A DNA stretch of 64,000 nt from Bradyrhizobium sp. B124 (GTDB lineage Bacteria; Pseudomonadota; Alphaproteobacteria; Rhizobiales; Xanthobacteraceae): the NCBI RefSeq assembly GCF_038967635.1, contig NZ_CP152413.1, positions 3,596,001 through 3,660,000 on the forward strand, written 5' to 3'. Positions 1 through 64,000 of the stretch are shown here, piece after piece. The stretch's first letter is position 1; every line of letters begins with the position of its first letter. Under the pieces are notes generated by a model. The model was not told where the DNA came from and made no database searches. It worked only from the letters and a program-made list of their open reading frames with translations. The position numbers and the translations under genes are program-made.

Positions 1-1
1 A

Positions 2-685
2 GGCTTCATTTTCGATGTGGAAGGGACGCTTGTCGACAGTGTGCCGCAAAACCTGCGAAGCCTGCAGGACGCTTTGGAGCGCTCCGGCTACCGGATTCCC
101 TATCAGACCCTTTAGCTTTATTCCGGCCTCGACGGGGACCAGACTTTGCAACTCGCGATTCCGGAAGCTTCGGAAGAGGAGCGGAAGGATATCCTGAAGG
201 TGCAAGGCACGATATACGAGCGCGATTACCTTTCCAGCGTGAAGCCGTTCGACGGCATACGCGATGTATTTCGTGTTCTGACAGAGAGCGGCGTACGCGT
301 CGCGCTGGCGACCGATTGCAAGGGGCTCCCTTTCAAGCGTTACATCACCTTATTAAACGCCGACGAGTTCATTACCGCAACCGCATGCGGCGATGATGTC
401 GAGCACGGAAAACCGGATCCTCGCCTGGTCGGCGTGGCGCTGCGCAAGCTTGCGCTGCCGGGCCCGCAGGCGGTCATGGTCGGTGACACGCCGTACGATG
501 CCGAGGCTGGCCTCGAAGCCGGAACGAAAGCGGCCGGTGTCCTCACTGGCGGCTTTAGCGCCGACGTTCTGACCGGAGCAGGATGTTTTGCAGTGGGCGA
601 AGATTTGCGTCGCCTTTTGCCGAGCCTCCTGAGCGGCGAAGCTTTTGCTCCCACGATCCAGCCAGACTTGCTCAAGAGCGCGTGA
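2..685 (+). pseudogene. HAD-superfamily phosphatase, broken by an in-frame stop (5' end outside window)
   Basis: Remnant of a haloacid-dehalogenase type phosphohydrolase of the phosphoglycolate-phosphatase-like group. The frame is open from the left edge and shows FIFDVEGTLVDS (motif I; the second Asp of DxDGT is Glu here), ATDCKG (motif II region), GDDVEHGKPDP (motif III with its Lys) and MVGDTPYDAEAG (motif IV). An in-frame TAG at 113-115 sits where the related copy near 27.4 kb has a Gln codon CAG, so one C-to-T change breaks the gene. A restart at ATG 146 would give 179 residues without the nucleophile motif. Family is clear; substrate is unknown. The first few codons lie outside the window. 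Confidence 0.8.
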
Positions 686-944
686 GAATTACGGAAACGT
701 TTTCCGCCAAACAAACCTCGGGACAGATTGTCCCGGCAAGCATTTTCGTGTGGCTCTGCGTGGACCGCTTCCGGTTTAATAATCCTCGTGCGGACAAATT
801 CCGCATCGGGGCCTTTCAACCCCGTGCTCGGAGCCCATCCGCTTTGGATAATTCGCCAGACCGCTAGAACGGCCCTCCCGCCGGTCGCATAAGCCATTAA
901 CATCGGCAAGACTGAACCGTACGGAAGAAGGTCGGGGGACTTTG

Positions 945-2986
945 GTGATCAGTCGGGGTTCGGAATGGCACCGTTGAGAGCCGCATATTCATGCGCCCGG
1001 CACCGTGTTCAACAATCAGTTCAAAGGCCCGAAACGCTTGGGGCGATTATTTCACCAGCCTCGAACAGGCGACGCCCGCTATCCGCGCGACCGCGGTGAC
1101 GGACTATTATTGCACCGATACCAACCAGCACGTCTTGCGGGAGATGAAGGAAAGCGGCCGGCTGCCACAGGTCGGGCTCATCTTCCCCAATGTCGAGCTA
1201 CGGCTCGATGTCGCGACGGTGAAAGAGCGCTGGACCAACGTCCACCTTCTCGTCTGCGCCGACGATCCGAACCATGTAGCGGAGGTGGAGCGCTTTCTCA
1301 GCCGGCTGAGATTCGAAGCCTTCGGCGACAACTTCGCCTGCACGCGAGAAGATCTCGCCGAGCTAGGGCGGAGGTCCAAGCCGGAGCTGACCGATGAGCG
1401 GGCCGCGTTCCGCCATGGCGCTTCGCAATTCAAGGTCAACTTCGGAAAATTACGCGAGGAGTTCGGCAAGAGCGATTGGGCAAAAAGAGAACATCCTGAT
1501 CGCAGTTGCCGGCGCCGAAACCGACGGCACGTCCGGCATCCGCGATGCCAATGACGCGACTTTGCGTCAGGAAATCGAGAAGTTCGCGCACGTCATTTTT
1601 GCCAGCAGCCCGGCGCAGCGCGATTTCTGGTTGGGTCGGAAAAGCGGCGTCGGAGTGGACCAGCTTCGCGAGCGATATAACGGGTGCAAACCGTGCCTGC
1701 ACGGCAGCGATGCGCATACGCAGGCGACCGTCGCCAAGCCCGATGGCGATCGCTATTCCTGGATAAAAGGCGCGTTGGAATTCGATGCTCTACGCCACGC
1801 CTATATCGATCCTGCCGGTCGGGCGTATGTCGGCCCCCGTCCTCCTTTTCGGGCTACACCCGCACGTGTCATCGCGGAGATCGAATTGACGGGCGCGGAC
1901 TGGGCACAGACCCCGAAGGTCGCCCTCAATCCCGGTTTGGTCGCCATTATTGGCGCTCGGGGCTCCGGCAAGACTGCGCTTGCGGACGCGATCGCCGCGG
2001 GATGTGACGCTACGGATGGCCGATTGAGCAATGCATCATTTATCGTGCGGGCGCGCGAGCATCTCGACGGCGTAGGCGTCCGGCTGAGCTGGAAGACCGG
2101 AGATCCGTCGGCGCGCCCCTTGCTCGACGATTCGTTTGATCCGTCGCTCTATCCGCGAGCGCGGTACCTCTCCCAGAAGTTCGTGGAGGAGCTTTTCCGA
2201 ATTAATCGCGCACCGATGGCCCTGCGGACGACCAAGCAGAACTTTGTCGGGGCGCATCTCGACGACAAGGCGTGGGAGGTATTCCGGCAGACTTACGCCG
2301 GCAACGTCGATGGGACATTGACCGACCGGCTCGCGAAGGCCGTGCAGGAGACGGCTGCCTGGCGGGGTAAGGAACTGCCGCCTAAAGCGAACGATCAGGA
2401 GCCCTATGTGTCGGCCGACGCCGAGCTGAAGCAATTGTCGCTTGGTGAACTCGAGGCGGAGATCGGCCGCATTCAGGGTCTCATCAACATCGATACCGAT
2501 ACGGCCAATCGCCTCAGAACAATCACTACCAAGATCGGGGATGAGAACGCCGCGCTGAAACGCCTGAAGGATTTGCTGAATGATTGTGAAGGCGCCGCGG
2601 CGCGTACCACACAACTCCAAGTCGATCGAGAGCAGGCCTATTTACGTGTCTTCGAGTCCATCGTAGCGGAAGAGCAAGTGCTGCATGCGCTTTATCGTCC
2701 GCTCATGGACCGACTCGCGCAGGCGACTGGCACGCTGCGCAAGTTGTCCTTCTCGGTGTCTCGCCATGCGGACGTGTATCGCTGGGCGATGGATGGCGAA
2801 ACCTTGTTCGACAAGCGGCGCACCGGTCCTTTCAAGGGTGTCGGCACGTTGGAGGCCTGGGCCGCTACACTTCTGAAGCCAGCGTGGGAAACGGGCGATC
2901 CGAAAGCCGTCGCCAAGGCTATGGCCGGTTTTCGTCAGGCCCACCAAGGCGAGTTGCTCGGTCTGTCTGAGGTGCCACGAGCCTGA
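945..2986 (+). pseudogene. PHP-domain AAA-like ATPase (TrlF-like), multiply disrupted and C-terminally truncated
   Basis: Reads from GTG 945 as RGSEWHR then TGA (975-977, where the family has Trp), then EPHIHAPGTVFNNQF, the HxH start of a PHP metal-dependent phosphoesterase-like domain. Two one-base insertions in A runs follow: near 1033 (frame changes to NAWGDYF) and near 1484 (to ENILIAVAGAETDG). After repair the protein continues through GSDAH (a further PHP metal motif) and a Walker A motif GARGSGKTAL near 1950-1980, then a helical arm with coiled-coil character (2430-2700), typical of the ATPase half. Family members are usually longer; here the frame stops at 2984-2986 and runs straight into a ligase tail, so the C-terminus is lost. 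Such proteins are often found in defence or mobile regions; function here is inferred only from domains. Confidence 0.75.
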
Positions 2987-3144
2987 CGCCGCTGATCCGA
3001 AAGACGCAGCCCTACACCAAGCTCATTGCCCATAAGGCTATCTGGGTGGAGCCGGAGGTGCTGGTTGAGATCGAATACCGTGCCAAGTCAGCCGAGGGTA
3101 AGGTACGGCATCCGTTCTTTCGGGGCGTCCGGGAGGATGTGTGA
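2987..3144 (+). pseudogene. LigD-type ATP-dependent DNA ligase, C-terminal fragment
   Basis: Directly after the ATPase remnant a different frame reads TPLIRKTQPYTKLIAHKAIW, then VEPEVLVEIEYRAKSAEGKV and RHPFFRGVREDV before TGA at 3142-3144. This is the end of the OB-fold domain of a LigD-type ligase; matching tails occur at 36.6-36.9 kb, 47.7-47.9 kb and (shorter) 58.95 kb. Only about 50 residues remain, there is no start codon and no adenylation domain, so it is a joined fragment. Confidence 0.8.
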
Positions 3145-3233
3145 GCGCCATCCCTTCTCCATAACAACAAGGGAAAAAGACGCATCTGCAACGGGTTCAG
3201 CATACCTATTTAAAGCATGAGCTTCTGCACAAT

Positions 3234-3250
3234 CTGTATGACGCAAACAG
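3234..3250. promoter_or_regulatory. Near-palindromic 17-bp operator-like motif, copy 1
   Basis: CTGTATGACGCAAACAG is an imperfect inverted repeat (CTGTATG / CAAACAG around ACG). The same 17 bp with one change occurs at 6458-6474, and both copies are preceded by CACAAT. It lies between the ligase fragment and the convergent helical-hairpin gene. I infer a transcription-factor site or mobile-element end; there is no direct evidence for either. Confidence 0.4.
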
Positions 3251-3280
3251 ACTATATTTCATTTGAAGCCTAACACCGGA

Positions 3281-3739
3281 TCACCTCTCAACCCGTCGAC
3301 GTTGGTGCGAGTGCTTGGCGCCCACTTTCTCCACCGCGCCGCTCGGTACTTGCTCAATCGTCCTTCTTCCATCCCATTGGATGTAGATGAAATTGGGTTT
3401 GAAGCCTTGCACGATTCCCTTGCGCGTCAGCCAATCCGGCGACCTGTTCTTGCGCGTGATCGCCTTGGCACAAGGGCGTTTGAGCTGGACCTCTTCGCCG
3501 CGACGGAACTGGTTCTTGTCTTGTTGGTCTAACACTATCTCAGTGCGCAAGGGATCGGAAAAATGTCTCCGGCCGCCCGCGTGGGCGCTGATCTCTGCAT
3601 ATTGAGGGAGCTCTAGCAGGGTGTCCTTTGCCAAACCTGGAGCTAGGTCATCCGCCCGCGCGCGAAGCTCCTTGGCCCGCTCTGCTAATCGTACGCCGAG
3701 TGTATCGGTCTGAATAACTGCGCGCCGTGCCTGTCCCAT
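3281..3739 (-). CDS. Chimeric ORF: helical-hairpin small protein N-terminus joined to an unrelated C-terminal domain
   Basis: 152 residues from ATG 3739. Residues 1-45 (AERAKELRARADDLAPG and flanks) match the short helical-hairpin family at 18303, 23292 and 39923, which are complete at 67-68 residues. After about residue 55 the sequence changes to a basic domain containing WLTRKGIVQGF and FIYIQWDGRRT, which looks like a small beta-rich hypothetical protein. The usual hairpin ending (MxxWLxSP) is missing, so this looks like a fusion or frameshifted join of two small genes. A terminator-like hairpin lies upstream at 3869-3904. Expression as one protein is uncertain. Confidence 0.55.
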   Translation of the reverse strand: MGQARRAVIQTDTLGVRLAERAKELRARADDLAPGLAKDTLLELPQYAEISAHAGGRRHFSDPLRTEIVLDQQDKNQFRRGEEVQLKRPCAKAITRKNRSPDWLTRKGIVQGFKPNFIYIQWDGRRTIEQVPSGAVEKVGAKHSHQRRRVER

Positions 3740-3868
3740 GTACTTGCCTCCCCAGGATGCCAGCGGTTCCTCTTTTACAGCGCCGCTCGGGAATGAAAGT
3801 GGAGGTTATTTTTGAGACGCGGCAGGAAGATGGTGCCTTGATGAATTAACTCGGGCCCTTAAAGGACC

Positions 3869-3904
3869 TCAAGATGAGCCGTCGCTGCCGGCGGCTCATC
3901 TTGA
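3869..3904 (-). terminator. 13-bp perfect hairpin
   Basis: TCAAGATGAGCCG (3869-3881) pairs perfectly with CGGCTCATCTTGA (3892-3904) around a 10-nt loop. It follows the 3' end of the leftward gene at 3941-4183 and lies upstream of the next leftward gene, so it probably ends transcription of the former. No strong T run is visible. Confidence 0.55.
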
Positions 3905-3940
3905 CGAGCGAGGCGTGATTTCGGTCAGTGGCATGTCCGC

Positions 3941-4183
3941 TCAATCGGGCGCGGGATCCCATCGAGCATTTTGCGCGGAGGGTCTGGACCGATTCTGAGC
4001 CCCCGCAAAAACGGTCAAGGGGGCGGCAGAAGATTGGCGGCCCATAAGGCTTATTATCTCGATGGCGAAATACTCCTCCGATAAGCGTGTTTCAACGTCG
4101 GTAAGCGTGGGTAGCAATAGTGCTCGATAGCGCTCGATGTTTCGCTCATGCGTCCGCATCAGCGCAATATCCCGCTCGTCCAT
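3941..4183 (-). CDS. Small conserved helical protein
   Basis: 80 residues if the ATG at 4183 is used (an in-frame extension to 4315 has no support and overlaps the opposing gene). The first 45 residues, RTHERNIERYRALLLPTLTD and flanks, form an amphipathic helix pair of the kind common in rhizobial short proteins; the tail after residue 50 is less regular and may be out of register. No catalytic motif. Function unknown. Confidence 0.5.
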   Translation of the reverse strand: MDERDIALMRTHERNIERYRALLLPTLTDVETRLSEEYFAIEIISLMGRQSSAAPLTVFAGAQNRSRPSAQNARWDPAPD

Positions 4184-4453
4184 AATGCGCCTACCTTGGC
4201 CAAGAGTCGGCGCGGCGCAGAGGACCTTGTCTTGATCGGCGCCGCGCAGCGGGTCGAGCACTATGAAATTTCCGGGTATACAACCACCCGCGACCTGGCC
4301 CAGCAGCTGCGGCACAGCGCCATCGTCGCTCTTCTTTCCAAATCACTAGCCGAAGAGGAAAATGCCGACCAGCTACTAAATCAGGTCGCACGCTCTTTGA
4401 TGTCTATGGCGAAGATGCCGGCGGCCATTGAGCAGACAGGAGAAACAGAGTGA
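4148..4453 (+). pseudogene. DUF892 (YciE/YciF-like) ferritin-like protein, C-terminal fragment
   Basis: From about 4216 the frame reads DLVLIGAAQRVEHYEISGY, then TTRDLAQQL, LAEEENADQLL and so on to TGA 4451-4453. This is the last two helices of the DUF892 four-helix ferritin-like family, including the EHYEI metal-ligand stretch. The first two helices are missing, and the 20 residues before the match look unrelated, so it is a 5'-truncated remnant. Its start overlaps the opposing small gene at 3941-4183. Confidence 0.7.
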
Positions 4454-4536
4454 ACTCGCGGGGAGCGGCCGCCGCTCGGTGGCTACGGTCGAATCGATGG
4501 CAGCGGAATGTTCGAACAAGCCAGGCAGGCCCGATG

Positions 4537-4782
4537 CTAACGAGGCAGGGCATACCGAACGGTGAACGATGGACCGTCCCCAGCTGGAGGTTCATAAACG
4601 ACTTCGTCGGCTGGCCCCATAAGCTGGCGCATGGCGTTGCAGGCCATTGGGTGCCTGTTCTGATCCGGGCTTACGATCCGGTGCAATTCGCCTGCGTTGA
4701 TCTCGACATGCGGACGCCCTTGTCTGGCCGCCCGACCGATTTGAGCCTCGGCCTCTTCGCGGAATTCTTCCGTGGTGGGCAT
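4537..4782 (-). CDS. Conserved hypothetical protein with HVEINAGELHR motif
   Basis: 81 residues, start ATG 4782. The order is MPTTEEFREEAEAQIGRA helix, HVEINAGELHRIV, then an acidic VVYEPPAGDGPSFTVRYALP ending. I recognise this as a small conserved protein of rhizobial genomes but know no function. The opposite-strand frame over the same bases lacks these conserved features and is taken as a shadow. Confidence 0.6.
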   Translation of the reverse strand: MPTTEEFREEAEAQIGRAARQGRPHVEINAGELHRIVSPDQNRHPMACNAMRQLMGPADEVVYEPPAGDGPSFTVRYALPR

Positions 4783-4988
4783 GGCACGCCCTCATTCCAA
4801 TCGATTGGCTTACAACTGATCAAAAATGTAATCGCCCACTCTAGCAGGTTGCCGCGGCTTCACAACCTTAGTTAGCAGTGACTTATTGTTCGCGTTCTCC
4901 GAATTACTGGATGCGAGCTCCTATCCCATCCGGGTCATTGACGCAGGACACGCATGCGATTGATCCTGGTCGATCAATATGGGCGGCC

Positions 4989-5201
4989 ATGACAGTCTCA
5001 GAAAAAATAGTTCGCGCCGTTCGCGAGCAGCCAGGTCAAACTGAACGTCAACTCGCTGATCGACTCTTCGGAGAGAACGCAGCGATACAGCGCGTCAACC
5101 CAACGTGCCGAAAGCTGGTCGCGCAGGGCCTGCTCTTGCGTCATGGCAAGGGGTGGCGCGCTGATCCATTCCGTTATCACCCGGCGAAGTCGGCTCATTA
5201 A
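4989..5201 (+). CDS. Small winged-helix DNA-binding protein
   Basis: 70 residues from ATG 4989 (a longer frame starts further upstream, but the conserved part begins here). EKIVRAVREQPGQTERQLAD followed by RLFGENAAIQRVN and CRKLVAQGLLLRHGKGW has the helix-turn-helix plus wing pattern of MarR/ArsR-like small regulators. No sensor domain, so it may be a simple DNA-binding or accessory protein. Confidence is moderate because it is short. Confidence 0.6.
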   Translation: MTVSEKIVRAVREQPGQTERQLADRLFGENAAIQRVNPTCRKLVAQGLLLRHGKGWRADPFRYHPAKSAH

Positions 5202-5255
5202 GCCTCCTGCGCCCCGCAATACGGAATTTCCTGTCACCGCTCCGCAACATGCGGG

Positions 5256-5594
5256 ATGTTCCGGCTGCTGGAACAGCAGTCTAGAGTCGACTGCTCGAAA
5301 TCTTTGCGGCAGCCTCGATCTCAACCGGGACTGAAGTATTATCATTGCACCGACGGGCAATTTTCCCGGACGGGCGCAGTGCGCAGTGCATTGCGGCCTT
5401 TTACAGCTCTTGCGCGAAACACTGTGCTTTTGTTCATCGATGCAGTAGCGGTCGGCGCTGTCGTGATCGGGACAATTTTTGTCATCGTCGACCATCTAGG
5501 CAGCCGGTCCAAGAAAGCGACTCCCACGTTGGGCGATTCCTGGAGTGGTTATGCCTACACTTGCGATCATCGACGCATGCCCTTTCTCCGCTGA
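5256..5594 (+). CDS. Possible small single-span membrane protein
   Basis: The only notable feature is a hydrophobic stretch VLLFIDAVAVGAVVIGTIFV near codons 58-77, followed by a basic DHLGSRSKK segment. The true start may be a GTG near 5424. No family recognised and no clear ribosome binding site; weakly supported. Confidence 0.25.
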   Translation: MFRLLEQQSRVDCSKSLRQPRSQPGLKYYHCTDGQFSRTGAVRSALRPFTALARNTVLLFIDAVAVGAVVIGTIFVIVDHLGSRSKKATPTLGDSWSGYAYTCDHRRMPFLR

Positions 5595-5633
5595 CGCGGC
5601 TAAAGGACGCTTTAGGCGCTCCAAGGAGGATTG

Positions 5634-5897
5634 ATGATCGTCTATTTTTCATGCTCCAGCTGCGACGCGGTTTATTCTGCGGTTCAAGAGCGGAGCGCCG
5701 CTCCCGTGATCAGCTCAGGCCTCTTTAGCTGCCCAAGATGCGGGAATCCCGTCCATCATTGGATCGGAATCTATTGTTTCACTGACTGGAAACGCGTGGG
5801 ATTGCGCGAAGGGAAAATCCGGTTGAACTCGCTTCGGTCTAATGGTTTGGGTGCACCCGAGGTCACAGCGCTTGCCCGTGGATCCTCTAAGGAATGA
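5634..5897 (+). CDS. Small zinc-ribbon protein
   Basis: 87 residues from ATG 5634, preceded at good spacing by AAGGAGGA (5622-5629). CSSCDAVYSAV and later CPRCGNPVHHW supply two CxxC knuckles about 30 residues apart, the pattern of a zinc ribbon. The rest is a short basic tail. It converges with and overlaps the last codons of the leftward 30-residue gene. Likely a nucleic-acid or protein-binding small protein; partner unknown. Confidence 0.6.
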   Translation: MIVYFSCSSCDAVYSAVQERSAAPVISSGLFSCPRCGNPVHHWIGIYCFTDWKRVGLREGKIRLNSLRSNGLGAPEVTALARGSSKE

Positions 5898-5979
5898 AGA
5901 TAGAACCAAGCGCCAGTGCGCCGATTGCGACCGCAAGCAATCCGATGATGAGAACCCAGTCGAAGCGTTTCTGCGTCAT
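5887..5979 (-). CDS. 30-residue membrane peptide
   Basis: MTQKRFDWVLIIGLLAVAIG followed by ALALGSIFIP and TAG: a short cytoplasmic head and one hydrophobic helix. ATG at 5979 with AGGA a few bases upstream. It lies directly downstream of the frameshifted small gene at 6001-6151 on the same strand. Small single-span proteins of this kind recur across the window. Confidence 0.5.
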   Translation of the reverse strand: MTQKRFDWVLIIGLLAVAIGALALGSIFIP

Positions 5980-6000
5980 GTCATCCTACTGGGGAACCAG

Positions 6001-6151
6001 CTAACATTTCGGGCGCACTCCTCTGCAGATGCGTTCGAGCCGAGACTGTAGCTCATAGAGATCCTCCGGCGCGGCTACCACGGTTGTACGAAACCCCGAA
6101 CCGCCGGTCCTCACTGACCTGAAAGAAGACGGGCGACCCAAATCGTTCCAT
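6001..6151 (-). pseudogene. Small conserved protein, one-base frameshift
   Basis: From ATG 6151 the frame reads MERFGSPVFFQVSEDRRFG, and after a one-base shift near 6095 the next frame reads TTVVAAPEDLYELQSRLERI and CRGVRPKC to TAG at 6001-6003. Each half looks coding and the halves join into a single 49-residue protein; the total length of 151 nt is one base over a multiple of three. Function unknown. Confidence 0.5.
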
Positions 6152-6457
6152 GATCAATCGATGAACCTGATTGAAGGGCCATCATGATCTTAGTCGACGG
6201 GAGGCAGCCACCAATGAACGGGCGTCCAGCCGGAGACGCCACCGTCGCGACCCAGCTCGGGGGATTGAGCTGGGGCTAACGCGGCATAGGAGGCTGAGCG
6301 GCCCGCCTCCATTCTTGACGGTACCGCTTTCCCGAATTTCGTCCACAAAGATTCGGAGTTGCTGCAACGCGCTAATACCTTTGCTCCACGATCAAAAGCC
6401 AAGGCGCTGCGGAGTGGCCAAGAATTAGTCCATCTAGATGATGGTCCTTGACACAAT
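6152..6457. other. Gene-free stretch
   Basis: No frame here shows a recognisable protein on either strand. A possible 31-codon frame starts at ATG 6183 but has no ribosome binding site. No repeat or hairpin stands out until the palindrome at 6458. Confidence 0.4.
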
Positions 6458-6474
6458 CTGTGTGACGCAAACAG
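6458..6474. promoter_or_regulatory. Near-palindromic 17-bp operator-like motif, copy 2
   Basis: CTGTGTGACGCAAACAG, preceded by ACACAAT and by CTTGAC. It differs by one base from the motif at 3234-3250. It lies about 120 bp upstream of the two-gene unit starting at 6598, where it could act as an operator. Confidence 0.4.
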
Positions 6475-6597
6475 GCTGTGCCCTCGGACCCCGAAGAGCG
6501 ATGGGTTAAGTCCCGTGTTTTTGATCGCCCCTGTTGGCGTGCTATCATGTCTCGCGGCCATCCGCCGGTTGGTCGAGATCGGGCTGAAGGCGAAGAA

Positions 6598-6771
6598 ATG
6601 ACGACGACCGACCTTCGGGAGCTGGAAGAAATGCCGGTGAAGCTAGAAGCCACCGCTCGCAAGCTTCCGCAGGGGCGGCTCGGTCGCGACGATCTACTTC
6701 GAGATATCGCTAATTTTCGTGCTCAATTGGTCGCCCGGCTACGAAGCGAAGGGCTCAAGGTGAAGACGTAG
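6598..6771 (+). CDS. Short helical protein
   Basis: 57 residues from ATG 6598: TTTDLRELEEMPVKLEATAR then LPQGRLGRDDLLRDIANFR and a basic end. Two amphipathic helices joined by a Pro/Gly turn, similar in plan to the other helical-hairpin small proteins in this window. GGCGAAGAA just upstream may be the ribosome binding site. It is followed after 7 bp by a membrane protein gene, probably in one transcript. Confidence 0.5.
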   Translation: MTTTDLRELEEMPVKLEATARKLPQGRLGRDDLLRDIANFRAQLVARLRSEGLKVKT

Positions 6772-6778
6772 ATTGGAT

Positions 6779-7030
6779 ATGATTAAGACCGCGATGGAAT
6801 GGCTGGAATTACCGCACTGGCTCATCATCGCGGGAGCTGTGTTGGTAGTGGTCGGCCTTCTTGGGCTTGTCGTCAGCCGGCGGCAGCCGGCCGAAGCTCA
6901 GGACGAACCGGCCGCCGAACCAAACCCCGAACCGGATCATCCCAAACTGCCACCCCTGCCGGACCTTGTTGACTCACGGCCACGAAAGCGTCGCTCCGAT
7001 CCCCGAATAAAAAACAGTTCTAACCAATAA
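6779..7030 (+). CDS. Single-span membrane protein with Pro-rich tail
   Basis: 83 residues from ATG 6779. One hydrophobic segment (LIIAGAVLVVVGLLGLVVS, about residues 16-34), then a long acidic and proline-rich cytoplasmic tail ending in basic residues. It starts 7 bp after the preceding small gene, so the two are likely co-transcribed. No family recognised. Confidence 0.5.
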   Translation: MIKTAMEWLELPHWLIIAGAVLVVVGLLGLVVSRRQPAEAQDEPAAEPNPEPDHPKLPPLPDLVDSRPRKRRSDPRIKNSSNQ

Positions 7031-7301
7031 CAACGTTCCTAAGCGTTCAGGGGTGGACCGCCATCACCTAAAATAACCTATGTGAATCCGACGCGGCAAA
7101 ATTGCAACGTTTTCCCGCGCATGCGCGACCGCTGACTTTTCGAGCTTGTCCCGCCGCTGAAATCAAATCACGGTTAGTCGACCAATCTCGACTGACGCGG
7201 GACTGGCCATGTGGACCCCAGCAATCGCCCGCTGGGCCTCCAAGGGTTGCTGGGGCCGCTCACAAGGCCAGATTTTTGCTCGCTCTAAACCAGGCACTCC
7301 A

Positions 7302-7673
7302 GTGACGGCACCAGCGACCTACTCTGTCTTCGTGGTCGAAGACGAGCCGATGATCAGGATGCTGATCGTGGAAATGCTAGAGGAGCTCGGTCATACCGTC
7401 GCAGCCGAAGCCGCTCACTTCGAACAAGCGCTTGATCTGGCAAGCAGTAGTCAGTTCAACTTTGCGATCCTAGATATAAACCTTGCCGGCAGATCAAGTT
7501 TACCGGTGGCGGAGGTTATCAAGGCACGCAAGCTCCCCTTCATCTTATCAACCGGCTACGGCGCGAACGGCATTCCGCCCGAATTTGCCGGTGTTCCTGC
7601 TATCGAGAAGCCTTTCACCATTGAAGCACTAGGTCGGAAGATCAACGAACTTATGAAGGGAACGTTATCTTAG
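7302..7673 (+). CDS. Single-domain response regulator (CheY-like receiver)
   Basis: 123 residues from GTG 7302. FVVEDEPMIRML gives the acidic pocket, ILDINLAG carries the phospho-acceptor Asp, STGY the conserved Thr/Ser switch, and AIEKPF the conserved Lys. There is no output domain, as in Rhizobiales stand-alone receivers that work in phosphorelays. No kinase is adjacent, but two hybrid kinases are in this window at 15.5-17.9 and 62.8-63.9 kb and could be partners; that is inference. Confidence 0.85.
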   Translation: MTAPATYSVFVVEDEPMIRMLIVEMLEELGHTVAAEAAHFEQALDLASSSQFNFAILDINLAGRSSLPVAEVIKARKLPFILSTGYGANGIPPEFAGVPAIEKPFTIEALGRKINELMKGTLS

Positions 7674-7844
7674 CCGATGCCCCCTAGACGCTACCTCTGC
7701 GATCGAATGATTAAGCCGCGCTTGTTAGGACAGTAGCAGGTGATTGCTATCGAATAGACACCTCGAACATTTCGCGCGTCCGTCGACACATTTTGAGGCC
7801 ATCGGCAGTGCTTCTAGAAGGCCGATGCGAGCTTTGAGGCAGTC

Positions 7845-7928
7845 TTAGGATAATGAGTAGACGAGCGACGCAATTAAAATGATGACCAGCGAAGCCGAGA
7901 CTAAGAAAAGTAGATAATCATGCGACAT
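7845..7928 (-). CDS. 27-residue membrane peptide
   Basis: MSHDYLLFLVSASLVIILIA then SLVYSLS and TAA. A four-residue head and one hydrophobic helix. The ribosome binding site is weak. It lies just downstream of the DUF6894-type gene on the same strand. Confidence 0.4.
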   Translation of the reverse strand: MSHDYLLFLVSASLVIILIASLVYSLS

Positions 7929-7962
7929 GATGGTTACCGGTCCCGTGGCCATCGCGCTTGCT

Positions 7963-8199
7963 TCAGCGACGATTTGGGTTCTCGGCATTGATGTTTAAAA
8001 CGAACAAAGTGTTCTGAAATTCGTCTGTCACCTCCATGCGCCAGTCGTGTCCTGGCCGCAACCGGCCGTCCAAGCTCGCCAACATCTGTCCAGCCGTAAC
8101 TGTCGCCTCTTTCCAAGCTGCATGCTTGTCCGGCAGCTCTTCGCCTTCGTGGTCGCGTTCTGTCGTGTCGTGGTAGACGTTGAAAAAGTATCGTGGCAT
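7963..8199 (-). CDS. DUF6894 family protein
   Basis: 78 residues from ATG 8199 (MPRYFFNVYHDTTERDHEG), the conserved start of the DUF6894 family, followed by LPDKHAAWKEA and a short beta-like end. Function is unknown; the family is abundant in Bradyrhizobium. The insertion sequence ends only about 22 bp upstream of the start, so the native promoter has probably been displaced and transcription, if any, would come from the element. Confidence 0.75.
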   Translation of the reverse strand: MPRYFFNVYHDTTERDHEGEELPDKHAAWKEATVTAGQMLASLDGRLRPGHDWRMEVTDEFQNTLFVLNINAENPNRR

Positions 8200-8221
8200 G
8201 GAAGTGAAGCAATTAATCCTA

Positions 8222-8986
8222 CTAGGGCGTGGACTCATTACGCGCAGCCAGCCATAGTCGGATGGATGCGAGCTGGACGAAGGCGAGGTAGTTGGCGGCG
8301 AGTTTGTCGTATCGCGTCGCGACCCGACGACATTGCTTGATCCGATTGAAGAACCGCTCGACCTGGTTGCGAGCGCGGTAGAGATAAGGGCTGAAGCAGA
8401 TCGGATCGCTGCGGTTGCTTTTCGGCGGGATGTTGGCCCAGGCGCCTTTCTTCATAGTAAGCTCTCGGATCCAATCGGCGTCATAGCCTTTGTCTGCGAG
8501 CAGCATTGATCCGGACTTCAGACGAGACAGGAGTTTACCCGCGAGCCGATTGTCGTGGGCTTCGCCGGGGCTCAGCGCCAGCCGTACAGGCAGGCCACTA
8601 CTATCCACGAGAGCATGAATCTTGCTGGTCAACCCGCCCCGTGACCGCCCCATTGATTGCCTTCGGTTCCTGCTGATGCACGCCCCATGCTGATGCACGC
8701 GGACAATGGAAGTGTCGATCATCTGGACAGCCGCATCATGCGCGGCGGCGAGCGCATCTATCATACGGCTCCATACGCCGGCTCGCCGCCAGCGGATGAA
8801 GCGGTTGTAGCAAGTGGTGTAGGGACCGAACGCCTCCGGTAGATCGCGCCAGGGTGCTCCGGATCGCAAGACGCAGAAGATGCTATTGAGGACACGACCG
8901 TCGCTAACCCAAGGAACGCCGCGCGGCTTGTTGGGCAGCATTGGCCTTATAGCAGCCCATTCAAAATCGGCGAGTTCATAGCGCAT
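8222..8986 (-). CDS. IS5-family transposase (DDE)
   Basis: 254 residues and uninterrupted. The N-terminal DUF4096-like region (residues 1-75; GVPWVSDGRVLNSIFCVLRS) is followed by the DDE core: MIDTSIVRVHQHG (first Asp), LADKGYDADW (second Asp) and NQVERFFNRIKQCRR (Glu). It is the only clearly intact mobile-element gene in the window. A second, different transposase survives as a fragment at 46.1 kb. Confidence 0.9.
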   Translation of the reverse strand: MRYELADFEWAAIRPMLPNKPRGVPWVSDGRVLNSIFCVLRSGAPWRDLPEAFGPYTTCYNRFIRWRRAGVWSRMIDALAAAHDAAVQMIDTSIVRVHQHGACISRNRRQSMGRSRGGLTSKIHALVDSSGLPVRLALSPGEAHDNRLAGKLLSRLKSGSMLLADKGYDADWIRELTMKKGAWANIPPKSNRSDPICFSPYLYRARNQVERFFNRIKQCRRVATRYDKLAANYLAFVQLASIRLWLAARNESTP

Positions 8987-8999
8987 GATTCGAGCCCCA
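8222..8999. mobile_element. IS5-family insertion sequence
   Basis: The element is defined by the intact transposase and by related ends: CTAGGGCGTGGACTCAT at the left (from 8222) and, reading inward from the right, CTGGGGCTCGAATCAT. These form an imperfect terminal repeat with one gap. No clear target duplication is visible. The transposase stop codon lies at the very left end, a compact layout usual for this group. Confidence 0.7.
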
Positions 9000-9657
9000 G
9001 TTTCGGAGTTTGAATCACAGGCATCCCGCCAAACGCAACGCTCCCGGCCCTAGCTCCGGGAGACACTCGCGTCTTCGCCGGGGGCTCATTGTCGGAGTGA
9101 GACGCGTCATTCGGTCTCCTCTGTAGAGGGCGGCGTTGCAATCAGGGCACACTACTGGTTGTTGTACATTGAAGGCTCCTCAGCCTTATTGACGCAATCA
9201 GAAACAATCCCTTAGCGTAGCGACGGGCTGAATCCGCCATCGCTACGCCAAGCTGAATCCGAGGCTGACGCATGCGGCAAGAGGAAGAGTTGGGCGCACA
9301 ATGCGCGAATGCATTGGAGCTGTTGCGATTGGATCGAAGGCCCGCCTGATGGCTGAAGTCCGCGCGTGGAAGCACGGCAAGGCTTCCAGGGCGCCTGTTG
9401 CTTGGCGCGGCTTTGTCGGCTCGGCCGGTGTGGCTCAGGCCGCAACCACGCTGGTTCGGACAAAGCGTCGCTTCGGAACGCCATCGCCGCCGCGCATGCG
9501 GAATCCCGCGCCTCTGCAACCACGCTCACGCCTCCGCGCGCCTCTCGGCAAGAATGTTGCCTACCAGTGACCTGTCGACGGTCCTGCCGCGCAGGCCTGC
9601 CCATCGCCGGGCCACTTCACCAAACGCAATTCACACAGCAGAGTCGAGAGAACGGTC
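9000..9657. other. Gene-free stretch upstream of the autotransporter
   Basis: 658 bp between the insertion sequence and the autotransporter start. Several long frames exist on both strands but they are Arg/Ala/Pro-rich and show no family features. TTATTGACGCAATCAG near 9186 weakly resembles the palindrome at 3234 and 6458. The promoter of the autotransporter should lie here, but no convincing box was found. Confidence 0.4.
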
Positions 9658-12600
9658 ATGTCGTCGATAGGGATCGCCGTCGTCCGCCAGAGTGGAGCGG
9701 CCCCACGCTCCGCCATGTCATGGCTCGGCTCCGCATCGCTGATCGCTCTGACGGCGATGCTGGCGTTCGTGCCGCACAACGCTCATGCATCCAACGAATG
9801 CGGCGCGCCGGTTGGCGGCGTGGTCACCTGCTCTGGCAGCAATTATCCTCCGCCTGGCATCTCGTATGGTCAGGACGGTCTCACCCTGATTCTCAACAGT
9901 CCCAATATGGTTGTCCAGAAGACCACCAGCGGTAACGGCGCCGTCTATATCAGTACGTCGGCAGCCAACATCAATGACATCGTCGTCAATGCGCTCCTCT
10001 TCCAGTCAATTCAATCGATTGGAACTCTAGCGAACGGCATTTCCGTCGCGAACAGCGGGACTGCTGGCAACTCCATCGTCCGGGTGGATACCGGCACCGT
10101 GACAGGGAACAGCAATTCCGCCGGCACAGGGGCGGTTCTTGCGTTGATCAACAACGGCGCCGGCACAGGCAATGCCCTGATCACCCTCAATGGCGGGCAG
10201 CTCGTCAATACGGGGGCTGGAGGCAATGGCGCGGTCGCCAACAATGGAGGAATGGGCAACGCTACCGTCACGATGACGGGCGGCTCGGTCAGCACCAACA
10301 CCGGCACGGGCCTGCGTGCGATCGTCAGCAATGCCGCCTCGTCCGGCACGGCCAGCGTCGCCATCAGCGGCGGAACGGTTACGACCGCTTCGGGCACGGG
10401 CGTGTTGAGCCAGTCAGAGCGCGGCAGTGCCGGCGTCATCATGACGGCCGGCACGCTCACGGTCCAGGGCGGCGCCAACCCCGCCCTGAACGCCGTGGTC
10501 AACAATGCCGCCGGCACTGGCGCGGCCAGCATCGCTGTCAACGGCGGCACCGTCACGAACAACGGCAGCGGTGATGGCCTGTTTGCCAACAACAAGGGCA
10601 CTGGGACCTACAACATCAGCATCACCGGCGGCACGGTGACCGGCGGTTCCGGCACGGGCGCCGCGATTCATGCCGCCGGCGCCGCGGGGGGCACCATCAC
10701 CATCGGCTCGGCTGCCACGGTCAACGCCGGAGCCTCGGGCATCGCCCTCAACCAGACGGGCGGAGCGGCCACCATTACCACGGCGGGCGCCGTAACCGGA
10801 AACATCAATCTCGGCATCGCCAGCAATGTGCTGGATATCACGGGCGGCACCATCGCGGGCAACATCAGCGGCGGCGGCAACAGCGCCTTGAAGTTCGATC
10901 TCGGCGCGGGCACCTTCGTCTATGGCGCCGCCAATTCGATCAGCGGCATGAACAGCGTCGCCATGAACTCGGGCTCAGCCCGAATCGACGGCAGCCTTGC
11001 CACCAACACGCTTGCCGTCAATGGCGGCAGTCTGATCGTCAACGGCGCCGCCACGGTCTCAAGCGGGACGACGATCTCGGCGGGCACGCTGCAGCTCGGC
11101 AATGGCGGCTCCTCGGGCTCGATCACCGGCGATGTGACGAACAACGGCATGCTCGCCTTCGACAGGTCGGACGCCTATACCTTCGCCGGGCGGATCTCGG
11201 GCAGCGGCGCGGTCAATCAGATCGGCTCCGGCACGACCGTCCTGACCGGCAACAACAGTTACACAGGTGGGACGACGATCTCGGCTGGTACGCTGATCGT
11301 CAATGGCGATCAATCGGCGGCGACCGGGCTCACCACGGTTCAGAGCGGCGCCACGCTCGGTGGTAACGGCACCATCGGCGGCAGCGTCACTGTGGCGAAT
11401 GGCGGCACCCTCTCGCCCGGCACTGTCGGTAATGCTCCGGGCACGCTGACGATCCAGAAGGATCTGGTGCTGAACGGACGATCGGTCCTGAACTTCAATT
11501 TCGGCCAGGCCAACGTGGTGGGCGGCCCGCTCAACGATTTGACCAAGGTCAACGGCAACCTGACGCTCGCCGGCACGCTCAATGTCACCGCCTCACCCGG
11601 CGGCAGCTTCAACCCTGGTGTCTACCGCGTGATCAGCTACGCGGGCACGTTGACGAACAATGGACTCGCTGTCGGCACAATTCCGTCACCCGGCTATTAC
11701 GTGCAGACTTCGATTGCCAATCAGGTGAATCTCGTCAACACGACGGGAGTGACGCTCAATTTCTGGGATGGCACCGCGGGTCCGAAGAACAATGGCGTGG
11801 TCAACGGTGGCAACGGCGTCTGGCAGAACTCCGCCGGCAACGACAGCTGGACGACCGCGGACGGCGCGATCAACGCGCCCTACAGCAACGGCTCGTTCGC
11901 AATCTTCGCCGGCACCGCCGGCACGGTGACCATCGACAACAGCCTCGGCCAGGTCAGCGCCTCCGGCATGCAGTTCGCGACCGACGGCTATCATCTGGTC
12001 GGCGGCGCCATCGCGCTCGTCGGCGCGCCCACCATTATTCGCGTCGGCGACGGCACGACAGCCGGTGCCGGCTATGTGGCGACCATCGACAATGTGCTTA
12101 TCGGCAATTCGCAGTTGGTGAAGGCCGATCTCGGAACCTTGGTACTGAACGGCCTCAACACTTACACCGGCGGCACGGCCGTGACCAAAGGCACGCTCTC
12201 GATCTCCAGCGACGCCAATCTGGGCGCGTCGGGCACTTCGCTCACACTCGACACCGGTAGGCTGCAGACCACGACCAACATCACCAGCGATCGTAACGTC
12301 ACCATACCGACGACCGGCACCTTCCTGACGAAGGCCGGCACCACTCTCACGTTGAATGGCACGGTCTCCGGCGCCGGCGACCTCGTGAAGGATGGCGGCG
12401 GCACGCTGCTCTTCAATGGTCTTGCCACGAACGCTGGTAGCACGACGGTTGCCGGCGGCACGCTGCAGGCGGGCAGAAGCAGCGTCTTGAGTGCGCTCTC
12501 TAGCTTTTCTGTACTGAGTGGCGGGACGCTCGATCTGAATGGCCAAGGTCAGACCATCGCAAGCCTGAGCAATGCCGGCACGGTCAAGCTGGGTGGTACG

Positions 12601-13988
12601 CTGGGCACCACACTGACGGTGACCGGCAACTACGGCGGTAATGGCGGGCTGCTCACGCTCAATACGGCCCTTGGCAATGACGCGTCGACGACCGACAGAT
12701 TGGTTGTGCAGGGGGGCACCTCGGGCACGACCTCGGTCAAGGCGACCAAGGTCGGAGGCCTTGGCGCGCAGACCGTTGAAGGCATCAAGATCATCGATGT
12801 TGCCGGAGCGTCGAACGGCACGTTCGCGCTGCTCGGAGATTACGTGTTTCAAGGCCAGCAGGCGGTGGTTGGCGGCGCCTACGCCTATACGCTGCAGAAG
12901 AACGGCATCAGCACACCCGCGGATGGCGACTGGTATTTGCGCTCGAGCCTGATCAATCCGGCTCCCGCCACACCAGCCGGACCGCTCTACCAGCCGGGCG
13001 TACCGCTCTACGAGAACTATGCCCAGGTGCTGCTCGGCATGAACGAGGCGCCTTCGCTTCAGCAGCGCGTCGGCAACCGCTACTGGGGCGGCACGCGAGC
13101 GAAGCGATGGCGCGCATGGGCGTGACGCCGGCCGCGCCGACCGATCCTTCATGGACGCAGTCCGCATTCTGGGGCCGCATCGAGGGGGAGTAAGTCAGCT
13201 TGCAGCCATCCAACACCACCGGTTCGACCTACAACGCTGACCAGATGAAGGCGCAGGCCGGGCTCGACGGCCTTGCGCTCGAGAATGCTTACGGCCAGTT
13301 GATCGTCGGCCTCACCGCGCAATATGGTCTGACCACGGCTTACGTTAATTCGTTCTTCGGCAATGGCACGATCCGCGCGTCGGGCAGCGGTGTCGGCGCC
13401 ACAGCGACCTGGTACGGCGACAACAGCTTCTATGTCGACGGCCAATCGCAGACGATGTTCTACCGCGCCGATCTGTCGTCGGCGCTGACTGGCAGCATGA
13501 CCCATGGCAATGAAGGCGTCGGCTATGCCTTCAGCGTCGAGGGCGGCAAACGGATCGGCGTCGGCAACGGTTTCTGGCTGACGCCGCAGGCGCAGCTTGC
13601 CTACTCCAGAGTCGAGTTCGATCCGTTCACCGACCGCTTCGGCGCGCAGGTCTCGCTTGGCAACGCCGACAGCCTGCTCGGCCGCGTCGGACTCGCGCTC
13701 AACCACCAGCGCACCTGGAACGACGGCAGCGGCATCGTGCGCTCCGACGTCTATGCGATCGGCAACCTGCACTACGAGTTCCTCAACGGCAGCAGGGTCG
13801 ACGTCGCCGGCACCAGCTTCGCCAGCGCCAACGACCGGCTGTGGGGCAGCATCGGCGGCGGCGGCACCTATAGCTGGGCAAGCGGCCGCTACGCCGTGTT
13901 CGGCGAGGTCAGCTACCGCGCCAGCCTCGACAATCCGAACGAGAGCCACAGCTACAAGGGCACCGGCGGCTTCCGCGTGACGTGGTGA
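9658..13988 (+). pseudogene. Autotransporter (type Va) with beta-strand repeat passenger, split by frameshift and stop
   Basis: Predicted surface protein of about 1,440 residues. ATG 9658 begins an extended signal region (LIALTAMLAFVPHNAHA, cleavage near residue 47). The passenger is Gly/Asn/Thr/Ser-rich with many degenerate repeats of the autotransporter-associated beta-strand type (for example GTTVLTGNNSYTGGTTISAG near 11240 and LNGLNTYTGGTAV near 12150). A one-base shift near 13092 ends the first frame at 13123-13125. The next frame reads ASEAMARMGVTPAAPTDPSW and FWGRIEGE, then TAA at 13191-13193, then continues as a complete 12-strand beta-barrel domain (about 260 residues) ending GFRVTW, with the terminal aromatic residue needed for outer-membrane insertion. 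As read, passenger and barrel are separated, so no surface display is expected. Confidence 0.85.
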
Positions 13989-14295
13989 TACGGTTTTGGC
14001 GCGCCACGGCCGATGAAGATGGGTACTATTGTTCACGGTAGCGCTACGACACCGCAATCCGCCACGCGGTCAAAATCCTGAATCTGCGACTATCCGCGAA
14101 CTCGCGCTACGCCTGTCATGTTGCCGCCCATGCTGGCACTGGACGATCTTGACTGCCGCGTCTGTGACGCCGACGACAGCTAGGCCCATCGCGCCATTTT
14201 GCGTCTGCTCAAAAGCGATCGTTGTCAGAGTGAAGCGGAGAATTTATGAGTACGCGCCCTAGTGGGATGCGACGGTAGCGATCTCCGTAAGGAAG
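13989..14295. other. Gene-free stretch
   Basis: 307 bp between the barrel stop and the terminator of the leftward stress gene. No recognised frame, hairpin or promoter. Confidence 0.4.
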
Positions 14296-14319
14296 GGCGG
14301 CCCGCCTAGGCGGGCCGCC
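14296..14319 (-). terminator. 24-bp perfect GC-rich palindrome
   Basis: GGCGGCCCGCCT then AGGCGGGCCGCC, a perfect inverted repeat just beyond the stop of the leftward gene at 14326. Probably its transcription terminator, though without a T run. Confidence 0.65.
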
Positions 14320-14325
14320 GGTAAT

Positions 14326-14946
14326 TCATCGCACTCCGGTGCCATAGAGCTGGCGTTCTCTCCGGACCTCCTCAGCGCCATAAGGCGCAGCGGATGGATC
14401 ATAGCTCTTCCACCCTGCCTTCTGCCAGGCTGCGCTCCGGTCGCGCAGGTTGACGGCGGACTGATCCAGGATCGCTTCGTATCGCGCCCGGTCCGCATCC
14501 GGCACGCGAGCCGAAACCAGCGTGCCGCCGCGCCTCAAACCCTCGGCGTAGAGTGGAGCTTCCTCATCGGATACACCGGCCTGCGTCAACGCCCCGACCA
14601 CCCCGCCCGTAGCGCCGCCAGCAACGGCACCCAGGGCAGCAGACGCGAGCCAGCCGGCTGCCACGACGGGACCCAGGCCGGGGATCGCCAACAAACCAAG
14701 GCCCGCGAGCAAGCCGGCCGCGCCACCGAGACCTGCGCCGACCCCGGCTCCCGTAGCCGCACCTTCGGCCCGATCGTCAACACCGTCGCGATCGCGATCG
14801 ACCTTCTTGTCGCAACTGTACCAGTTGTCGGAATTGTTCGCGACGATGCTCAAATCCGAATGCGTCAGGCCCGCCGCCTCCAGGCTGCTCACCGCGCGCT
14901 GCGCATCGGAATAGTTATCGTAGAGGCGTGAGATGGTAACGGTCAT
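14326..14946 (-). CDS. General stress protein with Gly-zipper domain
   Basis: 206 residues from ATG 14946. N-terminus MTVTISRLYDNYSDAQRAV, then a beta-alpha-beta fold as in the general stress protein 17M-like family; a Gly/Ala-rich membrane-active segment (about residues 62-125, GAGVGAGLGGAAGLLAG and GAVAGGATGGVVGAL); and a second short domain TLVSARVPDADRARYEAIL. Proteins of this build are stress-induced and membrane-associated in alphaproteobacteria; the mechanism is unknown. Its neighbour at 14985 is a secreted small protein on the same strand. Confidence 0.75.
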   Translation of the reverse strand: MTVTISRLYDNYSDAQRAVSSLEAAGLTHSDLSIVANNSDNWYSCDKKVDRDRDGVDDRAEGAATGAGVGAGLGGAAGLLAGLGLLAIPGLGPVVAAGWLASAALGAVAGGATGGVVGALTQAGVSDEEAPLYAEGLRRGGTLVSARVPDADRARYEAILDQSAVNLRDRSAAWQKAGWKSYDPSAAPYGAEEVRRERQLYGTGVR

Positions 14947-14984
14947 GGTGAAACCCTTTCAATTTTTGGCTGTTGCGCGCTGCG

Positions 14985-15305
14985 TTATTTGGCCGCGTTC
15001 ACGTTGCCCTGGAAATCCAGACTGACGTCGGTCGACGCGCCGCCTTTACTAGCTTTTCCGCGCCAAACGCCGTTATCATCCTTCTTCAGCGATCTGACGT
15101 TGGTGTAGCCTGCTTCCTCAATCTTCGATTTGGCCTGGCCCTCGGTGAAGCTGTTTGCGCCTTCAACCGGCTTGTTGGAGTTGTTTTGGCCGGAACTGTT
15201 GACCGCGTTGTTGTTGGGCCGATCGGTCGCCGGTGGATTTTGTGCAAATGACGGACCGGCCAGAAGCGAAGCAGCCGTCAGCAGCATAAGAAATTTCTTG
15301 TTCAC
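14985..15305 (-). CDS. Secreted PepSY-like small protein
   Basis: 106 residues from GTG 15305, chosen because GGAGG lies directly upstream and because the signal peptide (FLMLLTAASLLAGPSFAQ) then begins correctly; an ATG 12 bp further up would overlap the ribosome binding site. After an Asn/Ser-rich linker the mature domain reads GQAKSKIEEAGYTNVRSLKK, then GVWRGKASKGG, the single-repeat PepSY-like pattern. Periplasmic; role unknown. An EcfG-like promoter lies upstream at 15332-15356. Confidence 0.75.
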   Translation of the reverse strand: MNKKFLMLLTAASLLAGPSFAQNPPATDRPNNNAVNSSGQNNSNKPVEGANSFTEGQAKSKIEEAGYTNVRSLKKDDNGVWRGKASKGGASTDVSLDFQGNVNAAK

Positions 15306-15331
15306 ATTGTCCTCCATTAGTTGCACGTCAC

Positions 15332-15356
15332 AACATATGCGGGTCTGAGAAGTTCC
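15332..15356 (-). promoter_or_regulatory. EcfG-like stress promoter (variant)
   Basis: On the leftward strand GGAAC (15356-15352), 16 bp, then TGTT (15335-15332), ending 26 bp before the GTG at 15305. The consensus has CGTT, so this is a one-base variant at correct spacing. Confidence 0.45.
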
Positions 15357-15488
15357 AGTTTTCCCGGTAACTTGGAGGTGGAGGTGGACCGCAGGACGCG
15401 AAGCGCGAGAGTTCGCCGACGCTTCGGGCGCATGGCCTCGACGGCATCGCCATCTTCACGGGCCATGCGCTGTCAAGAAGCTGGCCCT

Positions 15489-17870
15489 TCAGCACTGTCG
15501 AGAGACAGCCTTAACTTCCAACGCCGTTGTCAGGGCTTCGCGGAGCGCTTCAGGCGAGTAAGGCTTCACGAGCAGCACCGCCCCCAAATGTTCGGCTTCG
15601 GATTGGAGCCCGCCATCACCCGTCGCGAGAACCAGGCGGAGATCGGCACGGTGCGCGCGGGCATCGCTCGCGAGCTGCAGACCGGAGACCCCCGGCAAGC
15701 CTACGTCCGTGAGAAGGATGTCTACGAGATCTTCAGTCAGGATCTTGTAAGCTTCCTGGGCGGTGCTGGCCTGTCTTACCTCACATCCGAGATCGTCTAG
15801 CATCTCCGTCGTCACAGGGCGGATCAGTTCGTCGTCTTCGACGAGCAACACCATCGTTCCCTTAAGAGCGTGCTTGTTCGTCGATTGCTGCGATCCTTGA
15901 GAGGTGACGCGTCTTTGACCGTGATTGGCCAACACATGCCTGATTTTTCGTGCGAGTGCTTCGCGCGTGTAGGGCTTAGGCAGGAGCTCCACCCCCGGAT
16001 CGAGCCGCCCGCCGTGCACAATGGCATTCTGTGTGTAGCCGGAGGTGAAAAGGACAGCAACGCTGGGCAACCGATCCTTGGCTTTTCGCGCCAACTCTGG
16101 ACTGCGCATCGCGCCAGGCATCATCACGTCGGTAAAGATCAGATCTATCGGCATGCCGCTATCGACGATAGCGAGCGCGGCCGCCGCATCCCTCGCTCTG
16201 ACCACGCGGTAACCGAGCTCCGTAAGCATGGCTTCGGCGACCTCGCGAACCTCGTTGTCATCCTCAACGACAAGGATAGTTTCCTGCCCACCTTTTACTT
16301 CACCGGGGGGAGCAACGACCAGAGTGTCCTCGCTCGCCACCTCTCGAGGGAAGTACAACTTCACCGTCGTTCCGGCACCAACCTCACTATAGATTTTGAC
16401 GTGTCCACCTGATTGCTTGAGGAAACCATAGACCATGGCAAGCCCGAGGCCCGTGCCCTTGTCCTCCGCCTTGGTCGTGAAGAATGGCTCAAAGACCCGG
16501 TCTAGCAACTCTGGCGGTATCCCGGCCCCGGTGTCCGTCACCGCGATCATCACGTATTGGCCCGGCACGACCTCGTCGTGCCGACGGGCATACTCGTCGT
16601 CGAAAAAGGCGTTGCTCGCCTCGATGGTCAGCCGGCCTTCGCCATTCATAGCGTCGCGGGCGTTAATCGCGAGGTTGAGGATGGCATTTTCGAGCTGATC
16701 GGGGTCGATCAGACTGTTCCACAGTCCGCCGGCAACCATCGTCTCGATCTCGATTTCTCCGCCAAGTGCGCGACGCAGCAGTTCATCCATGCCCTTGATC
16801 AGGCGGCCGACGTTCACCACCCTCGGTTCCAGCGGCTGGCGTCTTGCGAACGCAAGCAACTGCGAAGCAAGCTTTGACCCGCGTGCGACGCTCGCGAGGG
16901 CGTTCTGAACCCGCATCTCGGCTCGTGGATTACCGGCGATGTCTTTGTTGAGCAATTGCAGGTTTCCGCTAATCACCTGCAGCAGGTTGTTGAAATCATG
17001 AGCTACGCCGCCAGTGAGCTGCCCGATCGCCTCCAGCTTTTGAGAACGGATCATCGTCGCTTGCGCGTTCTGAAGGGCTGCTTCCGCCTCGCGACGTTCA
17101 GTGATATCCCGTGTCACCTTGGCGAAGCCGATGAGCTTGCCCTCTTCATCCCGGATCGCGTCGATCACGACGTGCGCCCAGAAGGCAGTACCGTCCTTGC
17201 GGAGCCTTTGGCCTTCGTTCTCCCACCGTCCCTCCCGAAGTGCGGTTTCCAGTCCAATGCGAGGAAGACCCGCGGCGCGATCCGCTACGGTGTAAAAGTT
17301 GGAGAAGTGACGACCAATGATTTCTTCGGGGGCATAACCTTTGATGCGCTGGGCGCCCGCGTTCCAACTGGCCACACGGCCGTTCGGATCCAACATGTAG
17401 ATGGCGTAGTCGGTCACGCCCTGCACCAGCATCCGGAATTGCTCTTCGCTTTCTCGCAATTTTGCCTCGGCGGCCCTTCGCTCGGTCAAGTCGCGGGTGA
17501 TTTTGGCGAAGCCGACGAGCTCGCCTTCGGGCGAGCGGATCGCGTCTATCACCACATGAGCCCAGAACTGACTACCATCCTTGCGCACCCGCCAGCCCTC
17601 GCGCTCGAAGCGGCCGGTGCGAGCCGCCTCCTCCAACGCCAGGCCGGGCACGTTCTGAGCCCGCTCAGCGTCCGTGTAGAAGGTTGAGAAATGATGCCCG
17701 ATGATCTCATTAGCTGCGTAGCCCTTGAAGCGCTTCGCGCCTGGGTTCCAGCTGGTTACATGCCCCTCGCGATCCAGCATGTAAATCGCGTAGTCGGTGA
17801 TCGACTCGATAAGAAGCCGATAGCGGCCCTCGTTAGATTGTGCCGCTGCGAAGCGATCAGAGCTTTCCAT
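15489..17870 (-). CDS. Soluble PAS-PAS hybrid histidine kinase with two receivers
   Basis: 793 residues. PAS 1 (about 15-130) and PAS 2 (about 145-258) are very similar to each other ([10 protein letters not shown] / [19 protein letters not shown] / GRHFSNFYT), indicating internal duplication. HisKA has the phospho-acceptor in [10 protein letters not shown] (His 291), followed by HATPase with N box [17 protein letters not shown] and GTGLGL. Two receivers follow, with Asp 581 and Asp 722 as acceptors and Lys 632 and Lys 769. No transmembrane segment, so a cytosolic signal, probably redox or ligand through PAS, is sensed. No regulator is adjacent. A shorter relative lies at 62.8-63.9 kb. Confidence 0.92.
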
Positions 17871-17922
17871 TCAAATCCTTTCAAGAGCAGCCATTCCCGC
17901 GGGCTCTGAAGGAAAGCTCGCT

Positions 17923-18096
17923 TTAGGGGCAAAGGTAATTGGCCCAGCGCCCTTCGGAGCGAGCCAGCCAATCGTTGCCAGTTAGCAAGACTTTAACACC
18001 ACTTATCGCCCTGCGTTCCTGAACAGCGATCCAAGCGTCACCTGGGCTGAAATAAACTTGCTGACCGAATTTGGCGCAGTAGTCCTCATCCTTCAT
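17923..18096 (-). CDS. Candidate small protein, weak start
   Basis: From ATG 18096 the frame gives 57 residues beginning MKDEDYCAKFGQQVYF and ending RWANYLCP. The same frame is open further upstream (QRPQGLRICNK) to an AAGGAGG box with no ATG, so a rare start such as ATT is possible. Residue use looks coding, but no family is recognised. Confidence 0.35.
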   Translation of the reverse strand: MKDEDYCAKFGQQVYFSPGDAWIAVQERRAISGVKVLLTGNDWLARSEGRWANYLCP

Positions 18097-18302
18097 CTTA
18101 TTGCAGATGCGAAGTCCTTGCGGGCGCTGACTGATAATTTTCCTCCTTTTTAGCCTTTTCCGATAAGTTCCTAGACGCGAACAAAATATAGATCTGGCCA
18201 GCCTTGGCGTTGCGTAGAACTATGGAGGTCTCAGCGCCAACGTTGCCGTCGAGATGAGGTCGCCTGGAGGCGGACCGCTTTCCATTTCAACGGAGATTAA
18301 CA

Positions 18303-18509
18303 GTGGAGCAGCTACAGCGACGTCGCATCAAACATGAAAAGAGCTCCCGTGAACACCTAGCGGAAGAGGCTCAATACTTCCGCGATGAAGCCCTCAAACT
18401 TCGGCCAGGGACGGCTCGCGAACTGCTTTTGCGTCGGGCCCGTCAGACGGAAACCGCTTCGCGCATGGATGACTGGTTGAAGTCTCCGGGATTAAAATCG
18501 CCAGAGTAG
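18303..18509 (+). CDS. Short helical-hairpin protein (family copy)
   Basis: 68 residues from GTG 18303, with GGAGA upstream. Basic N-terminus, then EHLAEEAQYFRDEALKLRPG, ELLLRRARQTETASRM and DDWLKSPG. Two amphipathic helices separated by a Pro-Gly turn and a conserved WLxSP ending. Near-relatives at 23292-23495 and 39923-40126, and a fused copy at 3281-3739. Function unknown; the pattern suggests a coiled-coil oligomer or adaptor. Confidence 0.7.
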   Translation: MEQLQRRRIKHEKSSREHLAEEAQYFRDEALKLRPGTARELLLRRARQTETASRMDDWLKSPGLKSPE

Positions 18510-18515
18510 ACTTTC

Positions 18516-18695
18516 ATGCCAACTGGCTATTACGCCTATTTCATCGGACCGGATGGTCACATCCAAGATCGGGTTGTCATCCTGGTCGATGACGACGAGG
18601 AAGCGAAGAGCTTAGCCCGGCAGCTGGTTGACGGTCACGATATCGAGCTATGGCAAGGCGCGCGAAAGGTAGCGGCCTTGCCCTCGGAGAAGTAA
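18516..18695 (+). CDS. 59-residue conserved hypothetical protein
   Basis: ATG 18516, 6 bp after the preceding stop, so probably the same transcript. MPTGYYAYFIGPDGHIQDR, then VDDDEEAKSLARQLVDGHDI and ELWQGARKVAAL. This beta-beta-helix-beta pattern ending in WQG..R is common in short rhizobial proteins (compare the DUF6894 group). No function known. Confidence 0.6.
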   Translation: MPTGYYAYFIGPDGHIQDRVVILVDDDEEAKSLARQLVDGHDIELWQGARKVAALPSEK

Positions 18696-18971
18696 GCGAG
18701 ATTCACGCGGCGCCCAGTGGACTGGCGGCTAGGCGCGATGTCCCATTGCGTCAAACGAGTTTTGCGAACCAATTGCAGCAATCGTCGCTCGTCCTCAGGA
18801 AACGATGGCTTTCCTGGCAGAATCCCATCTCTACTAGCGTTCTCGCCGACCGCCTTGGTGGCTGCCATTCGATCTCAGCCGTCCGGTGGGGACCCAGATC
18901 CGCATTCCAACGCAGCAATACCGGGCATAAGTTCTGCATCCTGCGGGCCGGCTTGACACCTCAATGCTATA

Positions 18972-19280
18972 ATGTGGTGGCCTTCCCTTGATTCGAGGCC
19001 ACACCATGATGATCAATGTACAACGCCGCTTGCCGCTAAGGCCGCCCGCCCCGCCTATCGCAGTCTCGAAGGCTGGGCGCTCGGCACGCTGATCGAGCAC
19101 CACGCCATTCGCGAGTGCGAACACCACGGCCACGCGCTCGATCGCAGCGATCCAGATGCGAGGAACAGAGCCCGCGAAGCAGCTTGGAACCACCCGTTCC
19201 CCGGCGCCACCCCCAAGCAGTGTCTAGCCGCGATCGAGGACGTCTTGCGCGGGATTGGCGATAGCTGTCCGGACTGCTAG
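18972..19280 (+). CDS. Small conserved protein with WALGTLIEHHAIRECE motif
   Basis: The conserved region starts near codon 33 (LEGWALGTLIEHHAIRECEH) and runs through RAREAAWNHPFPGAT and AIEDVLRGIGDSCPDC to TAG. The first 30 codons look non-conserved, so the real start is uncertain and may be a downstream non-ATG codon. Recognised as a small rhizobial protein; the Cys-X2-Cys end could bind metal. The opposing frame is a shadow. Confidence 0.6.
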   Translation: MWWPSLDSRPHHDDQCTTPLAAKAARPAYRSLEGWALGTLIEHHAIRECEHHGHALDRSDPDARNRAREAAWNHPFPGATPKQCLAAIEDVLRGIGDSCPDC

Positions 19281-19283
19281 ATC

Positions 19284-19466
19284 CTAAAATGGACGTTTGT
19301 GGGGGTGTTGCGCCCGCTGGGCCTGCACCGTATCTTGCTCCAGGCGTGCTCTCTCATGCCGTCGCAGCCGGCCTGCTCGCATGACGCCGTAGACGAGCGC
19401 GACGCCGAGCACACAAGCACCGATGAACCATAACCAGACCATCGGATAAGACGTCTCCCCCAGCAC
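19284..19466 (-). CDS. Small single-span membrane protein
   Basis: 60 residues from GTG 19466, with AGGGAGG correctly placed upstream. YPMVWLWFIGACVLGVALVY is the membrane helix, followed by GVMRAGRLRRHERARLE and a polar tail. The same frame is open over the opposing Ku gene, but that part is a shadow. Divergent from ku, with about 150 bp between starts. Confidence 0.6.
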   Translation of the reverse strand: MLGETSYPMVWLWFIGACVLGVALVYGVMRAGRLRRHERARLEQDTVQAQRAQHPHKRPF

Positions 19467-19613
19467 TGTCACCTCCCTTGAGTCGTTTCCCGGAAAGTGC
19501 TGGACGCGAGAGCGGTTCGTATCGGCTAATGCACCTAAAGTCGCGCTTGTCGACTCCACATCGCTGACCGGTGTCCTATATTGATGCCATTCAGTGTAGG
19601 TGGAGTTTTGAGT

Positions 19614-20462
19614 ATGGCCCCGCGCGCCAATTGGAAGGGCTTTTTGCGACTGTCCCTGGTGACGTGTCCAATCGCACTGTTCCCGGCGACCTCTGAATCC
19701 GACAAGATCAGTTTCAATCAGATCAACAAAAAGACCGGTCACCGTATCAAGTATCTGAAGGTCGATGCCGATACCGACGAAGAAGTTGAGTCCGACGACA
19801 TCATCAAGGGCTTCAAGGTCGACACCGATCAATACCTCGAAGTGACCAAGGACGAGCTCGAGAACATCGCGCTGGAGTCGACGCGCACCATCGAGATCGA
19901 CGAGTTCGTGCCGAGGAGCGAGATCGACGATCTCTATCTCGTACGACCGTACTACATCGTTCCTGACGGCAAGGTCGGCCACGACGCTTATGCGGTTATC
20001 CGGGAAACCATCCGCTCGCTCGATAAAGTCGCCCTCGGCCGAGTGGTCTTGACCAATCGCGAGCACATCATCGCTCTCGAGGCGCGCGACAAGGGTCTCG
20101 TGGGCATGCTGCTTCGCTACCCCTATGAAGTTCGTAACGCCGCGGAATACTTCGACGACATCCAGGGTGTGAAGATCACGAAGGATATGCTGGAGCTCGC
20201 CAAGCACATCGTCGAGCAGAAGTCCGGCCACTTCGAGCCAGAGAAGTTTGAAGACCACTACGAGCAGGCTTTGCAGGAACTGCTCGACCAGAAGCGCAAG
20301 GGCCTTCCGATTGCGACCGCCCGAAGGCCGGCACCGAGCAATGTGTTCAATTTGATGGACGCTTTGAAGCAAAGCATCAGAAGCGGCGACAAAACTAAGC
20401 CAACGACAAAACCCGCGAAAGCGAAGAAGGCGACGGCCAAGCCTCGCCGTAAGGCAAGTTAA
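19614..20462 (+). CDS. ku: Bacterial Ku protein (non-homologous end joining)
   Basis: 282 residues from ATG 19614 (MAPRANWKGFLRLSLVTCPI). Ku homodimers encircle broken DNA ends and recruit LigD. The bacterial Ku core is complete: SFNQINKKTGHRIKY, the central beta-barrel with EIDEFVPRSEIDDLY, MLLRYPYEVRNA, and the C-terminal helical arm (MLELAKHIVEQKSGHFEPEKF). A Lys/Ala-rich tail (KPAKAKKATAKPRRKAS) is the usual DNA-binding extension. The LigD-type ligase 550 bp downstream on the same strand is frameshifted, so the pair as read would lack its ligase unless another exists elsewhere. Confidence 0.95.
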   Translation: MAPRANWKGFLRLSLVTCPIALFPATSESDKISFNQINKKTGHRIKYLKVDADTDEEVESDDIIKGFKVDTDQYLEVTKDELENIALESTRTIEIDEFVPRSEIDDLYLVRPYYIVPDGKVGHDAYAVIRETIRSLDKVALGRVVLTNREHIIALEARDKGLVGMLLRYPYEVRNAAEYFDDIQGVKITKDMLELAKHIVEQKSGHFEPEKFEDHYEQALQELLDQKRKGLPIATARRPAPSNVFNLMDALKQSIRSGDKTKPTTKPAKAKKATAKPRRKAS

Positions 20463-20712
20463 GGTGCCTTGCAGTTCTGCCTACCTGTCCGCGTCACGGT
20501 TATTTCATACGGTCCGGATTGGCAGCATTGGGGTCTCGAGCCCGCGCGACTGGCAGCCATCCTTTGATGGTCTACACATGAGCCGCCGGCGGATCGATCG
20601 GGCGCGAAGCTTTTTCGGTTTGAAGACAACTCCCACCTCGCTGCTGCGGCTCCATCGGAAAAGCACGAGAATACCTATCGTCCGATGTGCTTAAATTCGT
20701 TACTGCGCCTAA

Positions 20713-20964
20713 TCAATCATTCGAAGATGCGAATGGGCCACCCAAGGAGCGGTCGTCGGGGTCCATAGAGACTAGGCGCGCACTTCGTCCATATTCTCGC
20801 GGCGATCGTGGTGGTGGGGCTGTTCTTTGCGGTCGCTTGCTTCCGCTTAGGCGGCGCTCATAGTGACTGGCCAAATCCATCAGACGCTTCTTGATGAAGG
20901 GGTCGGCCTTCTCGGCAAGCTCCTTGACGGTCTTTAATCGCTCGCGGCAAAATTCATCGTCCAT
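20713..20964 (-). CDS. Small helical protein
   Basis: 83 residues from ATG 20964 (MDDEFCRERLKTVKELAEKA); an upstream extension to 21033 overlaps the ligase start and is not conserved-looking. PFIKKRLMDLASHYERRLSG completes a two-helix hairpin, followed by a Pro/Arg/Ser-rich tail. This plan (charged helix, turn, LxxLAxxYE helix) is shared with several other small genes in the window. Confidence 0.55.
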   Translation of the reverse strand: MDDEFCRERLKTVKELAEKADPFIKKRLMDLASHYERRLSGSKRPQRTAPPPRSPREYGRSARLVSMDPDDRSLGGPFASSND

Positions 20965-21017
20965 TGTCAGAAATTCTGCTAATGTAGGGAGTTCACATTC
21001 GTTCAGTTGAGTTGCGT

Positions 21018-21916
21018 ATGAAGCGGGCCACAAAAATTGCTGAAATGCCGGGCTTTATAAAGCCCCAGCTCGCAATCCTGAGGACCAAGGCGCCGACTGG
21101 CGACTACCTCCACGAGATAAAGTACGACGGCTACCGCATGCAGCTCCATGTGGACCACGGAGCCAAGAAGGCCTTCACAAGGAATGGCCTGGATTGGACG
21201 AAGCGGTTCTCGCTGATCGCCGTCGCCTTCGAGATACCCGGTCAGGCCATCATCGACGGTGAGGTAGTGGTCGTCCACGAGGGCCGAACCAATTTCTCCG
21301 AGCTCCAGGCCGACCTCGCCAGAGGCGACCAGGATCGGTTGCTCTATTATGCCTTCGATCTTCTATGGCTCGATGGGAAGGACTTGCGGAGAACGCCGCA
21401 GGTTGGGCGCAAGGCAATGTTGCAGGGTCTATTCAATACTCATCAGATCGAACCTCCCGTTCTCTACAGCGAGCACGTCGAAGGTGACGGCCAGGCTCTC
21501 TTCGCGCCGCCAAGCTGAACTACGAGGGGATCGTTTCGAAGCGAGCCGATGCGCCGTATCGGTCAGATAGGAACGAGGCCTGGCTGAAAATCAAAACCGT
21601 GCAACGAGGAGAATTTCCGGTCGTCGGATTCATCAAAGACCCTGCGGGTGTTGCTGCGCTCTATCTTGGGAGGCGGGAAGGCAACGATCTGGTCTACATG
21701 GGGAAGGTTGGGACGGGCTGGAATCGGACGACCTCGGCGAAGATCCGCAAGGCGCTCGATACCGTAGTGAGCCCCAAGGCCAAACTGACAAAGCCAATCA
21801 AGAAACCCAAGGCCACGTGGGTCGAGCCGAAGTTCTATGCGGATATTGAATACCGGGACATCACGTCCGAAGGCCTGCTGAGAGCTAACTCGTTTAAGGG
21901 TCTTTCGGAAAACTAG
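21018..21916 (+). pseudogene. ligD: LigD-type ATP-dependent DNA ligase, single frameshift
   Basis: Stand-alone ligase-domain LigD (about 300 residues, no polymerase or nuclease domain). Motif I EIKYDGYRMQLH contains the adenylated Lys (near residue 35); motif III/IIIa DGEVVV and YYAFDLLWLDG, and motif IV NYEGIVSKRAD follow, with motif V AWLKIKT. One base is missing near 21505 (FARAAKLNYEG expected; the first frame ends at 21516-21518), after which the second frame continues to TAG 21914-21916. It lies downstream of ku on the same strand. Sequence differs from the other four ligase traces, which resemble each other more. A single-base error in the sequence would restore it. Confidence 0.85.
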
Positions 21917-22135
21917 GGGGCCCGCCAGCGGGCCGTCCGTCCATTTTTTCACATCAGAGCCCATGCGGTCGAGTTTATCGCAGCACCCGCACTTCAGCTC
22001 GGTCCTCCCGCTGTCCCCGGGAATGGGATAAGGAGTTGGCCGCACTCGGTACATCGCGTAATCGAGTCCATCGCGTTCCAACGCTGGAACTTTATCGACG
22101 CCCCTGCGTTCCTGCTTTTTTAGGGAGGGTCCCAT
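21563..22135 (-). CDS. Weak candidate with Cys-rich N-terminus, opposite ligase 3' end
   Basis: The first 75 codons from ATG 22135 look protein-like (GLDYAMYRVRPTPYPIPGD, then ELKCGCCDKLDRMG), but the remainder lies over the ligase coding region and is a shadow. The start also overlaps the start of the rightward gene at 22134. Possibly a small Cys-motif gene whose own 3' end was lost when the ligase tail arrived. Confidence 0.25.
   Translation of the reverse strand: MGPSLKKQERRGVDKVPALERDGLDYAMYRVRPTPYPIPGDSGRTELKCGCCDKLDRMGSDVKKWTDGPLAGPLVFRKTLKRVSSQQAFGRDVPVFNIRIELRLDPRGLGFLDWLCQFGLGAHYGIERLADLRRGRPIPARPNLPHVDQIVAFPPPKIERSNTRRVFDESDDRKFSSLHGFDFQPGLVPI
22086..22110 (+). promoter_or_regulatory. 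EcfG-type general stress promoter
   Basis: GGAAC (22086-22090), 16 bp, CGTT (22107-22110), matching the alphaproteobacterial EcfG consensus exactly. It ends 24 bp before the ATG of the small gene at 22134. Confidence 0.75.
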
Positions 22136-22367
22136 GGAAGCCGCGGTTGACCGGGTCATGCAAACCTACGGCATGTTGGTGAGTATGACGGAAGAGGAAT
22201 TGCAAGCAGAGCGCCAGCGGCTTGTTGAACACCTCTCCGGTATCGAGGCCGACGAAAAGGCGCTGGCAGTCGAAGGTCTGCGGTTTCTCAGGGGCTACCG
22301 GCCCTCGCGCACCCGCACTACAAAGCGATTATGTGGAGGTAAACCGCTAGGGGCATCGCCACGCTGA
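22134..22367 (+). CDS. Small conserved helical protein, EcfG-type promoter
   Basis: 77 residues from ATG 22134 with GGGAGG upstream. MEAAVDRVMQTYGMLVSMTE, then RQRLVEHLSGIEADEKAL and EGLRFLRGYR: a helical protein of a recognised rhizobial type, function unknown. The sequence after RGYRPSR may be non-conserved because homologs usually end there. An exact EcfG-type promoter lies immediately upstream, so I infer stress induction. Confidence 0.7.
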   Translation: MEAAVDRVMQTYGMLVSMTEEELQAERQRLVEHLSGIEADEKALAVEGLRFLRGYRPSRTRTTKRLCGGKPLGASPR

Positions 22368-22397
22368 CAATGACGATGCCGATGAAGAAGCGACCCA

Positions 22398-22574
22398 TTA
22401 TTTCTTCTCGCGGCGGACGCCCTTAAACTTTTTCGCCGATTTCTTGACGGCCATGAACTCGCCGCCCTTCTTGTTCCGTTTGGTCGAGGTCTTGGTGAGC
22501 GGGTTCTTCAACTGAGACCGCTTCCTCACCGCACCCTTGCGAGCATTGTCTCCAACAGGCTTGTTGACTGCCAT
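22398..22574 (-). CDS. Small Lys-rich conserved protein
   Basis: 58 residues from ATG 22574: MAVNKPVGDNARKGAVRKRS, then TKRNKKGGEF and VKKSAKKFKGVRREKK. A highly basic, probably nucleic-acid-binding short protein recognised in Bradyrhizobium-type genomes. A decayed second copy lies at 35985-36064. Next upstream on the same strand is the CsbD-like gene, with a terminator between them. Confidence 0.7.
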   Translation of the reverse strand: MAVNKPVGDNARKGAVRKRSQLKNPLTKTSTKRNKKGGEFMAVKKSAKKFKGVRREKK

Positions 22575-22640
22575 GGTACCTCCATAATGATTAAGAGCAC
22601 GAATTGGTCGGTCGGTTACCGGCACGAGATCAGAAGCGAA

Positions 22641-22663
22641 AAACCGCCTGTGAGAGGCGGTTT
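22641..22663 (-). terminator. Rho-independent terminator of the CsbD-like gene
   Basis: AAACCGCCT / AGGCGGTTT perfect 9-bp stem with 5-nt loop; on the leftward strand it is followed by a T run (TTTTT). Situated 18 bp past the stop of the gene at 22681-22857. Confidence 0.8.
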
Positions 22664-22680
22664 CTCAGAATCCGAAATAC

Positions 22681-22857
22681 TTAGTGGCCGCTGCCGGGCG
22701 GTGTAGTCTTTGGCGCCTTGCCGTCCTCGACACGACCTTCGTTGCGCAGATCGCGTCCTTCCTGAGCCTTTTTCTGACTCTCGGGATCCTTCTTATGCTC
22801 GTTCATCTCTTCCTTGATGTAACCAGCACCTTCTTTGATCTCGCCTTTGACGCTCAT
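22681..22857 (-). CDS. CsbD-like stress protein
   Basis: 58 residues from ATG 22857 with GAGGAG upstream: MSVKGEIKEGAGYIKEEMNE, then charged repeats (KKDPESQKKAQEGRDLRNEG) and TPPGSGH. Hydrophilic and similar to CsbD-type general stress proteins. An exact EcfG-type promoter lies 28 bp upstream and a clear terminator follows, so this is a monocistronic stress gene. Confidence 0.75.
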   Translation of the reverse strand: MSVKGEIKEGAGYIKEEMNEHKKDPESQKKAQEGRDLRNEGRVEDGKAPKTTPPGSGH

Positions 22858-22884
22858 GGTAGTCTCCTCTGTAGTTGAGGCAAC

Positions 22885-22909
22885 AACGTCGTGAGTGACG
22901 GGACGTTCC
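22885..22909 (-). promoter_or_regulatory. EcfG-type general stress promoter
   Basis: Leftward strand GGAAC (22909-22905), 16 bp, CGTT (22888-22885), exact consensus and spacing, upstream of the CsbD-like gene at 22857. Confidence 0.8.
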
Positions 22910-22942
22910 TGAATGTGGAACCCGCTGAAAGGCCACCTTACC

Positions 22943-23152
22943 TCAATGAGTGGTCGCCGCCGGTATCGAGCCGATCACGCGCATATCCTCACTGCGAATA
23001 GTCACGGCGCGCCCGGTCTCTCGTGCTATCTTCCGGGCGACTCTCATTGCGGCATCCTCATTTGTGTATTCGAGCACGATGATGCTCCCTTTCCCCGAGA
23101 ACGCGGCCGGGTTCGATACATCGAGGACAATCAAAGGCGGCTTCTGGATCAT
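22943..23152 (-). CDS. 69-residue conserved protein
   Basis: ATG 23152. Starts MIQKPPLIVLDVSNPAAFSG, continues IIVLEYTNEDAAMRVARKIA and RAVTIRSEDMRVIGSIP. A beta-beta-alpha-beta pattern like many short rhizobial proteins. No function known; sits in the run of small leftward genes 22.4-23.5 kb. Confidence 0.6.
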   Translation of the reverse strand: MIQKPPLIVLDVSNPAAFSGKGSIIVLEYTNEDAAMRVARKIARETGRAVTIRSEDMRVIGSIPAATTH

Positions 23153-23170
23153 TGCAGTGTGTGCGTAAGT

Positions 23171-23281
23171 TTATCCTAGAAAACGCCAAGCCATGCTAAC
23201 GTTCAACGCGACAAACGACACCGCGGCGCCGCCGACAAAGGCGGTCTCGACGCCATCGAATTCATCCGGGTTTTCCGACAT
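23171..23281 (-). CDS. 36-residue hydrophobic small protein
   Basis: MSENPDEFDGVETAFVGGAA then VSFVALNVSMAWRFLG. Acidic head and one moderately hydrophobic helix. Located between two other leftward small genes, 10 bp after the helical-hairpin gene; probably part of the same unit. Confidence 0.45.
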   Translation of the reverse strand: MSENPDEFDGVETAFVGGAAVSFVALNVSMAWRFLG

Positions 23282-23291
23282 CGTCGTGCTC

Positions 23292-23495
23292 CTAGATTGG
23301 AGCGCGTGGCTCGGGAGACATCAGCCACTCGGTCAAATGAGCGGTGGTCTCATTATGCCGCGCCTTTCTTAGCAATGCTTCCCGCTCTCGGCATGGGGGA
23401 AGCTGTCTAGCTTGTTGGCGCAGCTCTCTAGCTTCCTGGGTAAGACGTTCTTCAAGCGGGACAGTCTGAGCAACCCTGCGCCGTCGTCGCTTCAT
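23292..23495 (-). CDS. Short helical-hairpin protein (family copy)
   Basis: 67 residues from ATG 23495: MKRRRRRVAQTVPLEERLTQ, then ARELRQQARQLPPCREREAL, LLRKARHNETTAHL and TEWLMSPEP. Same layout as 18303 and 39923: basic start, two helices, WLxSP ending. The Gly of the turn is Cys here. Followed 10 bp later by the 36-residue gene. Confidence 0.7.
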   Translation of the reverse strand: MKRRRRRVAQTVPLEERLTQEARELRQQARQLPPCREREALLRKARHNETTAHLTEWLMSPEPRAPI

Positions 23496-23594
23496 GACAC
23501 CTACCTCGTCTTATGGGTCTTAGCCGTAGGTATGGATTCACGAATCTTAATATGTCGATGGTGGCCGATCAGTTCCAAAGTGAACGTGGAGAGA

Positions 23595-24776
23595 TTACGA
23601 TTTAGGGGACATCCACGCATGGCCCAGAACCTCGGCAATCCCTGTGCTCTGTAAGTAAGAATGAATATGTCCTATCGAAATGAGCGCCTCTGAGCTCGCG
23701 GCGGTCATGTCGAGAGGATTGCTGGGGGTCGCGAAAGAAGGCAACACAGCGGCGAGTTTCGCTTTCGTTTCGGCCGAGATGTCAGAAAGCGGCATTCCCA
23801 TGCGTTCAGCGCTGTCAGCGATCATGACGCTCACCGCGCCGCTGTGGCTCATGGCAACGGTACGGCCCTTTCGGATCAGATGATCCTTCAGATAGAGCGG
23901 CACCGTACGAATCAGTCCGTTCATGTCGTGGGCACGCCAGATCCCGTGGCGAGCAAGAAACGCGTTCACCGCGACGTCGTCGCCGACGATGGCGCCGGTG
24001 TGAGAGGACGCTGCGGCGGCGCCGATCTTGCTGGCACCGCTCTTTAGCGCGATGATGTACGCGCCGCGCTGCCTCGCGGTAGCGGCAGCAGAAGCAAGCC
24101 GCTCCGGATCAGTCAAAGATTCCAGATAGACCAAAATAAGTTTGATCTGCTCGTCGCGCGCAAGTTCCTCTGCGATCGTGCTGGCGCTGATGTCGGCGTC
24201 GTTACCGGTCGCAACGATGTAACGCACGCCGTAGCCGGCCTTCCGCAGCAGCGCGTAGGGCATTACGCTCGCCGCGCCGCTTTGGCTAATCACGGCGACG
24301 GGACCATCCTGCGGATCGATTTCCATGAACATCGTGCTGAAATTCAAGATGGCGCCATTGGAGAAGTTGGCCGTCCCTTGGGCGTTGGGACCGACCAGGC
24401 GCATATTCTTGGCCTGAGCCACCTTCACCAGCTCGGCTTCGATGCCTTTTCCTTCCTCTCCCAACTCGCCGAAGCCCGACGCCATGATGACTACCGCGCC
24501 GACGCCGCGGTCAGCGCAAAGCCTTACTTGGTCGAGCACGGACTCGCTTCCGACGGCGATGATCGCCGCGTCCGGCGAGGTCTTGAGCGATTCGATGCTG
24601 TCGTACGCGTCGATCCCTTGGATTTGCTTGCGCGCGGGATTGATCGGCAGAATCCGGCCCTGGTAGCCGAACTTCTTCATATAGTGGATCGGGCGTCCAC
24701 CGACCTTGTTCGGATTGTCGGACGCGCCGATGACGGCGATGCTTTTCGGGTGGAAGAGGGACTCCAGAATGGTCAT
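23595..24776 (-). CDS. Acyl-CoA synthetase (NDP-forming), N-terminal half only
   Basis: 393 residues from ATG 24776. The N-terminal CoA-binding Rossmann domain (IAVIGASDNPNKVGGRPIHY) and the first part of the succinyl-CoA-ligase-like domain (VISQSGAASVMPYALL; ALKSGASKIGAAAASSHTGA, with the catalytic-type His) are intact. These enzymes convert acyl-CoA plus NDP and phosphate to acid plus NTP and normally run to about 700 residues with a C-terminal ATP-grasp domain. Here the frame ends after DMTAASSEALI with an unrelated tail, and nothing like ATP-grasp follows, so it is a 3'-truncated gene and probably inactive. Confidence 0.8.
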   Translation of the reverse strand: MTILESLFHPKSIAVIGASDNPNKVGGRPIHYMKKFGYQGRILPINPARKQIQGIDAYDSIESLKTSPDAAIIAVGSESVLDQVRLCADRGVGAVVIMASGFGELGEEGKGIEAELVKVAQAKNMRLVGPNAQGTANFSNGAILNFSTMFMEIDPQDGPVAVISQSGAASVMPYALLRKAGYGVRYIVATGNDADISASTIAEELARDEQIKLILVYLESLTDPERLASAAATARQRGAYIIALKSGASKIGAAAASSHTGAIVGDDVAVNAFLARHGIWRAHDMNGLIRTVPLYLKDHLIRKGRTVAMSHSGAVSVMIADSAERMGMPLSDISAETKAKLAAVLPSFATPSNPLDMTAASSEALISIGHIHSYLQSTGIAEVLGHAWMSPKS

Positions 24777-24968
24777 TCACTCACCGATTTGCGGGCGCGG
24801 ACGGCCGGCGGTCGTTAACTGTCGGTGTAGTCTAGATGTCTGGGAGCCATCCGATAGCTGTATGGCGTGCGATACGTGATATCGAGGATTGTTATGGCCT
24901 TTTCGATGGCCGGCGATCGCCGGGGTTAGCGTGCTCGGGCGGGATTCCTCTCGCGTTGCTCTCGTCAG

Positions 24969-25453
24969 GTGCCTCGGCGTCGCCGACGCATTCTAGAAAT
25001 GGGTTTGCTCGCCGCCGTGGAAGTGAAACCGGTCATCCAAAGGGAGATCCGAACAATGCGGCACTTCGTCGGGATCGAAGTTCGCCAATTGGTCTCGCAT
25101 GTACGCCGGATGCGCACCCTCTGTCGAAGCCGCCAGAGGCTGCTCGCCGACGGTCTCTGCGATGTTTGCGGATCGACCGTTCCTTTCGAAGTCTCGAAAC
25201 CGGCATGCACCTCGTCCTGCCCCTCGAAAGCGAAGCCGACGACCAAGCGCTGTCCAATCTCTGCGCCCAGCAGAAGCTGGTTCTGAGACCGCTGTCGCCC
25301 TACTACCTCGGAAGACGTCGCCGGAAAGGATTGCTGTTCGGCTTTTCGGCCTTCAGCACGGAGGAGATCATCCAGGGTCTACACCGCCTCGCGACGCTCC
25401 GTCGCGAGATCTCCCCGTTCATTCCCAACGTAGTGGAAAGATCCTCGCAATGA
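24969..25453 (+). pseudogene. MocR/PdxR-type GntR-aminotransferase regulator, C-terminal remnant
   Basis: One frame (from 24969) reads HVRRMRTLCRSRQRLLADGL, the aminotransferase region just before the C-terminal domain; after a frameshift near 25190 another reads GMHLVLPLESEADDQAL, LVLRPLSPYYL, then KGLLFGFSAFSTEEIIQGL. These are the last 130 or so residues of a MocR-type PLP-dependent regulator. The DNA-binding domain and the PLP Lys region are missing. Confidence 0.7.
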
Positions 25454-25513
25454 TGCCTCTACGTCGGCCGGGCCGCCCGCTCGGAACGCAGCATCGGGTG
25501 CAGCTATTCCTTT

Positions 25514-25690
25514 TTACCGCGGGAAACTCCGCCTGACTGATAAGGTTTGTGCAATTTCCTTATCAGTTAGACTTGGCGCTGCATCAAATGCGCCAGTTAC
25601 TCGAAGCCACTTAATGGGCAATCCATTTGCTCGTAAAATTGTGCCTAAAGGCTTATCAGTCACGTCTTGGCCTGGCGGCTCCCACTGCAT
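25514..25690 (-). CDS. AT-rich candidate small ORF with repeated ACTGATAAG
   Basis: 58 codons from ATG 25690: MQWEPPGQDVTDKPLGTILR, then LPIKWLRVTGAFDAAPSLTD and KEIAQTLSVRRSFPR. The stretch is visibly richer in A and T than its surroundings and contains TGACTGATAAG, AACTGATAAG and the inverse CTTATCAGTC. Upstream bases carry no good ribosome binding site. It could be a short transferred gene or a non-coding island. Confidence 0.35.
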   Translation of the reverse strand: MQWEPPGQDVTDKPLGTILRANGLPIKWLRVTGAFDAAPSLTDKEIAQTLSVRRSFPR

Positions 25691-25830
25691 AACTGAGGCG
25701 GGAGCTTACGCCTTGAATCTGCCGACGGATCATTAGAGAAGCGAACCTTCTCGTGGGCAGCTGAATTTGTCTCGAACTCCCGCTGGTCGAGACCGAGCAG
25801 CGGGTTGGCCTTTGCCGCAGCGATGTAGAG

Positions 25831-26202
25831 CTAGGCCTTCGAACCCAGGGTCTTCAATACAGCCAGGCATTCGGATGTCATCGCCTTCATAATATCGCGA
25901 ACAGGCCGTTCAGCCTTGATGCTCCCAACAATTTGCCCTGACATGTAACCCATGTAATCCACTGCGTTGGCCCGTTCGAGCCGTTTAAGCGCGGGTGCCA
26001 CGAGTAACTTTTGTGCTGCGAGCGGCAGTGGCTCTGGCGCGTCGGGCGCGTCCCATGCGTCTGTCCATTTGCTTCGCAAACCACGCAGCGGCTTTCCGGT
26101 GTCGTACTTGCGCTGGATCGCGTCTTGCGAGCGCGCCGCGATGAACCGCTTGCGCATATCCGGAGACAGCTCGCTCTCCCAAGTGACTATCGACCGCATC
26201 AC
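25831..26202 (-). pseudogene. Nitronate monooxygenase (2-nitropropane dioxygenase-like), C-terminal fragment
   Basis: 123 codons with no FMN-binding barrel: DTGKPLRGLRSKWTDAW, PLPLAAQKLLVAPALKR, YMGYMSGQIVGSIKAERPVR and ECLAVLKTLGSKA match the last third of the NMO family. The flavin- and catalysis-bearing N-terminal region is absent and the sequence before the match is unrelated, so it is a 5'-truncated remnant. Confidence 0.7.
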
Positions 26203-26218
26203 GTTCCCTACGGCTCGG

Positions 26219-26467
26219 TTACCAATCGGTTCGCAAAGAGTATCGATGCTTCAGCCTTTTGGAAGTCGTGCTGACAGCGTGTTGGACACTGTCAAGATCG
26301 GCACCGTCCCGGACGTTTGCTGTCAGCGTCCACTTGGTGTCACCGGCGCTTCCTGTTTCGTCAACCTCGAGTTCGACGGAGACAACGTATTCGCCACCGG
26401 GGAAAGCGCGAATCTCCCTTAGCGCGATTAGCTCTAAGTCCTTTGCTGAGATGAAAGTCGTGACCAC
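26219..26467 (-). CDS. 82-residue conserved hypothetical protein
   Basis: ATG 26467: MVTTFISAKDLELIALREIR, then FPGGEYVVSVELEVDE, TKWTLTANVRDGADLDSVQ and a basic end. Mixed alpha/beta small protein, intact, recognised only as conserved in related genomes. Confidence 0.55.
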   Translation of the reverse strand: MVTTFISAKDLELIALREIRAFPGGEYVVSVELEVDETGSAGDTKWTLTANVRDGADLDSVQHAVSTTSKRLKHRYSLRTDW

Positions 26468-26793
26468 CGCAGGCTCCAGCCGAAGCTCGTCCAGTCTCAG
26501 TTCAAAAACTGGGAAGCGACTGTCCGGTTCCTCGCCTGCACCAATCGTGCGGAGGCGCGGTAAAAAGGGCGCAAATACCCCTCAGACCCTACCGCGTATG
26601 GAAGGTTCGGGGGCTTAAGCGAGGTACTGGGAGCAAAACGATCCCCCTTTGCTAGATTCGAAAATGCGGAAAGCTCCGTTCGTCTGGACGTGGCCACCAA
26701 CATAGGGGTTCGAATGGAACGCCACGAATTGCACACTCAAAGCTCTCGATATTTTCAAGTAGCGACGGCGCGCGGGTCGCTTTCGATCATGCG
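26468..26793. other. Gene-free stretch
   Basis: No supported gene. A leftward frame 26497-26736 exists but shows no conserved pattern. No hairpin or promoter stands out. Confidence 0.35.
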
Positions 26794-27124
26794 ATGAGAG
26801 CTCGTTTGCCCGCCTTAGCTCATCGAGAGGCGCTCTCCGGCGTCACCATCTCCGAACTATTGTTCGGTATCGGCGCGCTAGCGCGTGGCAAGCGCGAGGA
26901 CAGGCTGACAGCTGCGCTCGACGGCGTACCACGACCCGCATCCTGCCTGCCGCCGCGGCGCGGCGCGCCGTCAAGGCGCGCGCGGCCGGAAAAGGCTTCG
27001 CCAAGCCCGATGGCTACATCGCCGCGATCGCCGCGGCGCACGGGTTTGCCGTGGCATCGCGCGACACGAGTGCGTTCAGCGCTGCCGGTCTGACGATAAT
27101 CGATCCCTGGACCATGACCAGCTG
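26794..27124 (+). pseudogene. PIN-domain toxin (VapC/FitB-like), N-terminally truncated and frameshifted
   Basis: The first frame reads ALSGVTISELLFGIGALARG (PIN helix with its conserved Glu); after a shift near 26935 another frame reads GKGFAKPDGYIAAIAAAHGF, ASRDTSAFSAAGLTIIDPW to TGA 27122-27124, with the later Asp residues of the metal site. The N-terminal DTN motif and any antitoxin gene are missing, so the module is dead. Confidence 0.75.
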
Positions 27125-27261
27125 ATAGGGTGTCGAGCGGGCGCGTCACAGAACAAGCTGCACCAGCCCGTCGCCGTAGGCATCGCGAGCGTGACGGGAT
27201 CACCGTCGAGGCCGGCCACGATCCTCGATCTGCTGAACAAACCGTCCCATTCCGCTAAGGC

Positions 27262-27336
27262 GGCCGGGGCCTCCTGGACGGCGAAGCACCCGACGACGCC
27301 GTCAGCCGAGCCTACTACTCGGCCTTCAATACGGCC
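27262..27336 (+). pseudogene. HEPN-domain fragment
   Basis: A short frame reads RGLLDGEAPDDAVSRAYYSA then FNTARA, the helix of HEPN domains (xRxLL..g....A..RAYYa.f..ar). Nothing else of the protein remains; the frame runs directly into the 5' end of the HAD fragment. Probably part of a lost HEPN toxin or MNT/HEPN pair. Confidence 0.5.
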
Positions 27337-27354
27337 CGTGCGCCAACTGCCTCC

Positions 27355-27971
27355 AGGCTGCCTACAGGAAGCGCTCAAAATGCGCGGCCATGCCCTTTTC
27401 ATACGAAACCTTTCAGCTCTATTCGGGCCTTAATGGCGATGAGACACTGAAGCTTGTTACGCCGTCGTTCAAGGAAGACGAGCGAAAGCAAATGCTCAAG
27501 GATGCTGGGAAATACTACGAGCAAACCTATCTTCCCTTGGTCCGGCCCTTCGAGGGCGTGCGCGCGCTTTTCACCGCAATCAAGCAATCGGGTGGCGCCA
27601 TCGCCTTCGCAACGGACTGCAAAGGAGCGCCGCTGAAGGTCTATCGCGGCCTCCTCGGCGTCGACGACCTTGTCGATTATATCGCTTGCGGCGATGATAT
27701 TCCCAAGGGCAAGCCCGATCCCGCGGTGATTGATCTCGCAGTCAAAGAGCTTGGCCTCCCTGCCGGGCGTTGCGTGATGACCGGCGATACGCCTTACGAT
27801 TGCGCCGCTGCGGCCGCCGGAGGCGTGACCGCGATGGGTCTTTTGAGCGGCGGTTTCGCGCGCGACGCGCTGCTCGAAGCAGGCGCCATTGATGTTCTGG
27901 AACAAATCGCAGAGCTTGAGGGGCTCTTCTTCGACGAGGAAAAGGACCCTCACGAAAGAAGACATTTCTGA
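27355..27971 (+). pseudogene. HAD-superfamily phosphatase, 5'-truncated second copy
   Basis: Homologous to the gene at 2-685. Homology begins in one frame (LQEALKMRGHA, 27355-27390) and, after a shift in CCCTTTTC near 27395, continues from ATG 27390 (SYETFQLYSGLNGDETL), then ATDCKGAPLKV, GDDIPKGKPDP and MTGDTPYDCAAA to TGA 27969-27971. The motif I segment with the nucleophile Asp is absent because the gene joins the HEPN fragment upstream. The downstream 193-codon frame is otherwise clean. It cannot be an active HAD hydrolase. Confidence 0.8.
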
Positions 27972-28084
27972 CTGCGGAGTGAGCGTGTGCGCCCGTCGGC
28001 CTTTAAGGCCACGATTTATGTCGTGGGATACGCGGCGCGTGGTCGTGTTCGATGGTAAGCCGCATTCGGCCCGAGAGCCAGCTT

Positions 28085-28483
28085 CTATCGTTTGGCGGGA
28101 GGGCCGCTCTTGTTTCCAGGGAGCCCCTTTACGTTTGCTGGATCCTGTTCCTGCACTGGCAGGTTCGACCCCACAGTACCCTGCTTGGCCGCTGGACCGC
28201 TTTTGCCTCCGGGCGCCCCGCTGATTCCGGCCCCCGAATTCTGAGCGCTCGGTGACGAGGTCGCGCTGGATGGCGTACTGGCATGCGGGGGCTCTCCGGG
28301 TGGATGGGCAGAAGCCCCGGGCCGTTCCTGGTCGCCTACATAACCGGAGGCGCCGGAGTTATTCGTCTTAACACCCTTGTCGGCCTCTTCTTGCATACTC
28401 TGACCGGGTGCAGGCGTCTGGGCCGTTGCTGGGGCCAGTGCTGCGACGCTAATGATCACCGCTGGAATCAAATATGCCTTCAT
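28085..28483 (-). CDS. Secreted low-complexity protein
   Basis: 132 residues from ATG 28483. Signal peptide LIPAVIISVAALAPATAQ, then a Pro/Ser/Gly-rich, probably disordered mature part (GYVGDQERPGASAHPPGEP; GISGAPGGKSGPAAKQG and GLPGNKSGPPAKR, a repeated G-KSGP motif). Such exported proteins are common in Bradyrhizobium; role unknown, envelope or extracellular. Confidence 0.65.
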   Translation of the reverse strand: MKAYLIPAVIISVAALAPATAQTPAPGQSMQEEADKGVKTNNSGASGYVGDQERPGASAHPPGEPPHASTPSSATSSPSAQNSGAGISGAPGGKSGPAAKQGTVGSNLPVQEQDPANVKGLPGNKSGPPAKR

Positions 28484-28701
28484 GGCTTCCTCCTCGGCTT
28501 GCGTACCAATACATCCGGTATCTCAACATCTCATTCGAGCGAAACTTAACGCTGAGAAGCTTGCTGCAAGAGGCCCTGAGTGCGAGGAGAGCAGCTCGGA
28601 TGGATAGTGCACTGCGTTCGCGTCTCTTGGGCTGGACATTGCCGCACGGCCTTAGGCGCCAAATTCTATATCCCGAAAGAAGCTTCCACACGTGGCGTAG
28701 G

Positions 28702-29430
28702 CTATCGCTCGCTCAGATTTTCGCGAACTGCATTCATCCCGCTTTTGCCGACCTCTTGCAACCGTTCTAGAGTTTCCGCTCCCATGTCACTGGCTTCGGC
28801 CCTGAGCGTATCAGAGGCTTCGCGCATGCTCTGCGACACCGCTCCGGCTCGCGTTTTCATGTCAGCTTTAACACCGTCGCTGAACTCGCCAACCCATTCG
28901 TTCTCGAGATCGGACGCACTGAGCGCGCTCCCGAGAGCCGCTCCCACCGCAACGCCCATTGCACCAAGCAGAAGCGGTTGTCTTTCGAGCAGATCCGAAA
29001 GAGAGGACTGCACCTGCGCAATGGTTTCCCTTTGGGGCAACTTATCACCGACCTTACCGAAGCTTTCCTGCGCATAGGCGACGCCCTTATCTAGTCGATC
29101 CTTGATCGTACCTGCTGCGTTTGACACGGCATCGGACGCCGCGCTCCCAGCGTCGCGGAGCGTATCGCTGAGGGGCTGTGATGATCCGACGTCCATCTCG
29201 GAGGCCGTCGGAGGACTGTTGGTGAATTTTGGCGTCGGCCGGGCATCAGGCGCGTCGGTACCGGCTTTCGGCCAAACCGCCTCGCTTACCGAGCTAGCCG
29301 CGCTCTTCACTCTCGCGTTGCCGATTAACAGCCAAAGGGCGCCACCCCCAATGAGAATGCCGGCAAGTGGATTTTCGCGCACCGCTTCGCGCAAATTGTC
29401 AAGAAAGCCGCCGCTTTGTGTGCTGCTCAT
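28702..29430 (-). CDS. Membrane-anchored helical protein, last gene of stress operon
   Basis: 242 residues from ATG 29430, overlapping the upstream gene's stop by ATGA. One N-terminal hydrophobic segment (LAGILIGGGALWLLIGNA) and a second near residue 152 (LLLGAMGVAVGAALGSAL), with long Ala/Ser/Asp-rich helices between and after that resemble LEA-like or apolipoprotein-like repeats. Part of a four-gene overlapping unit (31363 to 28702) with an EcfG-type promoter, hence probably a stress-induced envelope-stabilising protein. That role is inferred. Confidence 0.7.
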   Translation of the reverse strand: MSSTQSGGFLDNLREAVRENPLAGILIGGGALWLLIGNARVKSAASSVSEAVWPKAGTDAPDARPTPKFTNSPPTASEMDVGSSQPLSDTLRDAGSAASDAVSNAAGTIKDRLDKGVAYAQESFGKVGDKLPQRETIAQVQSSLSDLLERQPLLLGAMGVAVGAALGSALSASDLENEWVGEFSDGVKADMKTRAGAVSQSMREASDTLRAEASDMGAETLERLQEVGKSGMNAVRENLSER

Positions 29431-29822
29431 CGCGCCATTTCCTTTACGGTGTTCTTGTCCTTCTCGAGCTGGCGGATCGTTTCGCGGGGCGCCAGATTGC
29501 GCGCGTCCAGCCGGTTCATGCCGACCGCAAACAACACGCCAGCGATGACCGCGGCCACGACTGCTGAGACAAGATAGGAGATCGGCGGTGACCAGCCGGC
29601 CGCGATTAAGGCGGCGGACAGCGCGAAAAGCGCCATGACAAGCGCCGGGATGACCAAGATCGCGCCTGCGGCGAAGAAGCCTACCGCATGACTAACCTGC
29701 CGGATCTTCTCGTCGAGCTCGGCCTTGGCGAGATCGACCTCGTTCTGGAAGAGCTTGGCGAACTGCGAGAGGGCGTCGCCGAGCAGGGCCGAGATCGTCC
29801 GAATATCCGATTGCGTAGTCAT
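29427..29822 (-). CDS. Phage-holin-3-6-type (DUF1469) membrane protein
   Basis: 131 residues from ATG 29822, overlapping both neighbours by ATGA. KLFQNEVDLAKAELDEKIRQ amphipathic helix is followed by two membrane helices (AVGFFAAGAILVIPALVMAL; YLVSAVVAAVIAGVLFAVG). This is the pattern of the widespread DUF1469 holin-superfamily proteins, which are chromosomal stress or envelope proteins in Rhizobiales rather than lysis genes. Confidence 0.8.
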   Translation of the reverse strand: MTTQSDIRTISALLGDALSQFAKLFQNEVDLAKAELDEKIRQVSHAVGFFAAGAILVIPALVMALFALSAALIAAGWSPPISYLVSAVVAAVIAGVLFAVGMNRLDARNLAPRETIRQLEKDKNTVKEMAR

Positions 29823-30358
29823 GACGCGTCCTCGCTTCGTGAGGACGAAGACTCTTTCCCCGAAGCCTTTAGGAAACGGACAGCGGCGAAGCCGGCGAGC
29901 ACGGACAGTCCAAGAAAAGCGGCGGGCTGCCGCCTGGCGAAATCGGTTGCCCCTTCAACGAGATCGCGGAAAGTGCCCTCGCGAACCTTTCCGGCGGCGC
30001 CTTGCACATAGTCGGCGGCGGAATTTATCCCGCGCGCAGCAAAGGGAGCGTCGGTCTCGAAAGCATGGGCGGCTTGGCGGATGTTGCCAGCAAACCGGCT
30101 TACGAAATCCGCCCCCGAGCGCTGTTGCGCCTCGGCCTTGTCGCGGAAGCGATCAGCGGCTCCTTCGGCCACCTCCATGGCCTGGTCGGCAGCCTCCTTG
30201 AACTTGTCGCGTGCGAGGTCGGTTGAGGCTCTAAGCGCATCGCCTGCGCGTTGCCTTACCTCCGCGCCAGCATCGGCCACCTGGTCCCTCAGGTTCGAGG
30301 CGGTCGAGCCTTGGCTTTGAGAAGAGCCTTTCTGGGTATAAGGGTCGAAGTCGGTCAT
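29819..30358 (-). CDS. Helical membrane-associated protein of stress operon
   Basis: 179 residues from ATG 30358, overlapping the upstream stop (ATGA). Long Ala/Arg/Asp-rich amphipathic helices (DQVADAGAEVRQRAGDALRA; ADQAMEVAEGAADRFRDKAE) and a C-terminal hydrophobic segment (FLGLSVLAGFAAVRFL). Resembles LEA-like and DUF883-like stress proteins. Same operon as its neighbours. Confidence 0.7.
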   Translation of the reverse strand: MTDFDPYTQKGSSQSQGSTASNLRDQVADAGAEVRQRAGDALRASTDLARDKFKEAADQAMEVAEGAADRFRDKAEAQQRSGADFVSRFAGNIRQAAHAFETDAPFAARGINSAADYVQGAAGKVREGTFRDLVEGATDFARRQPAAFLGLSVLAGFAAVRFLKASGKESSSSRSEDAS

Positions 30359-31363
30359 GACGGTCTCTCTTCCGTTCGCGAAGGATCAAATGCCGCTGTC
30401 ACGATGTCGTCGGCCGCTTCCTTCAGTTTGTCGGACATATCCTGTGTCATGCGGGTGGCATGTTTGCCGAGATCCGCATCCGATACGCTTTTCTTGGCAG
30501 CATCGGCTGCCGACAACATTGCTTCTTTGGCAGTCTCAAACCCGGACTGGGCGGCTTTGCTTGCGGCATGCTTCAGGTTATCGCTTGCCTTGCCGATCGC
30601 GGCAGCTTCGGCCTTGGTATCGGGAAGGGAAGCCGCGATAATCGCGCCGATCCCAATCCCGAGGCCGCTGATCAGTGCGGCGTTCTCATGGAACACCTGA
30701 CGGACGGTTTCCGGCGCAGCAGTGGCCTTGTCACGCGTGGTTGAGCGAGCCCGCTCGAGTCCGTCTTTGGCCGCTTCGGACGCAGCATCGAAGCCGGCTT
30801 TCACCTTGCCGCTTGTCTGGGTCGCCCGGTCCTTCAGGTCGCTTACGAGATCGGTCGCCTTTGCTTGGGCTTCGCTCGCGAGTTCCGCGGCGTGTCGCCC
30901 GGTCGCGGCCACCGTAGCTGCCGCGTCCTCGTTGAAGGACTGCATCCGCCCGGCGGCTTCGCCGGCCATTGCTCTGGTCCTTTCTACCGCCGGGGCTGCC
31001 ACTTCCGCGGCGCGGGTACGCACAGTCTTCGAACTCAGGGCAACGCCGGCCACAATCATCAGGAGGGGCAGCGGAAAGCCGCGTGCCAGCCGCAGCGCAG
31101 GAACCGCGACGGCGGTCCCGGCAGCAAGCGCCTGCATCGGGTTATCCATCGCTTGTTGCTTCAGCGTATCGAGCCAGCTTTGTGTCTTGCGGCTCACGAA
31201 CTCGGACACCTCCGACTTGATGCCTTGGCGAGACCTTGTAGCGGAGGTCTTCTGCGGTGTCAGTTATCTGCTCTCTTAGCCGATCAACGGTCGCCGCGAG
31301 CTGCGCGCGGCTCCGCTCGGACTCTTCTCGCAACTCCTGAACGGATCGCGTCGTCATGGCCAT
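30355..31363 (-). pseudogene. DUF3618-type membrane protein, single-base frameshift
   Basis: From ATG 31363: TTRSVQELREESERSRAQLA, then DRLREQITDTAEDLRYKVSP, the DUF3618 N-terminal helix. One extra C (rightward strand) at 31223/31224 shifts the frame; the next frame reads IKSEVSEFVSRKTQSW, QQAMDNPMQALAAGTAVAVP (membrane segment), then about 200 residues of Ala-rich helices to 30355. A restart at ATG 31209 would give 284 residues lacking DUF3618. It is the first gene of the four-gene operon, with an EcfG-type promoter 35 bp upstream. Sequencing error is possible here because the rest of the operon is clean. Confidence 0.8.
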
Positions 31364-31397
31364 CACCGCCTTAGTGCCTTTATCGCGCTTGTTCAAA

Positions 31398-31423
31398 AAC
31401 GAACGCGCCCTCTGAATCGTTCC
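31398..31423 (-). promoter_or_regulatory. EcfG-type general stress promoter of the DUF3618 operon
   Basis: Leftward strand GGAAC (31423-31419), 17 bp, CGTT (31401-31398), followed by TTTG. Ends 35 bp before the operon's first ATG at 31363. Confidence 0.75.
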
Positions 31424-32026
31424 TCGGTGACCCTGGGGGTCACGTGCCTCTACACTCGTGGCGCCGGACTTCGCCGGCTCGGCGCTGAAAGCACCGCGCC
31501 GTCCCATCGGACAAAGCTTTGCGCCGCTCATACAGAGTTTCGATGAGCAGCGTCCCAGCCCGACCCCAATCGGCCCACTCACGGCACCAGCTGCGAGCCT
31601 AAAGGGAGACCGATGAGAGGGGCTGGTATGGCGGGTCACCCCGGAGTGGCCGCGCAGCCTATCGCTGGCCGCCTTCCCCACCCCGTACGAGGACGCCTGG
31701 AAAGTCGTAACCAGGAGGGACGGAGCGCAGCAGAGGCGATTAGCAAACGTGGTCGTGTCGTGCCGCGGCCGGGGCGCCCGAGACCTGAAGCCAGCCAGGC
31801 GACGACCCGGGAAGAATTCGAGGCCGCCATCAGGCTCGACCGACGGACCTATCCGCACAGCACCTCCTTAAACGGCGAGCGAGGTAGGTCAAACACGTCA
31901 GCGCGATAGTAATCCAGCGCCCCCGACGTGTTGCGCTCAGCGCCGCGGGAGCCGCGGCCCGGACGGAGCCCGGCCTGATTGGAACAACGCGGGGCCTGCA
32001 AGCCTTGAAGTACGTTCAATCAGGAC
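31424..32026. other. Gene-free stretch
   Basis: About 600 bp between the operon promoter and the YihY gene. Frames on both strands are Arg/Pro/Ala-rich with no conserved pattern. GGAAC occurs at 31979 but no CGTT follows at the right distance. Confidence 0.4.
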
Positions 32027-32956
32027 GTGGCCATGGCGGCGACTTGGAGAATTCTCAAGCAGGCCATGAGCGGTTTTCTCGCCCATGAAGCATTAAGCAG
32101 GGGCGCCGCTATCGCCTTCTATGTTGTGACTTCACTCGCGCCCGTCCTCCTGATCGTGGTGGCGATTGCCGGCCTCGTATTCGGGGCGGACGCAGTGCGT
32201 GGCAGCCTCGTGAAGGAACTGAGTGGACTGTTCGGGCAGCAAGGCGGCGAACTGATCCAAACCATGCTCGCGCGGTCAAGCGACAAATCATCCGGCGCGG
32301 CGGCGTCGATTCTGGGTGCGGTGACTGTGATCATCACGGCGTCCGGCGTCTTCAGCGAAATGCAGAGCGGATTGAACCGCGCCTGGGAGGTCAAATCACC
32401 CGATCAACCTTGGTCTTCCTTGATCCGCACGCGCGCTGCGAGCCTGGGGCTCGTCGCTGCGCTGGGCTTCCTTCTGATGGTTTCCTTGGCCGCAAGTACG
32501 GCCCTCGGCGCGCTCGGCAATTATTTCGGCACGCACGCGGCTTTCGCGCTCCCGTTGCTGTCGCTTTTGAATACCGTCGTCTCGATAGCGCTGTTTACCG
32601 CGCTGTTTGCCGCCATCTTCAAGGTGCTGCCGGACGCGCCCATCGCCTGGCGCGACGTCATCGTCGGGGGCTTCGTCACTGCTATCCTGTTCACGATCGG
32701 AAAATCGTTGATCGGCTGGTACCTCGGGACGACTGCTGCCAGCTCCGGCTACGGCGCGGCTGGCGCCCTACTCTTGATTCTGCTGTGGGCCTATTATTCC
32801 GCGCAAATTCTTTTGTTTGGCGCCGAACTCACGCGCGCCATGGCCGGGCCCACGCCAAAACCCGGCGATCAACAAGAGAATGGGGACGGTCGCCCGAAAC
32901 CAGCCTTGCTTCAGCTGGACGATCGTGACACTTGGCAGCCGCACCGCTTCATGTAG
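32027..32956 (+). CDS. YihY/BrkB-family inner membrane protein
   Basis: 309 residues from GTG 32027 (ATG 32033 also possible). Conserved AFYVVTSLAPVLLIVVAIAG, the SGVFSEMQSGLNRAWEV region typical of the family, and SLIGWYLGTTAASSGYGAAG followed by LLILLWAYYSAQILLFGAEL. Six hydrophobic segments are visible. The family was once called ribonuclease BN, but that assignment is not supported for YihY-type proteins; its role is unknown. The C-terminal tail is polar. Divergent from the DUF3618 operon. Confidence 0.85.
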   Translation: MAMAATWRILKQAMSGFLAHEALSRGAAIAFYVVTSLAPVLLIVVAIAGLVFGADAVRGSLVKELSGLFGQQGGELIQTMLARSSDKSSGAAASILGAVTVIITASGVFSEMQSGLNRAWEVKSPDQPWSSLIRTRAASLGLVAALGFLLMVSLAASTALGALGNYFGTHAAFALPLLSLLNTVVSIALFTALFAAIFKVLPDAPIAWRDVIVGGFVTAILFTIGKSLIGWYLGTTAASSGYGAAGALLLILLWAYYSAQILLFGAELTRAMAGPTPKPGDQQENGDGRPKPALLQLDDRDTWQPHRFM

Positions 32957-33140
32957 ATTCCGACAGGGTGAGACTGGCGCGGATGTCGAGCGCATAAGTC
33001 GCCGCAACCGGGTCACGCGTGCCAAGGAACGGGCGGCACAAGCGACGCAACGCGCCTCCGGTGACGCGGGGCGGGTTCAAGCGAGACACCCGGCACGGAG
33101 CCCACCAACCGCCGCCGTACGAAACCGCAGGCCGTCTCAA

Positions 33141-33402
33141 TCACCAGCGATGCCAGTACGCCATCCCCAAGGGTGCGGTCCATAGAACCGGGGGCCGTAA
33201 TATCCATAGGCGCCGTAAAGTTCGGACGCCAGTGGCAGCGGCCCCATGGATTACAGACCCAGCGCAACTGATCCAGGTTCGCGTTGTCGCCGGCAAGGCG
33301 GCCCGCTTCCGGCAACCCGTTCGGCATCGCCCAAGCCGAGTTGGCAACAAGGGTTATGCCTCCGAACAGGGAGAGCCCGATCACAGCTTACTTGAGTTTC
33401 AT
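33141..33402 (-). pseudogene. Gly/Tyr-rich secreted small protein, early stop and frameshift
   Basis: ATG 33402 is preceded by AAAGGAGG, but the fifth codon is TAA (33388-33390, probably Tyr originally): MKLK stop AVIGLSLFGGITLVANSAWA. The signal peptide and mature start (LDQLRWVCNPWGRCHWRPN) follow, then a one-base shift near 33218 leads to YGAYGYYGPRFYGPHPWGW and TGA 33141-33143. The CNxxGRC motif is shared with the intact protein at 59129-59446. Two independent lesions point to true decay. Confidence 0.75.
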
Positions 33403-33855
33403 GGCAGCCTCCTTTGTCGGAAGCTACAACTTCGCGCAGTCAGTTTGTTGCACAAACGTGCGGTGGCTTTTCATGTTTGTGAACAAGCCTTAGCGACGCC
33501 CGCCTATCACTGCTTCTTCCGCGAGAGCTGATTTTGATGGGTGGATTTCGGGCGGGGGACGATCTCGACCCCGGGGTTCGAGAGGATGACTTCCGCCATC
33601 AACCAACGGCCCAGCGATTGCGACCGAGTCTGGATCCGTTTTCCGGCCAGCCTTGGGGGTTTGAACAAAAAAAGCCGGAGGCAGTCAATAATTTCGGCGG
33701 GAGGTCGAGGACATTGAGCCCCAGTTGTTCGACGCGGATCAGACTACGGTCAGCGGCGCCGGGTCGGCGCTCGCCGGCTGACGCTTCTTCGAGATATTGA
33801 ACGGCTCGTTGCAACAACGCTGCGGCAACCGCGTCCTCTCTTGGAGGAGACGGCC
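33403..33855. other. Gene-free stretch
   Basis: About 450 bp. A leftward 72-codon frame (33599-33817) contains one helical segment but no family pattern or ribosome binding site. Nothing else recognised. Confidence 0.35.
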
Positions 33856-34087
33856 ATGACTGACGAAGATCGCTACAAGCTGCACGCCACAGTCGAGCAA
33901 TACTGTGCCTTGCTGGCGGAGACCACTGACCCGATGGGGACGGCTGTTGTTGAGAGACATCCTGGCGGAACTTGAATATGCGGAGAACCAGCTCTCGGCC
34001 GGCTCAGTTGACGAAGCTGCGCAAAGCCCACCTTCGCACAAAACGCCCCCGGCGGGTGAAGGCGGGCCCTCGGGCACCGGAGGGTGA
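33856..34087 (+). pseudogene. Short helical protein, frameshifted
   Basis: ATG 33856 with GGAGGA upstream: MTDEDRYKLHATVEQYCALL, AETTDPM, then a shift near 33935; the next frame reads RLLLRDILAELEYAENQLSA and a Pro/Ser-rich tail to TGA 34085-34087. The two halves join into a helical-hairpin protein of a type common in rhizobia. Confidence 0.65.
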
Positions 34088-34279
34088 GGGACCCACGCGA
34101 CTGACAACGGCATGGCATACCCCGAAACGCTCCGAATGGATTCCCTGGCTTGTGTTCACTTTTGGCCCGTCTTACGCCAGGCTCTTTGATAAACTCTGCA
34201 TTGACCCAGTCGATGAGCATAAGCTTTGCCCTGCTTAGCCGGGTTCCGCGGTATTCGCACCTCGACGCGGGCGACCTCG

Positions 34280-34408
34280 ATGAATGATCTCCTTGAGTGC
34301 CTGCGACGTGCCATCCTGCAATCGGGTCGTGCCGATCTGATGATTGCCGCGACCGCGTCCTTCCTTGCCTGGATGATCGTGCAGGGTCTTAGGGGCGTGG
34401 CCGGCTGA
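34280..34408 (+). CDS. 42-residue membrane peptide
   Basis: MNDLLECLRRAILQSGRADL then MIAATASFLAWMIVQGLRGV AG. One hydrophobic helix after a short charged head. Ribosome binding site weak. Lies just upstream of the EcfG-type promoter of the PRC-barrel gene. Confidence 0.35.
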   Translation: MNDLLECLRRAILQSGRADLMIAATASFLAWMIVQGLRGVAG

Positions 34409-34435
34409 GTAATTTTCCATCGTGCGCGCAATCCA

Positions 34436-34460
34436 GGAACATCTCGCCTTCGGCACCGTT
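34436..34460 (+). promoter_or_regulatory. EcfG-type general stress promoter
   Basis: GGAAC (34436-34440), 16 bp, CGTT (34457-34460) followed by TG. Exact consensus; 30 bp before the PRC-barrel ATG at 34490. Confidence 0.8.
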
Positions 34461-34489
34461 TGTCCGTTTTCAAAGCAGAGGAGGGCCTC

Positions 34490-34852
34490 ATGGCCACAGA
34501 ACAACGTGAGACAGGCACCCTGATCGGTAGCGATAAGGTGGAAGGCACGGCCGTTTACGGCGCCGACAATCAAAAGATCGGCTCGATCGAGCGGGTGATG
34601 ATCGACAAGCTGAGTGGCAAGGTTTCCTATGCGGTGCTGAGCTTCGGCGGCTTCCTCGGCATCGGCGATGATCACTACCCCCTGCCCTGGCAATCGCTGA
34701 AGTACGACACAGCACTCGGCGGATACCGGACCAACATCACCCAGCAGCAGCTGGAAGGCGCACCAAAGTACGCCGATGAGACGAGCTGGAATTGGGAGGA
34801 TACTTCGCGGACACGCGCTGTTAACGACTACTATGGCGTCACGGGTCTCTAG
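34490..34852 (+). CDS. Cytosolic PRC-barrel domain protein
   Basis: 120 residues from ATG 34490 with GAGGAGG upstream. TLIGSDKVEGTAVYGADNQK, GSIERVMIDKLSGKVSYAVL and GFLGIGDDHYPLPWQSLKYD are the classic PRC-barrel strands. A short C-terminal extension ends in DYYGVTGL. No signal peptide, unlike the PRC protein at 43.1-43.6 kb. Exact EcfG-type promoter upstream; stress-induced in inference. PRC barrels commonly bind RNA or protein partners. Confidence 0.85.
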   Translation: MATEQRETGTLIGSDKVEGTAVYGADNQKIGSIERVMIDKLSGKVSYAVLSFGGFLGIGDDHYPLPWQSLKYDTALGGYRTNITQQQLEGAPKYADETSWNWEDTSRTRAVNDYYGVTGL

Positions 34853-35106
34853 CGAGGCTTCGCGCAATCAGATCGTTGGTATCGTCGAGCCTCGGAAGAT
34901 GCCACGTCCTAGAAGGAGCCGTTGCCTACCTCCGCACCGCGCATCAATTGCTTGGAACGGCAACATGCGTTCACGTCAAGCTGCTCGCACGGACCGCGTT
35001 TGCTTTGCCAACCTTGCTATCGCTCCAAGCGGGGGACGTTCGGCGCAATAATCGGACCAAGCCTTGGACTTTTTGAGAAGTGGCGGCGCGCTGAGGATCT
35101 AGGGCG

Positions 35107-35536
35107 ATGACGCCCGAGGTGGCGGCGGCGCTGGCGAGCCTCGAATATGGGTGCACCGACTTTCGGCGCCGGAGGAGGAGACCTTTTTTCGCGGGTTCGA
35201 CCTCCTCGAGGCGCACGGCGTCCCGGGCCGGCACTGGATGGCCTACATGTCATCGGGTTCGACAAGCGGGAGACGTGGGACCGCATCAATCACCGGTTCG
35301 ACCGGATGGTCGCGCGCGGGGTCCGCCCCTACCCCATGCCCTTCGGTCAGACGCGCCGCGACCTGAAGCACTTCCATCGTTGGGCGGTGATCACCCCTTC
35401 TCGGAATACGACCCGAAGATCGCATCCACCAGGTCTGCGGCACTACGTCGGCAGGGCCATGGCGTCCGGAGCCCAGCGGCGGCTTTTCTGGTTAGGAACG
35501 GTCTTCCCCCACGCCGGTTTCAGATATCATGAGTGA
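35107..35536 (+). pseudogene. Radical-SAM-like protein fragment, frameshifted
   Basis: One frame reads LSAPEEETFFRGFDLLEAHG and RHWMAYM; after a shift near 35240 another reads HVIGFDKRETWDRINHRFDR, MVARGVRPYPMPF and RDLKHFHRWAV. This resembles the C-terminal part of phage/plasmid-associated radical-SAM-type proteins (G(Y/F)DKxETWxRIxHRF). The Cys cluster is not present. The last codons overlap the start of the next gene. Confidence 0.5.
35495..35519 (+). promoter_or_regulatory. EcfG-like promoter (variant)
   Basis: GGAAC (35495-35499), 16 bp, GGTT (35516-35519) followed by TC. One base off consensus and only 9 bp from the ATG at 35529, so the message would be nearly leaderless. Confidence 0.45.
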
Positions 35537-35741
35537 GAGTTTGCCGATCCTGATCGAGAATGCAGTCCAGATCGCCTGGGAGTTTCTCGAAGGGTCTGGC
35601 GAGATAGTCGACGGTTATGAAACGAGCCAGTTTCTCGTGAACACGATACGGAGAATGGTTTTAGCGGGTGAGCGACGAAAGATCATGCTCGCTAACCGCG
35701 CCATCGAAGCTTACCGGAAGCGCACGCCTCAAGCCGCATGA
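35529..35741 (+). CDS. 70-residue conserved helical protein
   Basis: MSESLPILIENAVQIAWEFL, then EIVDGYETSQFLVNTIRRMV and GERRKIMLANRAIEAYRKR. Recognised as a small protein conserved in Bradyrhizobium-type genomes; function unknown. Its stop overlaps the start of the next gene (ATGA), so the two are translated together. Confidence 0.65.
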   Translation: MSESLPILIENAVQIAWEFLEGSGEIVDGYETSQFLVNTIRRMVLAGERRKIMLANRAIEAYRKRTPQAA

Positions 35742-35938
35742 TCGATCCCAATTGTCCCATCTGCCATGGTCTGGGCTGGGTGTGCGAGAACTATCCGCAC
35801 CTCGCTTGGACCGAAAAGCCTACTTGCTGCCAGTGCGGTGCGGGGATGCCCTGCGAGTGCCAGAAATCAAAGGATGTCGACGAAGGCGTTCTTACCCCCG
35901 ACATCGGCGCTGTTATCTCTCGCGACGAACGTCCGTGA
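35738..35938 (+). CDS. Small Cys-rich zinc-ribbon protein
   Basis: 66 residues, ATGA overlap with the upstream gene. CPICHGLGWVCENYPHLAW, then CCQCGAGMPCECQ, a DnaJ-like CxxCxGxG knuckle followed by a second Cys cluster. Conserved in rhizobia. Probably a metal-binding accessory protein. Confidence 0.65.
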   Translation: MIDPNCPICHGLGWVCENYPHLAWTEKPTCCQCGAGMPCECQKSKDVDEGVLTPDIGAVISRDERP

Positions 35939-35984
35939 ACCTCTTCCCCGATTTTTTGCCAGTCCTGAATTGGCTGCCATTTTA

Positions 35985-36064
35985 CTGCGCTTGGTCAGCG
36001 TCTTGGTAAGTGGGTTCTTCAACTCCGGGCGCTTCTCTTCTTCACGGCACCCTTGCGTATCATG
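35985..36064 (-). pseudogene. Decayed second copy of the Lys-rich small protein
   Basis: Leftward from ATG 36064 the frame reads MIRKGAVKKRSA, then after a one-base shift LKNPLTKTLTKRSKMAA. This matches NARKGAVRKRSQLKNPLTK and TSTKRNKKGGEF of the intact gene at 22398-22574. Shortened at its start, frameshifted in the middle and lost at the 3' end. Confidence 0.7.
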
Positions 36065-36088
36065 GAACTAGTCGCGTCGGCATCGGTT
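36064..36088 (+). promoter_or_regulatory. EcfG-like promoter (variant)
   Basis: GGAAC (36064-36068), 16 bp, GGTT (36085-36088). Ends 37 bp before the ATG at 36126. One base off the CGTT consensus. Confidence 0.5.
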
Positions 36089-36125
36089 ATGCCACCGGTA
36101 CAATTAGTAATTGCCGGAGGAGCCC

Positions 36126-36407
36126 ATGTTACGCATTTCGTTCGCGCTCTTGCTTGCGCTGCTCGTGTCACCAGTGCTGGCCGATGACAAGGGGGTCGAT
36201 CCCTCTGCCCTGCAAGCCTGCAAGCCTATCGGACAGTCTGCCAAAGGTGAGCTCATCTACGGCATGGACTGCGCAGCGCTCAAGCCGGAGAACAAGGTCG
36301 AGGTCCTGCCGAACATGCCTCCTACCAACATGAAGGACACCGTGATCCCAAAGTCTGGTGGGGCACAAAATCCAGAAAACACGCCCACAACAGGCGAAGT
36401 GAAATAG
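36126..36407 (+). CDS. Small secreted protein
   Basis: 93 residues from ATG 36126 (GCCGGAGGAGCCC upstream). Signal peptide MLRISFALLLALLVSPVLA, then DDKGVDPSALQACKPIGQSA, a two-Cys core (LQACKPI and YGMDCAAL) and a Pro/Thr-rich tail. Periplasmic; role unknown. EcfG-like promoter upstream. Confidence 0.65.
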   Translation: MLRISFALLLALLVSPVLADDKGVDPSALQACKPIGQSAKGELIYGMDCAALKPENKVEVLPNMPPTNMKDTVIPKSGGAQNPENTPTTGEVK

Positions 36408-36448
36408 GTGTGCCGCCTATGCGCCACGTTGAAGGCGGCTGGAAGATT

Positions 36449-36604
36449 ATGCGACGGAGTGCGGAGGAGGAACGGAAGCTCCTCGAAATCAGAAAGCAGG
36501 GTAAAACCTTGCGTGAGATCGCGCAGAGGCTCGGGCGCACCGAAGCAACATGTGAAGGCAGACTCCGCAAGTTCACTGCGGCTCGTCTGATGGCGAAGCT
36601 CTAG
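36449..36604 (+). CDS. Small helix-turn-helix protein
   Basis: 51 residues from ATG 36449: RRSAEEERKLLEIRKQGKTL, then REIAQRLGRTEATCEGRLRK. The GKTLREIAQRLGRTEATCEG segment is a sigma-region-4 or resolvase-type helix-turn-helix. No other domain. It ends where the convergent ligase fragment ends. Confidence 0.55.
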   Translation: MRRSAEEERKLLEIRKQGKTLREIAQRLGRTEATCEGRLRKFTAARLMAKL

Positions 36605-36955
36605 CCTTTGAAATCATCTCGCAAGCCCCTGAAGAAAGGGGGCCGGAGCTTGCCCTCCGCGGACTTCGCTCGGTACTCGACCTCAGCAAGCAGCTCGGGC
36701 TCAATCCAGATGCCCGTGTAGGCGATGCGACGAGTGTAAGGCTGGGTTTTGCGGATCAACGGCGTGAGTTTCTCGCGAAGATCAGCGGCCGACGCCTTGT
36801 CGAACCCGTGATCCACCTTTCCCGCGTAAATCAGCTCGTCGCCCTTTCGACGATGTAGATGCCGTCCCACTTCGTGCCGTCGAGCGAGAAGCCCGCGATG
36901 GTCAGCGTCTCCCGCTGTGCACACGTCACCTTGACCCAATCACGACTATGTCCGG
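36601..36955 (-). pseudogene. LigD-type DNA ligase, C-terminal fragment
   Basis: Leftward: DWVKVTCAQRETLTIAGFSL in one frame (motif V, Lys present), then after a shift near 36855 KGDELIYAGKVDHGFDKASA, LTPLIRKTQPYTRRIAY and WIEPELLAEVEYRAKSAEGK to the stop at 36601. About 115 residues of the OB-fold domain; the adenylation domain is absent. Very similar to the fragments at 3.0, 47.5-47.9 and 58.7-59.0 kb. Confidence 0.85.
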
Positions 36956-37234
36956 TCGGATATCGGCTACCCACGCGTCGTTAAGCGTCAGAATTCATCC
37001 GTTCGGATTGAATTTTGGTCCTAACATCCAGCGAGAAATGAATTCCCTATGCCATGAACGAAAGCGCTGCATCAGGCCACCCGGCGGGAAATGTAGCCGA
37101 CGGTCAGTGGTCGGCGGTCGGCGTGGCTGTTAGGGAACCGAAACAAAAAGTCAGACTGAGAGGTCCTTATTCAGTAGGCTCCCCTCCTGGACGCGTTCTA
37201 ACCTCGTCTTTTATTCGGCACGTAGGTGAGGAAT

Positions 37235-37570
37235 ATGTCCTTTGACCCGATGGCCGCTGCGGTTGATTGGCTGGATGCCTACCGCGCTGGCGAGCTTGAA
37301 GAAATCCTTGGCATGTATGCCGATGATGCTGTGATCTACTGCGATTGTGGAGGCCACAAGACGCTGACCGGTAGGGAAGCGATCCGCGCTTACTGGATCG
37401 ACAGCCTTAAGCGTTATCCGGCCTTCGCACTGGACAACCTGAAGCCAAAATGCAACGAAATCATGATTTCGTATATAACCACCAACGGCTTAGTCTGCGC
37501 GATTCTAACTTTCACTGCATCGGGGCAGATTAAAACTGTTAGCTGCGGTCCCGCGAATTGCGCGGTTTAA
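37235..37570 (+). CDS. SnoaL-like (NTF2 fold) protein
   Basis: 111 residues from ATG 37235 with AGGTGAGG upstream. AAAVDWLDAYRAGELEEILG, MYADDAVIYCDCGGHKTLTG, EAIRAYWIDSLKRYPAF: the cone-fold pattern of SnoaL-like proteins, which serve as small hydrolases, isomerases or binding proteins. No catalytic identity can be assigned. It ends overlapping the convergent 54-residue gene. Confidence 0.75.
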   Translation: MSFDPMAAAVDWLDAYRAGELEEILGMYADDAVIYCDCGGHKTLTGREAIRAYWIDSLKRYPAFALDNLKPKCNEIMISYITTNGLVCAILTFTASGQIKTVSCGPANCAV

Positions 37571-37731
37571 TTTTTCGCAGAGTTCCTCAGCGCCCGCAGG
37601 GTTTGCAGTAGCTCCGCTTCTAGGTCGCGGATGTGCTCAGCCGTGGGGCCCTCAATATACTCTTTCGCGAGTTCGCGGCAGCGCAGAAGCTTCCGTTCGA
37701 TCGCCGCCACATTCCTTAGATTCTCGTCCAT
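37567..37731 (-). CDS. 54-residue helical protein
   Basis: ATG 37731: MDENLRNVAAIERKLLRCRE, then LAKEYIEGPTAEHIRDLEAE and LLQTLRALRNSAKN. Two amphipathic helices with a Gly-Pro turn, the same plan as the other hairpin proteins of this window. Its TAA overlaps the stop of the convergent SnoaL-like gene. Confidence 0.6.
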   Translation of the reverse strand: MDENLRNVAAIERKLLRCRELAKEYIEGPTAEHIRDLEAELLQTLRALRNSAKN

Positions 37732-37826
37732 ATTGCTTTAGACGCGACATCTGCGCGATTGTTCAGTTAAATCCGCTCTGAACGGGCGCAGCGGCTTGAA
37801 TCATGACGCCTCAGCGGCAAGACATT

Positions 37827-37859
37827 ACGGCCTCAGCGTGGGGAAAACGCTGAGGCCGT
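37827..37859. terminator. 13-bp perfect hairpin, repeated type
   Basis: ACGGCCTCAGCGT (37827-37839), loop GGGGAAA, ACGCTGAGGCCGT (37847-37859). A nearly identical stem occurs at 51911-51941, so this may be a mobile or conserved terminator unit rather than a random one. Confidence 0.6.
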
Positions 37860-38475
37860 GTGCTTCCTATGCTGTCGTTGTCCGCCCGTTGCCACTAAAA
37901 GACGGACTTCTGGGTCTAAACAATTTCGTTCAATCAAAGGCCGAGCGCCCAGTCGCCACATCATCGATGTCAGGTCAGGTTCCCAAATCACATATGTGAA
38001 TCACTAATCCTTTATTGCCACTTTTTCCCGGGTTCTTCATTTCATTTTCCTAAGTTCCGGTTCGCCTGCATCAGCGTTTTTGCGCGCGATTGAAGACCTT
38101 GCCGGAAATGCCGCCGCTCGCCATGCAGCACGCTCGCCGCTGTAAGAGCGAACGGCTCCCATTGAAGGCCGAAGGCGAGGACCACCGGTCCATGGGACTT
38201 TACAACCAACCGGCCTAATCATTGCTCCAGTACACATACGCTTGACCAACGTCTTGCCTTCGATCCTTTGCGACACTCAATTCCTAGCGGCTCCCCGACC
38301 ATCCGATTCAGGCAGATGACTAGGTGCGTCATGGCTTCGTAGCACCACCCCACACCTCTCTCCGGCGGCGACCGCAAGGCGCTGACGAAAGAACTGGCGC
38401 GCGCCCGCGCGGTGACGACCATCCTCGCCATCCGCTCGGCCGAGAAGCGCGCGGCCGGCGAAGCCCTGATCCGCG
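37860..38475. other. Mostly gene-free stretch
   Basis: No supported gene until 38343, where an open frame (KALTKELARARAVTTILAIR, then AEKRAAGEALIRDG) runs over the start of the next gene. It looks weakly protein-like and may be the tail of a lost phage gene. 37870-38340 shows nothing. Confidence 0.35.
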
Positions 38476-38781
38476 ATGGCCGACGACCTCCTGTGCCGGA
38501 GCTGGAACGAGAGGATGTGGGCCGATGGCGGTCCGATCGATCCATCGCCCTCGATCGACCAGGCCGTCAACGCTGGTCATCCGTGGCTCAAGATTAAGTG
38601 CTCGCGGTGCAAGACGCCTCGCGCAGTTGACCTCGCCGCGCTTCCCCACCATGTCGCCACGACATTCGTTCACGACCTCGCTGGCCGGCTGCGGTGCCAG
38701 AAGTGCCGCAAGGCAGGAAAGCGCCCGGCCGCCGAGCTGCTGCAGCTTTGGCAACGCTCGCCAATTGGAGATGAGAGGTGA
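38476..38781 (+). CDS. Phage-type zinc-finger protein
   Basis: 101 residues from ATG 38476. SIDQAVNAGHPWLKIKCSRC, KTPRAVDLAALPHH, HDLAGRLRCQKCRKAGKRPA: two CxxC knuckles. Found in phage-like and plasmid-like regions of Bradyrhizobium. Its TGA overlaps the GTG of the next gene, so it opens a three-gene translationally coupled unit ending at the terminator at 39504-39528. Confidence 0.65.
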   Translation: MADDLLCRSWNERMWADGGPIDPSPSIDQAVNAGHPWLKIKCSRCKTPRAVDLAALPHHVATTFVHDLAGRLRCQKCRKAGKRPAAELLQLWQRSPIGDER

Positions 38782-39236
38782 CGGAGCTGACGCGCCGGCG
38801 CGACAAGGAGTTGGCTCGGGAGAAATGGAACATCTTCCACGGCGACGTATGCATCGGCGCGATCGGGCTGCGAGCCGGTGTGCCGAACCACGCCGATCAA
38901 TGGGAATGGAAGTGCGGCTTCCATCCTGGTTGCGACAGGACGACCGGCGGACCGACCGGGACCTTTGAGCAGGCTCGCGCGGCGTTCGAGGCCAAATGGC
39001 AGCAGCTGCTGCCGACCCTGACCGAGGCAGACTTCCAGGCCTGCCGAGACCAGCGCGACTGGACCGAGCGCAAGCAGGCGATGTGGGAACGCGGCGAGAA
39101 ACTGCCTTCTCAACAGCCGTCGTCGCTAATGCGCTGTCCCTGCGGCGCGATGTTTGATAGCCACCGGCCGGCCGAGAGCCACGTGCACCGCCAGCACATC
39201 TATGCCGCTCAGAAGAGAGATGGAATTCGCCGATGA
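38778..39236 (+). CDS. Phage-type Cys/His protein
   Basis: 152 residues from GTG 38778. WNIFHGDVCIGAIGLRAGVP, NHADQWEWKCGFHPGCD, then GTFEQARAAFEAKWQQLLP, the pattern of a short fold known from rhizobial phage regions; the C-terminus carries CPCGAMFDSHRPAESHVHRQ, a C2H2-like zinc finger. Start and end overlap both neighbours (GTGA, ATGA). Role unknown. Confidence 0.65.
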   Translation: MTELTRRRDKELAREKWNIFHGDVCIGAIGLRAGVPNHADQWEWKCGFHPGCDRTTGGPTGTFEQARAAFEAKWQQLLPTLTEADFQACRDQRDWTERKQAMWERGEKLPSQQPSSLMRCPCGAMFDSHRPAESHVHRQHIYAAQKRDGIRR

Positions 39237-39499
39237 AACTGAAGGAAGAGCGGCCATGGGCCGACCCCGAGAAAGCTGCCCGCAGGATCATGGAGCACGC
39301 CAAGGCATTCGTGCCGATCCAGGACGGCAGGATCTACATCGAGAAGATCAACTATCCCTTCATCGACAAGGACGGCGCGTCGCCGGCCGAGTATGGCGCA
39401 GGCCTCAAATATTGTCTCGACCATGGTTGGTTGACCCGTCACGAGAGCGGCACCTACGTGAAGATCCTGGAGCCTGGCAGCGCGCTCTTCGCCCCATGA
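39233..39499 (+). CDS. Small phage-type hypothetical protein
   Basis: 88 residues, ATG overlapping the previous TGA. KLKEERPWADPEKAARRIME, GRIYIEKINYPFIDKDGASP, AEYGAGLKYCLDHGWLTRHE: mixed helix-strand small protein with a winged-helix-like end. Third gene of the coupled unit; a terminator follows immediately. Confidence 0.6.
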   Translation: MKLKEERPWADPEKAARRIMEHAKAFVPIQDGRIYIEKINYPFIDKDGASPAEYGAGLKYCLDHGWLTRHESGTYVKILEPGSALFAP

Positions 39500-39503
39500 A
39501 AAA

Positions 39504-39528
39504 GGGGCCGCCTAACGCCAGCGGCCCC
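39504..39528 (+). terminator. Hairpin terminator of the phage-type unit
   Basis: GGGGCCGC (39504-39511) pairs with GCGGCCCC (39521-39528) around CTAACGCCA; placed 5 bp after the stop at 39499. Confidence 0.7.
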
Positions 39529-39688
39529 TCCCGGAAAATGAAAACTGATCTTGATGAAATTGCCCGGTATCAAGACGTTAGCGTGCTTTGCCTCAAACGC
39601 AGATTCACCGTTTTCGCGCTTGACGAGCTAGAATCAACTTCTAAATGGGTCCCGTATTCTACCCGCGAGAATTGCAGGGAATCTCTCG

Positions 39689-39904
39689 ATGAAAGAAATG
39701 CAAACGCACTTGGAGAAGCTTCGTGTCGAGGCGGAAGAGTGTGAGCTGATCAGCAAGCTGGCGACGAATACGATCAAGAAGGAATTGTTCGCCAAGCTGG
39801 CGGCACAGCACCGCACACTAGCCGATGACGTCGAGCGCACCATGAAGGACATAGGAACTTTGCGTTCTCTCCCGGATTACAGCCCCGTTCCCGTAAGGAA
39901 CTAG
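39689..39904 (+). CDS. 71-residue helical protein
   Basis: ATG 39689: MKEMQTHLEKLRVEAEECEL, then ISKLATNTIKKELFAKLAAQ, HRTLADDVERTMKDI and a short Pro tail. Two long amphipathic helices; related in plan to the hairpin family. Precedes by 18 bp the family copy at 39923, likely one transcript. Confidence 0.6.
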   Translation: MKEMQTHLEKLRVEAEECELISKLATNTIKKELFAKLAAQHRTLADDVERTMKDIGTLRSLPDYSPVPVRN

Positions 39905-39922
39905 ACGAGGGAAAGGGTCATA

Positions 39923-40126
39923 ATGGGCCAAATTCGACGCCGGGTCGTCCCCACGAATTCACTTGAAGCGCGGCTTGTAGAGCGAGCTAAAGAGTTACGC
40001 GAACAGGCCGCCGCACTCGCCCCAGGTATCGAGAAAGAGGCCCTGTTGAAGCTGGCTCAGCAAGCTGAAGCTGGCGCTAGCATGACTGGATGGCTGCGCG
40101 GTCCCGCGTTTCAGTCCTCAACATGA
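39923..40126 (+). CDS. Short helical-hairpin protein (family copy)
   Basis: 67 residues from ATG 39923: MGQIRRRVVPTNSLEARLVE, RAKELREQAAALAPGIEKEA, LLKLAQQAEAGASMTGWLRG. Closest to the N-terminal half of the chimera at 3281-3739 (MGQxRRxVxxTxxLxxRLxE) and similar to 18303 and 23292. Its TGA overlaps the ATG of the next 33-residue membrane peptide. Confidence 0.7.
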   Translation: MGQIRRRVVPTNSLEARLVERAKELREQAAALAPGIEKEALLKLAQQAEAGASMTGWLRGPAFQSST

Positions 40127-40224
40127 ACCGATCAGCGAAGCCAAGTGCCGCGCTAAAGCTGGCAGCCGGTGCGTCTGTTTTGCTCGCCCTGCTGCTCATG
40201 GGTTTTATTTTTACTGCGTTCTAA
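40123..40224 (+). CDS. 33-residue membrane peptide
   Basis: ATGA overlap with the hairpin gene: MNRSAKPSAALKLAAGASVL then LALLLMGFIFTAF. Short basic head and one strongly hydrophobic helix. Coupling to the hairpin gene suggests that the two products work together; that is inference. Confidence 0.5.
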   Translation: MNRSAKPSAALKLAAGASVLLALLLMGFIFTAF

Positions 40225-40294
40225 CGCGCGCTTCGGTGTCGCTGCGGTGCGCGCCGGCCGACACGAGAACAAGCTGCGCGACGAGGACGAAACA

Positions 40295-40600
40295 TCAGTG
40301 CTTGACGTGAATGTCGACGAAGTTGGTCACGACCCAGCCGACGCCGCCGCTCAGACCGACAGCGACCCAATAGAGCCAACGGCTGGCATTGCGCACGCCG
40401 GTCGCCTGCACTTGGACATTCTGGACGGCTTGGACGTCGGCTTCATGTCGGCGATGTCCTTGGTCGCCGTCGCGACCTGCGCGCCCATCGCGGTCATGTC
40501 GGCCCGCAGGTCGTCAACTATGCGCAGGCCGAGCTTATTGAAGCCGGCGGCGTCACGGTTAAAGGCGATCGAAAGAATGACGCCTCGCCTTTGCCATCCG
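40295..40600 (-). pseudogene. Holin-like phage membrane protein, frameshifted
   Basis: Leftward frame reads FNRDAAGFNKLGLRIVDDLR and ADMTAMGAQVATATKDIADM; after a shift near 40425 the next frame reads ADVQAVQNVQVQATGVRNAS, RWLYWVAVGLSGGVGWVVTN to TGA 40295-40297. Coiled-coil followed by a membrane helix, as in small phage holin or spanin-like proteins. It lies just downstream of the lysozyme-like gene, as a lysis module would. Confidence 0.5.
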
Positions 40601-40646
40601 GCGAGAGCTCGTCGAAACCAGGCCGCAGCCGCCGACAGATCGCCAG

Positions 40647-41018
40647 TTAGCGCGGCACGTCATGGCTTGAGAACATCTCGAGCGCGACGGCCCACGGGAT
40701 ATCGACGACCCCGCGCAGCTTGCGCGCCCGCCCGGCCGCGGCCGGCCCCGTGACGCCACAGCACCTCACCAGCGCCTTGAGCATCACGTCCGGGATCTTG
40801 CCGGACCATTCGGCCAGGAACTGCTGCCACGTCGTCTGGCCGACGTCATAGCCGCAGCCGATCGTGACGCCGGACTGTTCCCCGGGCCACGTCGGCCAGC
40901 GCAGACGCTTTGAATACCAGGCCTCGCTGGTTACCTCCGCCGAGACGATCAGGTCGAAGGCCGCACGCGAGATCCCGTGCAAATCGGTAGCGCTCGCAGA
41001 AGCCACTGCGTTGGTCAT
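40647..41018 (-). CDS. Phage lysozyme-like protein, probably C-terminally truncated
   Basis: 123 residues from ATG 41018. ISRAAFDLIVSAEVTSEAWY (catalytic-type Glu), SGVTIGCGYDVGQTTWQQFL, DWSGKIP-like and VVDIPWAVALEMFSSHDVPR resemble a phage endolysin-like family found in rhizobial prophages, which normally continues for another 70 or so residues. Here the frame stops after DVPR, so it may be cut short. Probably a relic of a prophage lysis cassette. Confidence 0.6.
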   Translation of the reverse strand: MTNAVASASATDLHGISRAAFDLIVSAEVTSEAWYSKRLRWPTWPGEQSGVTIGCGYDVGQTTWQQFLAEWSGKIPDVMLKALVRCCGVTGPAAAGRARKLRGVVDIPWAVALEMFSSHDVPR

Positions 41019-41103
41019 CTTGATAGTCCTTTTTGTGGAAGGAGTGGAGGAACGCCTCTGCGGAGCCGTCGTTAGCGGGAAAAGCCAAGCCCGAAAGAAA
41101 GCG

Positions 41104-41292
41104 ATGACGCCGAAGGAATGCAGAGACCGCGCCGAGCACTGCCGGCAGGCCAAAGCGACGATCGAGGACGACTTCACGCGGCGCTATCTGGCGGCCTTGG
41201 AGCAGAGCTACCGCGTCCTGGCCAATACCCAGGAAGCCGTGCGGCAAGCGTTAAAGGACTGGTCCGACCATAACGATCAAACAAAACAATAG
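41104..41292 (+). CDS. 62-residue helical protein
   Basis: ATG 41104: MTPKECRDRAEHCRQAKATI, EDDFTRRYLAALEQSYRVLA, NTQEAVRQALKDWSDHN. A recognised rhizobial small-protein type (xxECRxxAxxCRxxA... LxxLAxxYxxLA) and part of the helical-hairpin group in this window. Function unknown. Confidence 0.6.
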   Translation: MTPKECRDRAEHCRQAKATIEDDFTRRYLAALEQSYRVLANTQEAVRQALKDWSDHNDQTKQ

Positions 41293-41375
41293 CTTGCGCG
41301 CAAGAGCCTTTCAGGCAACAGGCGGATGTCGCAAATTAGCCCGACTCTCAACAAGCTCACAGCTGTCCGTCCATG

Positions 41376-41642
41376 TCAGAATGCATCTTTGAACCGCGCG
41401 ACATAATCGGGGCTCCCGTAGACCCACATAGGCTCGTCGCATTGGCTTGGGCCGTGGTCGGTCATACAAGCAGCGCTCCAAGGCGGAGCCGCGACCTCGC
41501 GCCCCACGGTTTCGAATGCCTGAGGGGGAATGTCGCCTTCGCGCGCTTGCGCCTGGCCTTCGTGCGTTCGCGCTTGAATGGTGGCCGGCGTAGCTAGTGG
41601 GGCGACGAGTAGCAGTGCTGCCAGAAGATAGTTCGTCCTCAT
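41376..41642 (-). CDS. Secreted small protein with two Cys
   Basis: 88 residues from ATG 41642. Signal peptide MRTNYLLAALLLVAPLATPA, then TIQARTHEGQAQAREGDIPP, and WSAACMTDHGPSQCDEPMWV, YGSPDYVARFKDAF. Intact. The Cys pair may form a disulphide in the periplasm. Role unknown. Confidence 0.6.
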   Translation of the reverse strand: MRTNYLLAALLLVAPLATPATIQARTHEGQAQAREGDIPPQAFETVGREVAAPPWSAACMTDHGPSQCDEPMWVYGSPDYVARFKDAF

Positions 41643-41882
41643 CGTTCGGTCCTCGTTTGCGAATGGCTCGTCTCTCTTCGTCGTCAACACGAAATTTTCG
41701 TGGCGCTCGAAATCGGATCATCGAGTTACTGCCTGCGGTAATCAGAAAATCGCGACAGTCCATGGGACGACCACTAAATTTGCTTTTAAACCACTTAACG
41801 CCAACAGCCGTGACGAAAGCTGCTGCGCTGCCGTATCGCGAGCCCGCGCACGCGAGGCGCCAGCTCGTGGCAGCGTTCACGA

Positions 41883-42320
41883 TCAGTCAATTTGTTTGAA
41901 GCCAACGAGTACCCACAGAATACGCAGACTAGCACTCAATTTTTGTTGGCTCTGCCGGATTGCGGATTTACATCGAGCCACGACATCGAGCAACCAATTA
42001 GGCACAACATAAGATCCACGTTCGTGGCAACGTTCTGCTCGCGATTGTAACGTGATCATCGCAGTCGTCGACGTGGCTGGCATCCTCGACAAGGTGGGCC
42101 CGGCCAATGAATCGCAGGGCAGCCGGCAGAGGATCACGGCTTCGGCATTGTCGAGGGCTAGCGCTTTCATCACATGGCGGAGGCCCCCATGAGAGGACCA
42201 CTGCTTGGCACCAATCCCGCTATCAATCGTGAAGATGCGAAGGTCGATAAAATGATAAACTCGATCTGCCGGAGCTGCTGATCCCTGCGGAAATGTCGGC
42301 TCACCATTGACGGCCGCCAA
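41883..42320 (-). CDS. Weakly supported hypothetical protein
   Basis: 145 codons from ATG 42320; VYHFIDLRIFTIDSGIGAKQ, GGLRHVMKALALDNAEAVIL and WLLDVVARCKSAIRQSQQKL look protein-like, with a helical end. No family recognised and the middle is Arg/Ser-rich, so it could be a decayed gene. Confidence 0.35.
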   Translation of the reverse strand: MAAVNGEPTFPQGSAAPADRVYHFIDLRIFTIDSGIGAKQWSSHGGLRHVMKALALDNAEAVILCRLPCDSLAGPTLSRMPATSTTAMITLQSRAERCHERGSYVVPNWLLDVVARCKSAIRQSQQKLSASLRILWVLVGFKQID

Positions 42321-42366
42321 TCAGTTTACGCATTTGACCAAGGCGCGAGGCCGCATTCAATTCCCG

Positions 42367-42917
42367 TCAGAATCCTCCAGCAGTGAAGCCAAAGCGCTGA
42401 ACCACGTCATAGGCGCCCTTTGTGACCGGCACGGCATAGTTCGCTGTAAGCCAGCCGAATGGCGAGGCCAGGTCAGTCCGACGCCGACGGACGAGCGGAT
42501 GGCATTCTTGTTGGCGACCTGCAACGCGGTTCCGCCGAGCGTGTTCGCGCCGCTATAGCCAAAGACGCTGCCAGGATCGACGAAGGCCGACGCCGTGAGT
42601 CCGTATTCGTTGGGCACGCTAGGGATTCCGCTTTGCAGCTGCGCCGTCGTCGCTACCGCCGACATTGTCCATCGTGGTGCCGGGCGTTAGGTCGCGCGGA
42701 CCGAAGCGTTGGTCGCAAATCCGCGGACCATGATAGGCCCGCCGAAGAAACTGTTCATCAGCGGCACCTGCTGTCCGCCCCAACCGGTGATGTAGCCGCC
42801 TTGGGCGCGGACCAGGCCGGCGACGTCACTGCTGAGCGACTGGTAGTAGCGCACGTCCTGAGCGGTCCGCAGGAATTTGACATCGCCGCCGAGGCCGGCA
42901 AGATCCTGGATCATCAC
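42367..42917 (-). pseudogene. bamA: BamA-type outer membrane assembly protein, C-terminal barrel fragment
   Basis: Leftward frame GLVRAQGGYITGWGGQQVPL, MNSFFGGPIMVRGFA is the conserved barrel part of BamA with its (V)RGF motif. Frameshifts near 42715 and 42465 separate it from TAQLQSGIPSVPNEYGLTAS, FVDPGSVFGYSGAN, AIRSSVGVGLTW and NYAVPVTKGAYDVVQRFGF with the last-strand aromatic residue. POTRA domains are absent. An intact essential bamA must exist elsewhere, so this is a partial duplicate in decay. Confidence 0.85.
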
Positions 42918-43085
42918 CGGACGCGCCCGTAATCAGTCCGAGGCCCAGGACCCCGAGCAGCCGCGGCTTGCTCGATCCGACCGCCGGGCCATGCCAAGTT
43001 ACCGGGTTGTTCGATTTCGGAGTCCATGGTTGTCTCAATTGAGCTGCCGCCTCGATATGCATTTACCGAGGCGGCAGAAGCCGGT

Positions 43086-43631
43086 TCAGTATTTGAACTG
43101 CGGCATGGCCTTCAATTGGTCCTTGGTCGCGTTGTAGATGGCGTGGTCGGGATACCAATATCCGTTGGCCTTACGATCCTCCGCCGTCGTCGTCGCCGCG
43201 CCCGTGGTCGTGGCCGTACCGCTCGCGGCAGTGCGGGCCGTGCCATCGGCGTTCGTCGCCGGACGGTTCGTCGTGGACGTCGTGGTGCTTGCGGTCGTCG
43301 ACCGGGGCGGTTCGTTCGACCACCTCAGCTTGTCGTAGGCGACGGCCACGTAGTGTTCGCCCATGCCGAGGAAGCCGCCGACGCCCAGGACCACGTTCTC
43401 GACCTTGCCGGACTTGTCCAGGATGACATCATTGATGTCGCCGATCTTTTCATTGGCGTCGTTGTAGACGTTGACGCCGACAAGCTTGGAAGCCCGCCAT
43501 TCCCCTTCCTTGTGCGATGAGGCGGCGGCGATGCTGTCGGTTGCGGCGGTCTTGGTAGAGGGGGTTTGGGCCGATGCCGTGCACGTGAACAATGCCGTGG
43601 TCAGCAAGGCGGCGGCGAGATACTTGGTCAT
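43086..43631 (-). CDS. Secreted PRC-barrel protein
   Basis: 181 residues from ATG 43631. Signal peptide MTKYLAAALLTTALFTCTAS A-Q, then a PRC-barrel (WRASKLVGVNVYNDANEKIG, DINDVILDKSGKVENVVLG, GFLGMGEHYVAVAYDKLRW), a Thr/Ala-rich linker (STTASTTTSTTNRPATN) and a short C-terminal YPDHAIYNATKDQLKAMPQF. Periplasmic or envelope PRC protein of the photosynthetic-bacterial type. Upstream lie a 23-residue membrane peptide and a larger membrane protein on the same strand. Confidence 0.85.
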   Translation of the reverse strand: MTKYLAAALLTTALFTCTASAQTPSTKTAATDSIAAASSHKEGEWRASKLVGVNVYNDANEKIGDINDVILDKSGKVENVVLGVGGFLGMGEHYVAVAYDKLRWSNEPPRSTTASTTTSTTNRPATNADGTARTAASGTATTTGAATTTAEDRKANGYWYPDHAIYNATKDQLKAMPQFKY

Positions 43632-43685
43632 GTGTCCTCCATTCGTTTCAGTGGTTGATATTTAAGCTTGAGCAATCCGTCCCGC

Positions 43686-43757
43686 TCAGTGGTTCAGCAG
43701 CATGATGAGAATGATCAGCGGAATCGGAATTCCCACGAGCCAAAGCAAAATCGGCAT
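43686..43757 (-). CDS. 23-residue hydrophobic peptide
   Basis: MPILLWLVGIPIPLIILIML LNH, nearly all hydrophobic, with AGGAGAGACACC upstream. A very short membrane peptide type widespread in proteobacteria next to stress and envelope genes. It lies between the secreted PRC gene and the 285-residue membrane protein. Confidence 0.6.
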   Translation of the reverse strand: MPILLWLVGIPIPLIILIMLLNH

Positions 43758-43783
43758 GGTGTCTCTCCTTTCGTTTTCGAGGG

Positions 43784-44641
43784 TTAGCGGTTGATCGCGG
43801 GGGTGTACGCCTTCTTGCCCCAGGTGCCGTCGCGAAGTCCGCCACCCTCGGTGGCCGCGAGCGACGCCGAGAACGCGCCGATAAAAAGGGACAGCGTCAG
43901 CCAGATCGCGGTCTGCATCGCCGCCTTGCGTGCTGCGTCCAGATCGGCCTTCACCTGGGTGATGACGTCGTTGACGCGCTTCTCGGCGTCGGCCTGGCTC
44001 AACCCTGTGCGGGCAGAGACGACCTTGGCCACGTAGGCGCGGTCGGCGGGATTAAGATCGCTGTCGTTGTGGAAGCTGGTCGCAAACAGGCGGACCATCT
44101 CGCCACGCGTGTCGGACGGGCTCTGTTGACCTTGAGCCGACGGATTGTCCGAGCGGAGCAGCGTGTCGACATAGCCGTTCATCGGCGAGGATTGAGCAGC
44201 GTTGGCCGCGCCCTGCGTGGCGCCGACGAGCGTTCCGCCCACCAGCGAACTTGCCGGAGAGGCAAGCAGAACAGCGCCGAGGACGGAAGCGGCTGCCCAA
44301 GCCAGAAAGCCGTGCGCGGTATCGCGAAAGTGCACTTCCGTTGTCTGGACGCCGACCCACTTGGTCCGGAGACGGCCGGCAAGATAGCCACCGATGGCTG
44401 ACGAGATCATCGCCATTACGATGAAGTACAGCCCCGTACCGATCTTGAACGTCGACGCGGAAACACGGGAACTGCCCCAGGGCGAAACAACCGAAAATCC
44501 CATACCGGCGCCGAATGACAAAAGCACCAGCGTCAGAGCGAGAGATGCCACCGCACCCGCCAAGACGGCGGCCCAGGACACCCCGGGCACTGACGGTTCA
44601 ACCAAACCCACCTGCGCGTTCTGTCTAAAACTTTGTTCCAT
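43784..44641 (-). CDS. Multi-span membrane protein
   Basis: 285 residues from ATG 44641. Hydrophobic segments near residues 23-50 (GVSWAAVLAGAVASLALTLV), 70-92, 108-135 and 255-275 (WLTLSLFIGAFSASLAATEG), with a long periplasmic or cytosolic helical loop (SQADAEKRVNDVITQVKADL). Resembles the PhnA-like or transmembrane stress proteins found with PRC-barrel genes in Bradyrhizobium. Divergent from the SDR gene. Confidence 0.75.
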   Translation of the reverse strand: MEQSFRQNAQVGLVEPSVPGVSWAAVLAGAVASLALTLVLLSFGAGMGFSVVSPWGSSRVSASTFKIGTGLYFIVMAMISSAIGGYLAGRLRTKWVGVQTTEVHFRDTAHGFLAWAAASVLGAVLLASPASSLVGGTLVGATQGAANAAQSSPMNGYVDTLLRSDNPSAQGQQSPSDTRGEMVRLFATSFHNDSDLNPADRAYVAKVVSARTGLSQADAEKRVNDVITQVKADLDAARKAAMQTAIWLTLSLFIGAFSASLAATEGGGLRDGTWGKKAYTPAINR

Positions 44642-44798
44642 TCAATCCTCCCAGCAGCCGAAGTGGCTGCCCACAAAATTCCCAGATGGAACGAAGGTTC
44701 CCGTATGGAAACTTATCGATGAGAGATCGCATCTTTCCGGAGGGAGGAACCGTGGGCCTCCCCAATCATTCCGTATCGATCATCGGAGAGAAGCGCGA

Positions 44799-45659
44799 AT
44801 GACGCCCGACTATCCCAAGCCACCATTCCCTGCCCAGAAGCAGCCGACGCCGGGCTCAACCGACGCCATGCAGCCGCGTCCGGATCACGGCGAGACAAGT
44901 TACAAGGGTTCGGGCAAGCTGAAGGGGATGAAGGCCGTCATCACCGGTGGGGACAGCGGCATAGGCCGCGCAGTCGCGATCGCGTTTGCACGCGAAGGCG
45001 CAGACGTCCTGATCGCGTTTCTCAACGAGACCGAAGAAGCCACCGAGGTCAAGAAACTCATCGAGAAAGAAGGCCGGAAGGCCGTGCTGATGCCCGGCGA
45101 CCTGCAGGACGCCAAGCATTGCCGAGAAGTCATCAAGAAGGCAGTGGACGGTCTCGGCGGCCTCGACATCCTCGTCAACAATGCTGCCCACCAGGCCACG
45201 TTCAGGGACATCGGCGACATATCGGACGAGGAATGGGAGAAGACCTTCCGGACCAACATCCATTCGATGTTCTACCTGACAAAGGCGGCCGTGCCGCACA
45301 TGAAGCCCGGGAGCGCCATCATCAACACCGCGTCCGTCAACTCGGACATGCCGAACCCGATGCTCCTGGCTTACGCGACCACCAAGGGCGCGATCCAGAA
45401 TTTCACCGGCGGCCTTGCGCAGATGCTCGCAGAAAAGGGCATTCGCGCCAATGCCGTGGCTCCGGGTCCGATCTGGACCCCCTTGATCCCATCGACGATG
45501 CCCGATGACGCCGTGAAGAACTTCGGCAAGCAGGTGCCGATGAAACGGCCCGGCCAGCCTGCCGAACTCGCGACGGCCTATGTCATGCTGGCAGACCCCC
45601 TGTCGAGCTACACGTCCGGAACGACGATCGCCGTGACCGGCGGCAAGCCGTTCATCTGA
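44799..45659 (+). CDS. Short-chain dehydrogenase/reductase (YghA/YhdG-like)
   Basis: 286 residues from ATG 44799. The N-terminal extension PPFPAQKQPTPGSTDAMQPR is typical of the stress-related SDR branch. GGDSGIGRAVAIAFAREGAD is the TGxxxGxG NAD(P) loop, NNAAHQATF the NNAG region, INTASVNSDMPNPMLLAYAT TKG contains the Ser, Tyr and Lys catalytic residues, and APGPIWTPLIPS the PG motif. Uncharacterised substrate; homologs act on aldehydes or ketones. A variant EcfG-like site may lie upstream (GGAAC at 44748) but is weak. Confidence 0.92.
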   Translation: MTPDYPKPPFPAQKQPTPGSTDAMQPRPDHGETSYKGSGKLKGMKAVITGGDSGIGRAVAIAFAREGADVLIAFLNETEEATEVKKLIEKEGRKAVLMPGDLQDAKHCREVIKKAVDGLGGLDILVNNAAHQATFRDIGDISDEEWEKTFRTNIHSMFYLTKAAVPHMKPGSAIINTASVNSDMPNPMLLAYATTKGAIQNFTGGLAQMLAEKGIRANAVAPGPIWTPLIPSTMPDDAVKNFGKQVPMKRPGQPAELATAYVMLADPLSSYTSGTTIAVTGGKPFI

Positions 45660-46042
45660 TGGCCGGCCTCAAGCATCCCGTGACGCCCGACGGCCGGTAT
45701 TTCGTCGTCCGCGGCAAACTTTGGCGGCTGGCCAATCCGGGTTTGTCGGCGGCGGTACGGTCTGCGCTGGTGCGCGAACTGATGGCTGCGCGCAGCGCCG
45801 TCAGGTCGGCCAAGCTCTCGAAGGACGTTACCGCCGAAGCTGCAGCACATCACGCGGTCGACATCGCCAAACGGAAGCTCGGCGAGCGCGGTCCCGTGTG
45901 GTGGACGGACGGGGCGCCCGATCTGAACAGGCATATGATCAAGAACACGCCGTACGCCTCCTGGTATTCAGGCCTGAGGACGGCTGGCCGGCGTGAGCAG
46001 CGGACTCAATCTGTCGACATGGATGGCGGACAAATGCCGTAG
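45659..46042 (+). CDS. Conserved small protein with PDGRYFVVRGKLWR motif
   Basis: 127 residues, ATG overlapping the SDR stop (TGATG), hence co-translated. HPVTPDGRYFVVRGKLWRLA, helical middle (ELMAARSAVRSAKLSKDVTA), then LGERGPVWWTDGAPDLNRHM and NTPYASWYS. Known as a conserved rhizobial protein often beside SDR or stress genes. The end after WYSGL looks non-conserved and may be extended by a lost stop. Confidence 0.7.
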   Translation: MAGLKHPVTPDGRYFVVRGKLWRLANPGLSAAVRSALVRELMAARSAVRSAKLSKDVTAEAAAHHAVDIAKRKLGERGPVWWTDGAPDLNRHMIKNTPYASWYSGLRTAGRREQRTQSVDMDGGQMP

Positions 46043-46142
46043 CCGGGCTGCGACCGACAAACCGACGATCGACAACTTGCCGGGATTACGATCAATCCAG
46101 GTCATTTGGCCGCCGTCATCGGTGCGGAGGAGGTTCAGCGTG

Positions 46143-46445
46143 CTAGAACTCTTCGCCAGTGAAGAACTGGAAATACGCGTCGTGGACCCAGCGCTCGCAC
46201 ACCCGCTCATCGGACAGGCCATAAATGTGCTTGAGCAGCAGCAGCCCCATCATGAAGCGGGTCGCAATCCCCGGTCGACCGTTCTCGCTATAGGGCGGCG
46301 CGATCTCGCCGTCGATCCAGTCCCAATCGACCTTGCCGGCGAGCTGAACCAGCTCGTGCTTCATATCCCTGCTGATCCTCGCCATTCCAACAAGCCTGGT
46401 CGAGCCTTCAGGCTCATCGCGATGGCAGTGGCCGGCGAAGGCCAT
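46143..46445 (-). pseudogene. IS5-like transposase, N-terminal fragment
   Basis: About 75 conserved residues: VDWDWIDGEIAPPYSENGRP, GIATRFMMGLLLLKHIYGLS, DERVCERWVHDAYFQFFTGE EF then TAG where the family has Gln before His-Ala. No catalytic core follows. A different subgroup from the intact element at 8.2 kb. Its insertion probably interrupted the membrane-protein fragment at 46.4-46.6 kb. Confidence 0.7.
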
Positions 46446-46565
46446 TGGATCACCGGCACCGTCATGATGATCGCCGCCTACGGCTGCAGCCTCTTGTTCG
46501 TCGAACGCCTGTTTCGAATCGTGCGGCCCAAATTATTGAGCCTGCCGTGGTTTGCGCGGCTGTGA
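46425..46565 (+). pseudogene. Membrane protein C-terminal fragment
   Basis: AVAGEGHWITGTVMMIAAYG, CSLLFVERLFRIVRPKLLSL, PWFARL then TGA: the last membrane helix and WFARL end of a conserved rhizobial membrane protein. Its 5' part is replaced by the transposase fragment on the other strand. Confidence 0.55.
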
Positions 46566-46687
46566 AATGGGCCCTGCTCGAAGGCGGTTGGACTTTTTCT
46601 GCCGGGTTGACCTTCGACCGACCGCGGATGGGAACCAAACTTGATCATTGCCCCTAGTTTTCACCACACCTAATTAAGGACCTTCGC

Positions 46688-46923
46688 ATGAGCATCGATG
46701 ACCGCCGCCGCGACAAGAACGGGGAAATCAGCCGGAAGCACGGCAACACCCTCGTCAGCAAGCTGCGCCGGATCTACGGGTCCTCTTTGGAGCCGGGGAA
46801 TCCGAAACGGCCAAGCTGAGCGATGTGCTGACGACGTTGCATGAGACGTCCTTCACACAGCTTATCAAGGATCATGAAAGCGGCGGACTGGATGAAAAGG
46901 TCAGGAAGGCCGCACTGGCCTGA
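46688..46923 (+). pseudogene. Small basic conserved protein, frameshifted
   Basis: ATG 46688: MSIDDRRRDKNGEISRKHGN, TLVSKLRRIYGSS, then a shift in TTTGGAGCCGGGG near 46793; next frame AGESETAKLSDVLTTLHETS, FTQLIKDHESGGLDEKVRKA to TGA 46921-46923. The DKNGEISRKHGNTL block is a recognised rhizobial small-protein motif. The join is consistent with one indel. Confidence 0.7.
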
Positions 46924-46950
46924 ACTGTTTGCCGGTGACAGAGTTCGAGT

Positions 46951-47858
46951 ATGGCGTTCCAGCGGAGAAAACCAGCGGCGATCGGCGTCAAGGCGCGGTT
47001 TCCGGGGATTCGTCGAACCCGCACTTGCCACCTCGATCGAACGAGGGCCGCAGGGCGAGCGCTGGATCCATGAAATCAAGTTCGACGGCTATCGGGTTCA
47101 GCTTCACATCGCTAATGAAGACGTCAAGGTATTCACGCGTCGCGGCAACGACTGGACCAGGCGCTTCAGGAAGATCGCACGACGTGTTCCTGATCAGCGC
47201 CTCCTCGACGGCGAGGTCGTCGTGCCTGCTGCGGACGGGACCACCGACCTGTCGGTGCTGCAAAACGAGCTCAAGGGGGAAGTCAGACAAGATCGCGATG
47301 GTCGCGTTCGACCTGCTATACCTCAACGGCCACGACCTCCGCAAACTGCCGCTGGTCGAGCGCAAAACCTTCTGAAGAAGATGATCGCCAAGACCGCAAT
47401 TCAGTTCAGCTAAAGCTTCGAAGTCGAGGGTCCCGAGATGTTCCAGCATGCCTGCGGCGTCGGTCTTGAGGGCGTTGTCTCCAAGGTCAGGGACAGTCGC
47501 AGTTCAGGCCGCGACAGAGATTGGGTCAAGAAGACCTGTGCGCAGCGGGAGACGCTGTCCATCGCCGGCTTCGCCACGAAGGAAAACAAGTTCGGCGGGC
47601 TTTACCTGGGCCGGCTTCAAGGGCACGGATCTTGTCTACGCCCAAGGTCGACCAAGGTTTCGATGGCGTCTCGGCGAAGGATCTCCAGGCAACTCTGAAA
47701 CCGCTGGTCCGAAAGACGCAACCCTATGCCAAGCGGCGGATCGCTCACCGGGGAATCTGGGTCGAGCCGTCTTTGCTCGCGGAAATCGAATTCCGGGCGA
47801 AGTCCGCCGAGGGTAAAGGGCGGCATCCGTTTTTCAAGGCATCCGCGAGGATCTCTGA
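46951..47858 (+). pseudogene. LigD-type DNA ligase, heavily decayed full-length copy
   Basis: ATG 46951 (MAFQRRKPAAIGVKARFPG), shift to FVEPALATS near 47010, then motif I EIKFDGYRVQLH with the adenylation Lys, motif III DGEVVV; shift near 47283 to AMVAFDLLYLNGHDLRKLPL (motif IIIa), shift near 47370, TAA at 47411-47413 in FS-SFEVEG, motif IV LEGVVSKVRDS, motif V DWVKKTCAQRETL, shift near 47620, then DGVSAKDLQATLKPLVRKTQ and the tail ending GIREDL after another shift. At least six lesions. Same subfamily as the fragments at 3.0, 36.6 and 58.7 kb. Confidence 0.85.
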
Positions 47859-48167
47859 TGGCCAAGGATTCGTTTGACCGGTGGTGGGAGTGGGTTGAAA
47901 AACCCTGCAGACAGCCCGCTGACGATTTCAGCCTATTTGCATGATGCCGTGATGCAGTTCCGCCGGAGCAGCGGCTTAACCGGACCAATGCGACTCACCG
48001 ACCGCCGTGTGGCGACTGTCTTGGAGGCGAAGCTCCGTAAGATGATCGGCACCAAGCCGAATTACTGCAGGCCCGAGATCGTTTTTGATCGGGACAACGT
48101 TGTCGCATTGGAGGCGGAAGAGATGCGTGCGGCAGGCCACGCGAGGTACACCGCTTTTGGAGCGTGA
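47858..48167 (+). pseudogene. Small conserved protein (SFDRWWEW type), frameshifted
   Basis: ATG 47858 (overlapping the ligase end, TGATG): MAKDSFDRWWEWVEKP, one extra A in an A5 run near 47901, then DSPLTISAYLHDAVMQFRRS, MRLTDRRVATVLEAKLRKMI and RPEIVFDRDNVVALEAEEMR. SFDRWWEW is a recognised start of short Bradyrhizobium proteins. The second half is clean to 48167. Confidence 0.65.
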
Positions 48168-48302
48168 ATGACAAGGGGAGAAGGCTGCGGCGTACTCTCC
48201 TTGCCTTCCTGACGATGTTTGATAGCATTAGACAGTGCAAGCGAAGTACACCGCCACTGGCAGCGCGCATTCTATTCCCTCATTCCATTTGCAACGGCCA
48301 CG

Positions 48303-48490
48303 ATGAATTCAGAGTGGATGCGCAAAGCTCGTTTCGCGGTGACCGCTGCTTCGTTGAGCTGCGCGGTGATATTGCTCGCGATGGCAGCTCCCCATTCCGT
48401 CTCGAGTGGAGCGCGCTCGGCAACAATCGGCAGTGCAGCAAATCCGGGTTCGTCTTAACGACGTGCCGTCAGGTCCTGCCCGTTTGCTCT
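48303..48490 (+). pseudogene. 59-residue cassette protein, frameshifted copy
   Basis: ATG 48303: MNSEWMRKARFAVTAASLSC, AVILLAMAAPHSVSSGA, then a shift near 48405; next frame RQCSKSGFVLTTCRQVLP with no stop. Homologous to the intact gene at 52375-52554 (LLAMAAPHPVSS, FVLTTCRQAL). Membrane-anchored or secreted small protein. Confidence 0.7.
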
Positions 48491-48557
48491 CTCCTTTGGC
48501 ATAGGCCCTGCAATCTAAGCTGTGCTGGGGATTTCAGTGTCTCAGTTCAGGAAGAAA

Positions 48558-48593
48558 ACGCTGCCGGGCATGTATTTGTGAGACCGGCAGCGT
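48558..48593 (-). terminator. Terminator-like hairpin of the duplicated cassette, copy 1
   Basis: ACGCTGCCGG (48558-48567) and CCGGCAGCGT (48584-48593) pair around 16 nt (GCATGTATTTGTGAGA). The same arrangement with GCCGCCGG/CCGGCGGC stands at 52891-52926. On the rightward strand it is followed by AATTTTT, on the leftward strand it follows the two-gene unit. Confidence 0.55.
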
Positions 48594-48714
48594 AATTTTT
48601 GGGACAGTCAGGACAGCATGCCGATGCCGATCGTCGCCAGCTTGCGGCTGAGCAGGATCGCGTACGCGCCAGCCTGAGCCGGTACGGTGCAACCAAGAAA
48701 CCGATCAGGCGCAT

Positions 48715-48892
48715 TCGCTGCCACCGATCAGAATGACCGTCGCCGGCCGTTTGGTCTCGTCCGGTTCGGCGAGGAAGTTCGTCACGAGCTCGCCAGCGAG
48801 CTTGTGCACGATCAGCGCATCCTCGTCATTCTCGGGGCGTGCTGCGCGGCGACGTTGATGGCCTGCCTCCAATGCGAGGGCTGGGTCTTCAT
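48715..48892 (-). pseudogene. Small cassette protein (MKxQ...LIGGxxCA), frameshifted copy 1
   Basis: ATG 48892: MKTQPSHWRQAINVAAQHAP, shift near 48838, then ENDEDALIVHKLAGELVTNF, LAEPDETKRPATVILIGGSE CA to TGA 48715-48717. Homologous to 52947-53106, which is shifted at a different place. Starts inside the stop of the upstream gene (ATGA). No known family. Confidence 0.65.
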
Positions 48893-49200
48893 GCCATTGC
48901 CCCCTGCTGCCAGTCCTGGGTGCCCACCTGCTCCAGGATGCCGTCCCAGTCGCCTCTGCCGCTGTCGTTGTCCTCCTCTAGATCGTCGGCGCCGCCGGCA
49001 GCCCAGCGTGCTTCCGGTTGATCGCGCGCTAAGGATATACGGCGCGCCTCGCCGACCGTGGCGAGACGAAGGGATCCCAGCCCACAGCTTTCCAGATATC
49101 TGATGCAACTGTACATCGCAGGGCGAGAGAGACCAGCACCGATTGACAGTTCATGGGATGTCGTACCTTCGCGACCTGATCGGAGGATCGATTCCAGCAA
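48889..49200 (-). CDS. Putative winged-helix regulator of the cassette
   Basis: 103 residues from ATG 49200. MLESILRSGREGTTSHELSI, GAGLSRPAMYSCIRYLESCG, LGSLRLATVGEARRISLARD: a winged helix-turn-helix with recognition helix SRPAMYSCIRYLE. An acidic linker (DDLEEDNDSGRGDWDG) ends in TQDWQQGAMA. Its last codons overlap the start of the next gene. A copy of its C-terminus lies at 53103-53222. The pairing with the MKxQ gene is conserved in both copies. Confidence 0.55.
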   Translation of the reverse strand: MLESILRSGREGTTSHELSIGAGLSRPAMYSCIRYLESCGLGSLRLATVGEARRISLARDQPEARWAAGGADDLEEDNDSGRGDWDGILEQVGTQDWQQGAMA

Positions 49201-49335
49201 TTGAACAGGGAACGAGCTGGCCGGGACTAGCGTTTCTGCGCTTCACGCTGCGAGCCGATGATATTCCACTCTCTCCAATGGGTCGGATGAACCAGCACGG
49301 GGCGATTTGAACGGCATTTACCATCCGCCGAGAAC

Positions 49336-49545
49336 TTGGCAACAGGGGAAGATGAGCGCGTGGAGGCCGTCCGAGTCTACCACGGCCAATTCCAGAACGC
49401 GGTTGAACGGCGCGGTTTCAATATACGGCGCGGTTTCAATATGGTGCCAAATCATGAAAGAGAGGATAGGCAGCCGGTTGCGCTGGATGTTGACGCCGAT
49501 CAACTGACTGATGCGTGTGCTAATTTCATTTTGCGAGTGTCCTAA
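49336..49545 (+). CDS. Weak small ORF carrying a tandem repeat
   Basis: 69 codons from TTG 49336: VYHGQFQNAVERRGFNIRRG, FNMVPNHEREDRQPVALDVD, ADQLTDACANFILRVS. An 18-bp tandem duplication gives RRGFNI-RRGFNM. The second half looks protein-like, with a LDVDADQLTDACANF segment. No clear ribosome binding site. Confidence 0.35.
   Translation: MATGEDERVEAVRVYHGQFQNAVERRGFNIRRGFNMVPNHEREDRQPVALDVDADQLTDACANFILRVS
49408..49443. repeat. 18-bp tandem repeat, two units
   Basis: CGGCGCGGTTTCAATATA (49408-49425) followed by CGGCGCGGTTTCAATATG (49426-49443), 17 of 18 identical. It keeps the reading frame of the surrounding ORF. Confidence 0.9.
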
Positions 49546-49553
49546 TTAGGACA
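49538..49553. promoter_or_regulatory. Perfect 16-bp palindrome
   Basis: TGTCCTAATTAGGACA, perfectly self-complementary. Together with the following AGCAC it forms a direct repeat with 50973-50990 (TGTCCTAATTTGGAAGCA), bounding the region with the zinc-ribbon and SGNH genes. Could be a regulator site or an element end. Confidence 0.55.
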
Positions 49554-49614
49554 GCACCGCCGAACTCTTGTTGATCTAGCCATCCGCGTCCGCGACTCCT
49601 AGCGGCTTCTCTCC

Positions 49615-49947
49615 GTGCGCGCTCGGCGCGATCGTTGGTGCGTGCGCCAGCGTCGTTATACGAAATGGTCCGGCCGCTCCTTCCCGCCCGGTAGCCTTGC
49701 GGAATGGCTCGCTGGCGGCCACGTCAGCTGCAACATTCGGGGCCACGGAGGCTGCGATCGGATGGTGGATGTTCGTCTCGATGCCCTGCCGCAGGATCAA
49801 CCATGGTCCAGGGTGGGCTGGCGCTTGGTCTGTACGGTCTGCGGCGTGGCCGGCGCCGTGCACATCGTTCCCAATTGGCACGACATTGACGGTCGCGCTG
49901 TGCCGTTCAGCAATGACTGGAGCACGCCCGCACGAAGCGGTTCCTAA
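49615..49947 (+). CDS. Zinc-ribbon-like small protein
   Basis: 110 codons; the conserved part starts near codon 26: GSLAEWLAGGHVSCNIRGHG, CDRMVDVRLDALPQDQPW, VGWRLVCTVCGVAGAVHIV. Cys pairs CNIRGHGGC and CTVC form a ribbon as in short rhizobial proteins. The N-terminal segment resembles the sequence at 51470-51530, which has lost the ribbon. Confidence 0.55.
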   Translation: MRARRDRWCVRQRRYTKWSGRSFPPGSLAEWLAGGHVSCNIRGHGGCDRMVDVRLDALPQDQPWSRVGWRLVCTVCGVAGAVHIVPNWHDIDGRAVPFSNDWSTPARSGS

Positions 49948-50148
49948 GCCGAAGCTACTCCTTCAGGAGTACAAAACCATTGGGCGCGTCGAGAGTCTTA
50001 TCTTCGTCAGGATTTTGCACCACCGTCCTGGGGCTAGAGTCAGCGCCGTCCGCGTGTATTTTAAGCGGGCGGCGTTGTTGTTTTCGCGGAGGTTTGGGAT
50101 GAATATAACCCATGTGAATTTGCTTCCACGTTGGGCGCAAGGTTGGCC

Positions 50149-50807
50149 ATGAGCCCAGTCGGAATGTTCGAGAATCTAACTGGAGCAGCGGGCAGCGACT
50201 GGCCGAATCTCAGCCAATACCGAGACAGCAATCTTGCGATAACGGCGCCGCTGCGCGGGTGTTCATCGGGGATTCTCTGACCCAAGCATGGCCTCACGTC
50301 GATCCCGAGCTGTTCTCGAACGGGATCGTCGGGCGTGGCATCGCTGGGCAGACCACACCTCAGATACTGCTGCGTTTCATGGCAGACGTCATCGCACTCA
50401 GGCCCAAGGTGGTTCACATTCTGTGTGGCTGCAATGACATCGCTGGCAATACCGGCCCGACGACATTCCGCGACTATCAGAACAACGTGCTGGCGATGCT
50501 GACACTTGCTGATGCGCATGGCCTGCGTGTGATTCTCGGCAACTATGCCGACTACGACCAGTTCGCATGGGTGCCAGAAGTCGGTCCCAAACCTTGGATC
50601 CGGCGCATGAATGCCTGGATCGAGGATACCGCAAGAATGCGGGGGTACGTCTTCGCCGACTATCGAGCTACATTCGGAACAATCGATGACGCCAGAAAGG
50701 CGGCGATCATGCCTGATGGTGTCCATCCCAATGTCGCGGGTTATGCTTTGATGCGGCCTGTCGCGCTCGGAGCGCTGGAGCAAGCCTTCGAACAGGCAGG
50801 CGCATAG
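50149..50807 (+). pseudogene. SGNH/GDSL-family hydrolase, frameshift near the N-terminus
   Basis: ATG 50149: SPVGMFENLTGAAGSDWPNL, SQYRDSNLAITAPLR, then a shift near 50258 to VFIGDSLTQAW. The catalytic parts are complete: GDSLT (Ser), GRGIAGQTT (Gly oxyanion), GCNDIAG (Asn), DGVHPN (Asp, His). A start at GTG 50259 would give 182 residues with every catalytic block but lacking the first strand. SGNH enzymes are esterases or lipases acting on acyl or acetyl groups; substrate unknown. Confidence 0.8.
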
Positions 50808-51214
50808 CGGCGACAACGCCCATCACTCCGAAGACCGCCTAGGACGGCACCGGATATGCAACAAGTGCCGCCGGACGCGCTTCGTTCCTGTAAGAAATTG
50901 ATCGCCCCACAAACGTCCCTGATTTCTATAAAAAGTGCCAAGGCGCGCGGCGTCCTAATCTGCCGTAGCGAATGTCCTAATTTGGAAGCACTCGTTTACG
51001 GCGATCTTCTTTTTCGCCGAGCGTTGCAGCGTTAGCGCTGGAACAGGTGGTGCGAGAGGAAATTTGACGCTATCCTGAAGTTGCCAAACGTTCGGCTGTA
51101 GGGCTGTTTGGTACGGGATACCTCCCGGCCTCGGCGTGCACGGCTCTGAGGCGGTATTTTAATCGATCACGGTCCTGTTTCAGAAGACTTATTCTCCGGC
51201 GTGGAGGTTGTGTC
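50808..51214. other. Gene-free stretch with repeat
   Basis: No supported gene. Contains CGTCCTAATC (50951-50960) and TGTCCTAATTTGGAAGCA (50973-50990), related to the palindrome at 49538. Confidence 0.4.
50973..50990. repeat. Imperfect copy of the TGTCCTAATT palindrome
   Basis: TGTCCTAATTTGGAAGCA; compare TGTCCTAATTAGGACAGCA at 49538. Same orientation, 1.43 kb apart. Confidence 0.6.
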
Positions 51215-51307
51215 ATGTGCAGTGACAGTCTCCTTGGAAGCATTTGCATCGTATTATTGGGGCTGAGCCCACTAATCATCATCGGCGTTACAATGTACGG
51301 GCAGTAA
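51215..51307 (+). CDS. 30-residue membrane peptide
   Basis: MCSDSLLGSICIVLLGLSPL, IIIGVTMYGQ, with GGAGG 8 bp upstream of ATG 51215. One hydrophobic helix. Confidence 0.5.
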   Translation: MCSDSLLGSICIVLLGLSPLIIIGVTMYGQ

Positions 51308-51430
51308 AACGGATTGGGAAAAGCGTCTTTTGATTCATACGTGGGGGCTGCTGCCGCCAGCTAGCCTGCGACATGCGCCGTGTCATTGCGACCGTCGATG
51401 CCGCCGCATGATGGTGTTTAGTTCCACGCC

Positions 51431-51643
51431 TTGACCAATCCGTGGTTTGACCAAGCGGTCGTCACCCGATTGCTAGCGGCTTCTCGGCGCGATCATGGGG
51501 GCATGCGCCGGCGCCGAAAGCCCGCTCACTTGCTCCTCGGTGGCCCGGTCCCGGCGACGGCCGATTACCTAACAAATCACCTTGCGAAGGTTGCTTCATC
51601 ACGCTGGTCATTGCGGGTGGGCAATTGGAGCGACTCCGGATGA
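51431..51643 (+). pseudogene. Partial copy of the zinc-ribbon gene region
   Basis: 70 codons; TRLLAASRRDHGGMRRRRKP corresponds to the segment around 49590-49650, with shared DNA CTAGCGGCTTCTC and CGGCGCGATC. The ribbon half is missing, so it is a truncated duplicate. Confidence 0.35.
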
Positions 51644-52168
51644 TACCTCACCTCGCGCCATCTTCCCGCCCTCGCGCGCCCAGACCCGGCGGGCACATTA
51701 TCTGCCGCTTAGGTTCGCTGGGGCGTTTGGGGGGCAGTTGTGCGATATGGTTTGTGCGCCATGGTGGTTTGGACGACATCGTCGTCATCAGCATCGAAGA
51801 TCAAGTAACCAATGACCATGCATCCGGCGCACACGCCGAAAAATGATCAAAGCCGCCTTTAGCCACCGTCCCATACCGGCCGCCACAATCAAACTGACCC
51901 GCTGCCGAAAACGGCCCCAGCGTGAGTTGCGCTGAGGCCGTCATTCCGTCTGCTGGGGCGCGGGCGCCAGTAAATATGCCGCCTCGGTTCAGCAGTGCGC
52001 CGGTACATCCGCGGCAGCCTAAACTGTACCCGACGTCGCCGCATGCTTGCGGAGGTCTCCCGAGGTACTCCACACAGGGCGCCTCAGCAGGAAGAACAGA
52101 ACGCCGCCAGCGCCAAACCACTACGGGCCCGGCGGCGTACCTTTCCCGCTTGGGTGAATCGGCCGAGT
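51644..52168. other. Mostly gene-free stretch
   Basis: No supported gene. Holds the hairpin at 51911-51941 and, at 52092-52138, a GCCGCC...GGCGGC stem like the cassette terminators. Confidence 0.4.
51911..51941. terminator. Hairpin related to 37827-37859
   Basis: ACGGCCCCAGCG (51911-51922) pairs, with one mismatch, with CGCTGAGGCCGT (51930-51941). The stem sequence is the same as at 37.8 kb. Confidence 0.55.
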
Positions 52169-52283
52169 AACGAAAGCGACCCTGGCGCCGGGAGCGCCAA
52201 GGTCGCCACTAAAACTCCCAGTCGAGGATGGGCACCTGAAAGGGTGCGTGTATCTACTCCAGCCGTTGCCACTAGTTCCGGGG
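52169..52283 (+). repeat. Direct repeat R1 with internal hairpin
   Basis: About 115 bp that aligns with R2 (52566-52681). Shared blocks include AGCGACCC, GGGAGCGCCA, GGTCGCCACTAAA, and TTGCCACT-GTTCC. Internal stem GACCCTGGCGC (52178-52188) / GCGCCAAGGTC (52194-52204). R1 and R2 flank the small gene at 52375. Confidence 0.8.
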
Positions 52284-52374
52284 CTTCTGGGCCACGAAAC
52301 CTTTTTCCCGAAGCGCGAAGCAGTCTTGAAACACACGCGGCCTAACCTTCGATCGCCCAGAAGGAGCAACGGCC

Positions 52375-52554
52375 ATGACGAACTCAGTGTCGATCCGCAA
52401 AGTGCGCATGCTGGTGGTCGTAAATCTGCTCGCCTCCGTCGCAGTTCTGTTAGCGATGGCCGCGCCCCATCCCGTATCGAGTGCTACCCTCGGCAGCGAA
52501 TGGCAATGTAGCAAGGCGGCCTTTGTTCTAACTACGTGCCGTCAAGCTCTCTGA
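52375..52554 (+). CDS. 59-residue cassette protein (intact copy)
   Basis: ATG 52375 with AAGGAGC upstream: MTNSVSIRKVRMLVVVNLLA, SVAVLLAMAAPHPVSSATLG, SEWQCSKAAFVLTTCRQAL. Basic head, hydrophobic helix that could be a signal anchor, then a short extracytoplasmic part with two Cys in QCSK and TTCR that could bond. Frameshifted paralog at 48303. Flanked by repeats R1 and R2. Confidence 0.65.
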   Translation: MTNSVSIRKVRMLVVVNLLASVAVLLAMAAPHPVSSATLGSEWQCSKAAFVLTTCRQAL

Positions 52555-52565
52555 GCGGTCTGCCA

Positions 52566-52681
52566 AACGACAGCGACCCCGGCGCAGGGAGCGCCAGGGT
52601 CGCCACTAAACTCCCGGTCGGGGGGGCACCAGATCGCGGGAGCAGTGGATTACTCCCGACATTGCCACTTGTTCCCGACAA
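52566..52681 (+). repeat. Direct repeat R2 with internal hairpin
   Basis: Second copy of R1. Internal stem GACCCCGGCGC (52575-52585) / GCGCCAGGGTC (52591-52601), one mismatch. It follows the cassette gene by 11 bp, so it may act as its terminator. Confidence 0.8.
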
Positions 52682-52890
52682 TCGGCGTCAGCTAACCCGC
52701 AGGGTCTCAGCGGGACGTTTTGCCGCGGCTCTTGGTAACTAACCTTTGCACCCTCATTGAGGCTGCTCAGACCGGCCTTTTCGACGGCCGCGATGCGCCC
52801 GGCAGGTTTTTCAAAAAAATAGCAACTTGGACATGGGCACTAACGTTAAGCGTCGCACTGGGAATTTTCAGGACCCGGATTTGGGAATGA

Positions 52891-52926
52891 ACGCCGCCGG
52901 GCACGTATTTCTGAGACCGGCGGCGT
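52891..52926 (-). terminator. Terminator-like hairpin of the duplicated cassette, copy 2
   Basis: ACGCCGCCGG (52891-52900) / CCGGCGGCGT (52917-52926) with loop GCACGTATTTCTGAGA, nearly the loop of the copy at 48558. It lies just beyond the leftward gene at 52947. Confidence 0.6.
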
Positions 52927-52946
52927 CTTTTCTCGGGACGATTTGT

Positions 52947-53106
52947 TCAGGCGCAGTCGTTGCCACCGATCAGAGCGTTCACGGGAGCCGACTTCTTCTC
53001 CTCCTCGTCGACGGCGAGGAAGGCAGTCACCAAGCCGCAGCACTATCAACGCATCCTCTGTGCCCTCGGGAATAGCGTGGCGGCGATGCCAGGCCTGCGC
53101 TTTCAT
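52947..53106 (-). pseudogene. Small cassette protein (MKxQ...LIGGxxCA), frameshifted copy 2
   Basis: ATG 53106: MKAQAWHRRHAIPEGTEDAL IVL, shift near 53035, then GLVTAFLAVDEEEKKSAPVN, ALIGGNDCA to TGA 52947-52949. Homologous to 48715-48892 but broken at a different site. Confidence 0.65.
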
Positions 53107-53222
53107 GCCATCGCTCCCTGCCGCCAATCCTGTGTGCCGGCCAGCTCGTGGAGCCCGTCATGGTCGCCTATGCCGGATTCGGCAGGGTCGGCCTCGAGAT
53201 CACGGCGCCCGCCTGCGGCCCC
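53103..53222 (-). pseudogene. C-terminal remnant of the cassette regulator, copy 2
   Basis: Leftward frame GAAGGRRDLEADPAESGIGD, HDGLHELAGTQDWRQGAMA ending with TGA that overlaps the ATG of the next gene. Matches AAGGADDLEED and TQDWQQGAMA of 48889-49200. The winged-helix part is gone. Confidence 0.65.
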
Positions 53223-53238
53223 TCGCGCTTGGCTATGA

Positions 53239-53895
53239 GTGTGGTCCAGGCTGCCAAGGCAAGGTTTTTGGTCGGCAGGATCTTGCTCGGCGTCGATTTA
53301 CGATCGCAAAGACCTTGTCACGAACATCTATATCGCGCTGATGGAGCGCCGCATTCGCAGAGAGGACGTTCCGAAGCGCATCAGCGAGTTTACTAAGGAG
53401 CACACGAAGCTGTTCCTCAACCGGCAGGACGGCAAGAAACGCACGCCACTCTCACTCAGCGACTTTATCTTCGATAGCCGGCGACAAACTCGAGAACAGC
53501 CCATGCCAGACACCACCCCGCGACTGCGCGGCACAGAGGCGATTGTCCATGAACTCGACCGACAGGGCGTCGCCGAGGTATCGCGAGCGAATTCCTTTAC
53601 TTCCGCCCAGCCTAGCGTTCGTCTCTTTTTAGGACGGGTAAGCGGCGTCACGACGTGCAAGCCTTGCCCAAACGGCACGAGGCCGAGTTCGAGAAGGCGA
53701 TCGCGGATTTCCTTTGCGGCGTCGATGACCGCTTCGAATGCGACGTCCGCCTCCGCCCCATGGCGCGTTCGCTCTTTGCCAAAGGTCCTCGTCTATTGCG
53801 CGCGGATAATAACCTTGGATCGCCCGTCGGATATCCGCTCGCCCCGCCGCCGAGTAGAATCCTCCTTTGGCCTGCTCCGGGGGAGGAAAATCTGA
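53239..53895 (+). CDS. Uncertain hypothetical region
   Basis: Codons from about 53295 read YDRKDLVTNIYIALMERRIR, REDVPKRISEFTKEHTKLFL and TPLSLSDFIFDS, which look like a real helical protein; after about 53520 the frame becomes Arg/Ser-rich while another frame at 53655 reads LPKRHEAEFEKAIADFLCGV. I suspect one or two decayed genes. No family recognised. Confidence 0.3.
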   Translation: MWSRLPRQGFWSAGSCSASIYDRKDLVTNIYIALMERRIRREDVPKRISEFTKEHTKLFLNRQDGKKRTPLSLSDFIFDSRRQTREQPMPDTTPRLRGTEAIVHELDRQGVAEVSRANSFTSAQPSVRLFLGRVSGVTTCKPCPNGTRPSSRRRSRISFAASMTASNATSASAPWRVRSLPKVLVYCARIITLDRPSDIRSPRRRVESSFGLLRGRKI

Positions 53896-54169
53896 CGTAG
53901 CTGTACGCTGAAGGCTTCATAAGTATATGGGTGACATCAATACTTTGCTTACCAGTAAAATGTAGCGCAATATTCTCATGATGTGACACAAATACTAAAG
54001 CATATCGTCTCGTGGGATTTCGAGATCCCGCATCAAATCAACACTTTTACGGTTTCGCCAAAAGTATTTGAGTCTGCCCATAGAGCGGAGCAGATAGACC
54101 GCGGGCAGCGCGCAGATCCGCAAGGACTATGATTTGTTAATCCAGGACTTGGTAAGAAGCTGCTCAGCG

Positions 54170-54867
54170 TGGCCCTGCTCTGGCGGCGATCGGCGATCGG
54201 TACGAAGTCAATTCGGCGGGGCATTGCCCGCCTCGGCCGGAGTTTTCGTGGAAATCGTGCTGTCCGCCTGGATGCCGCCCGTGATGATGATCTTCGGGTC
54301 CATCGCGGTCGTCGAGATTCTGGCCGGCCGCGATGCGGGGTGGCAGACGCAGAGGCGCGATGACGGCACCTTGGAGCGCCGCCAACGCTATCGAAAATAT
54401 GGCATTCCAACCTTGTGCGGCATTGCGATGGCGGCAAGCGCGTACGCGGTTTCGCTGCCACTTCTGCTCTGGATGTCGCCGGTCATCGCGGGGCTACTGT
54501 TCGCGGTTCCCATAGGCGCGCTGACTGCCAGGCCCACGTCAGGCAAGTTGTTCACCATCCCCGAAGAACGAGCGCCCCCTCCGGTCCTGCGTCGGGCGAA
54601 CGAATTGAGCGCGTCGTGGACGTAGGGATCAAACCCGCGTTGATGGAGCTGCGCGAAGACGCCAAACTCCCAGCCTTTCACATCGCACAGCTGCCGCCTC
54701 CTCGCGCCGCTCGACCTGACACGATCGATGCAAACCTGGCGGTCGGCCGTGCCAAGGTCGAAGCGAGCGACACGTTCGAACAGGGCGTTGCGCGTCTCAC
54801 GTCCCGGGAGTCTTTTTCGATCCTGAACGACAGCGCCATGCTGTCGGCGTTTTTGCAAAAGCGATGA
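54170..54867 (+). pseudogene. opgH: OpgH/MdoH glucan glucosyltransferase, C-terminal fragment
   Basis: EIVLSAWMPPVMMIFGSIAV, VEILAGRDAGWQTQRRDDGT, then two membrane helices (SLPLLLWMSPVIAGLLFAVP) and LFTIPEERAPPPVLRRANEL are the last membrane part of OpgH, the inner-membrane glucosyltransferase for periplasmic glucans. A shift near 54610 leads to LMELREDAKLPAFHIAQLPP and the Ala-rich end at 54865-54867. The glycosyltransferase domain is missing. Confidence 0.8.
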
Positions 54868-55061
54868 ACACGCGCCGGGCGCACGGAGACCCGGCCTCGA
54901 AGCAAGATAGAAGTAGTCCGCTCCTTTTGCACTGAATTCCACCGGATCGATCGGACCCTCGACCCGTCATGGAATGAAAATCAATACTACTTCGTGGTAC
55001 AACGGGCAGCTTGGCAACAGCGGCCGACTGACCCGATAGAGACTCGCATTCCCGGGTGCGC

Positions 55062-56465
55062 CTACCGGCAAGAGGCAAGGGTTGGACCCGGAGATCTTGC
55101 TTGATCGGAGGGGCCGCTTTGCAACGCCGCTCGCCTTTCGGCGACGGCATGATCGAACAGTTCAAGGACCAGGCCGAATGCGGCCAGGTCATCTTGTTCG
55201 ATCGCTCCATCATCGTAGCACTTCAGGGTTTCGCCGATGATCGCGTCGACTTCGCGTTGCGATGTCAGCAGGTCCTGTTCGGACCCGGCATTCCGAAGCT
55301 CCGAGACCACGGCGAGAATGCGGTTGCGGTGGCTGATGTTGTCGTCCCGTTCGTCCCGGTTCAGATAGCGACGCAGCCAGGCGGCAGCCGAACCGATCCC
55401 GGAAAGAAGAAGCAACGCGAACCAGAAGTAATCGCTGTACTTGTCCAGAAAGGTCCGCTCGGTCCCGTTGATGACCGCTGCGGCGCCCCGGTGCACGGAG
55501 GGCTCCGCCTCCTTCTCCGTCTCGGGCTTCGTGATGTGCGCGGCGCCGGAGACACGATGCGTGATCGTGTCGCGGACAGCGAAAAGCTGTCGGTAGAAGG
55601 CCGCCGCCTTGGCTTCGGACAGTTCTTTTCTGGCCAGGATGAGATGGTTGACGCTGATGGTGTCGACCTTGTCCTCAGGCCAGGCCGGTTTCGCGTTGAA
55701 GACACTGCCGGGAATTTCCTCGGCTTCGTAGCGGGCGTGCTTCAGGGCGATGGCCTCGGACGTTTCGACCGGAAGAAACTTCGGAGCTCCGCGCGATCGC
55801 GAAGTCGCGGCGATCGCGGCGGCAGTGATCTTGCTATCGAGCGGGCCGACGGCGAGATAGGCGTCGAGAGTGGCGTCTTGCCCAAGCTTTTCGATCTCTT
55901 CGGTCCCGAATTGGACCGTCGTAACCTTGTCCGGCTCCACGCCGGAGGCGACGAGAATGGTCCGTAGAAGTGCGAGGTTGGCTCCGGTCCTTCCGATGAT
56001 GGCGACCTTGCGACCCGCCAGATCGGTGATCCCTCCGATCTTCCCGGTGGCCGTTTTCTTTGAGTCCTTGCGAGGTCCCCCGGAAGGCGACCACAGGACG
56101 ACGTAGTTCTTCCGCAGGACCGCCAGTGTCTGCGCATCGGCAGGCATGCCAAGGTCGCCGCGACCGATTGCCAGGTCGGTTTTGCCGGCGCCCAGCAGAG
56201 CCAGGGATTCGGCCGCTCCTTCAGTCGTGATCGGGGAGAGCCTGACGGTCCTGCTTTCCTCCCCGAAAGCCTCGGCCATCGCTTGGACCACCTGATGATC
56301 GTCGCTGCCTGCGGGTCCGACGGCGATCCGGAGGGTCTCGGGCTGCAAGACGTAGAAGAGGGCGGCCGCAGCGGCGCCAAAAACAACAAAGCCCAATGCC
56401 AGCACGATCAGTAGCCTTTGTTGGCGTCGATCGTGAGCACTCCTGACTGTATCGGACGGTGACAT
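55062..56465 (-). CDS. TAXI-family (TRAP-type) solute-binding membrane protein
   Basis: 467 residues from ATG 56465. N-terminal membrane anchor (LLIVLALGFVVFGAAAAALF), then a periplasmic-binding fold (TLRIAVGPAGSDDHQVVQAM; GKTDLAIGRGDLGMP; LAGRKVAIIGRTGANLALLR) of the TAXI group, and a C-terminal membrane helix (FWFALLLLSGIGSAAAWLRR) with a cytosolic tail. No TRAP permease is adjacent, so it may be an orphan sensor or binding protein. Intact, in contrast with its neighbours. Confidence 0.85.
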   Translation of the reverse strand: MSPSDTVRSAHDRRQQRLLIVLALGFVVFGAAAAALFYVLQPETLRIAVGPAGSDDHQVVQAMAEAFGEESRTVRLSPITTEGAAESLALLGAGKTDLAIGRGDLGMPADAQTLAVLRKNYVVLWSPSGGPRKDSKKTATGKIGGITDLAGRKVAIIGRTGANLALLRTILVASGVEPDKVTTVQFGTEEIEKLGQDATLDAYLAVGPLDSKITAAAIAATSRSRGAPKFLPVETSEAIALKHARYEAEEIPGSVFNAKPAWPEDKVDTISVNHLILARKELSEAKAAAFYRQLFAVRDTITHRVSGAAHITKPETEKEAEPSVHRGAAAVINGTERTFLDKYSDYFWFALLLLSGIGSAAAWLRRYLNRDERDDNISHRNRILAVVSELRNAGSEQDLLTSQREVDAIIGETLKCYDDGAIEQDDLAAFGLVLELFDHAVAERRAALQSGPSDQARSPGPTLASCR

Positions 56466-56682
56466 CAGCAGAACCTACGTGAACAAACGCCCGCTTGGGA
56501 GCTACAAGTGCGCCGCCGGTAGTTTGGGCGAACCAGTGTATGACCGGAATGTTCCGTCGCGCCCGCGAGAAAAAGTTCACGGCAGGCCTGGCTTCAACTG
56601 AGAAAGATTACTTCTTCGGGCGCCGATGGCGGAACCTTGCTATCATTCTCGATGCTCCCGCAAATGGCGGCGATAAGAAAAC

Positions 56683-57026
56683 ATGAACGAGCTTCTACCG
56701 TCGACCGCGATGCGCTCATCTCGACGGGCGCGATGGCCACGTCCACGGTGGTCACCACCACAGGCACCGGCCATGCCGCCACCGTACAGATGGAGCCCGA
56801 ATACCGCACCAAAATCCGCACCTACGTCACCGAACACAAGATCCGTCCGATACAGAGCCCCGAGAAGATCGTTGTCGGTTCACGGGTGCCGCGCGATGTT
56901 GAGCTCGAGGCAGTCCCCGCGGAATGGGCCCCTCACTCACCAAGTACCGCTAACTACATCTATTCGGGCGAACGCGTGATGCTGGTCGACCCGCCGACGC
57001 GCACCGTGGTCCAGGAAGTGGATTAA
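56683..57026 (+). pseudogene. DUF1236 protein, frameshift in the signal region
   Basis: ATG 56683 starts MNELLPSTA; a shift near 56712 leads to ALISTGAMATSTVVTTTGTG HA, the rest of a signal peptide, then the DUF1236 domain: EYRTKIRTYVTEHKIRP, VGSRVPRDVELEAVPAEW, YIYSGERVMLVDPPTRTVVQ EVD. Related to the two DUF1236 repeats of the protein at 59472-60575. Confidence 0.7.
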
Positions 57027-57118
57027 GCGAAGCGGCGCGCGCCGCCTGAAAGCGACCCGCCCCGCTCAACGTCCGGCACGGGACGCAAAAGCGAGCCTTA
57101 ATTCCGAGACGGCGGTCC

Positions 57119-57520
57119 ATGCCGATCATCCGATATTTCGTACCGTAGGCCGGCTTCTGCTGACGCTGCTCTTTGCCGCGAACCGGTACCTGCCGGCCCC
57201 GACCGAGCGCGAGGGCGCGACCGATACCGACAGGACGAGCATCCGACCAGCTCGGCGAGAAGTCTTCCGAGTAGATCGTTTCGACACGCGTCCGCGCGCC
57301 GACGTCCCGAAGGTCGTGCAGGCCGAGCAGATGCCCGACGAACCGCAGCAGCCGCTTCGGGAGGCGATGGTCGCCCTCCCTGCAGCGCCTCCTTCCGAGA
57401 TCAAGAAAGAAATGCCGGGCGGAGCAGCGCCCGCATGTCAAGCGACTGACGAGGATGTCAAGAGCTCCCGAACGTCGGCTGGCTTTCGGACGGCACAACC
57501 TGTTCTTCGGCGACTGGTGA
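57119..57520 (+). pseudogene. Rhizobial membrane protein (MPIIRYFV...FFGDW), two frameshifts
   Basis: ATG 57119: MPIIRYFV, shift near 57137, then GRLLLTLLFAANRYLPAPTE (membrane anchor) and FDTRPRADVPKVVQAEQMPD; a second shift between 57420 and 57450 leads to RMSRAPERRLAFGRHNLFFG DW and TGA 57518-57520. The conserved end RLAFGxxxxFFGxW is characteristic of a Bradyrhizobium protein family of unknown role. Confidence 0.75.
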
Positions 57521-57545
57521 GCGGAAGGCCGGTCCCAATGAAAAG

Positions 57546-57569
57546 GGCCGCGCCTTCGGGTGCGCGGCC
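57546..57569. terminator. Hairpin between convergent genes
   Basis: GGCCGCGC (57546-57553) / GCGCGGCC (57562-57569) with loop CTTCGGGT, preceded by AAAAG. Serves the convergent genes ending at 57520 and 57595. Confidence 0.65.
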
Positions 57570-57594
57570 TCGGTTGCGTTCGGATGGACTGGTC

Positions 57595-58011
57595 TCACCA
57601 GTGGTAGTGGCGATGCCAGCGGTGCCGTACGACCGGATAGGATTCGCGGTAATAGGCGTAGGCGGGGCGCACGACGCGGCGATAACGGTTGCCGTAAGAT
57701 ACAGGCGCCGTGTAGTAAGTCGTGGTGTAGCCGCCGCCCCAGCGATAGGGTTCGTCGTAGCCATAGTCGTAGGCATAGGGACCGCCATAATAGCCGGCTC
57801 CATAGTAGCCGGGGCCGCCGTAGTAGCCATAGCCGGGTCCCCAGCCGTACGCCGAGGAGGCAAGCCCCCCGATTACAGCACCCGCAACCAGTCCGCCGGC
57901 GATACCCGGTCCCCAGCCACCTCGCCAGTGAGCTTCGGCAGGAGACGTCGTGGCCACCGAGGCCAGACCAAGGGCGCCGACCATCAGCGCCGACATTGCA
58001 ATCTTCTTCAT
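57595..58011 (-). CDS. Gly/Tyr-rich secreted protein
   Basis: 138 residues from ATG 58011. Signal peptide MKKIAMSALMVGALGLASVA (cleavage near AEA), Gly-rich hydrophobic segment (GIAGGLVAGAVIGGLASSAY) that may insert into a membrane, then GYYGGPGYYGAGYYGGP repeats and a His/Arg/Tyr end (VVRHRWHRHYHW). A class common in Bradyrhizobium envelopes; role unknown. Confidence 0.8.
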   Translation of the reverse strand: MKKIAMSALMVGALGLASVATTSPAEAHWRGGWGPGIAGGLVAGAVIGGLASSAYGWGPGYGYYGGPGYYGAGYYGGPYAYDYGYDEPYRWGGGYTTTYYTAPVSYGNRYRRVVRPAYAYYRESYPVVRHRWHRHYHW

Positions 58012-58293
58012 CCGGGACTCCTTTCACATCGCGCATGTCCCAGATAACGGGAAAAATAGGCAATGGTTGCTGCTGCCCCCGGCGGCGAAGGGCAATGGGA
58101 GCTCGGCGCCGGGCAGCGTCGCTCGAAGCTTCGCTTGGAACACAAGCGCTCATCGCGCAGAGGAGTTAGGTCCGGATGCTGCGGCGCGAGAAGAGCTGCG
58201 CAAAGAGGCATCTGAAGTGGCGGCGTTAACTATGTTGAATTCGCCAACTGAATTTCTTGCGTTAGGCTCCGCCTCTCTCGCCTTTGGGGGTCT

Positions 58294-58491
58294 ATGTTCG
58301 ATTTGGCCACGACTGCGCTTCTGCGCACCATACTCGACGAGGTCTGCGAAGACATCTCGCATTTCGAAACCGGCGCTCGCCCTCACGTCGCTTCTAGGAT
58401 TGAGAGCGGCGACGGAGGTCGATTGCGCAAGTACGGCTTCGCGGGTGCCCAACTCGGCTACCTCTTGGACGGCGCGGCCCTCTTCCACTAG
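58294..58491 (+). CDS. 65-residue conserved protein, possibly frameshifted
   Basis: ATG 58294: MFDLATTALLRTILDEVCED, ISHFETGARPHVASRI, a well-recognised start of a small rhizobial protein; the part after SRIESGDG differs from what the family shows (a helix such as LEAA...), and the adjacent frame reads LRAATEVD at that point, so one indel is likely near 58400. Confidence 0.5.
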   Translation: MFDLATTALLRTILDEVCEDISHFETGARPHVASRIESGDGGRLRKYGFAGAQLGYLLDGAALFH

Positions 58492-58639
58492 GAGGGCGCT
58501 CGACGTTTGCCACGCTCTGCTGGAAGTCCTTGCCTTCCAATTGCCGGCCACGGGTTCGCCCGCACTCGCCCTCCTGCTGGAAAACGCCCGCAAGCCAACC
58601 GTGCGTGGGCCGAGCAGTCGCCCTTTGGACTCATCGCTG

Positions 58640-59000
58640 AAGCGACGCGGCTATCACTGGAGCGACGGTAGCGATGACGAAAGCTCCAAGATCCTGGGTC
58701 GCGAGATGTTCTCGCATGCCTGTAAGCTCGGGCTGGAAAGCGTCATATCGACGGTGCGCGACAGCGTCTACGCGAGCGGCCGTGGCAACAACTGGGTGAA
58801 GAAGGCTTGCGCGCAGCGCGAGACCCTGACCATCGCGGGCTTCGCGCTCGACGAAAGCAAATGGGACGGCAATTATCTCGGCCAGCGTAAGGGCGCCGAT
58901 CTCGTCTACGCCGGCTAGGTCGACCACGGGTTTGACGAGACTACCGCCGCCGACCAGCAGAAGCGCCTGAAGCCGCTGATCCGGAAGACGCGGGGCCGCG
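58640..59000 (+). pseudogene. LigD-type DNA ligase, C-terminal fragment with nonsense codon
   Basis: LGREMFSHACKLGLESVIST (motif IV region), NNWVKKACAQRETLTIAGFA (motif V), GADLVYAG then TAG (58916-58918) where the others have Lys in YAGKVDHGF, then VDHGFDETTAADQQKRLKPL IRKT before the match is lost near 58995. No adenylation domain. Closest to the 36.6-kb fragment. Confidence 0.85.
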
Positions 59001-59094
59001 GGTCCCGGCTTCGAGCCGCGCCAGCAGTTGCTCTTTCTGTCTAGCAATCTGGCAAGAGCGGACCTCCGATCACCGCAACGTAAATATCCGTATG

Positions 59095-59123
59095 GAAAGG
59101 GCCGCTCGGGGAGCGGCCCTTTC
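59095..59123 (-). terminator. 13-bp perfect hairpin terminator
   Basis: GAAAGGGCCGCTC (59095-59107), loop GGG, GAGCGGCCCTTTC (59111-59123). It lies 5 bp past the stop of the leftward gene at 59129. Confidence 0.8.
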
Positions 59124-59128
59124 ATTGG

Positions 59129-59446
59129 TCACCAACGGCCGGTGCCGAAGCTGAAGCCGATGCTCGGGCCGCCGCCGTAGTAGCCGTAGCCGCGATCGTA
59201 GTATTCTGGTCCGCCGTAGTAGCCGTAGCTCCGGCGCACGACGTAGCCGTCGTCGTCGCCGTAATAGCGCTGGACATAGCGGGGACCGCGGGTCCGGAAG
59301 CAGCGGCCGTACTCGTTGCAAACGAGCCGGACCTGGTCGATGCCCGATAACTCGGGTGAACCGACCGCGGTCGGATTGAGCGGAGCGGCGGAGGCTGCCG
59401 ACGCCAACAAGGCCGTCGCGAAAGCTCCAAGTGCAATTGTCTTCAT
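59129..59446 (-). CDS. Secreted Gly/Tyr-rich protein with CNxxGRC motif
   Basis: 105 residues from ATG 59446 with AAGGAGACC upstream. Signal peptide MKTIALGAFATALLASAASA, then VRLVCNEYGRCFRTRGPRY and Tyr/Gly repeats (SYGYYGGPEYYDRGYGYYGG), ending FSFGTGRW. Same group as the broken gene at 33141-33402. Lies 25 bp downstream of the DUF1236 gene on the same strand; possibly co-transcribed. Confidence 0.8.
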   Translation of the reverse strand: MKTIALGAFATALLASAASAAPLNPTAVGSPELSGIDQVRLVCNEYGRCFRTRGPRYVQRYYGDDDGYVVRRSYGYYGGPEYYDRGYGYYGGGPSIGFSFGTGRW

Positions 59447-59471
59447 TATCGGTCTCCTTCCTTGGCACAAA

Positions 59472-60575
59472 TCAGTCGATCTCTTCGATGACACGACGTT
59501 CCTGCGGTTCGACGATGTAGGTGCGGCTATCCCGGTGAATGTATCGGTATTCCCGCAAACTTGGCGCCTCGCGATAGACCTCGTCCGGGAAAGCATCAAT
59601 CTCCACGCCGTCCGGCACTCGCTCGCCTCGGCGGATCTCGGTTCGCACCGTACTGCCGGTCGTTTGCCGTTCGCGCTCGACGGGACGCGCCTTGGCGTGC
59701 TTGCGGATCACCTCGCGGTCACGATCGCTGAAGGTGACATTGCGCTGCTCGGAGCGCGCCGGCGCTGCCGCCGTCGAGCGGCCCGAGTACGGCATCACGG
59801 CGACGATCTTGTAGCTGGAGGGCTCCACGATGACGATCTCGTCTTTCACCAGAACGAAGTCGTGGCCTCGGTATTGGGGCACGCTCTCGACCACCTCCGC
59901 CGGCAGCGGCTGCAGGCGGACGTCGCGCGGCACGACCGTGCCAACCGACAGCGAGAAGTTCACGTTGTTGAGGGGCTGCACGTTCAGGTGCGAAATCGAC
60001 CTGCTGATCCGCGTCCGCTGCTGATCGTTGATGTTCACCGACGCGTTCACATTGGTGTTCGACGAGCGATCGGCCGTGTTCTGCTGGTTGTTCGGCTGCT
60101 GGGCCGTGTTGGTCGAGTTGCTGCCGGTCGGAGACTGCGCCTGATTGCTGGTCGAGGCCGGCGGATTCGCGCTCTGGGTCTGGCCGGTCGAGGGCGAATT
60201 GGTCTGCGCTTGGTTTGAGGGCGTAGTGGTCTGGTTGGAAGGCTGGCTGGTCTGGGCTTGATTGGTCGAGTTGCCGGGGGTCGGCGCCTGCGTGGCGTTG
60301 GACCCGGTCCCGGAATTGGACGACTGTGTCGCAGCGTTCTGACCGGTCGAGGAAGGCTGCTGCGTCTGGGCCGAGTTCGTCGAAGGATTGCTGGTCTGCC
60401 CGGACGAATTGGACGACGGTGTAGTGAACGAGGAGGACGGCGTCGTTGAAGTGGAAGCCTGCGGTCGTTGCGCGGTCGGCGAATTCGAGCTCGAAGTGTT
60501 GGGAGACGACTGGGCAAATGCCGAAGTCGCAATCGCGACTGCAGCCGTCGTAGCCAAAAAGAAGTGCTTGTTCAT
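59472..60575 (-). CDS. DUF1236 protein with long Ser/Thr/Asn/Gln-rich linker
   Basis: 367 residues from ATG 60575. Signal peptide MNKHFFLATTAAVAIATSAF A, then about 140 residues of low-complexity S/T/N/Q/P (for example QTSQPSNQTTTPSNQAQTNS), then two DUF1236-type repeats: GTVVPRDVRLQPLPAEVVES ... IVEPSSYKIVAV and RGERVPDGVEIDAFPDEVYR ... YIVEPQERRVIEEID. Exported, probably cell-envelope. EcfG-like promoter at 60605-60629. An unusually long disordered part for the family. Confidence 0.85.
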   Translation of the reverse strand: MNKHFFLATTAAVAIATSAFAQSSPNTSSSNSPTAQRPQASTSTTPSSSFTTPSSNSSGQTSNPSTNSAQTQQPSSTGQNAATQSSNSGTGSNATQAPTPGNSTNQAQTSQPSNQTTTPSNQAQTNSPSTGQTQSANPPASTSNQAQSPTGSNSTNTAQQPNNQQNTADRSSNTNVNASVNINDQQRTRISRSISHLNVQPLNNVNFSLSVGTVVPRDVRLQPLPAEVVESVPQYRGHDFVLVKDEIVIVEPSSYKIVAVMPYSGRSTAAAPARSEQRNVTFSDRDREVIRKHAKARPVERERQTTGSTVRTEIRRGERVPDGVEIDAFPDEVYREAPSLREYRYIHRDSRTYIVEPQERRVIEEID

Positions 60576-60604
60576 CTGGAATCTCCTTCATGCGGTCGCC
60601 CGTT

Positions 60605-60629
60605 AACACGCGATGGTGGGCGGAGTTCC
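60605..60629 (-). promoter_or_regulatory. EcfG-like promoter (variant)
   Basis: Leftward strand GGAAC (60629-60625), 16 bp, TGTT (60608-60605). Ends 29 bp before the ATG at 60575. First base of CGTT differs. Confidence 0.45.
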
Positions 60630-60744
60630 TGATCGGGAAAACTCCGCAATCAGAATTGCACGTGCGCCGACGATTGATTCCGGCGAGAGAAAGATTGCTG
60701 CGACACCGCAGCAGCACGCTACGGCAGGGCCGTCGGGAACAGGT

Positions 60745-60769
60745 GGAACTTGTAACTGAACCCGTCGTT
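60745..60769 (+). promoter_or_regulatory. EcfG-type general stress promoter
   Basis: GGAAC (60745-60749), 16 bp, CGTT (60766-60769), followed by GG. Exact consensus; 38 bp before ATG 60808. Confidence 0.8.
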
Positions 60770-60807
60770 GGCAGTGACTACTTACGAACCATTGGAGGAA
60801 GCACATC

Positions 60808-61035
60808 ATGAAGAAGCTGATCCTGTGCGGCGCCCTCGCCGCTTTCGCCCTCGGCACGCAGGCCGCCAGCGCCGCCGAATTCTACATCGTCCGCGACGCG
60901 ACAACCAAGAAGTGCACCGTTGTCGACACCAAGCCGACGACGACCACCACCACCGTCGTAGGCGACGGGGTTTACAAGACCAAGACTGAAGCCGAGTCCG
61001 CCGTGAAGACCACCAAGGTCTGCACCGAACAGTAA
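60808..61035 (+). CDS. Small secreted stress protein
   Basis: 75 residues from ATG 60808 with GGAGGAAG upstream. Signal peptide MKKLILCGALAAFALGTQAA SA, then EFYIVRDATTKKCTVVDTKP, Thr-run TTTTTTVVGD, and YKTKTEAESAVKTTKVC: a small beta-alpha fold with two Cys, known in Bradyrhizobium as an exported stress protein. Exact EcfG-type promoter upstream. Confidence 0.8.
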   Translation: MKKLILCGALAAFALGTQAASAAEFYIVRDATTKKCTVVDTKPTTTTTTVVGDGVYKTKTEAESAVKTTKVCTEQ

Positions 61036-61087
61036 GGCCACAGGCCCTGTGGGCCGGTCGGAAACGTTCGAAAAGAAGTTTGGAGGA

Positions 61088-61162
61088 ATGCCCGTATTGA
61101 TTGTGTGGGCCGTTCCCGCCGCTCTCGGCGGCGTCGGCTATTTCTTGGTTCACTTGCACTAA
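61088..61162 (+). CDS. 24-residue membrane peptide
   Basis: MPVLIVWAVPAALGGVGYFL VHLH with TTTGGAGGA just upstream of ATG 61088. A tiny single-span peptide of a type widespread in rhizobia, 52 bp after the secreted stress protein and possibly on the same message. Confidence 0.6.
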   Translation: MPVLIVWAVPAALGGVGYFLVHLH

Positions 61163-61439
61163 GCGAGTCCCGCGAACGGCTCGTCCAGCAACCGGACGGG
61201 CCGTTCTCGTTTCTCTTCTTGCGAGCGCTCCGCCACGCAAAAAAGCCTCCCCGAGGCCCCTTCTCTCCGCGAGCGTTCGCTTCGGTCCGTTCCGAAAGGC
61301 TCCATCGCAGGGAGATCGAGGATTCGGAATCGTCAACGACGTTCGGTGGTCACCAGGCGAAACGGCAGCGACCGCCTCCCCTTCGGAGCGGAGGCAAGCC
61401 CGCGTGAGAAGCCGCGAGGGCGAGGGAGCGGCAACGTCG

Positions 61440-61617
61440 CGATGGCGACCGCCAAAGCTAAGGCCGCACTCGAAAGGCCGAACGGGAGCATGACGGCATC
61501 GCAACCGCCATCGAGGCCGACCGGGCCGCATTAGAAAAGCGCTCGCAAGCCGACAACGCCCGTTGGGAGAAGCAGAGGCAAAAGCTCGACCTCGCCGTGC
61601 GCCGGGCCAGCAGATAG
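61440..61617 (+). pseudogene. Coiled-coil protein, C-terminal remnant
   Basis: A frame without start reads KAEREHDGIATAIEADRAAL, EKRSQADNARWEKQRQKLDL, AVRRASR then TAG. Strongly helical and charged, matching the end of a larger Bradyrhizobium coiled-coil hypothetical protein. The upstream part is in other frames or missing. Confidence 0.5.
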
Positions 61618-61708
61618 CTCACGGCGAAGGGGAGCGCCCTTAAGGTGCCCTGCCCGCGCGGCCGGAGCGTCCCGGCAGAGCAACCCAGATCAAAAAATTT
61701 TGCCCCCT

Positions 61709-61853
61709 CTTGAAACCAAAAAAGGTTTTTGTAATTTCTAAGTCGCCACCCCAGGGTGGCTCCCGGGCGCCTTGATGGGCCCGGGAATGCAAGACGGGCA
61801 CCGGTCGTGTCCGGTGCCGCTATTAACCATTTTGCTCCTAGGAGGATCTGGCT
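61709..61853 (+). promoter_or_regulatory. Heat-shock promoter and ROSE-type RNA thermometer leader
   Basis: CTTGAAA (61709-61715) followed 15 bp later by GTAATTT resembles an alphaproteobacterial sigma-32 promoter. The leader then forms stems CCACCC/GGTGG, CCCGGGC/GCCCGGG and GGCACCGG/CCGGTGCC, and ends with TTTTGCTCCTAGGAGGATCT, where TTGCTCCT can pair imperfectly with the AGGAGG ribosome binding site just before ATG 61854. This is the ROSE element layout (U-U/C-GCU against the Shine-Dalgarno): translation is blocked at low temperature and opened by heat. Recognised from Bradyrhizobium hsp leaders. Confidence 0.8.
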
Positions 61854-62309
61854 ATGCGCACTTATGACTTCGCACCCCTCTTCCGGTCGACCATCGGTTT
61901 CGATCGTCTATTCGACCTCGCCGAGACCGCTCAGCGCTGCGCCGAGGAAGGCTATCCGCCCTACAACATTGAACGGCTGGCCGAAGATCGTTACCAGATC
62001 ACGCTGGCGGTCGCGGGTTTCTCGCCGAATGAAATCGCAATCACTGCAGAGCAGAACGTCGTCACCATCGAAGGCGGTAAGACCGAGAAAGCCGAGCGCG
62101 AGTTCCTTTACAGGGGTATCTCGACCCGGCACTTCAAACGGCAGTTCAACCTGGCCGACTACGTCCAGGTCAAGAAAGCATCCTTCGACAACGGTCTGCT
62201 AACGATTGAACTGGTCCGAGAAATTCCGGAAGCCATGAAGCCGCGGCGGATCGCCATTAACGGCGCGGCGCAGGCCAACGTGCACCAGCTAGAGTCCAAG
62301 GCGGCCTGA
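61854..62309 (+). CDS. Small heat-shock protein Hsp20, class A
   Basis: 151 residues from ATG 61854: MRTYDFAPLFRSTIGFDRLF, alpha-crystallin domain from YNIERLAEDRYQITLAVAGF to KASFDNGLLTIELVREIPEA (the A-x-x-x-n-GvL motif), and the C-terminal R-x-I-x-I-type anchor RRIAINGAA. An ATP-independent chaperone that holds unfolded proteins as large oligomers. The class A form and the ROSE leader fit the Bradyrhizobium hspA/B group. Downstream is a frameshifted small gene. Confidence 0.93.
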   Translation: MRTYDFAPLFRSTIGFDRLFDLAETAQRCAEEGYPPYNIERLAEDRYQITLAVAGFSPNEIAITAEQNVVTIEGGKTEKAEREFLYRGISTRHFKRQFNLADYVQVKKASFDNGLLTIELVREIPEAMKPRRIAINGAAQANVHQLESKAA

Positions 62310-62376
62310 GCGAACCCATATAGCGGCGGCCCGGACTTCGGGCTGCCGCCCCACTCGTCTTCGAACGGAGGAAACT

Positions 62377-62699
62377 ATGCGGCAGACGACCGCCACAGAC
62401 GACAACGTCTTCGACCTTCAAGCGCTCCTTCACCCGGCACCATCTTCGAGCACCCCAAGGACGTGGTGATGCATCCGTGCCTGACGATGGCCGAGAAGCC
62501 GGCAATCCTCGCCTCTTGGGCTTCCGATGCTTCGGCGATCGCCTCTTGTCCTGCGCTACGCGTTCCGGAAGGACTGAAGATGCCCGTCAGCATCGACGCC
62601 ATCCTCGAAGCTTTGTGCGAGCTTGATGGTGGCCCACAGAACCCGCCCGGTGGAAAGCCGCAGCGTCGGTTTTCCACGGCGCGCGCGCAGGCCGCCTGA
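62377..62699 (+). pseudogene. Small conserved protein (NVFDLQALLHP type), frameshifted
   Basis: ATG 62377 with ACGGAGGAAA upstream: MRQTTATDDNVFDLQALLHP A, shift near 62437, then GTIFEHPKDVVMHPCLTMAE, KPAILASWASDASAIASCPA and SIDAILEALCELDGG to TGA 62697-62699. The DVV-x-(D/H)P-x-LT-x-x-EKxAILASWASDA block is a recognised rhizobial family, often beside stress genes. Function unknown. Confidence 0.7.
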
Positions 62700-62754
62700 A
62701 GTAAGGGTCGCAATTCGTCTACCCGGCAGGTGAACGCTGGCGACTGAGCGGCAA

Positions 62755-63876
62755 TCAGAAACGATTCCTTCCGTCCGGCAGGAGGTGTGCGATCTCCGTG
62801 GCAAGTTGGGCTTGCGTGTAAGGTTTCGCGAGACGCGCGACGTCTACCAGTTCACTTCCTTCCAGCTCAGCGAACCCCGTCGCAAGCAAGATCGGAAGTC
62901 GAGGATATTGGCGGCGCACTTCCCGGGCCAGTTCAATTCCTGTCATCCCTGGCATCGCGTGGTCAGTTATCAAAAGATCGGCAGCCAATCCACTTTCAAG
63001 AAGCCTCAACGCCTCTATGGCGGAGTGCGCTTCAATTACCTGATGTCCCAGGTCTTCCAGTAGGTCGACAGTACTGCCGGCGATCAGCAGATCGTCATCG
63101 ACAAAGAGAATCCTCGCTCGGCCCGAGGCTTTAGTCTCGAGATTCGGCGCGCGTCCGGAAGGCAACGTCGTTTCAGTGGCAACGGGAAGCCAAAGTCTGG
63201 CGGTTGTTCCGCTTGAGGGGGCGCTTTCGAGCCGCAGGGCACCACCGGATTGTTGCGCTAGGCCGAACACCATTGACAAACCCAAACCCGTGCCCTTGCC
63301 CACTCCCTTCGTTGAAAAGAACGGTTCTACGGCTCTGGCCAGCGTCTCTGTGCCCATTCCTTCTCCAGTATCTTGCACCGAAAGCACCACGTATCGGCCC
63401 GGCTGGACACCAAGCTGATCGTAGACCTCGACAATTTGCTCAGACAGCTCGATCGTGAGGACGCCGCCCGTAATCATCGCGTCCCGTGCATTCACGGCGA
63501 GATTGAGCAGAGCCATTTCGAGCTGGTTCGGGTCGACGTCGACGACCGGCATTTTGTCTTCGGCTCGGAGCTCGATCCGAACCATCGGGCCCACCGAGCG
63601 ATCTATGAGGCCTATCATGTTCTCGACAAGGCTTCGGACATCTGTGGCTTGCGCCTTCAGTTCCTGCTTCCGCGCAAAGGCAAGTAGCCTCTGTGTCAGA
63701 GTGGCGCCGCGGCGGGCACCCTCCATGGCCCCATCGAGGAGCCTGTGAAGTCGCGCATCTTCGCCTAGTTTTTTGGAAAGCAGGTCGAGGTTACCGATGA
63801 CAGCCATAAGCAGGTTATTAAAATCGTGCGCTACACCGCCGACTAGTTGGCGACTTTCGAGAGCGGAGGACCGCAC
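62755..63876 (-). CDS. Hybrid histidine kinase lacking a sensor domain
   Basis: 373 residues from GTG 63876. It begins inside the HisKA helix ([20 protein letters not shown], His 17), then HATPase (LLNLAVNARDAM, DTGEGM, GTGLGL) and a receiver with Asp 305 in ITDHAMPG and Lys 351. Relatives have PAS or GAF domains and more of helix 1 ahead of this point, and an in-frame TGA lies about 40 bp upstream, so the gene is N-terminally truncated. It may still autophosphorylate but has no visible input. Confidence 0.85.
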   Translation of the reverse strand: MRSSALESRQLVGGVAHDFNNLLMAVIGNLDLLSKKLGEDARLHRLLDGAMEGARRGATLTQRLLAFARKQELKAQATDVRSLVENMIGLIDRSVGPMVRIELRAEDKMPVVDVDPNQLEMALLNLAVNARDAMITGGVLTIELSEQIVEVYDQLGVQPGRYVVLSVQDTGEGMGTETLARAVEPFFSTKGVGKGTGLGLSMVFGLAQQSGGALRLESAPSSGTTARLWLPVATETTLPSGRAPNLETKASGRARILFVDDDLLIAGSTVDLLEDLGHQVIEAHSAIEALRLLESGLAADLLITDHAMPGMTGIELAREVRRQYPRLPILLATGFAELEGSELVDVARLAKPYTQAQLATEIAHLLPDGRNRF

Positions 63877-64000
63877 CGGCAGGTGTCGAAAGAGAAGCCC
63901 ACAAGGTATTCAGGCAGGCGGAAGCGAAAGAAGCTTTGAACGATTACGCAAAAGCGCAAAGTCACTCCGCGAGAATCGTGAAAAGCTAAAGGCCGAGCGC
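63877..64000 (+). pseudogene. Small charged helical protein, frameshifted and cut by the window edge
   Basis: Frame ERRTAPAGVEREAHKVFRQA, EAKEALNDYAKAQ, then after a shift near 63958 KSLRENREKLKAER to the edge. The two halves match a family of short rhizobial proteins (EAxxAMxDY...ENxERLKAERLA). Its 5' part overlaps the truncated start of the kinase on the other strand. Confidence 0.45.

Follow-up and report, generated by a model that had tools for sequence, protein, structure and literature searches.

Eroded accessory LigD ligase genes as probable cargo of a tRNA-Pro island in Bradyrhizobium sp. B124

Ligase sequences and their neighbours in the window

The DNA analysed here, called the window, is a 64 kb stretch of the Bradyrhizobium sp. 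B124 chromosome (positions 3596001-3660000 of the contig), and the coordinates in Table 1 are counted from its start. A sequence-only reading had listed five ligase traces in it, and ligase sequence was confirmed at 5/5 places. In the profile search T1, T2, T3 and T4 scored above the curated PF04679 cut-off, while T5 fell below it (E 0.0013, 22.2 bits) and was aligned by an intact relative at 5e-43 in tblastn. Trace extents were numbered along the ligase of about 305 residues.

Table 1. Ligase traces and neighbouring features, in window coordinates
Feature	Position	Strand	Evidence and remarks
T1, C-terminal scrap of ligase-only LigD gene, residues 253-305	2983..3144	+	PF04679 above cut-off; 77% identity to P0002 (tblastn)
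ku gene, open frame	19650..20459	+	PF02735 E 9.0e-46, no stop; TIGR02772 270.8 bits, above cut-off
T2, second ligase-only family, full length, one frameshift, adjoins ku	21018..21916	+	PF01068 and PF04679
T3, main ligase family, residues 185-305, frameshifted	36610..36968	-	PF04679 and tblastn
Transposase remnant (DUF772), upstream of T4	46146..46532	-	about 230 bp matched at 92-95% DNA identity in many genomes
T4, main ligase family, full-length copy (residues 1 to about 300), broken by several frameshifts and a single stop	46951..47858	+	PF01068 and PF04679, tblastn
LigD primase-polymerase domain scrap	53583..53747	-	PF21686 E 1.5e-5, below cut-off
RNase_T-type exonuclease gene remnant, abuts T5 after deletion	58411..58674	+	gene precedes ligase in four relatives
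T5, main ligase family, residues 157-262, one stop, both ends missing	58679..58993	+	tblastn
Block right of T5	58999..61036		92-93% identical in G013, G179, G243
Hsp20 gene	61842..62306	+	ROSE thermosensor at 61763-61860

T1, T3, T4 and T5 belong to one ligase-only LigD family of about 305 residues, as had been proposed, and T2 represents a second ligase-only family that shares 37-46% identity with it. The read-through translation of T2 matched an intact protein from Bradyrhizobium at 82% identity, and that of T4 matched the intact relative P0002 at 85% identity over 98%. T4 spans the entire gene, so that nearly whole sequence is not confined to the ku-adjacent copy, contrary to what had been assumed. 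Likewise, the tail motifs ascribed to four traces do not all extend to T5, which covers residues 157-262 only and therefore lacks two of the three. The PF01068 domain followed by PF04679 was found in both T2 and T4, whereas T1, T3 and T5 retain only the parts left by truncation. KxDG is the active-site lysine motif of the NHEJ ligase domain; it reads HEIKFDG in the T4 translation and HEIKYDG in that of T2, and the region is missing from T1, T3 and T5. None of the five copies (0/5) is whole. Two more traces of the main family occur elsewhere in the genome, T6 at 3729245, within the same genomic island and outside the window, and T7 at 7617573.

The intact relatives P0002 and P0121 scored 269.5 bits against TIGR02779 (NHEJ_ligase_lig; cut-off 227.75), and their best solved sequence in a phmmer search was the ligase-like protein Rv0938 (1vs0). 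P0002 carries PF01068 and PF04679 and no PE or POL domain, and thus differs from a three-domain LigD. An intact LigD with PE, LIG and POL domains, adjoining Ku, was found at about 3.21 Mb when the genome was searched as the sequence-only reading had advised. In the window ku is open and T2 is frameshifted, so that the open ligase frame beside ku expected of a functional Ku-ligase pair is absent. A T2-like ligase beside ku was also rejected as a general rule, a similar ligase lying within the flank in only 11/80 ku loci, at 33-50% identity.

The tRNA-Pro genomic island

The window lies inside a 241.8-kb island (G000:C1:3558729-3800512) bounded on one side by tRNA-Pro (3800436-3800512) and on the other by an identical 47-bp repeat of the 3' part of that tRNA gene (3558729-3558775). 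Integrase domains were detected at 3558917, 3784046 and 3799878; the tyrosine integrase beside tRNA-Pro is a 431-aa frame (3799206-3800501) and a shorter integrase frame stands at the opposite border. GC content is 0.596 within the island versus 0.652 outside (3.44-3.55 Mb). Coding density is 0.05-0.44 within it versus 0.81-0.90 in 5/6 pieces just outside, the sixth (0.73) holding the island edge. The three marks of a tRNA-integrated island, namely a direct repeat of the 3' end, an adjacent tyrosine integrase and a shift in composition, are all present, and the block is probably foreign DNA. An assignment to the symbiosis island was discarded, nifH lying far off at 7.43 Mb. A second border at the tRNA-Arg gene (3661833) was likewise discarded, since repeats of that gene within 3.44-3.82 Mb do not exceed 13 bp.

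Genome-wide, 6/11 PF04679 matches (E up to 10) fall inside the island, which makes up 2.6% of the genome (binomial 1.4e-7). The suggestion that these genes travel with inserted DNA therefore holds in the sense that all four main-family traces of the window lie inside one tRNA-Pro island. A comparable arrangement was found in G053, where tRNA-Pro is accompanied by an 81% identical integrase and two site copies, each one mismatch from that of the island, lie 219 kb apart; between them is a whole ligase, and no protein match to T4 outside the B124 genome scored higher. Among the matches listed, 20 genomes had a ligase and tRNA-Pro on the same long contig; the ligase lay between two site copies in one of these, no more than about 170 kb from tRNA-Pro in one, and at least 0.7 Mb away in 18.

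The same figures bear on the reading of the broken frames as sequencing or assembly errors in otherwise intact ligases. The single frameshift of T2 could still be an error of this kind. As a general account, however, it is hardly credible, because the greater part of the gene is missing from T1, T3 and T5, T4 carries several lesions, and coding density in the same assembly is mostly high just outside the island and low within.

The edges of T5

In four relatives the exonuclease gene precedes the ligase at a spacing of 0.9-2.8 kb, while at T5 the two remnants abut; judged from this gene order, the left edge of T5 is a deletion. On the right, the 2-kb block recurs in G013, G179 and G243 at 620-640 bp after a broken ligase copy. 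In these genomes the ligase is 78-82% identical to T5 and the block 92-93% to that of the window, and at the right edge of T5 identity rises abruptly, from about 80% to 94%. The three are mutually collinear over 7.5-9.7 kb, past both ends of the block, and their DNA to the left of the ligase gave no match to the window. As the block is closer kin than the adjoining ligase, a recombination junction at the right edge is possible, and a plain deletion there was dropped for the same reason. The proposed placing of the traces near fragment junctions accordingly fails at the left edge of T5 and may hold at the right one. The parental sequences at the T5 edges were too diverged for microhomology to be called. 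The Hsp20 gene further right also adjoins a whole ligase at L104 and L105.

Relationships among the copies

The traces were compared with one another and with copies in other genomes. DNA identity to the latter exceeded that to other window traces for T1 (83.5% vs 74.9%), T3 (77.5% vs 71.6%) and T5 (82.8% vs 71.6%), and T4 behaved likewise at the protein level (85% outside vs 56-70%). Comparison between the copies revealed no common flanks or terminal repeats, similarity ending at the ligase. In 265 genomes, a search for positional orthologs of T1 returned only T1 itself at 1e-150; for T3 only segments at least 1.3 kb away were found, and for T4 none was established. These data suggest repeated gain followed by loss, and speak against the other half of the earlier proposal, a unit copied within the region.

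A single arrival, followed by duplication within the island, divergence and breakage, would also account for four traces of one family, and several other families occur twice or more in the region. T4 DNA is 74.6% identical to outside copies over 929 bp, no closer than to T1 (74.9% over 171 bp), and T1 and T6 are 84.1% identical over 69 bp, about equal to the best outside copy of T1. Trees uniting T1, T3, T4 and T5 in one clade (p-AU 0.079), or T4 with T5 (p-AU 0.359), were not rejected. On these identities and trees an old duplication inside the island is still tenable. T1 and T3 also share their best DNA match, L076, and T4 and T5 have others, so that the expectation of a different nearest ortholog for each trace, which would have spoken against a single subfamily, was borne out in part only. 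Nevertheless, the closer outside kin of T1, T3, T5 and T4, the lack of common flanks, and the exonuclease-ligase order of T5, which is that of four other genomes, make a single arrival unlikely, and we infer separate arrivals. In the self-comparison of the window no other family left five traces, as had been noted; however, many nearby families are duplicated or eroded, and one small-protein family occurs four times, with open frames at two or more of the sites.

Distribution and decay in other genomes

The main ligase family was found in 125/257 genomes and is often broken. Among the matches listed, 46/150 ligase tails lay in short frames (<280 aa); 40 of these were examined for breakpoints, the other six being in loci already examined. 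Almost the full length was retained in 18/40, interrupted by frameshifts, stops or small gaps, and 22/40 were truncated, three or four of them ending at contig ends. A common breakpoint in the tail was rejected: 27 remnants (19 of the examined tails and 8 copies from the present and other genomes) were cut at points scattered between residues 22 and 255 rather than at one site, 13/27 falling at 222-255, the range favoured by the tail query.

Elsewhere, whole copies sit in DNA of low coding density (median 0.31 vs 0.595 in controls unmatched for accessory DNA), and some have ku, SRAP, exonuclease or stress genes as neighbours. SRAP was present at 9/20 such loci, ku at 6/20, the small family at 5/20 and the exonuclease at 3/20, against 0/18 for each in controls likewise unmatched for accessory DNA. 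SDR genes showed no case-control difference (3/20 vs 4/18), and tRNA genes lay beside whole ligases at 2/20 loci.

Origin of the traces

Taken together, the traces are probably pseudogenes derived from accessory ligase-only LigD genes carried as cargo by the tRNA-Pro island. Such genes would have entered with it alongside ku, an exonuclease and stress genes, probably more than once, and the copies are now eroding via frameshifts and deletions. Their loss may reflect the retention of an intact three-domain LigD beside Ku in the same genome.

The ligases had also been suspected of taking part in building the insertions, a suggestion that found no support in an island with attachment-site repeats and tyrosine integrases. 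A related explanation holds that ligases and Ku help join foreign DNA into the region and that the scraps mark such events. The open ku of the window and the position of T5 beside a possible junction of DNA with differing history agree with it, as do a title cited in PMC10932983 (Dupuy 2019), which ascribes heterologous DNA acquisition to stress-inducible NHEJ, and a suggestion in passages of PMC5124664 that variable NHEJ genes may modulate DNA acquisition. We regard it as improbable, given the tRNA site repeats and integrases, the deletion at the left edge of T5, the scattered truncation points of the 27 remnants and the broken state of every window copy. Equally doubtful is a broader version, in which ligase-only LigD is a recurrent cargo that, while intact and together with Ku, would raise the joining or retention of broken or incoming island DNA and become expendable once the island is established, so that islands fill with wrecks; if it were true, the right-edge junction of T5 would be one trace of that role.

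Comparison with known systems

The island resembles the tRNA-bounded Bradyrhizobium islands described in passages of PMC7656271 in that one border is formed by a tRNA gene and the other by a partial repeat of it; the island of those passages carries photosynthesis genes, whereas the present one holds much decayed cargo. P0002 and P0121, by passing TIGR02779, resemble the ligase-only LigD homologs of bacterial NHEJ and, unlike them, the window copies are pseudogenes. A search of the literature on decayed ligD in Bradyrhizobium found no report covering all three subjects.

The traces provide a bounded example of the turnover of accessory NHEJ ligases in the genus, which are widespread and multi-copy, frequently broken, and found in neighbourhoods of accessory stress and repair genes, and they caution that counts of LigD domains in large genomes can include wrecks. 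The literature describes variable NHEJ sets as a conserved set with sporadic extra ku and ligase genes in variable chromosome regions, and the same pattern is seen here; in contrast, the present case concerns Bradyrhizobium, and the extra copies, most of them decayed, are located in a tRNA island. According to passages of PMC10932983, S. meliloti and R. etli likewise possess several ku and ligD copies, only one ligD of R. etli having all three domains, and those passages make no mention of decayed copies or islands. The present example bears on the origin of such multi-copy ku/ligD sets in rhizobia.

Extent and family of the ligase traces

The extent of each trace was obtained by alignment to an intact relative of about 305 aa (table below). 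T2, which lies beside the window ku, shares 37-46% identity with the main ligase family, and a different ligase-only family of Bradyrhizobium matches its read-through at 82% identity. Judged by these identities, the window traces represent two families and not one. The copy beside ku had been taken as the only nearly whole one, which had to be corrected, as T4 as well as T2 extends over the entire gene. The window also holds a primase-polymerase scrap of LigD type, beside which no ligase domain was found; this scrap suggests that the region once held a longer LigD, since lost.

Ligase traces and other features (contig positions unless marked as window)
Feature	Position	Description
T1	window	PF04679 match; residues 253-305 of the ~305-aa ligase
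T2	window	PF04679 match; second family
T3	window	PF04679 match; residues 185-305
T4	window	PF04679 match; whole ~305-aa gene, several frameshifts and a stop
T5	window	PF04679 match; residues 157-262
T6	3729251	PF04679 match; residues 213-297
T7	7617573	PF04679 match; residues 248-305
Intact ligases	3.21 Mb; 6.37 Mb	PF04679 matches
Two weak PF04679 matches		E 0.16 and 0.74
Third open ku	8.83 Mb	
ku remnants	3667153; 7509287	
Primase-polymerase scrap	window 53583-53747	
RNase_T-type exonuclease remains	window 58411-58674	left of T5
Block (DUF1236 region)	window 58999-61036	2 kb, right of T5, sharp at both ends; 92-93% identity in G013, G179, G243
47-bp copy of tRNA-Pro 3' end	3558729-3558775	perfect
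Additional integrase domain	3784046	
tRNA-Pro gene	3800436-3800512	
Small ~67-aa family	window 3632-3739, 18318-18503, 23298-23498, 39920-40105; contig 3666087	no Pfam match
ROSE RNA thermosensor, then Hsp20 gene	window 61763-62306	
Autotransporter	window 9571-13122, 13194-13985	split across two frames; passenger (PATR and autochaperone domains) followed by beta-domain

The genome is a single contig of 9.17 Mb, with the window at 3596001-3660000, and returned 11 matches to the ligase-domain profile PF04679 at E values up to 10. An intact LigD elsewhere in the genome, a point raised by the sequence-only reading, was found at 3.21 Mb, where an 889-aa open frame carrying PE, LIG and POL domains adjoins an open ku; the ligase at 6.37 Mb is ATP-dependent and occupies a 776-aa open frame. 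The named relatives of the window ku are chiefly from Bradyrhizobium, plus Rhodopseudomonas and a few others, and the genome was assigned to Bradyrhizobium on that basis. The ku and ligase scraps at 7509287 and 7617573 (loci L070 and L071) lie 80-190 kb from nifH, in another stretch where coding density is very low.

Edges of T5

At four loci (L087, L091, L093 and L142) a ligase comes after the RNase_T-type exonuclease, the matching parts lying 0.9-2.8 kb apart. Since in the window the exonuclease remains abut T5 without this gap, the left edge of T5 is a deletion. In the genomes G013, G179 and G243 a ligase of the same family, also broken, retains its natural end, and 620-640 bp separate it from the block, so that a deletion at the right edge of T5 would fit. 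However, T5 is only 78-82% identical to the ligase of these genomes, and at this edge identity jumps from about 80% to 94%; the three genomes are mutually collinear past both block ends, and the window has no match to what lies left of their ligase. At L142 (genome G058) exonuclease, ligase and block occur in that order with 74-81% identity throughout. The right edge may have arisen by deletion, or by recombination that joined DNA with different histories.

Origin of the copies

When the window was compared with itself, similarity between the traces stopped at the ligase boundaries. Copies in other genomes matched T1, T3 and T5 at 83.5%, 77.5% and 82.8% DNA identity, whereas the closest other trace in the window reached 74.9%, 71.6% and 71.6%, a 27-bp T1/T5 match being excluded. 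T4 was no closer outside by DNA (74.6% over 929 bp, versus 74.9% over 171 bp to T1), whereas its protein showed 85% identity to intact proteins and 56-70% to the other traces. T1 and T6 share 84.1% identity over 69 bp, about the level of T1's best outside match. In a quick tree with many weak branches, T4 fell among intact proteins, a Bradyrhizobium group took in T5 and T6, and T1 and T3 lay close to a third set; AU tests did not reject a single clade of T1, T3, T4 and T5 (p 0.079) or a clade of T4 with T5 (p 0.359). The traces had been thought copied or repeatedly gained. Recent copying of one unit is disfavoured by the end of similarity at the ligase boundaries, and the nearer outside kin make a separate origin of the copies likely, though, with these clades unrejected, not proved.

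A tRNA-Pro genomic island

Coding density was estimated by a measure trained on a few genes of this genome from outside the island, so that foreign intact genes also score low. Of the six 20-kb pieces that precede 3.56 Mb, five scored 0.81-0.90 and the one with the island border 0.73; between 3.56 and 3.80 Mb the values were 0.05-0.44, and the piece that follows had 0.60. A GC shift coincides with the density shift at both ends. Integrase domains lie just within each end, in a 431-aa open frame adjoining tRNA-Pro and a 246-aa frame at the far end. The region is a 241.8-kb tRNA-Pro genomic island that includes the whole window; it makes up 2.6% of the genome, yet contains 6 of the 11 PF04679 matches. 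At its tRNA-Pro end, the stretch 3.76-3.80 Mb has a coding score of 0.05, yet in parts of it frames stay open over long distances and GC is close to 0.55, and it may be a younger element. Two integrase domains occur there (3760001-3800000, L067 and L068; GC measured for 3776001-3800000).

Second or broken copies of ku, Holin-X, BrkB, DUF3618, Hsp20, IS5 transposase, PRC-barrel, HAD, NMT1 and DUF1236 were found in 3.44-3.82 Mb, together with exonuclease and SRAP remnants. Among the families found in this stretch, ligases indeed supply the most wrecks, but they are not alone in decaying.

The ligase family in other genomes

The main-family tail (53-residue query, E 1e-9 or better) occurred in 125 of 257 same-genus genomes, with at least four matches in 17, own genome included (highest 7; weak ones may be other ligases). 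Among the tails listed, 46 of 150 had open frames of less than 280 aa, which cannot hold a whole gene; contig ends account for three or four of them. G106 and G158 carry a whole ligase with broken copies within tens of kb, and G147 a near-whole frameshifted ligase and a remnant.

Twenty loci around copies taken from the best matches were set against 18 further stretches from these genomes, unmatched for accessory DNA. SRAP (PF02586) was near the ligase in 9 loci (substantial in 7, fragmentary in 2), ku in 6 (some incomplete), the small ~67-aa family in 5, exonuclease in 3 and Hsp20 in 2, versus 0/18 controls in each case; SDR did not differ (3/20 versus 4/18). Median coding density was 0.31, versus 0.595 in these unmatched controls (p 1.5e-4). 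Hsp20 adjoins a whole ligase in L104 and L105.

In G053 two 47-bp site copies, each with one mismatch, flank a whole ligase, the top-scoring protein match to T4 among other-genome matches; an 81% identical integrase stands alongside tRNA-Pro, and the second site copy has what remains of an integrase of this kind. Among the matches listed, 20 genomes had site and ligase on one long contig, and only G053 had the ligase between two site copies. The ligases of G147 lie 155-169 kb from tRNA-Pro, and in the remaining 18 the distance is at least 0.7 Mb; the family is therefore not bound to this site and seems to travel in many accessory regions. The draft G160 has one site copy 16 kb from a ligase.

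Proposed mechanism and comparison with known systems

The repeats and integrases point to entry of the island by site-specific recombination at tRNA-Pro. The ligase genes would have arrived with this or an earlier cargo, amid stress and repair genes; because intact LigD and Ku exist outside the island, they would be expendable there, and they are seen to decay by frameshift and deletion. The suggested part of these ligases in the insertions is conceivable in principle, but the data give no reason to assume it.

Among the papers listed in literature searches, judged by titles and abstract openings, none dealt with decayed ligD copies in Bradyrhizobium islands. A Bradyrhizobium photosynthesis region is bounded by tRNA (PMC7656271), and a table in an S. 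meliloti prophage study includes a LigD entry (PMC12429752). NHEJ genes are both core and variable in Streptomyces (PMC5124664); NHEJ has undergone many gains and losses and is plasmid-borne in some, Rhizobiales especially (PMC7719229). R. etli has four ku, and S. meliloti four ku and five ligD (PMC10932983).
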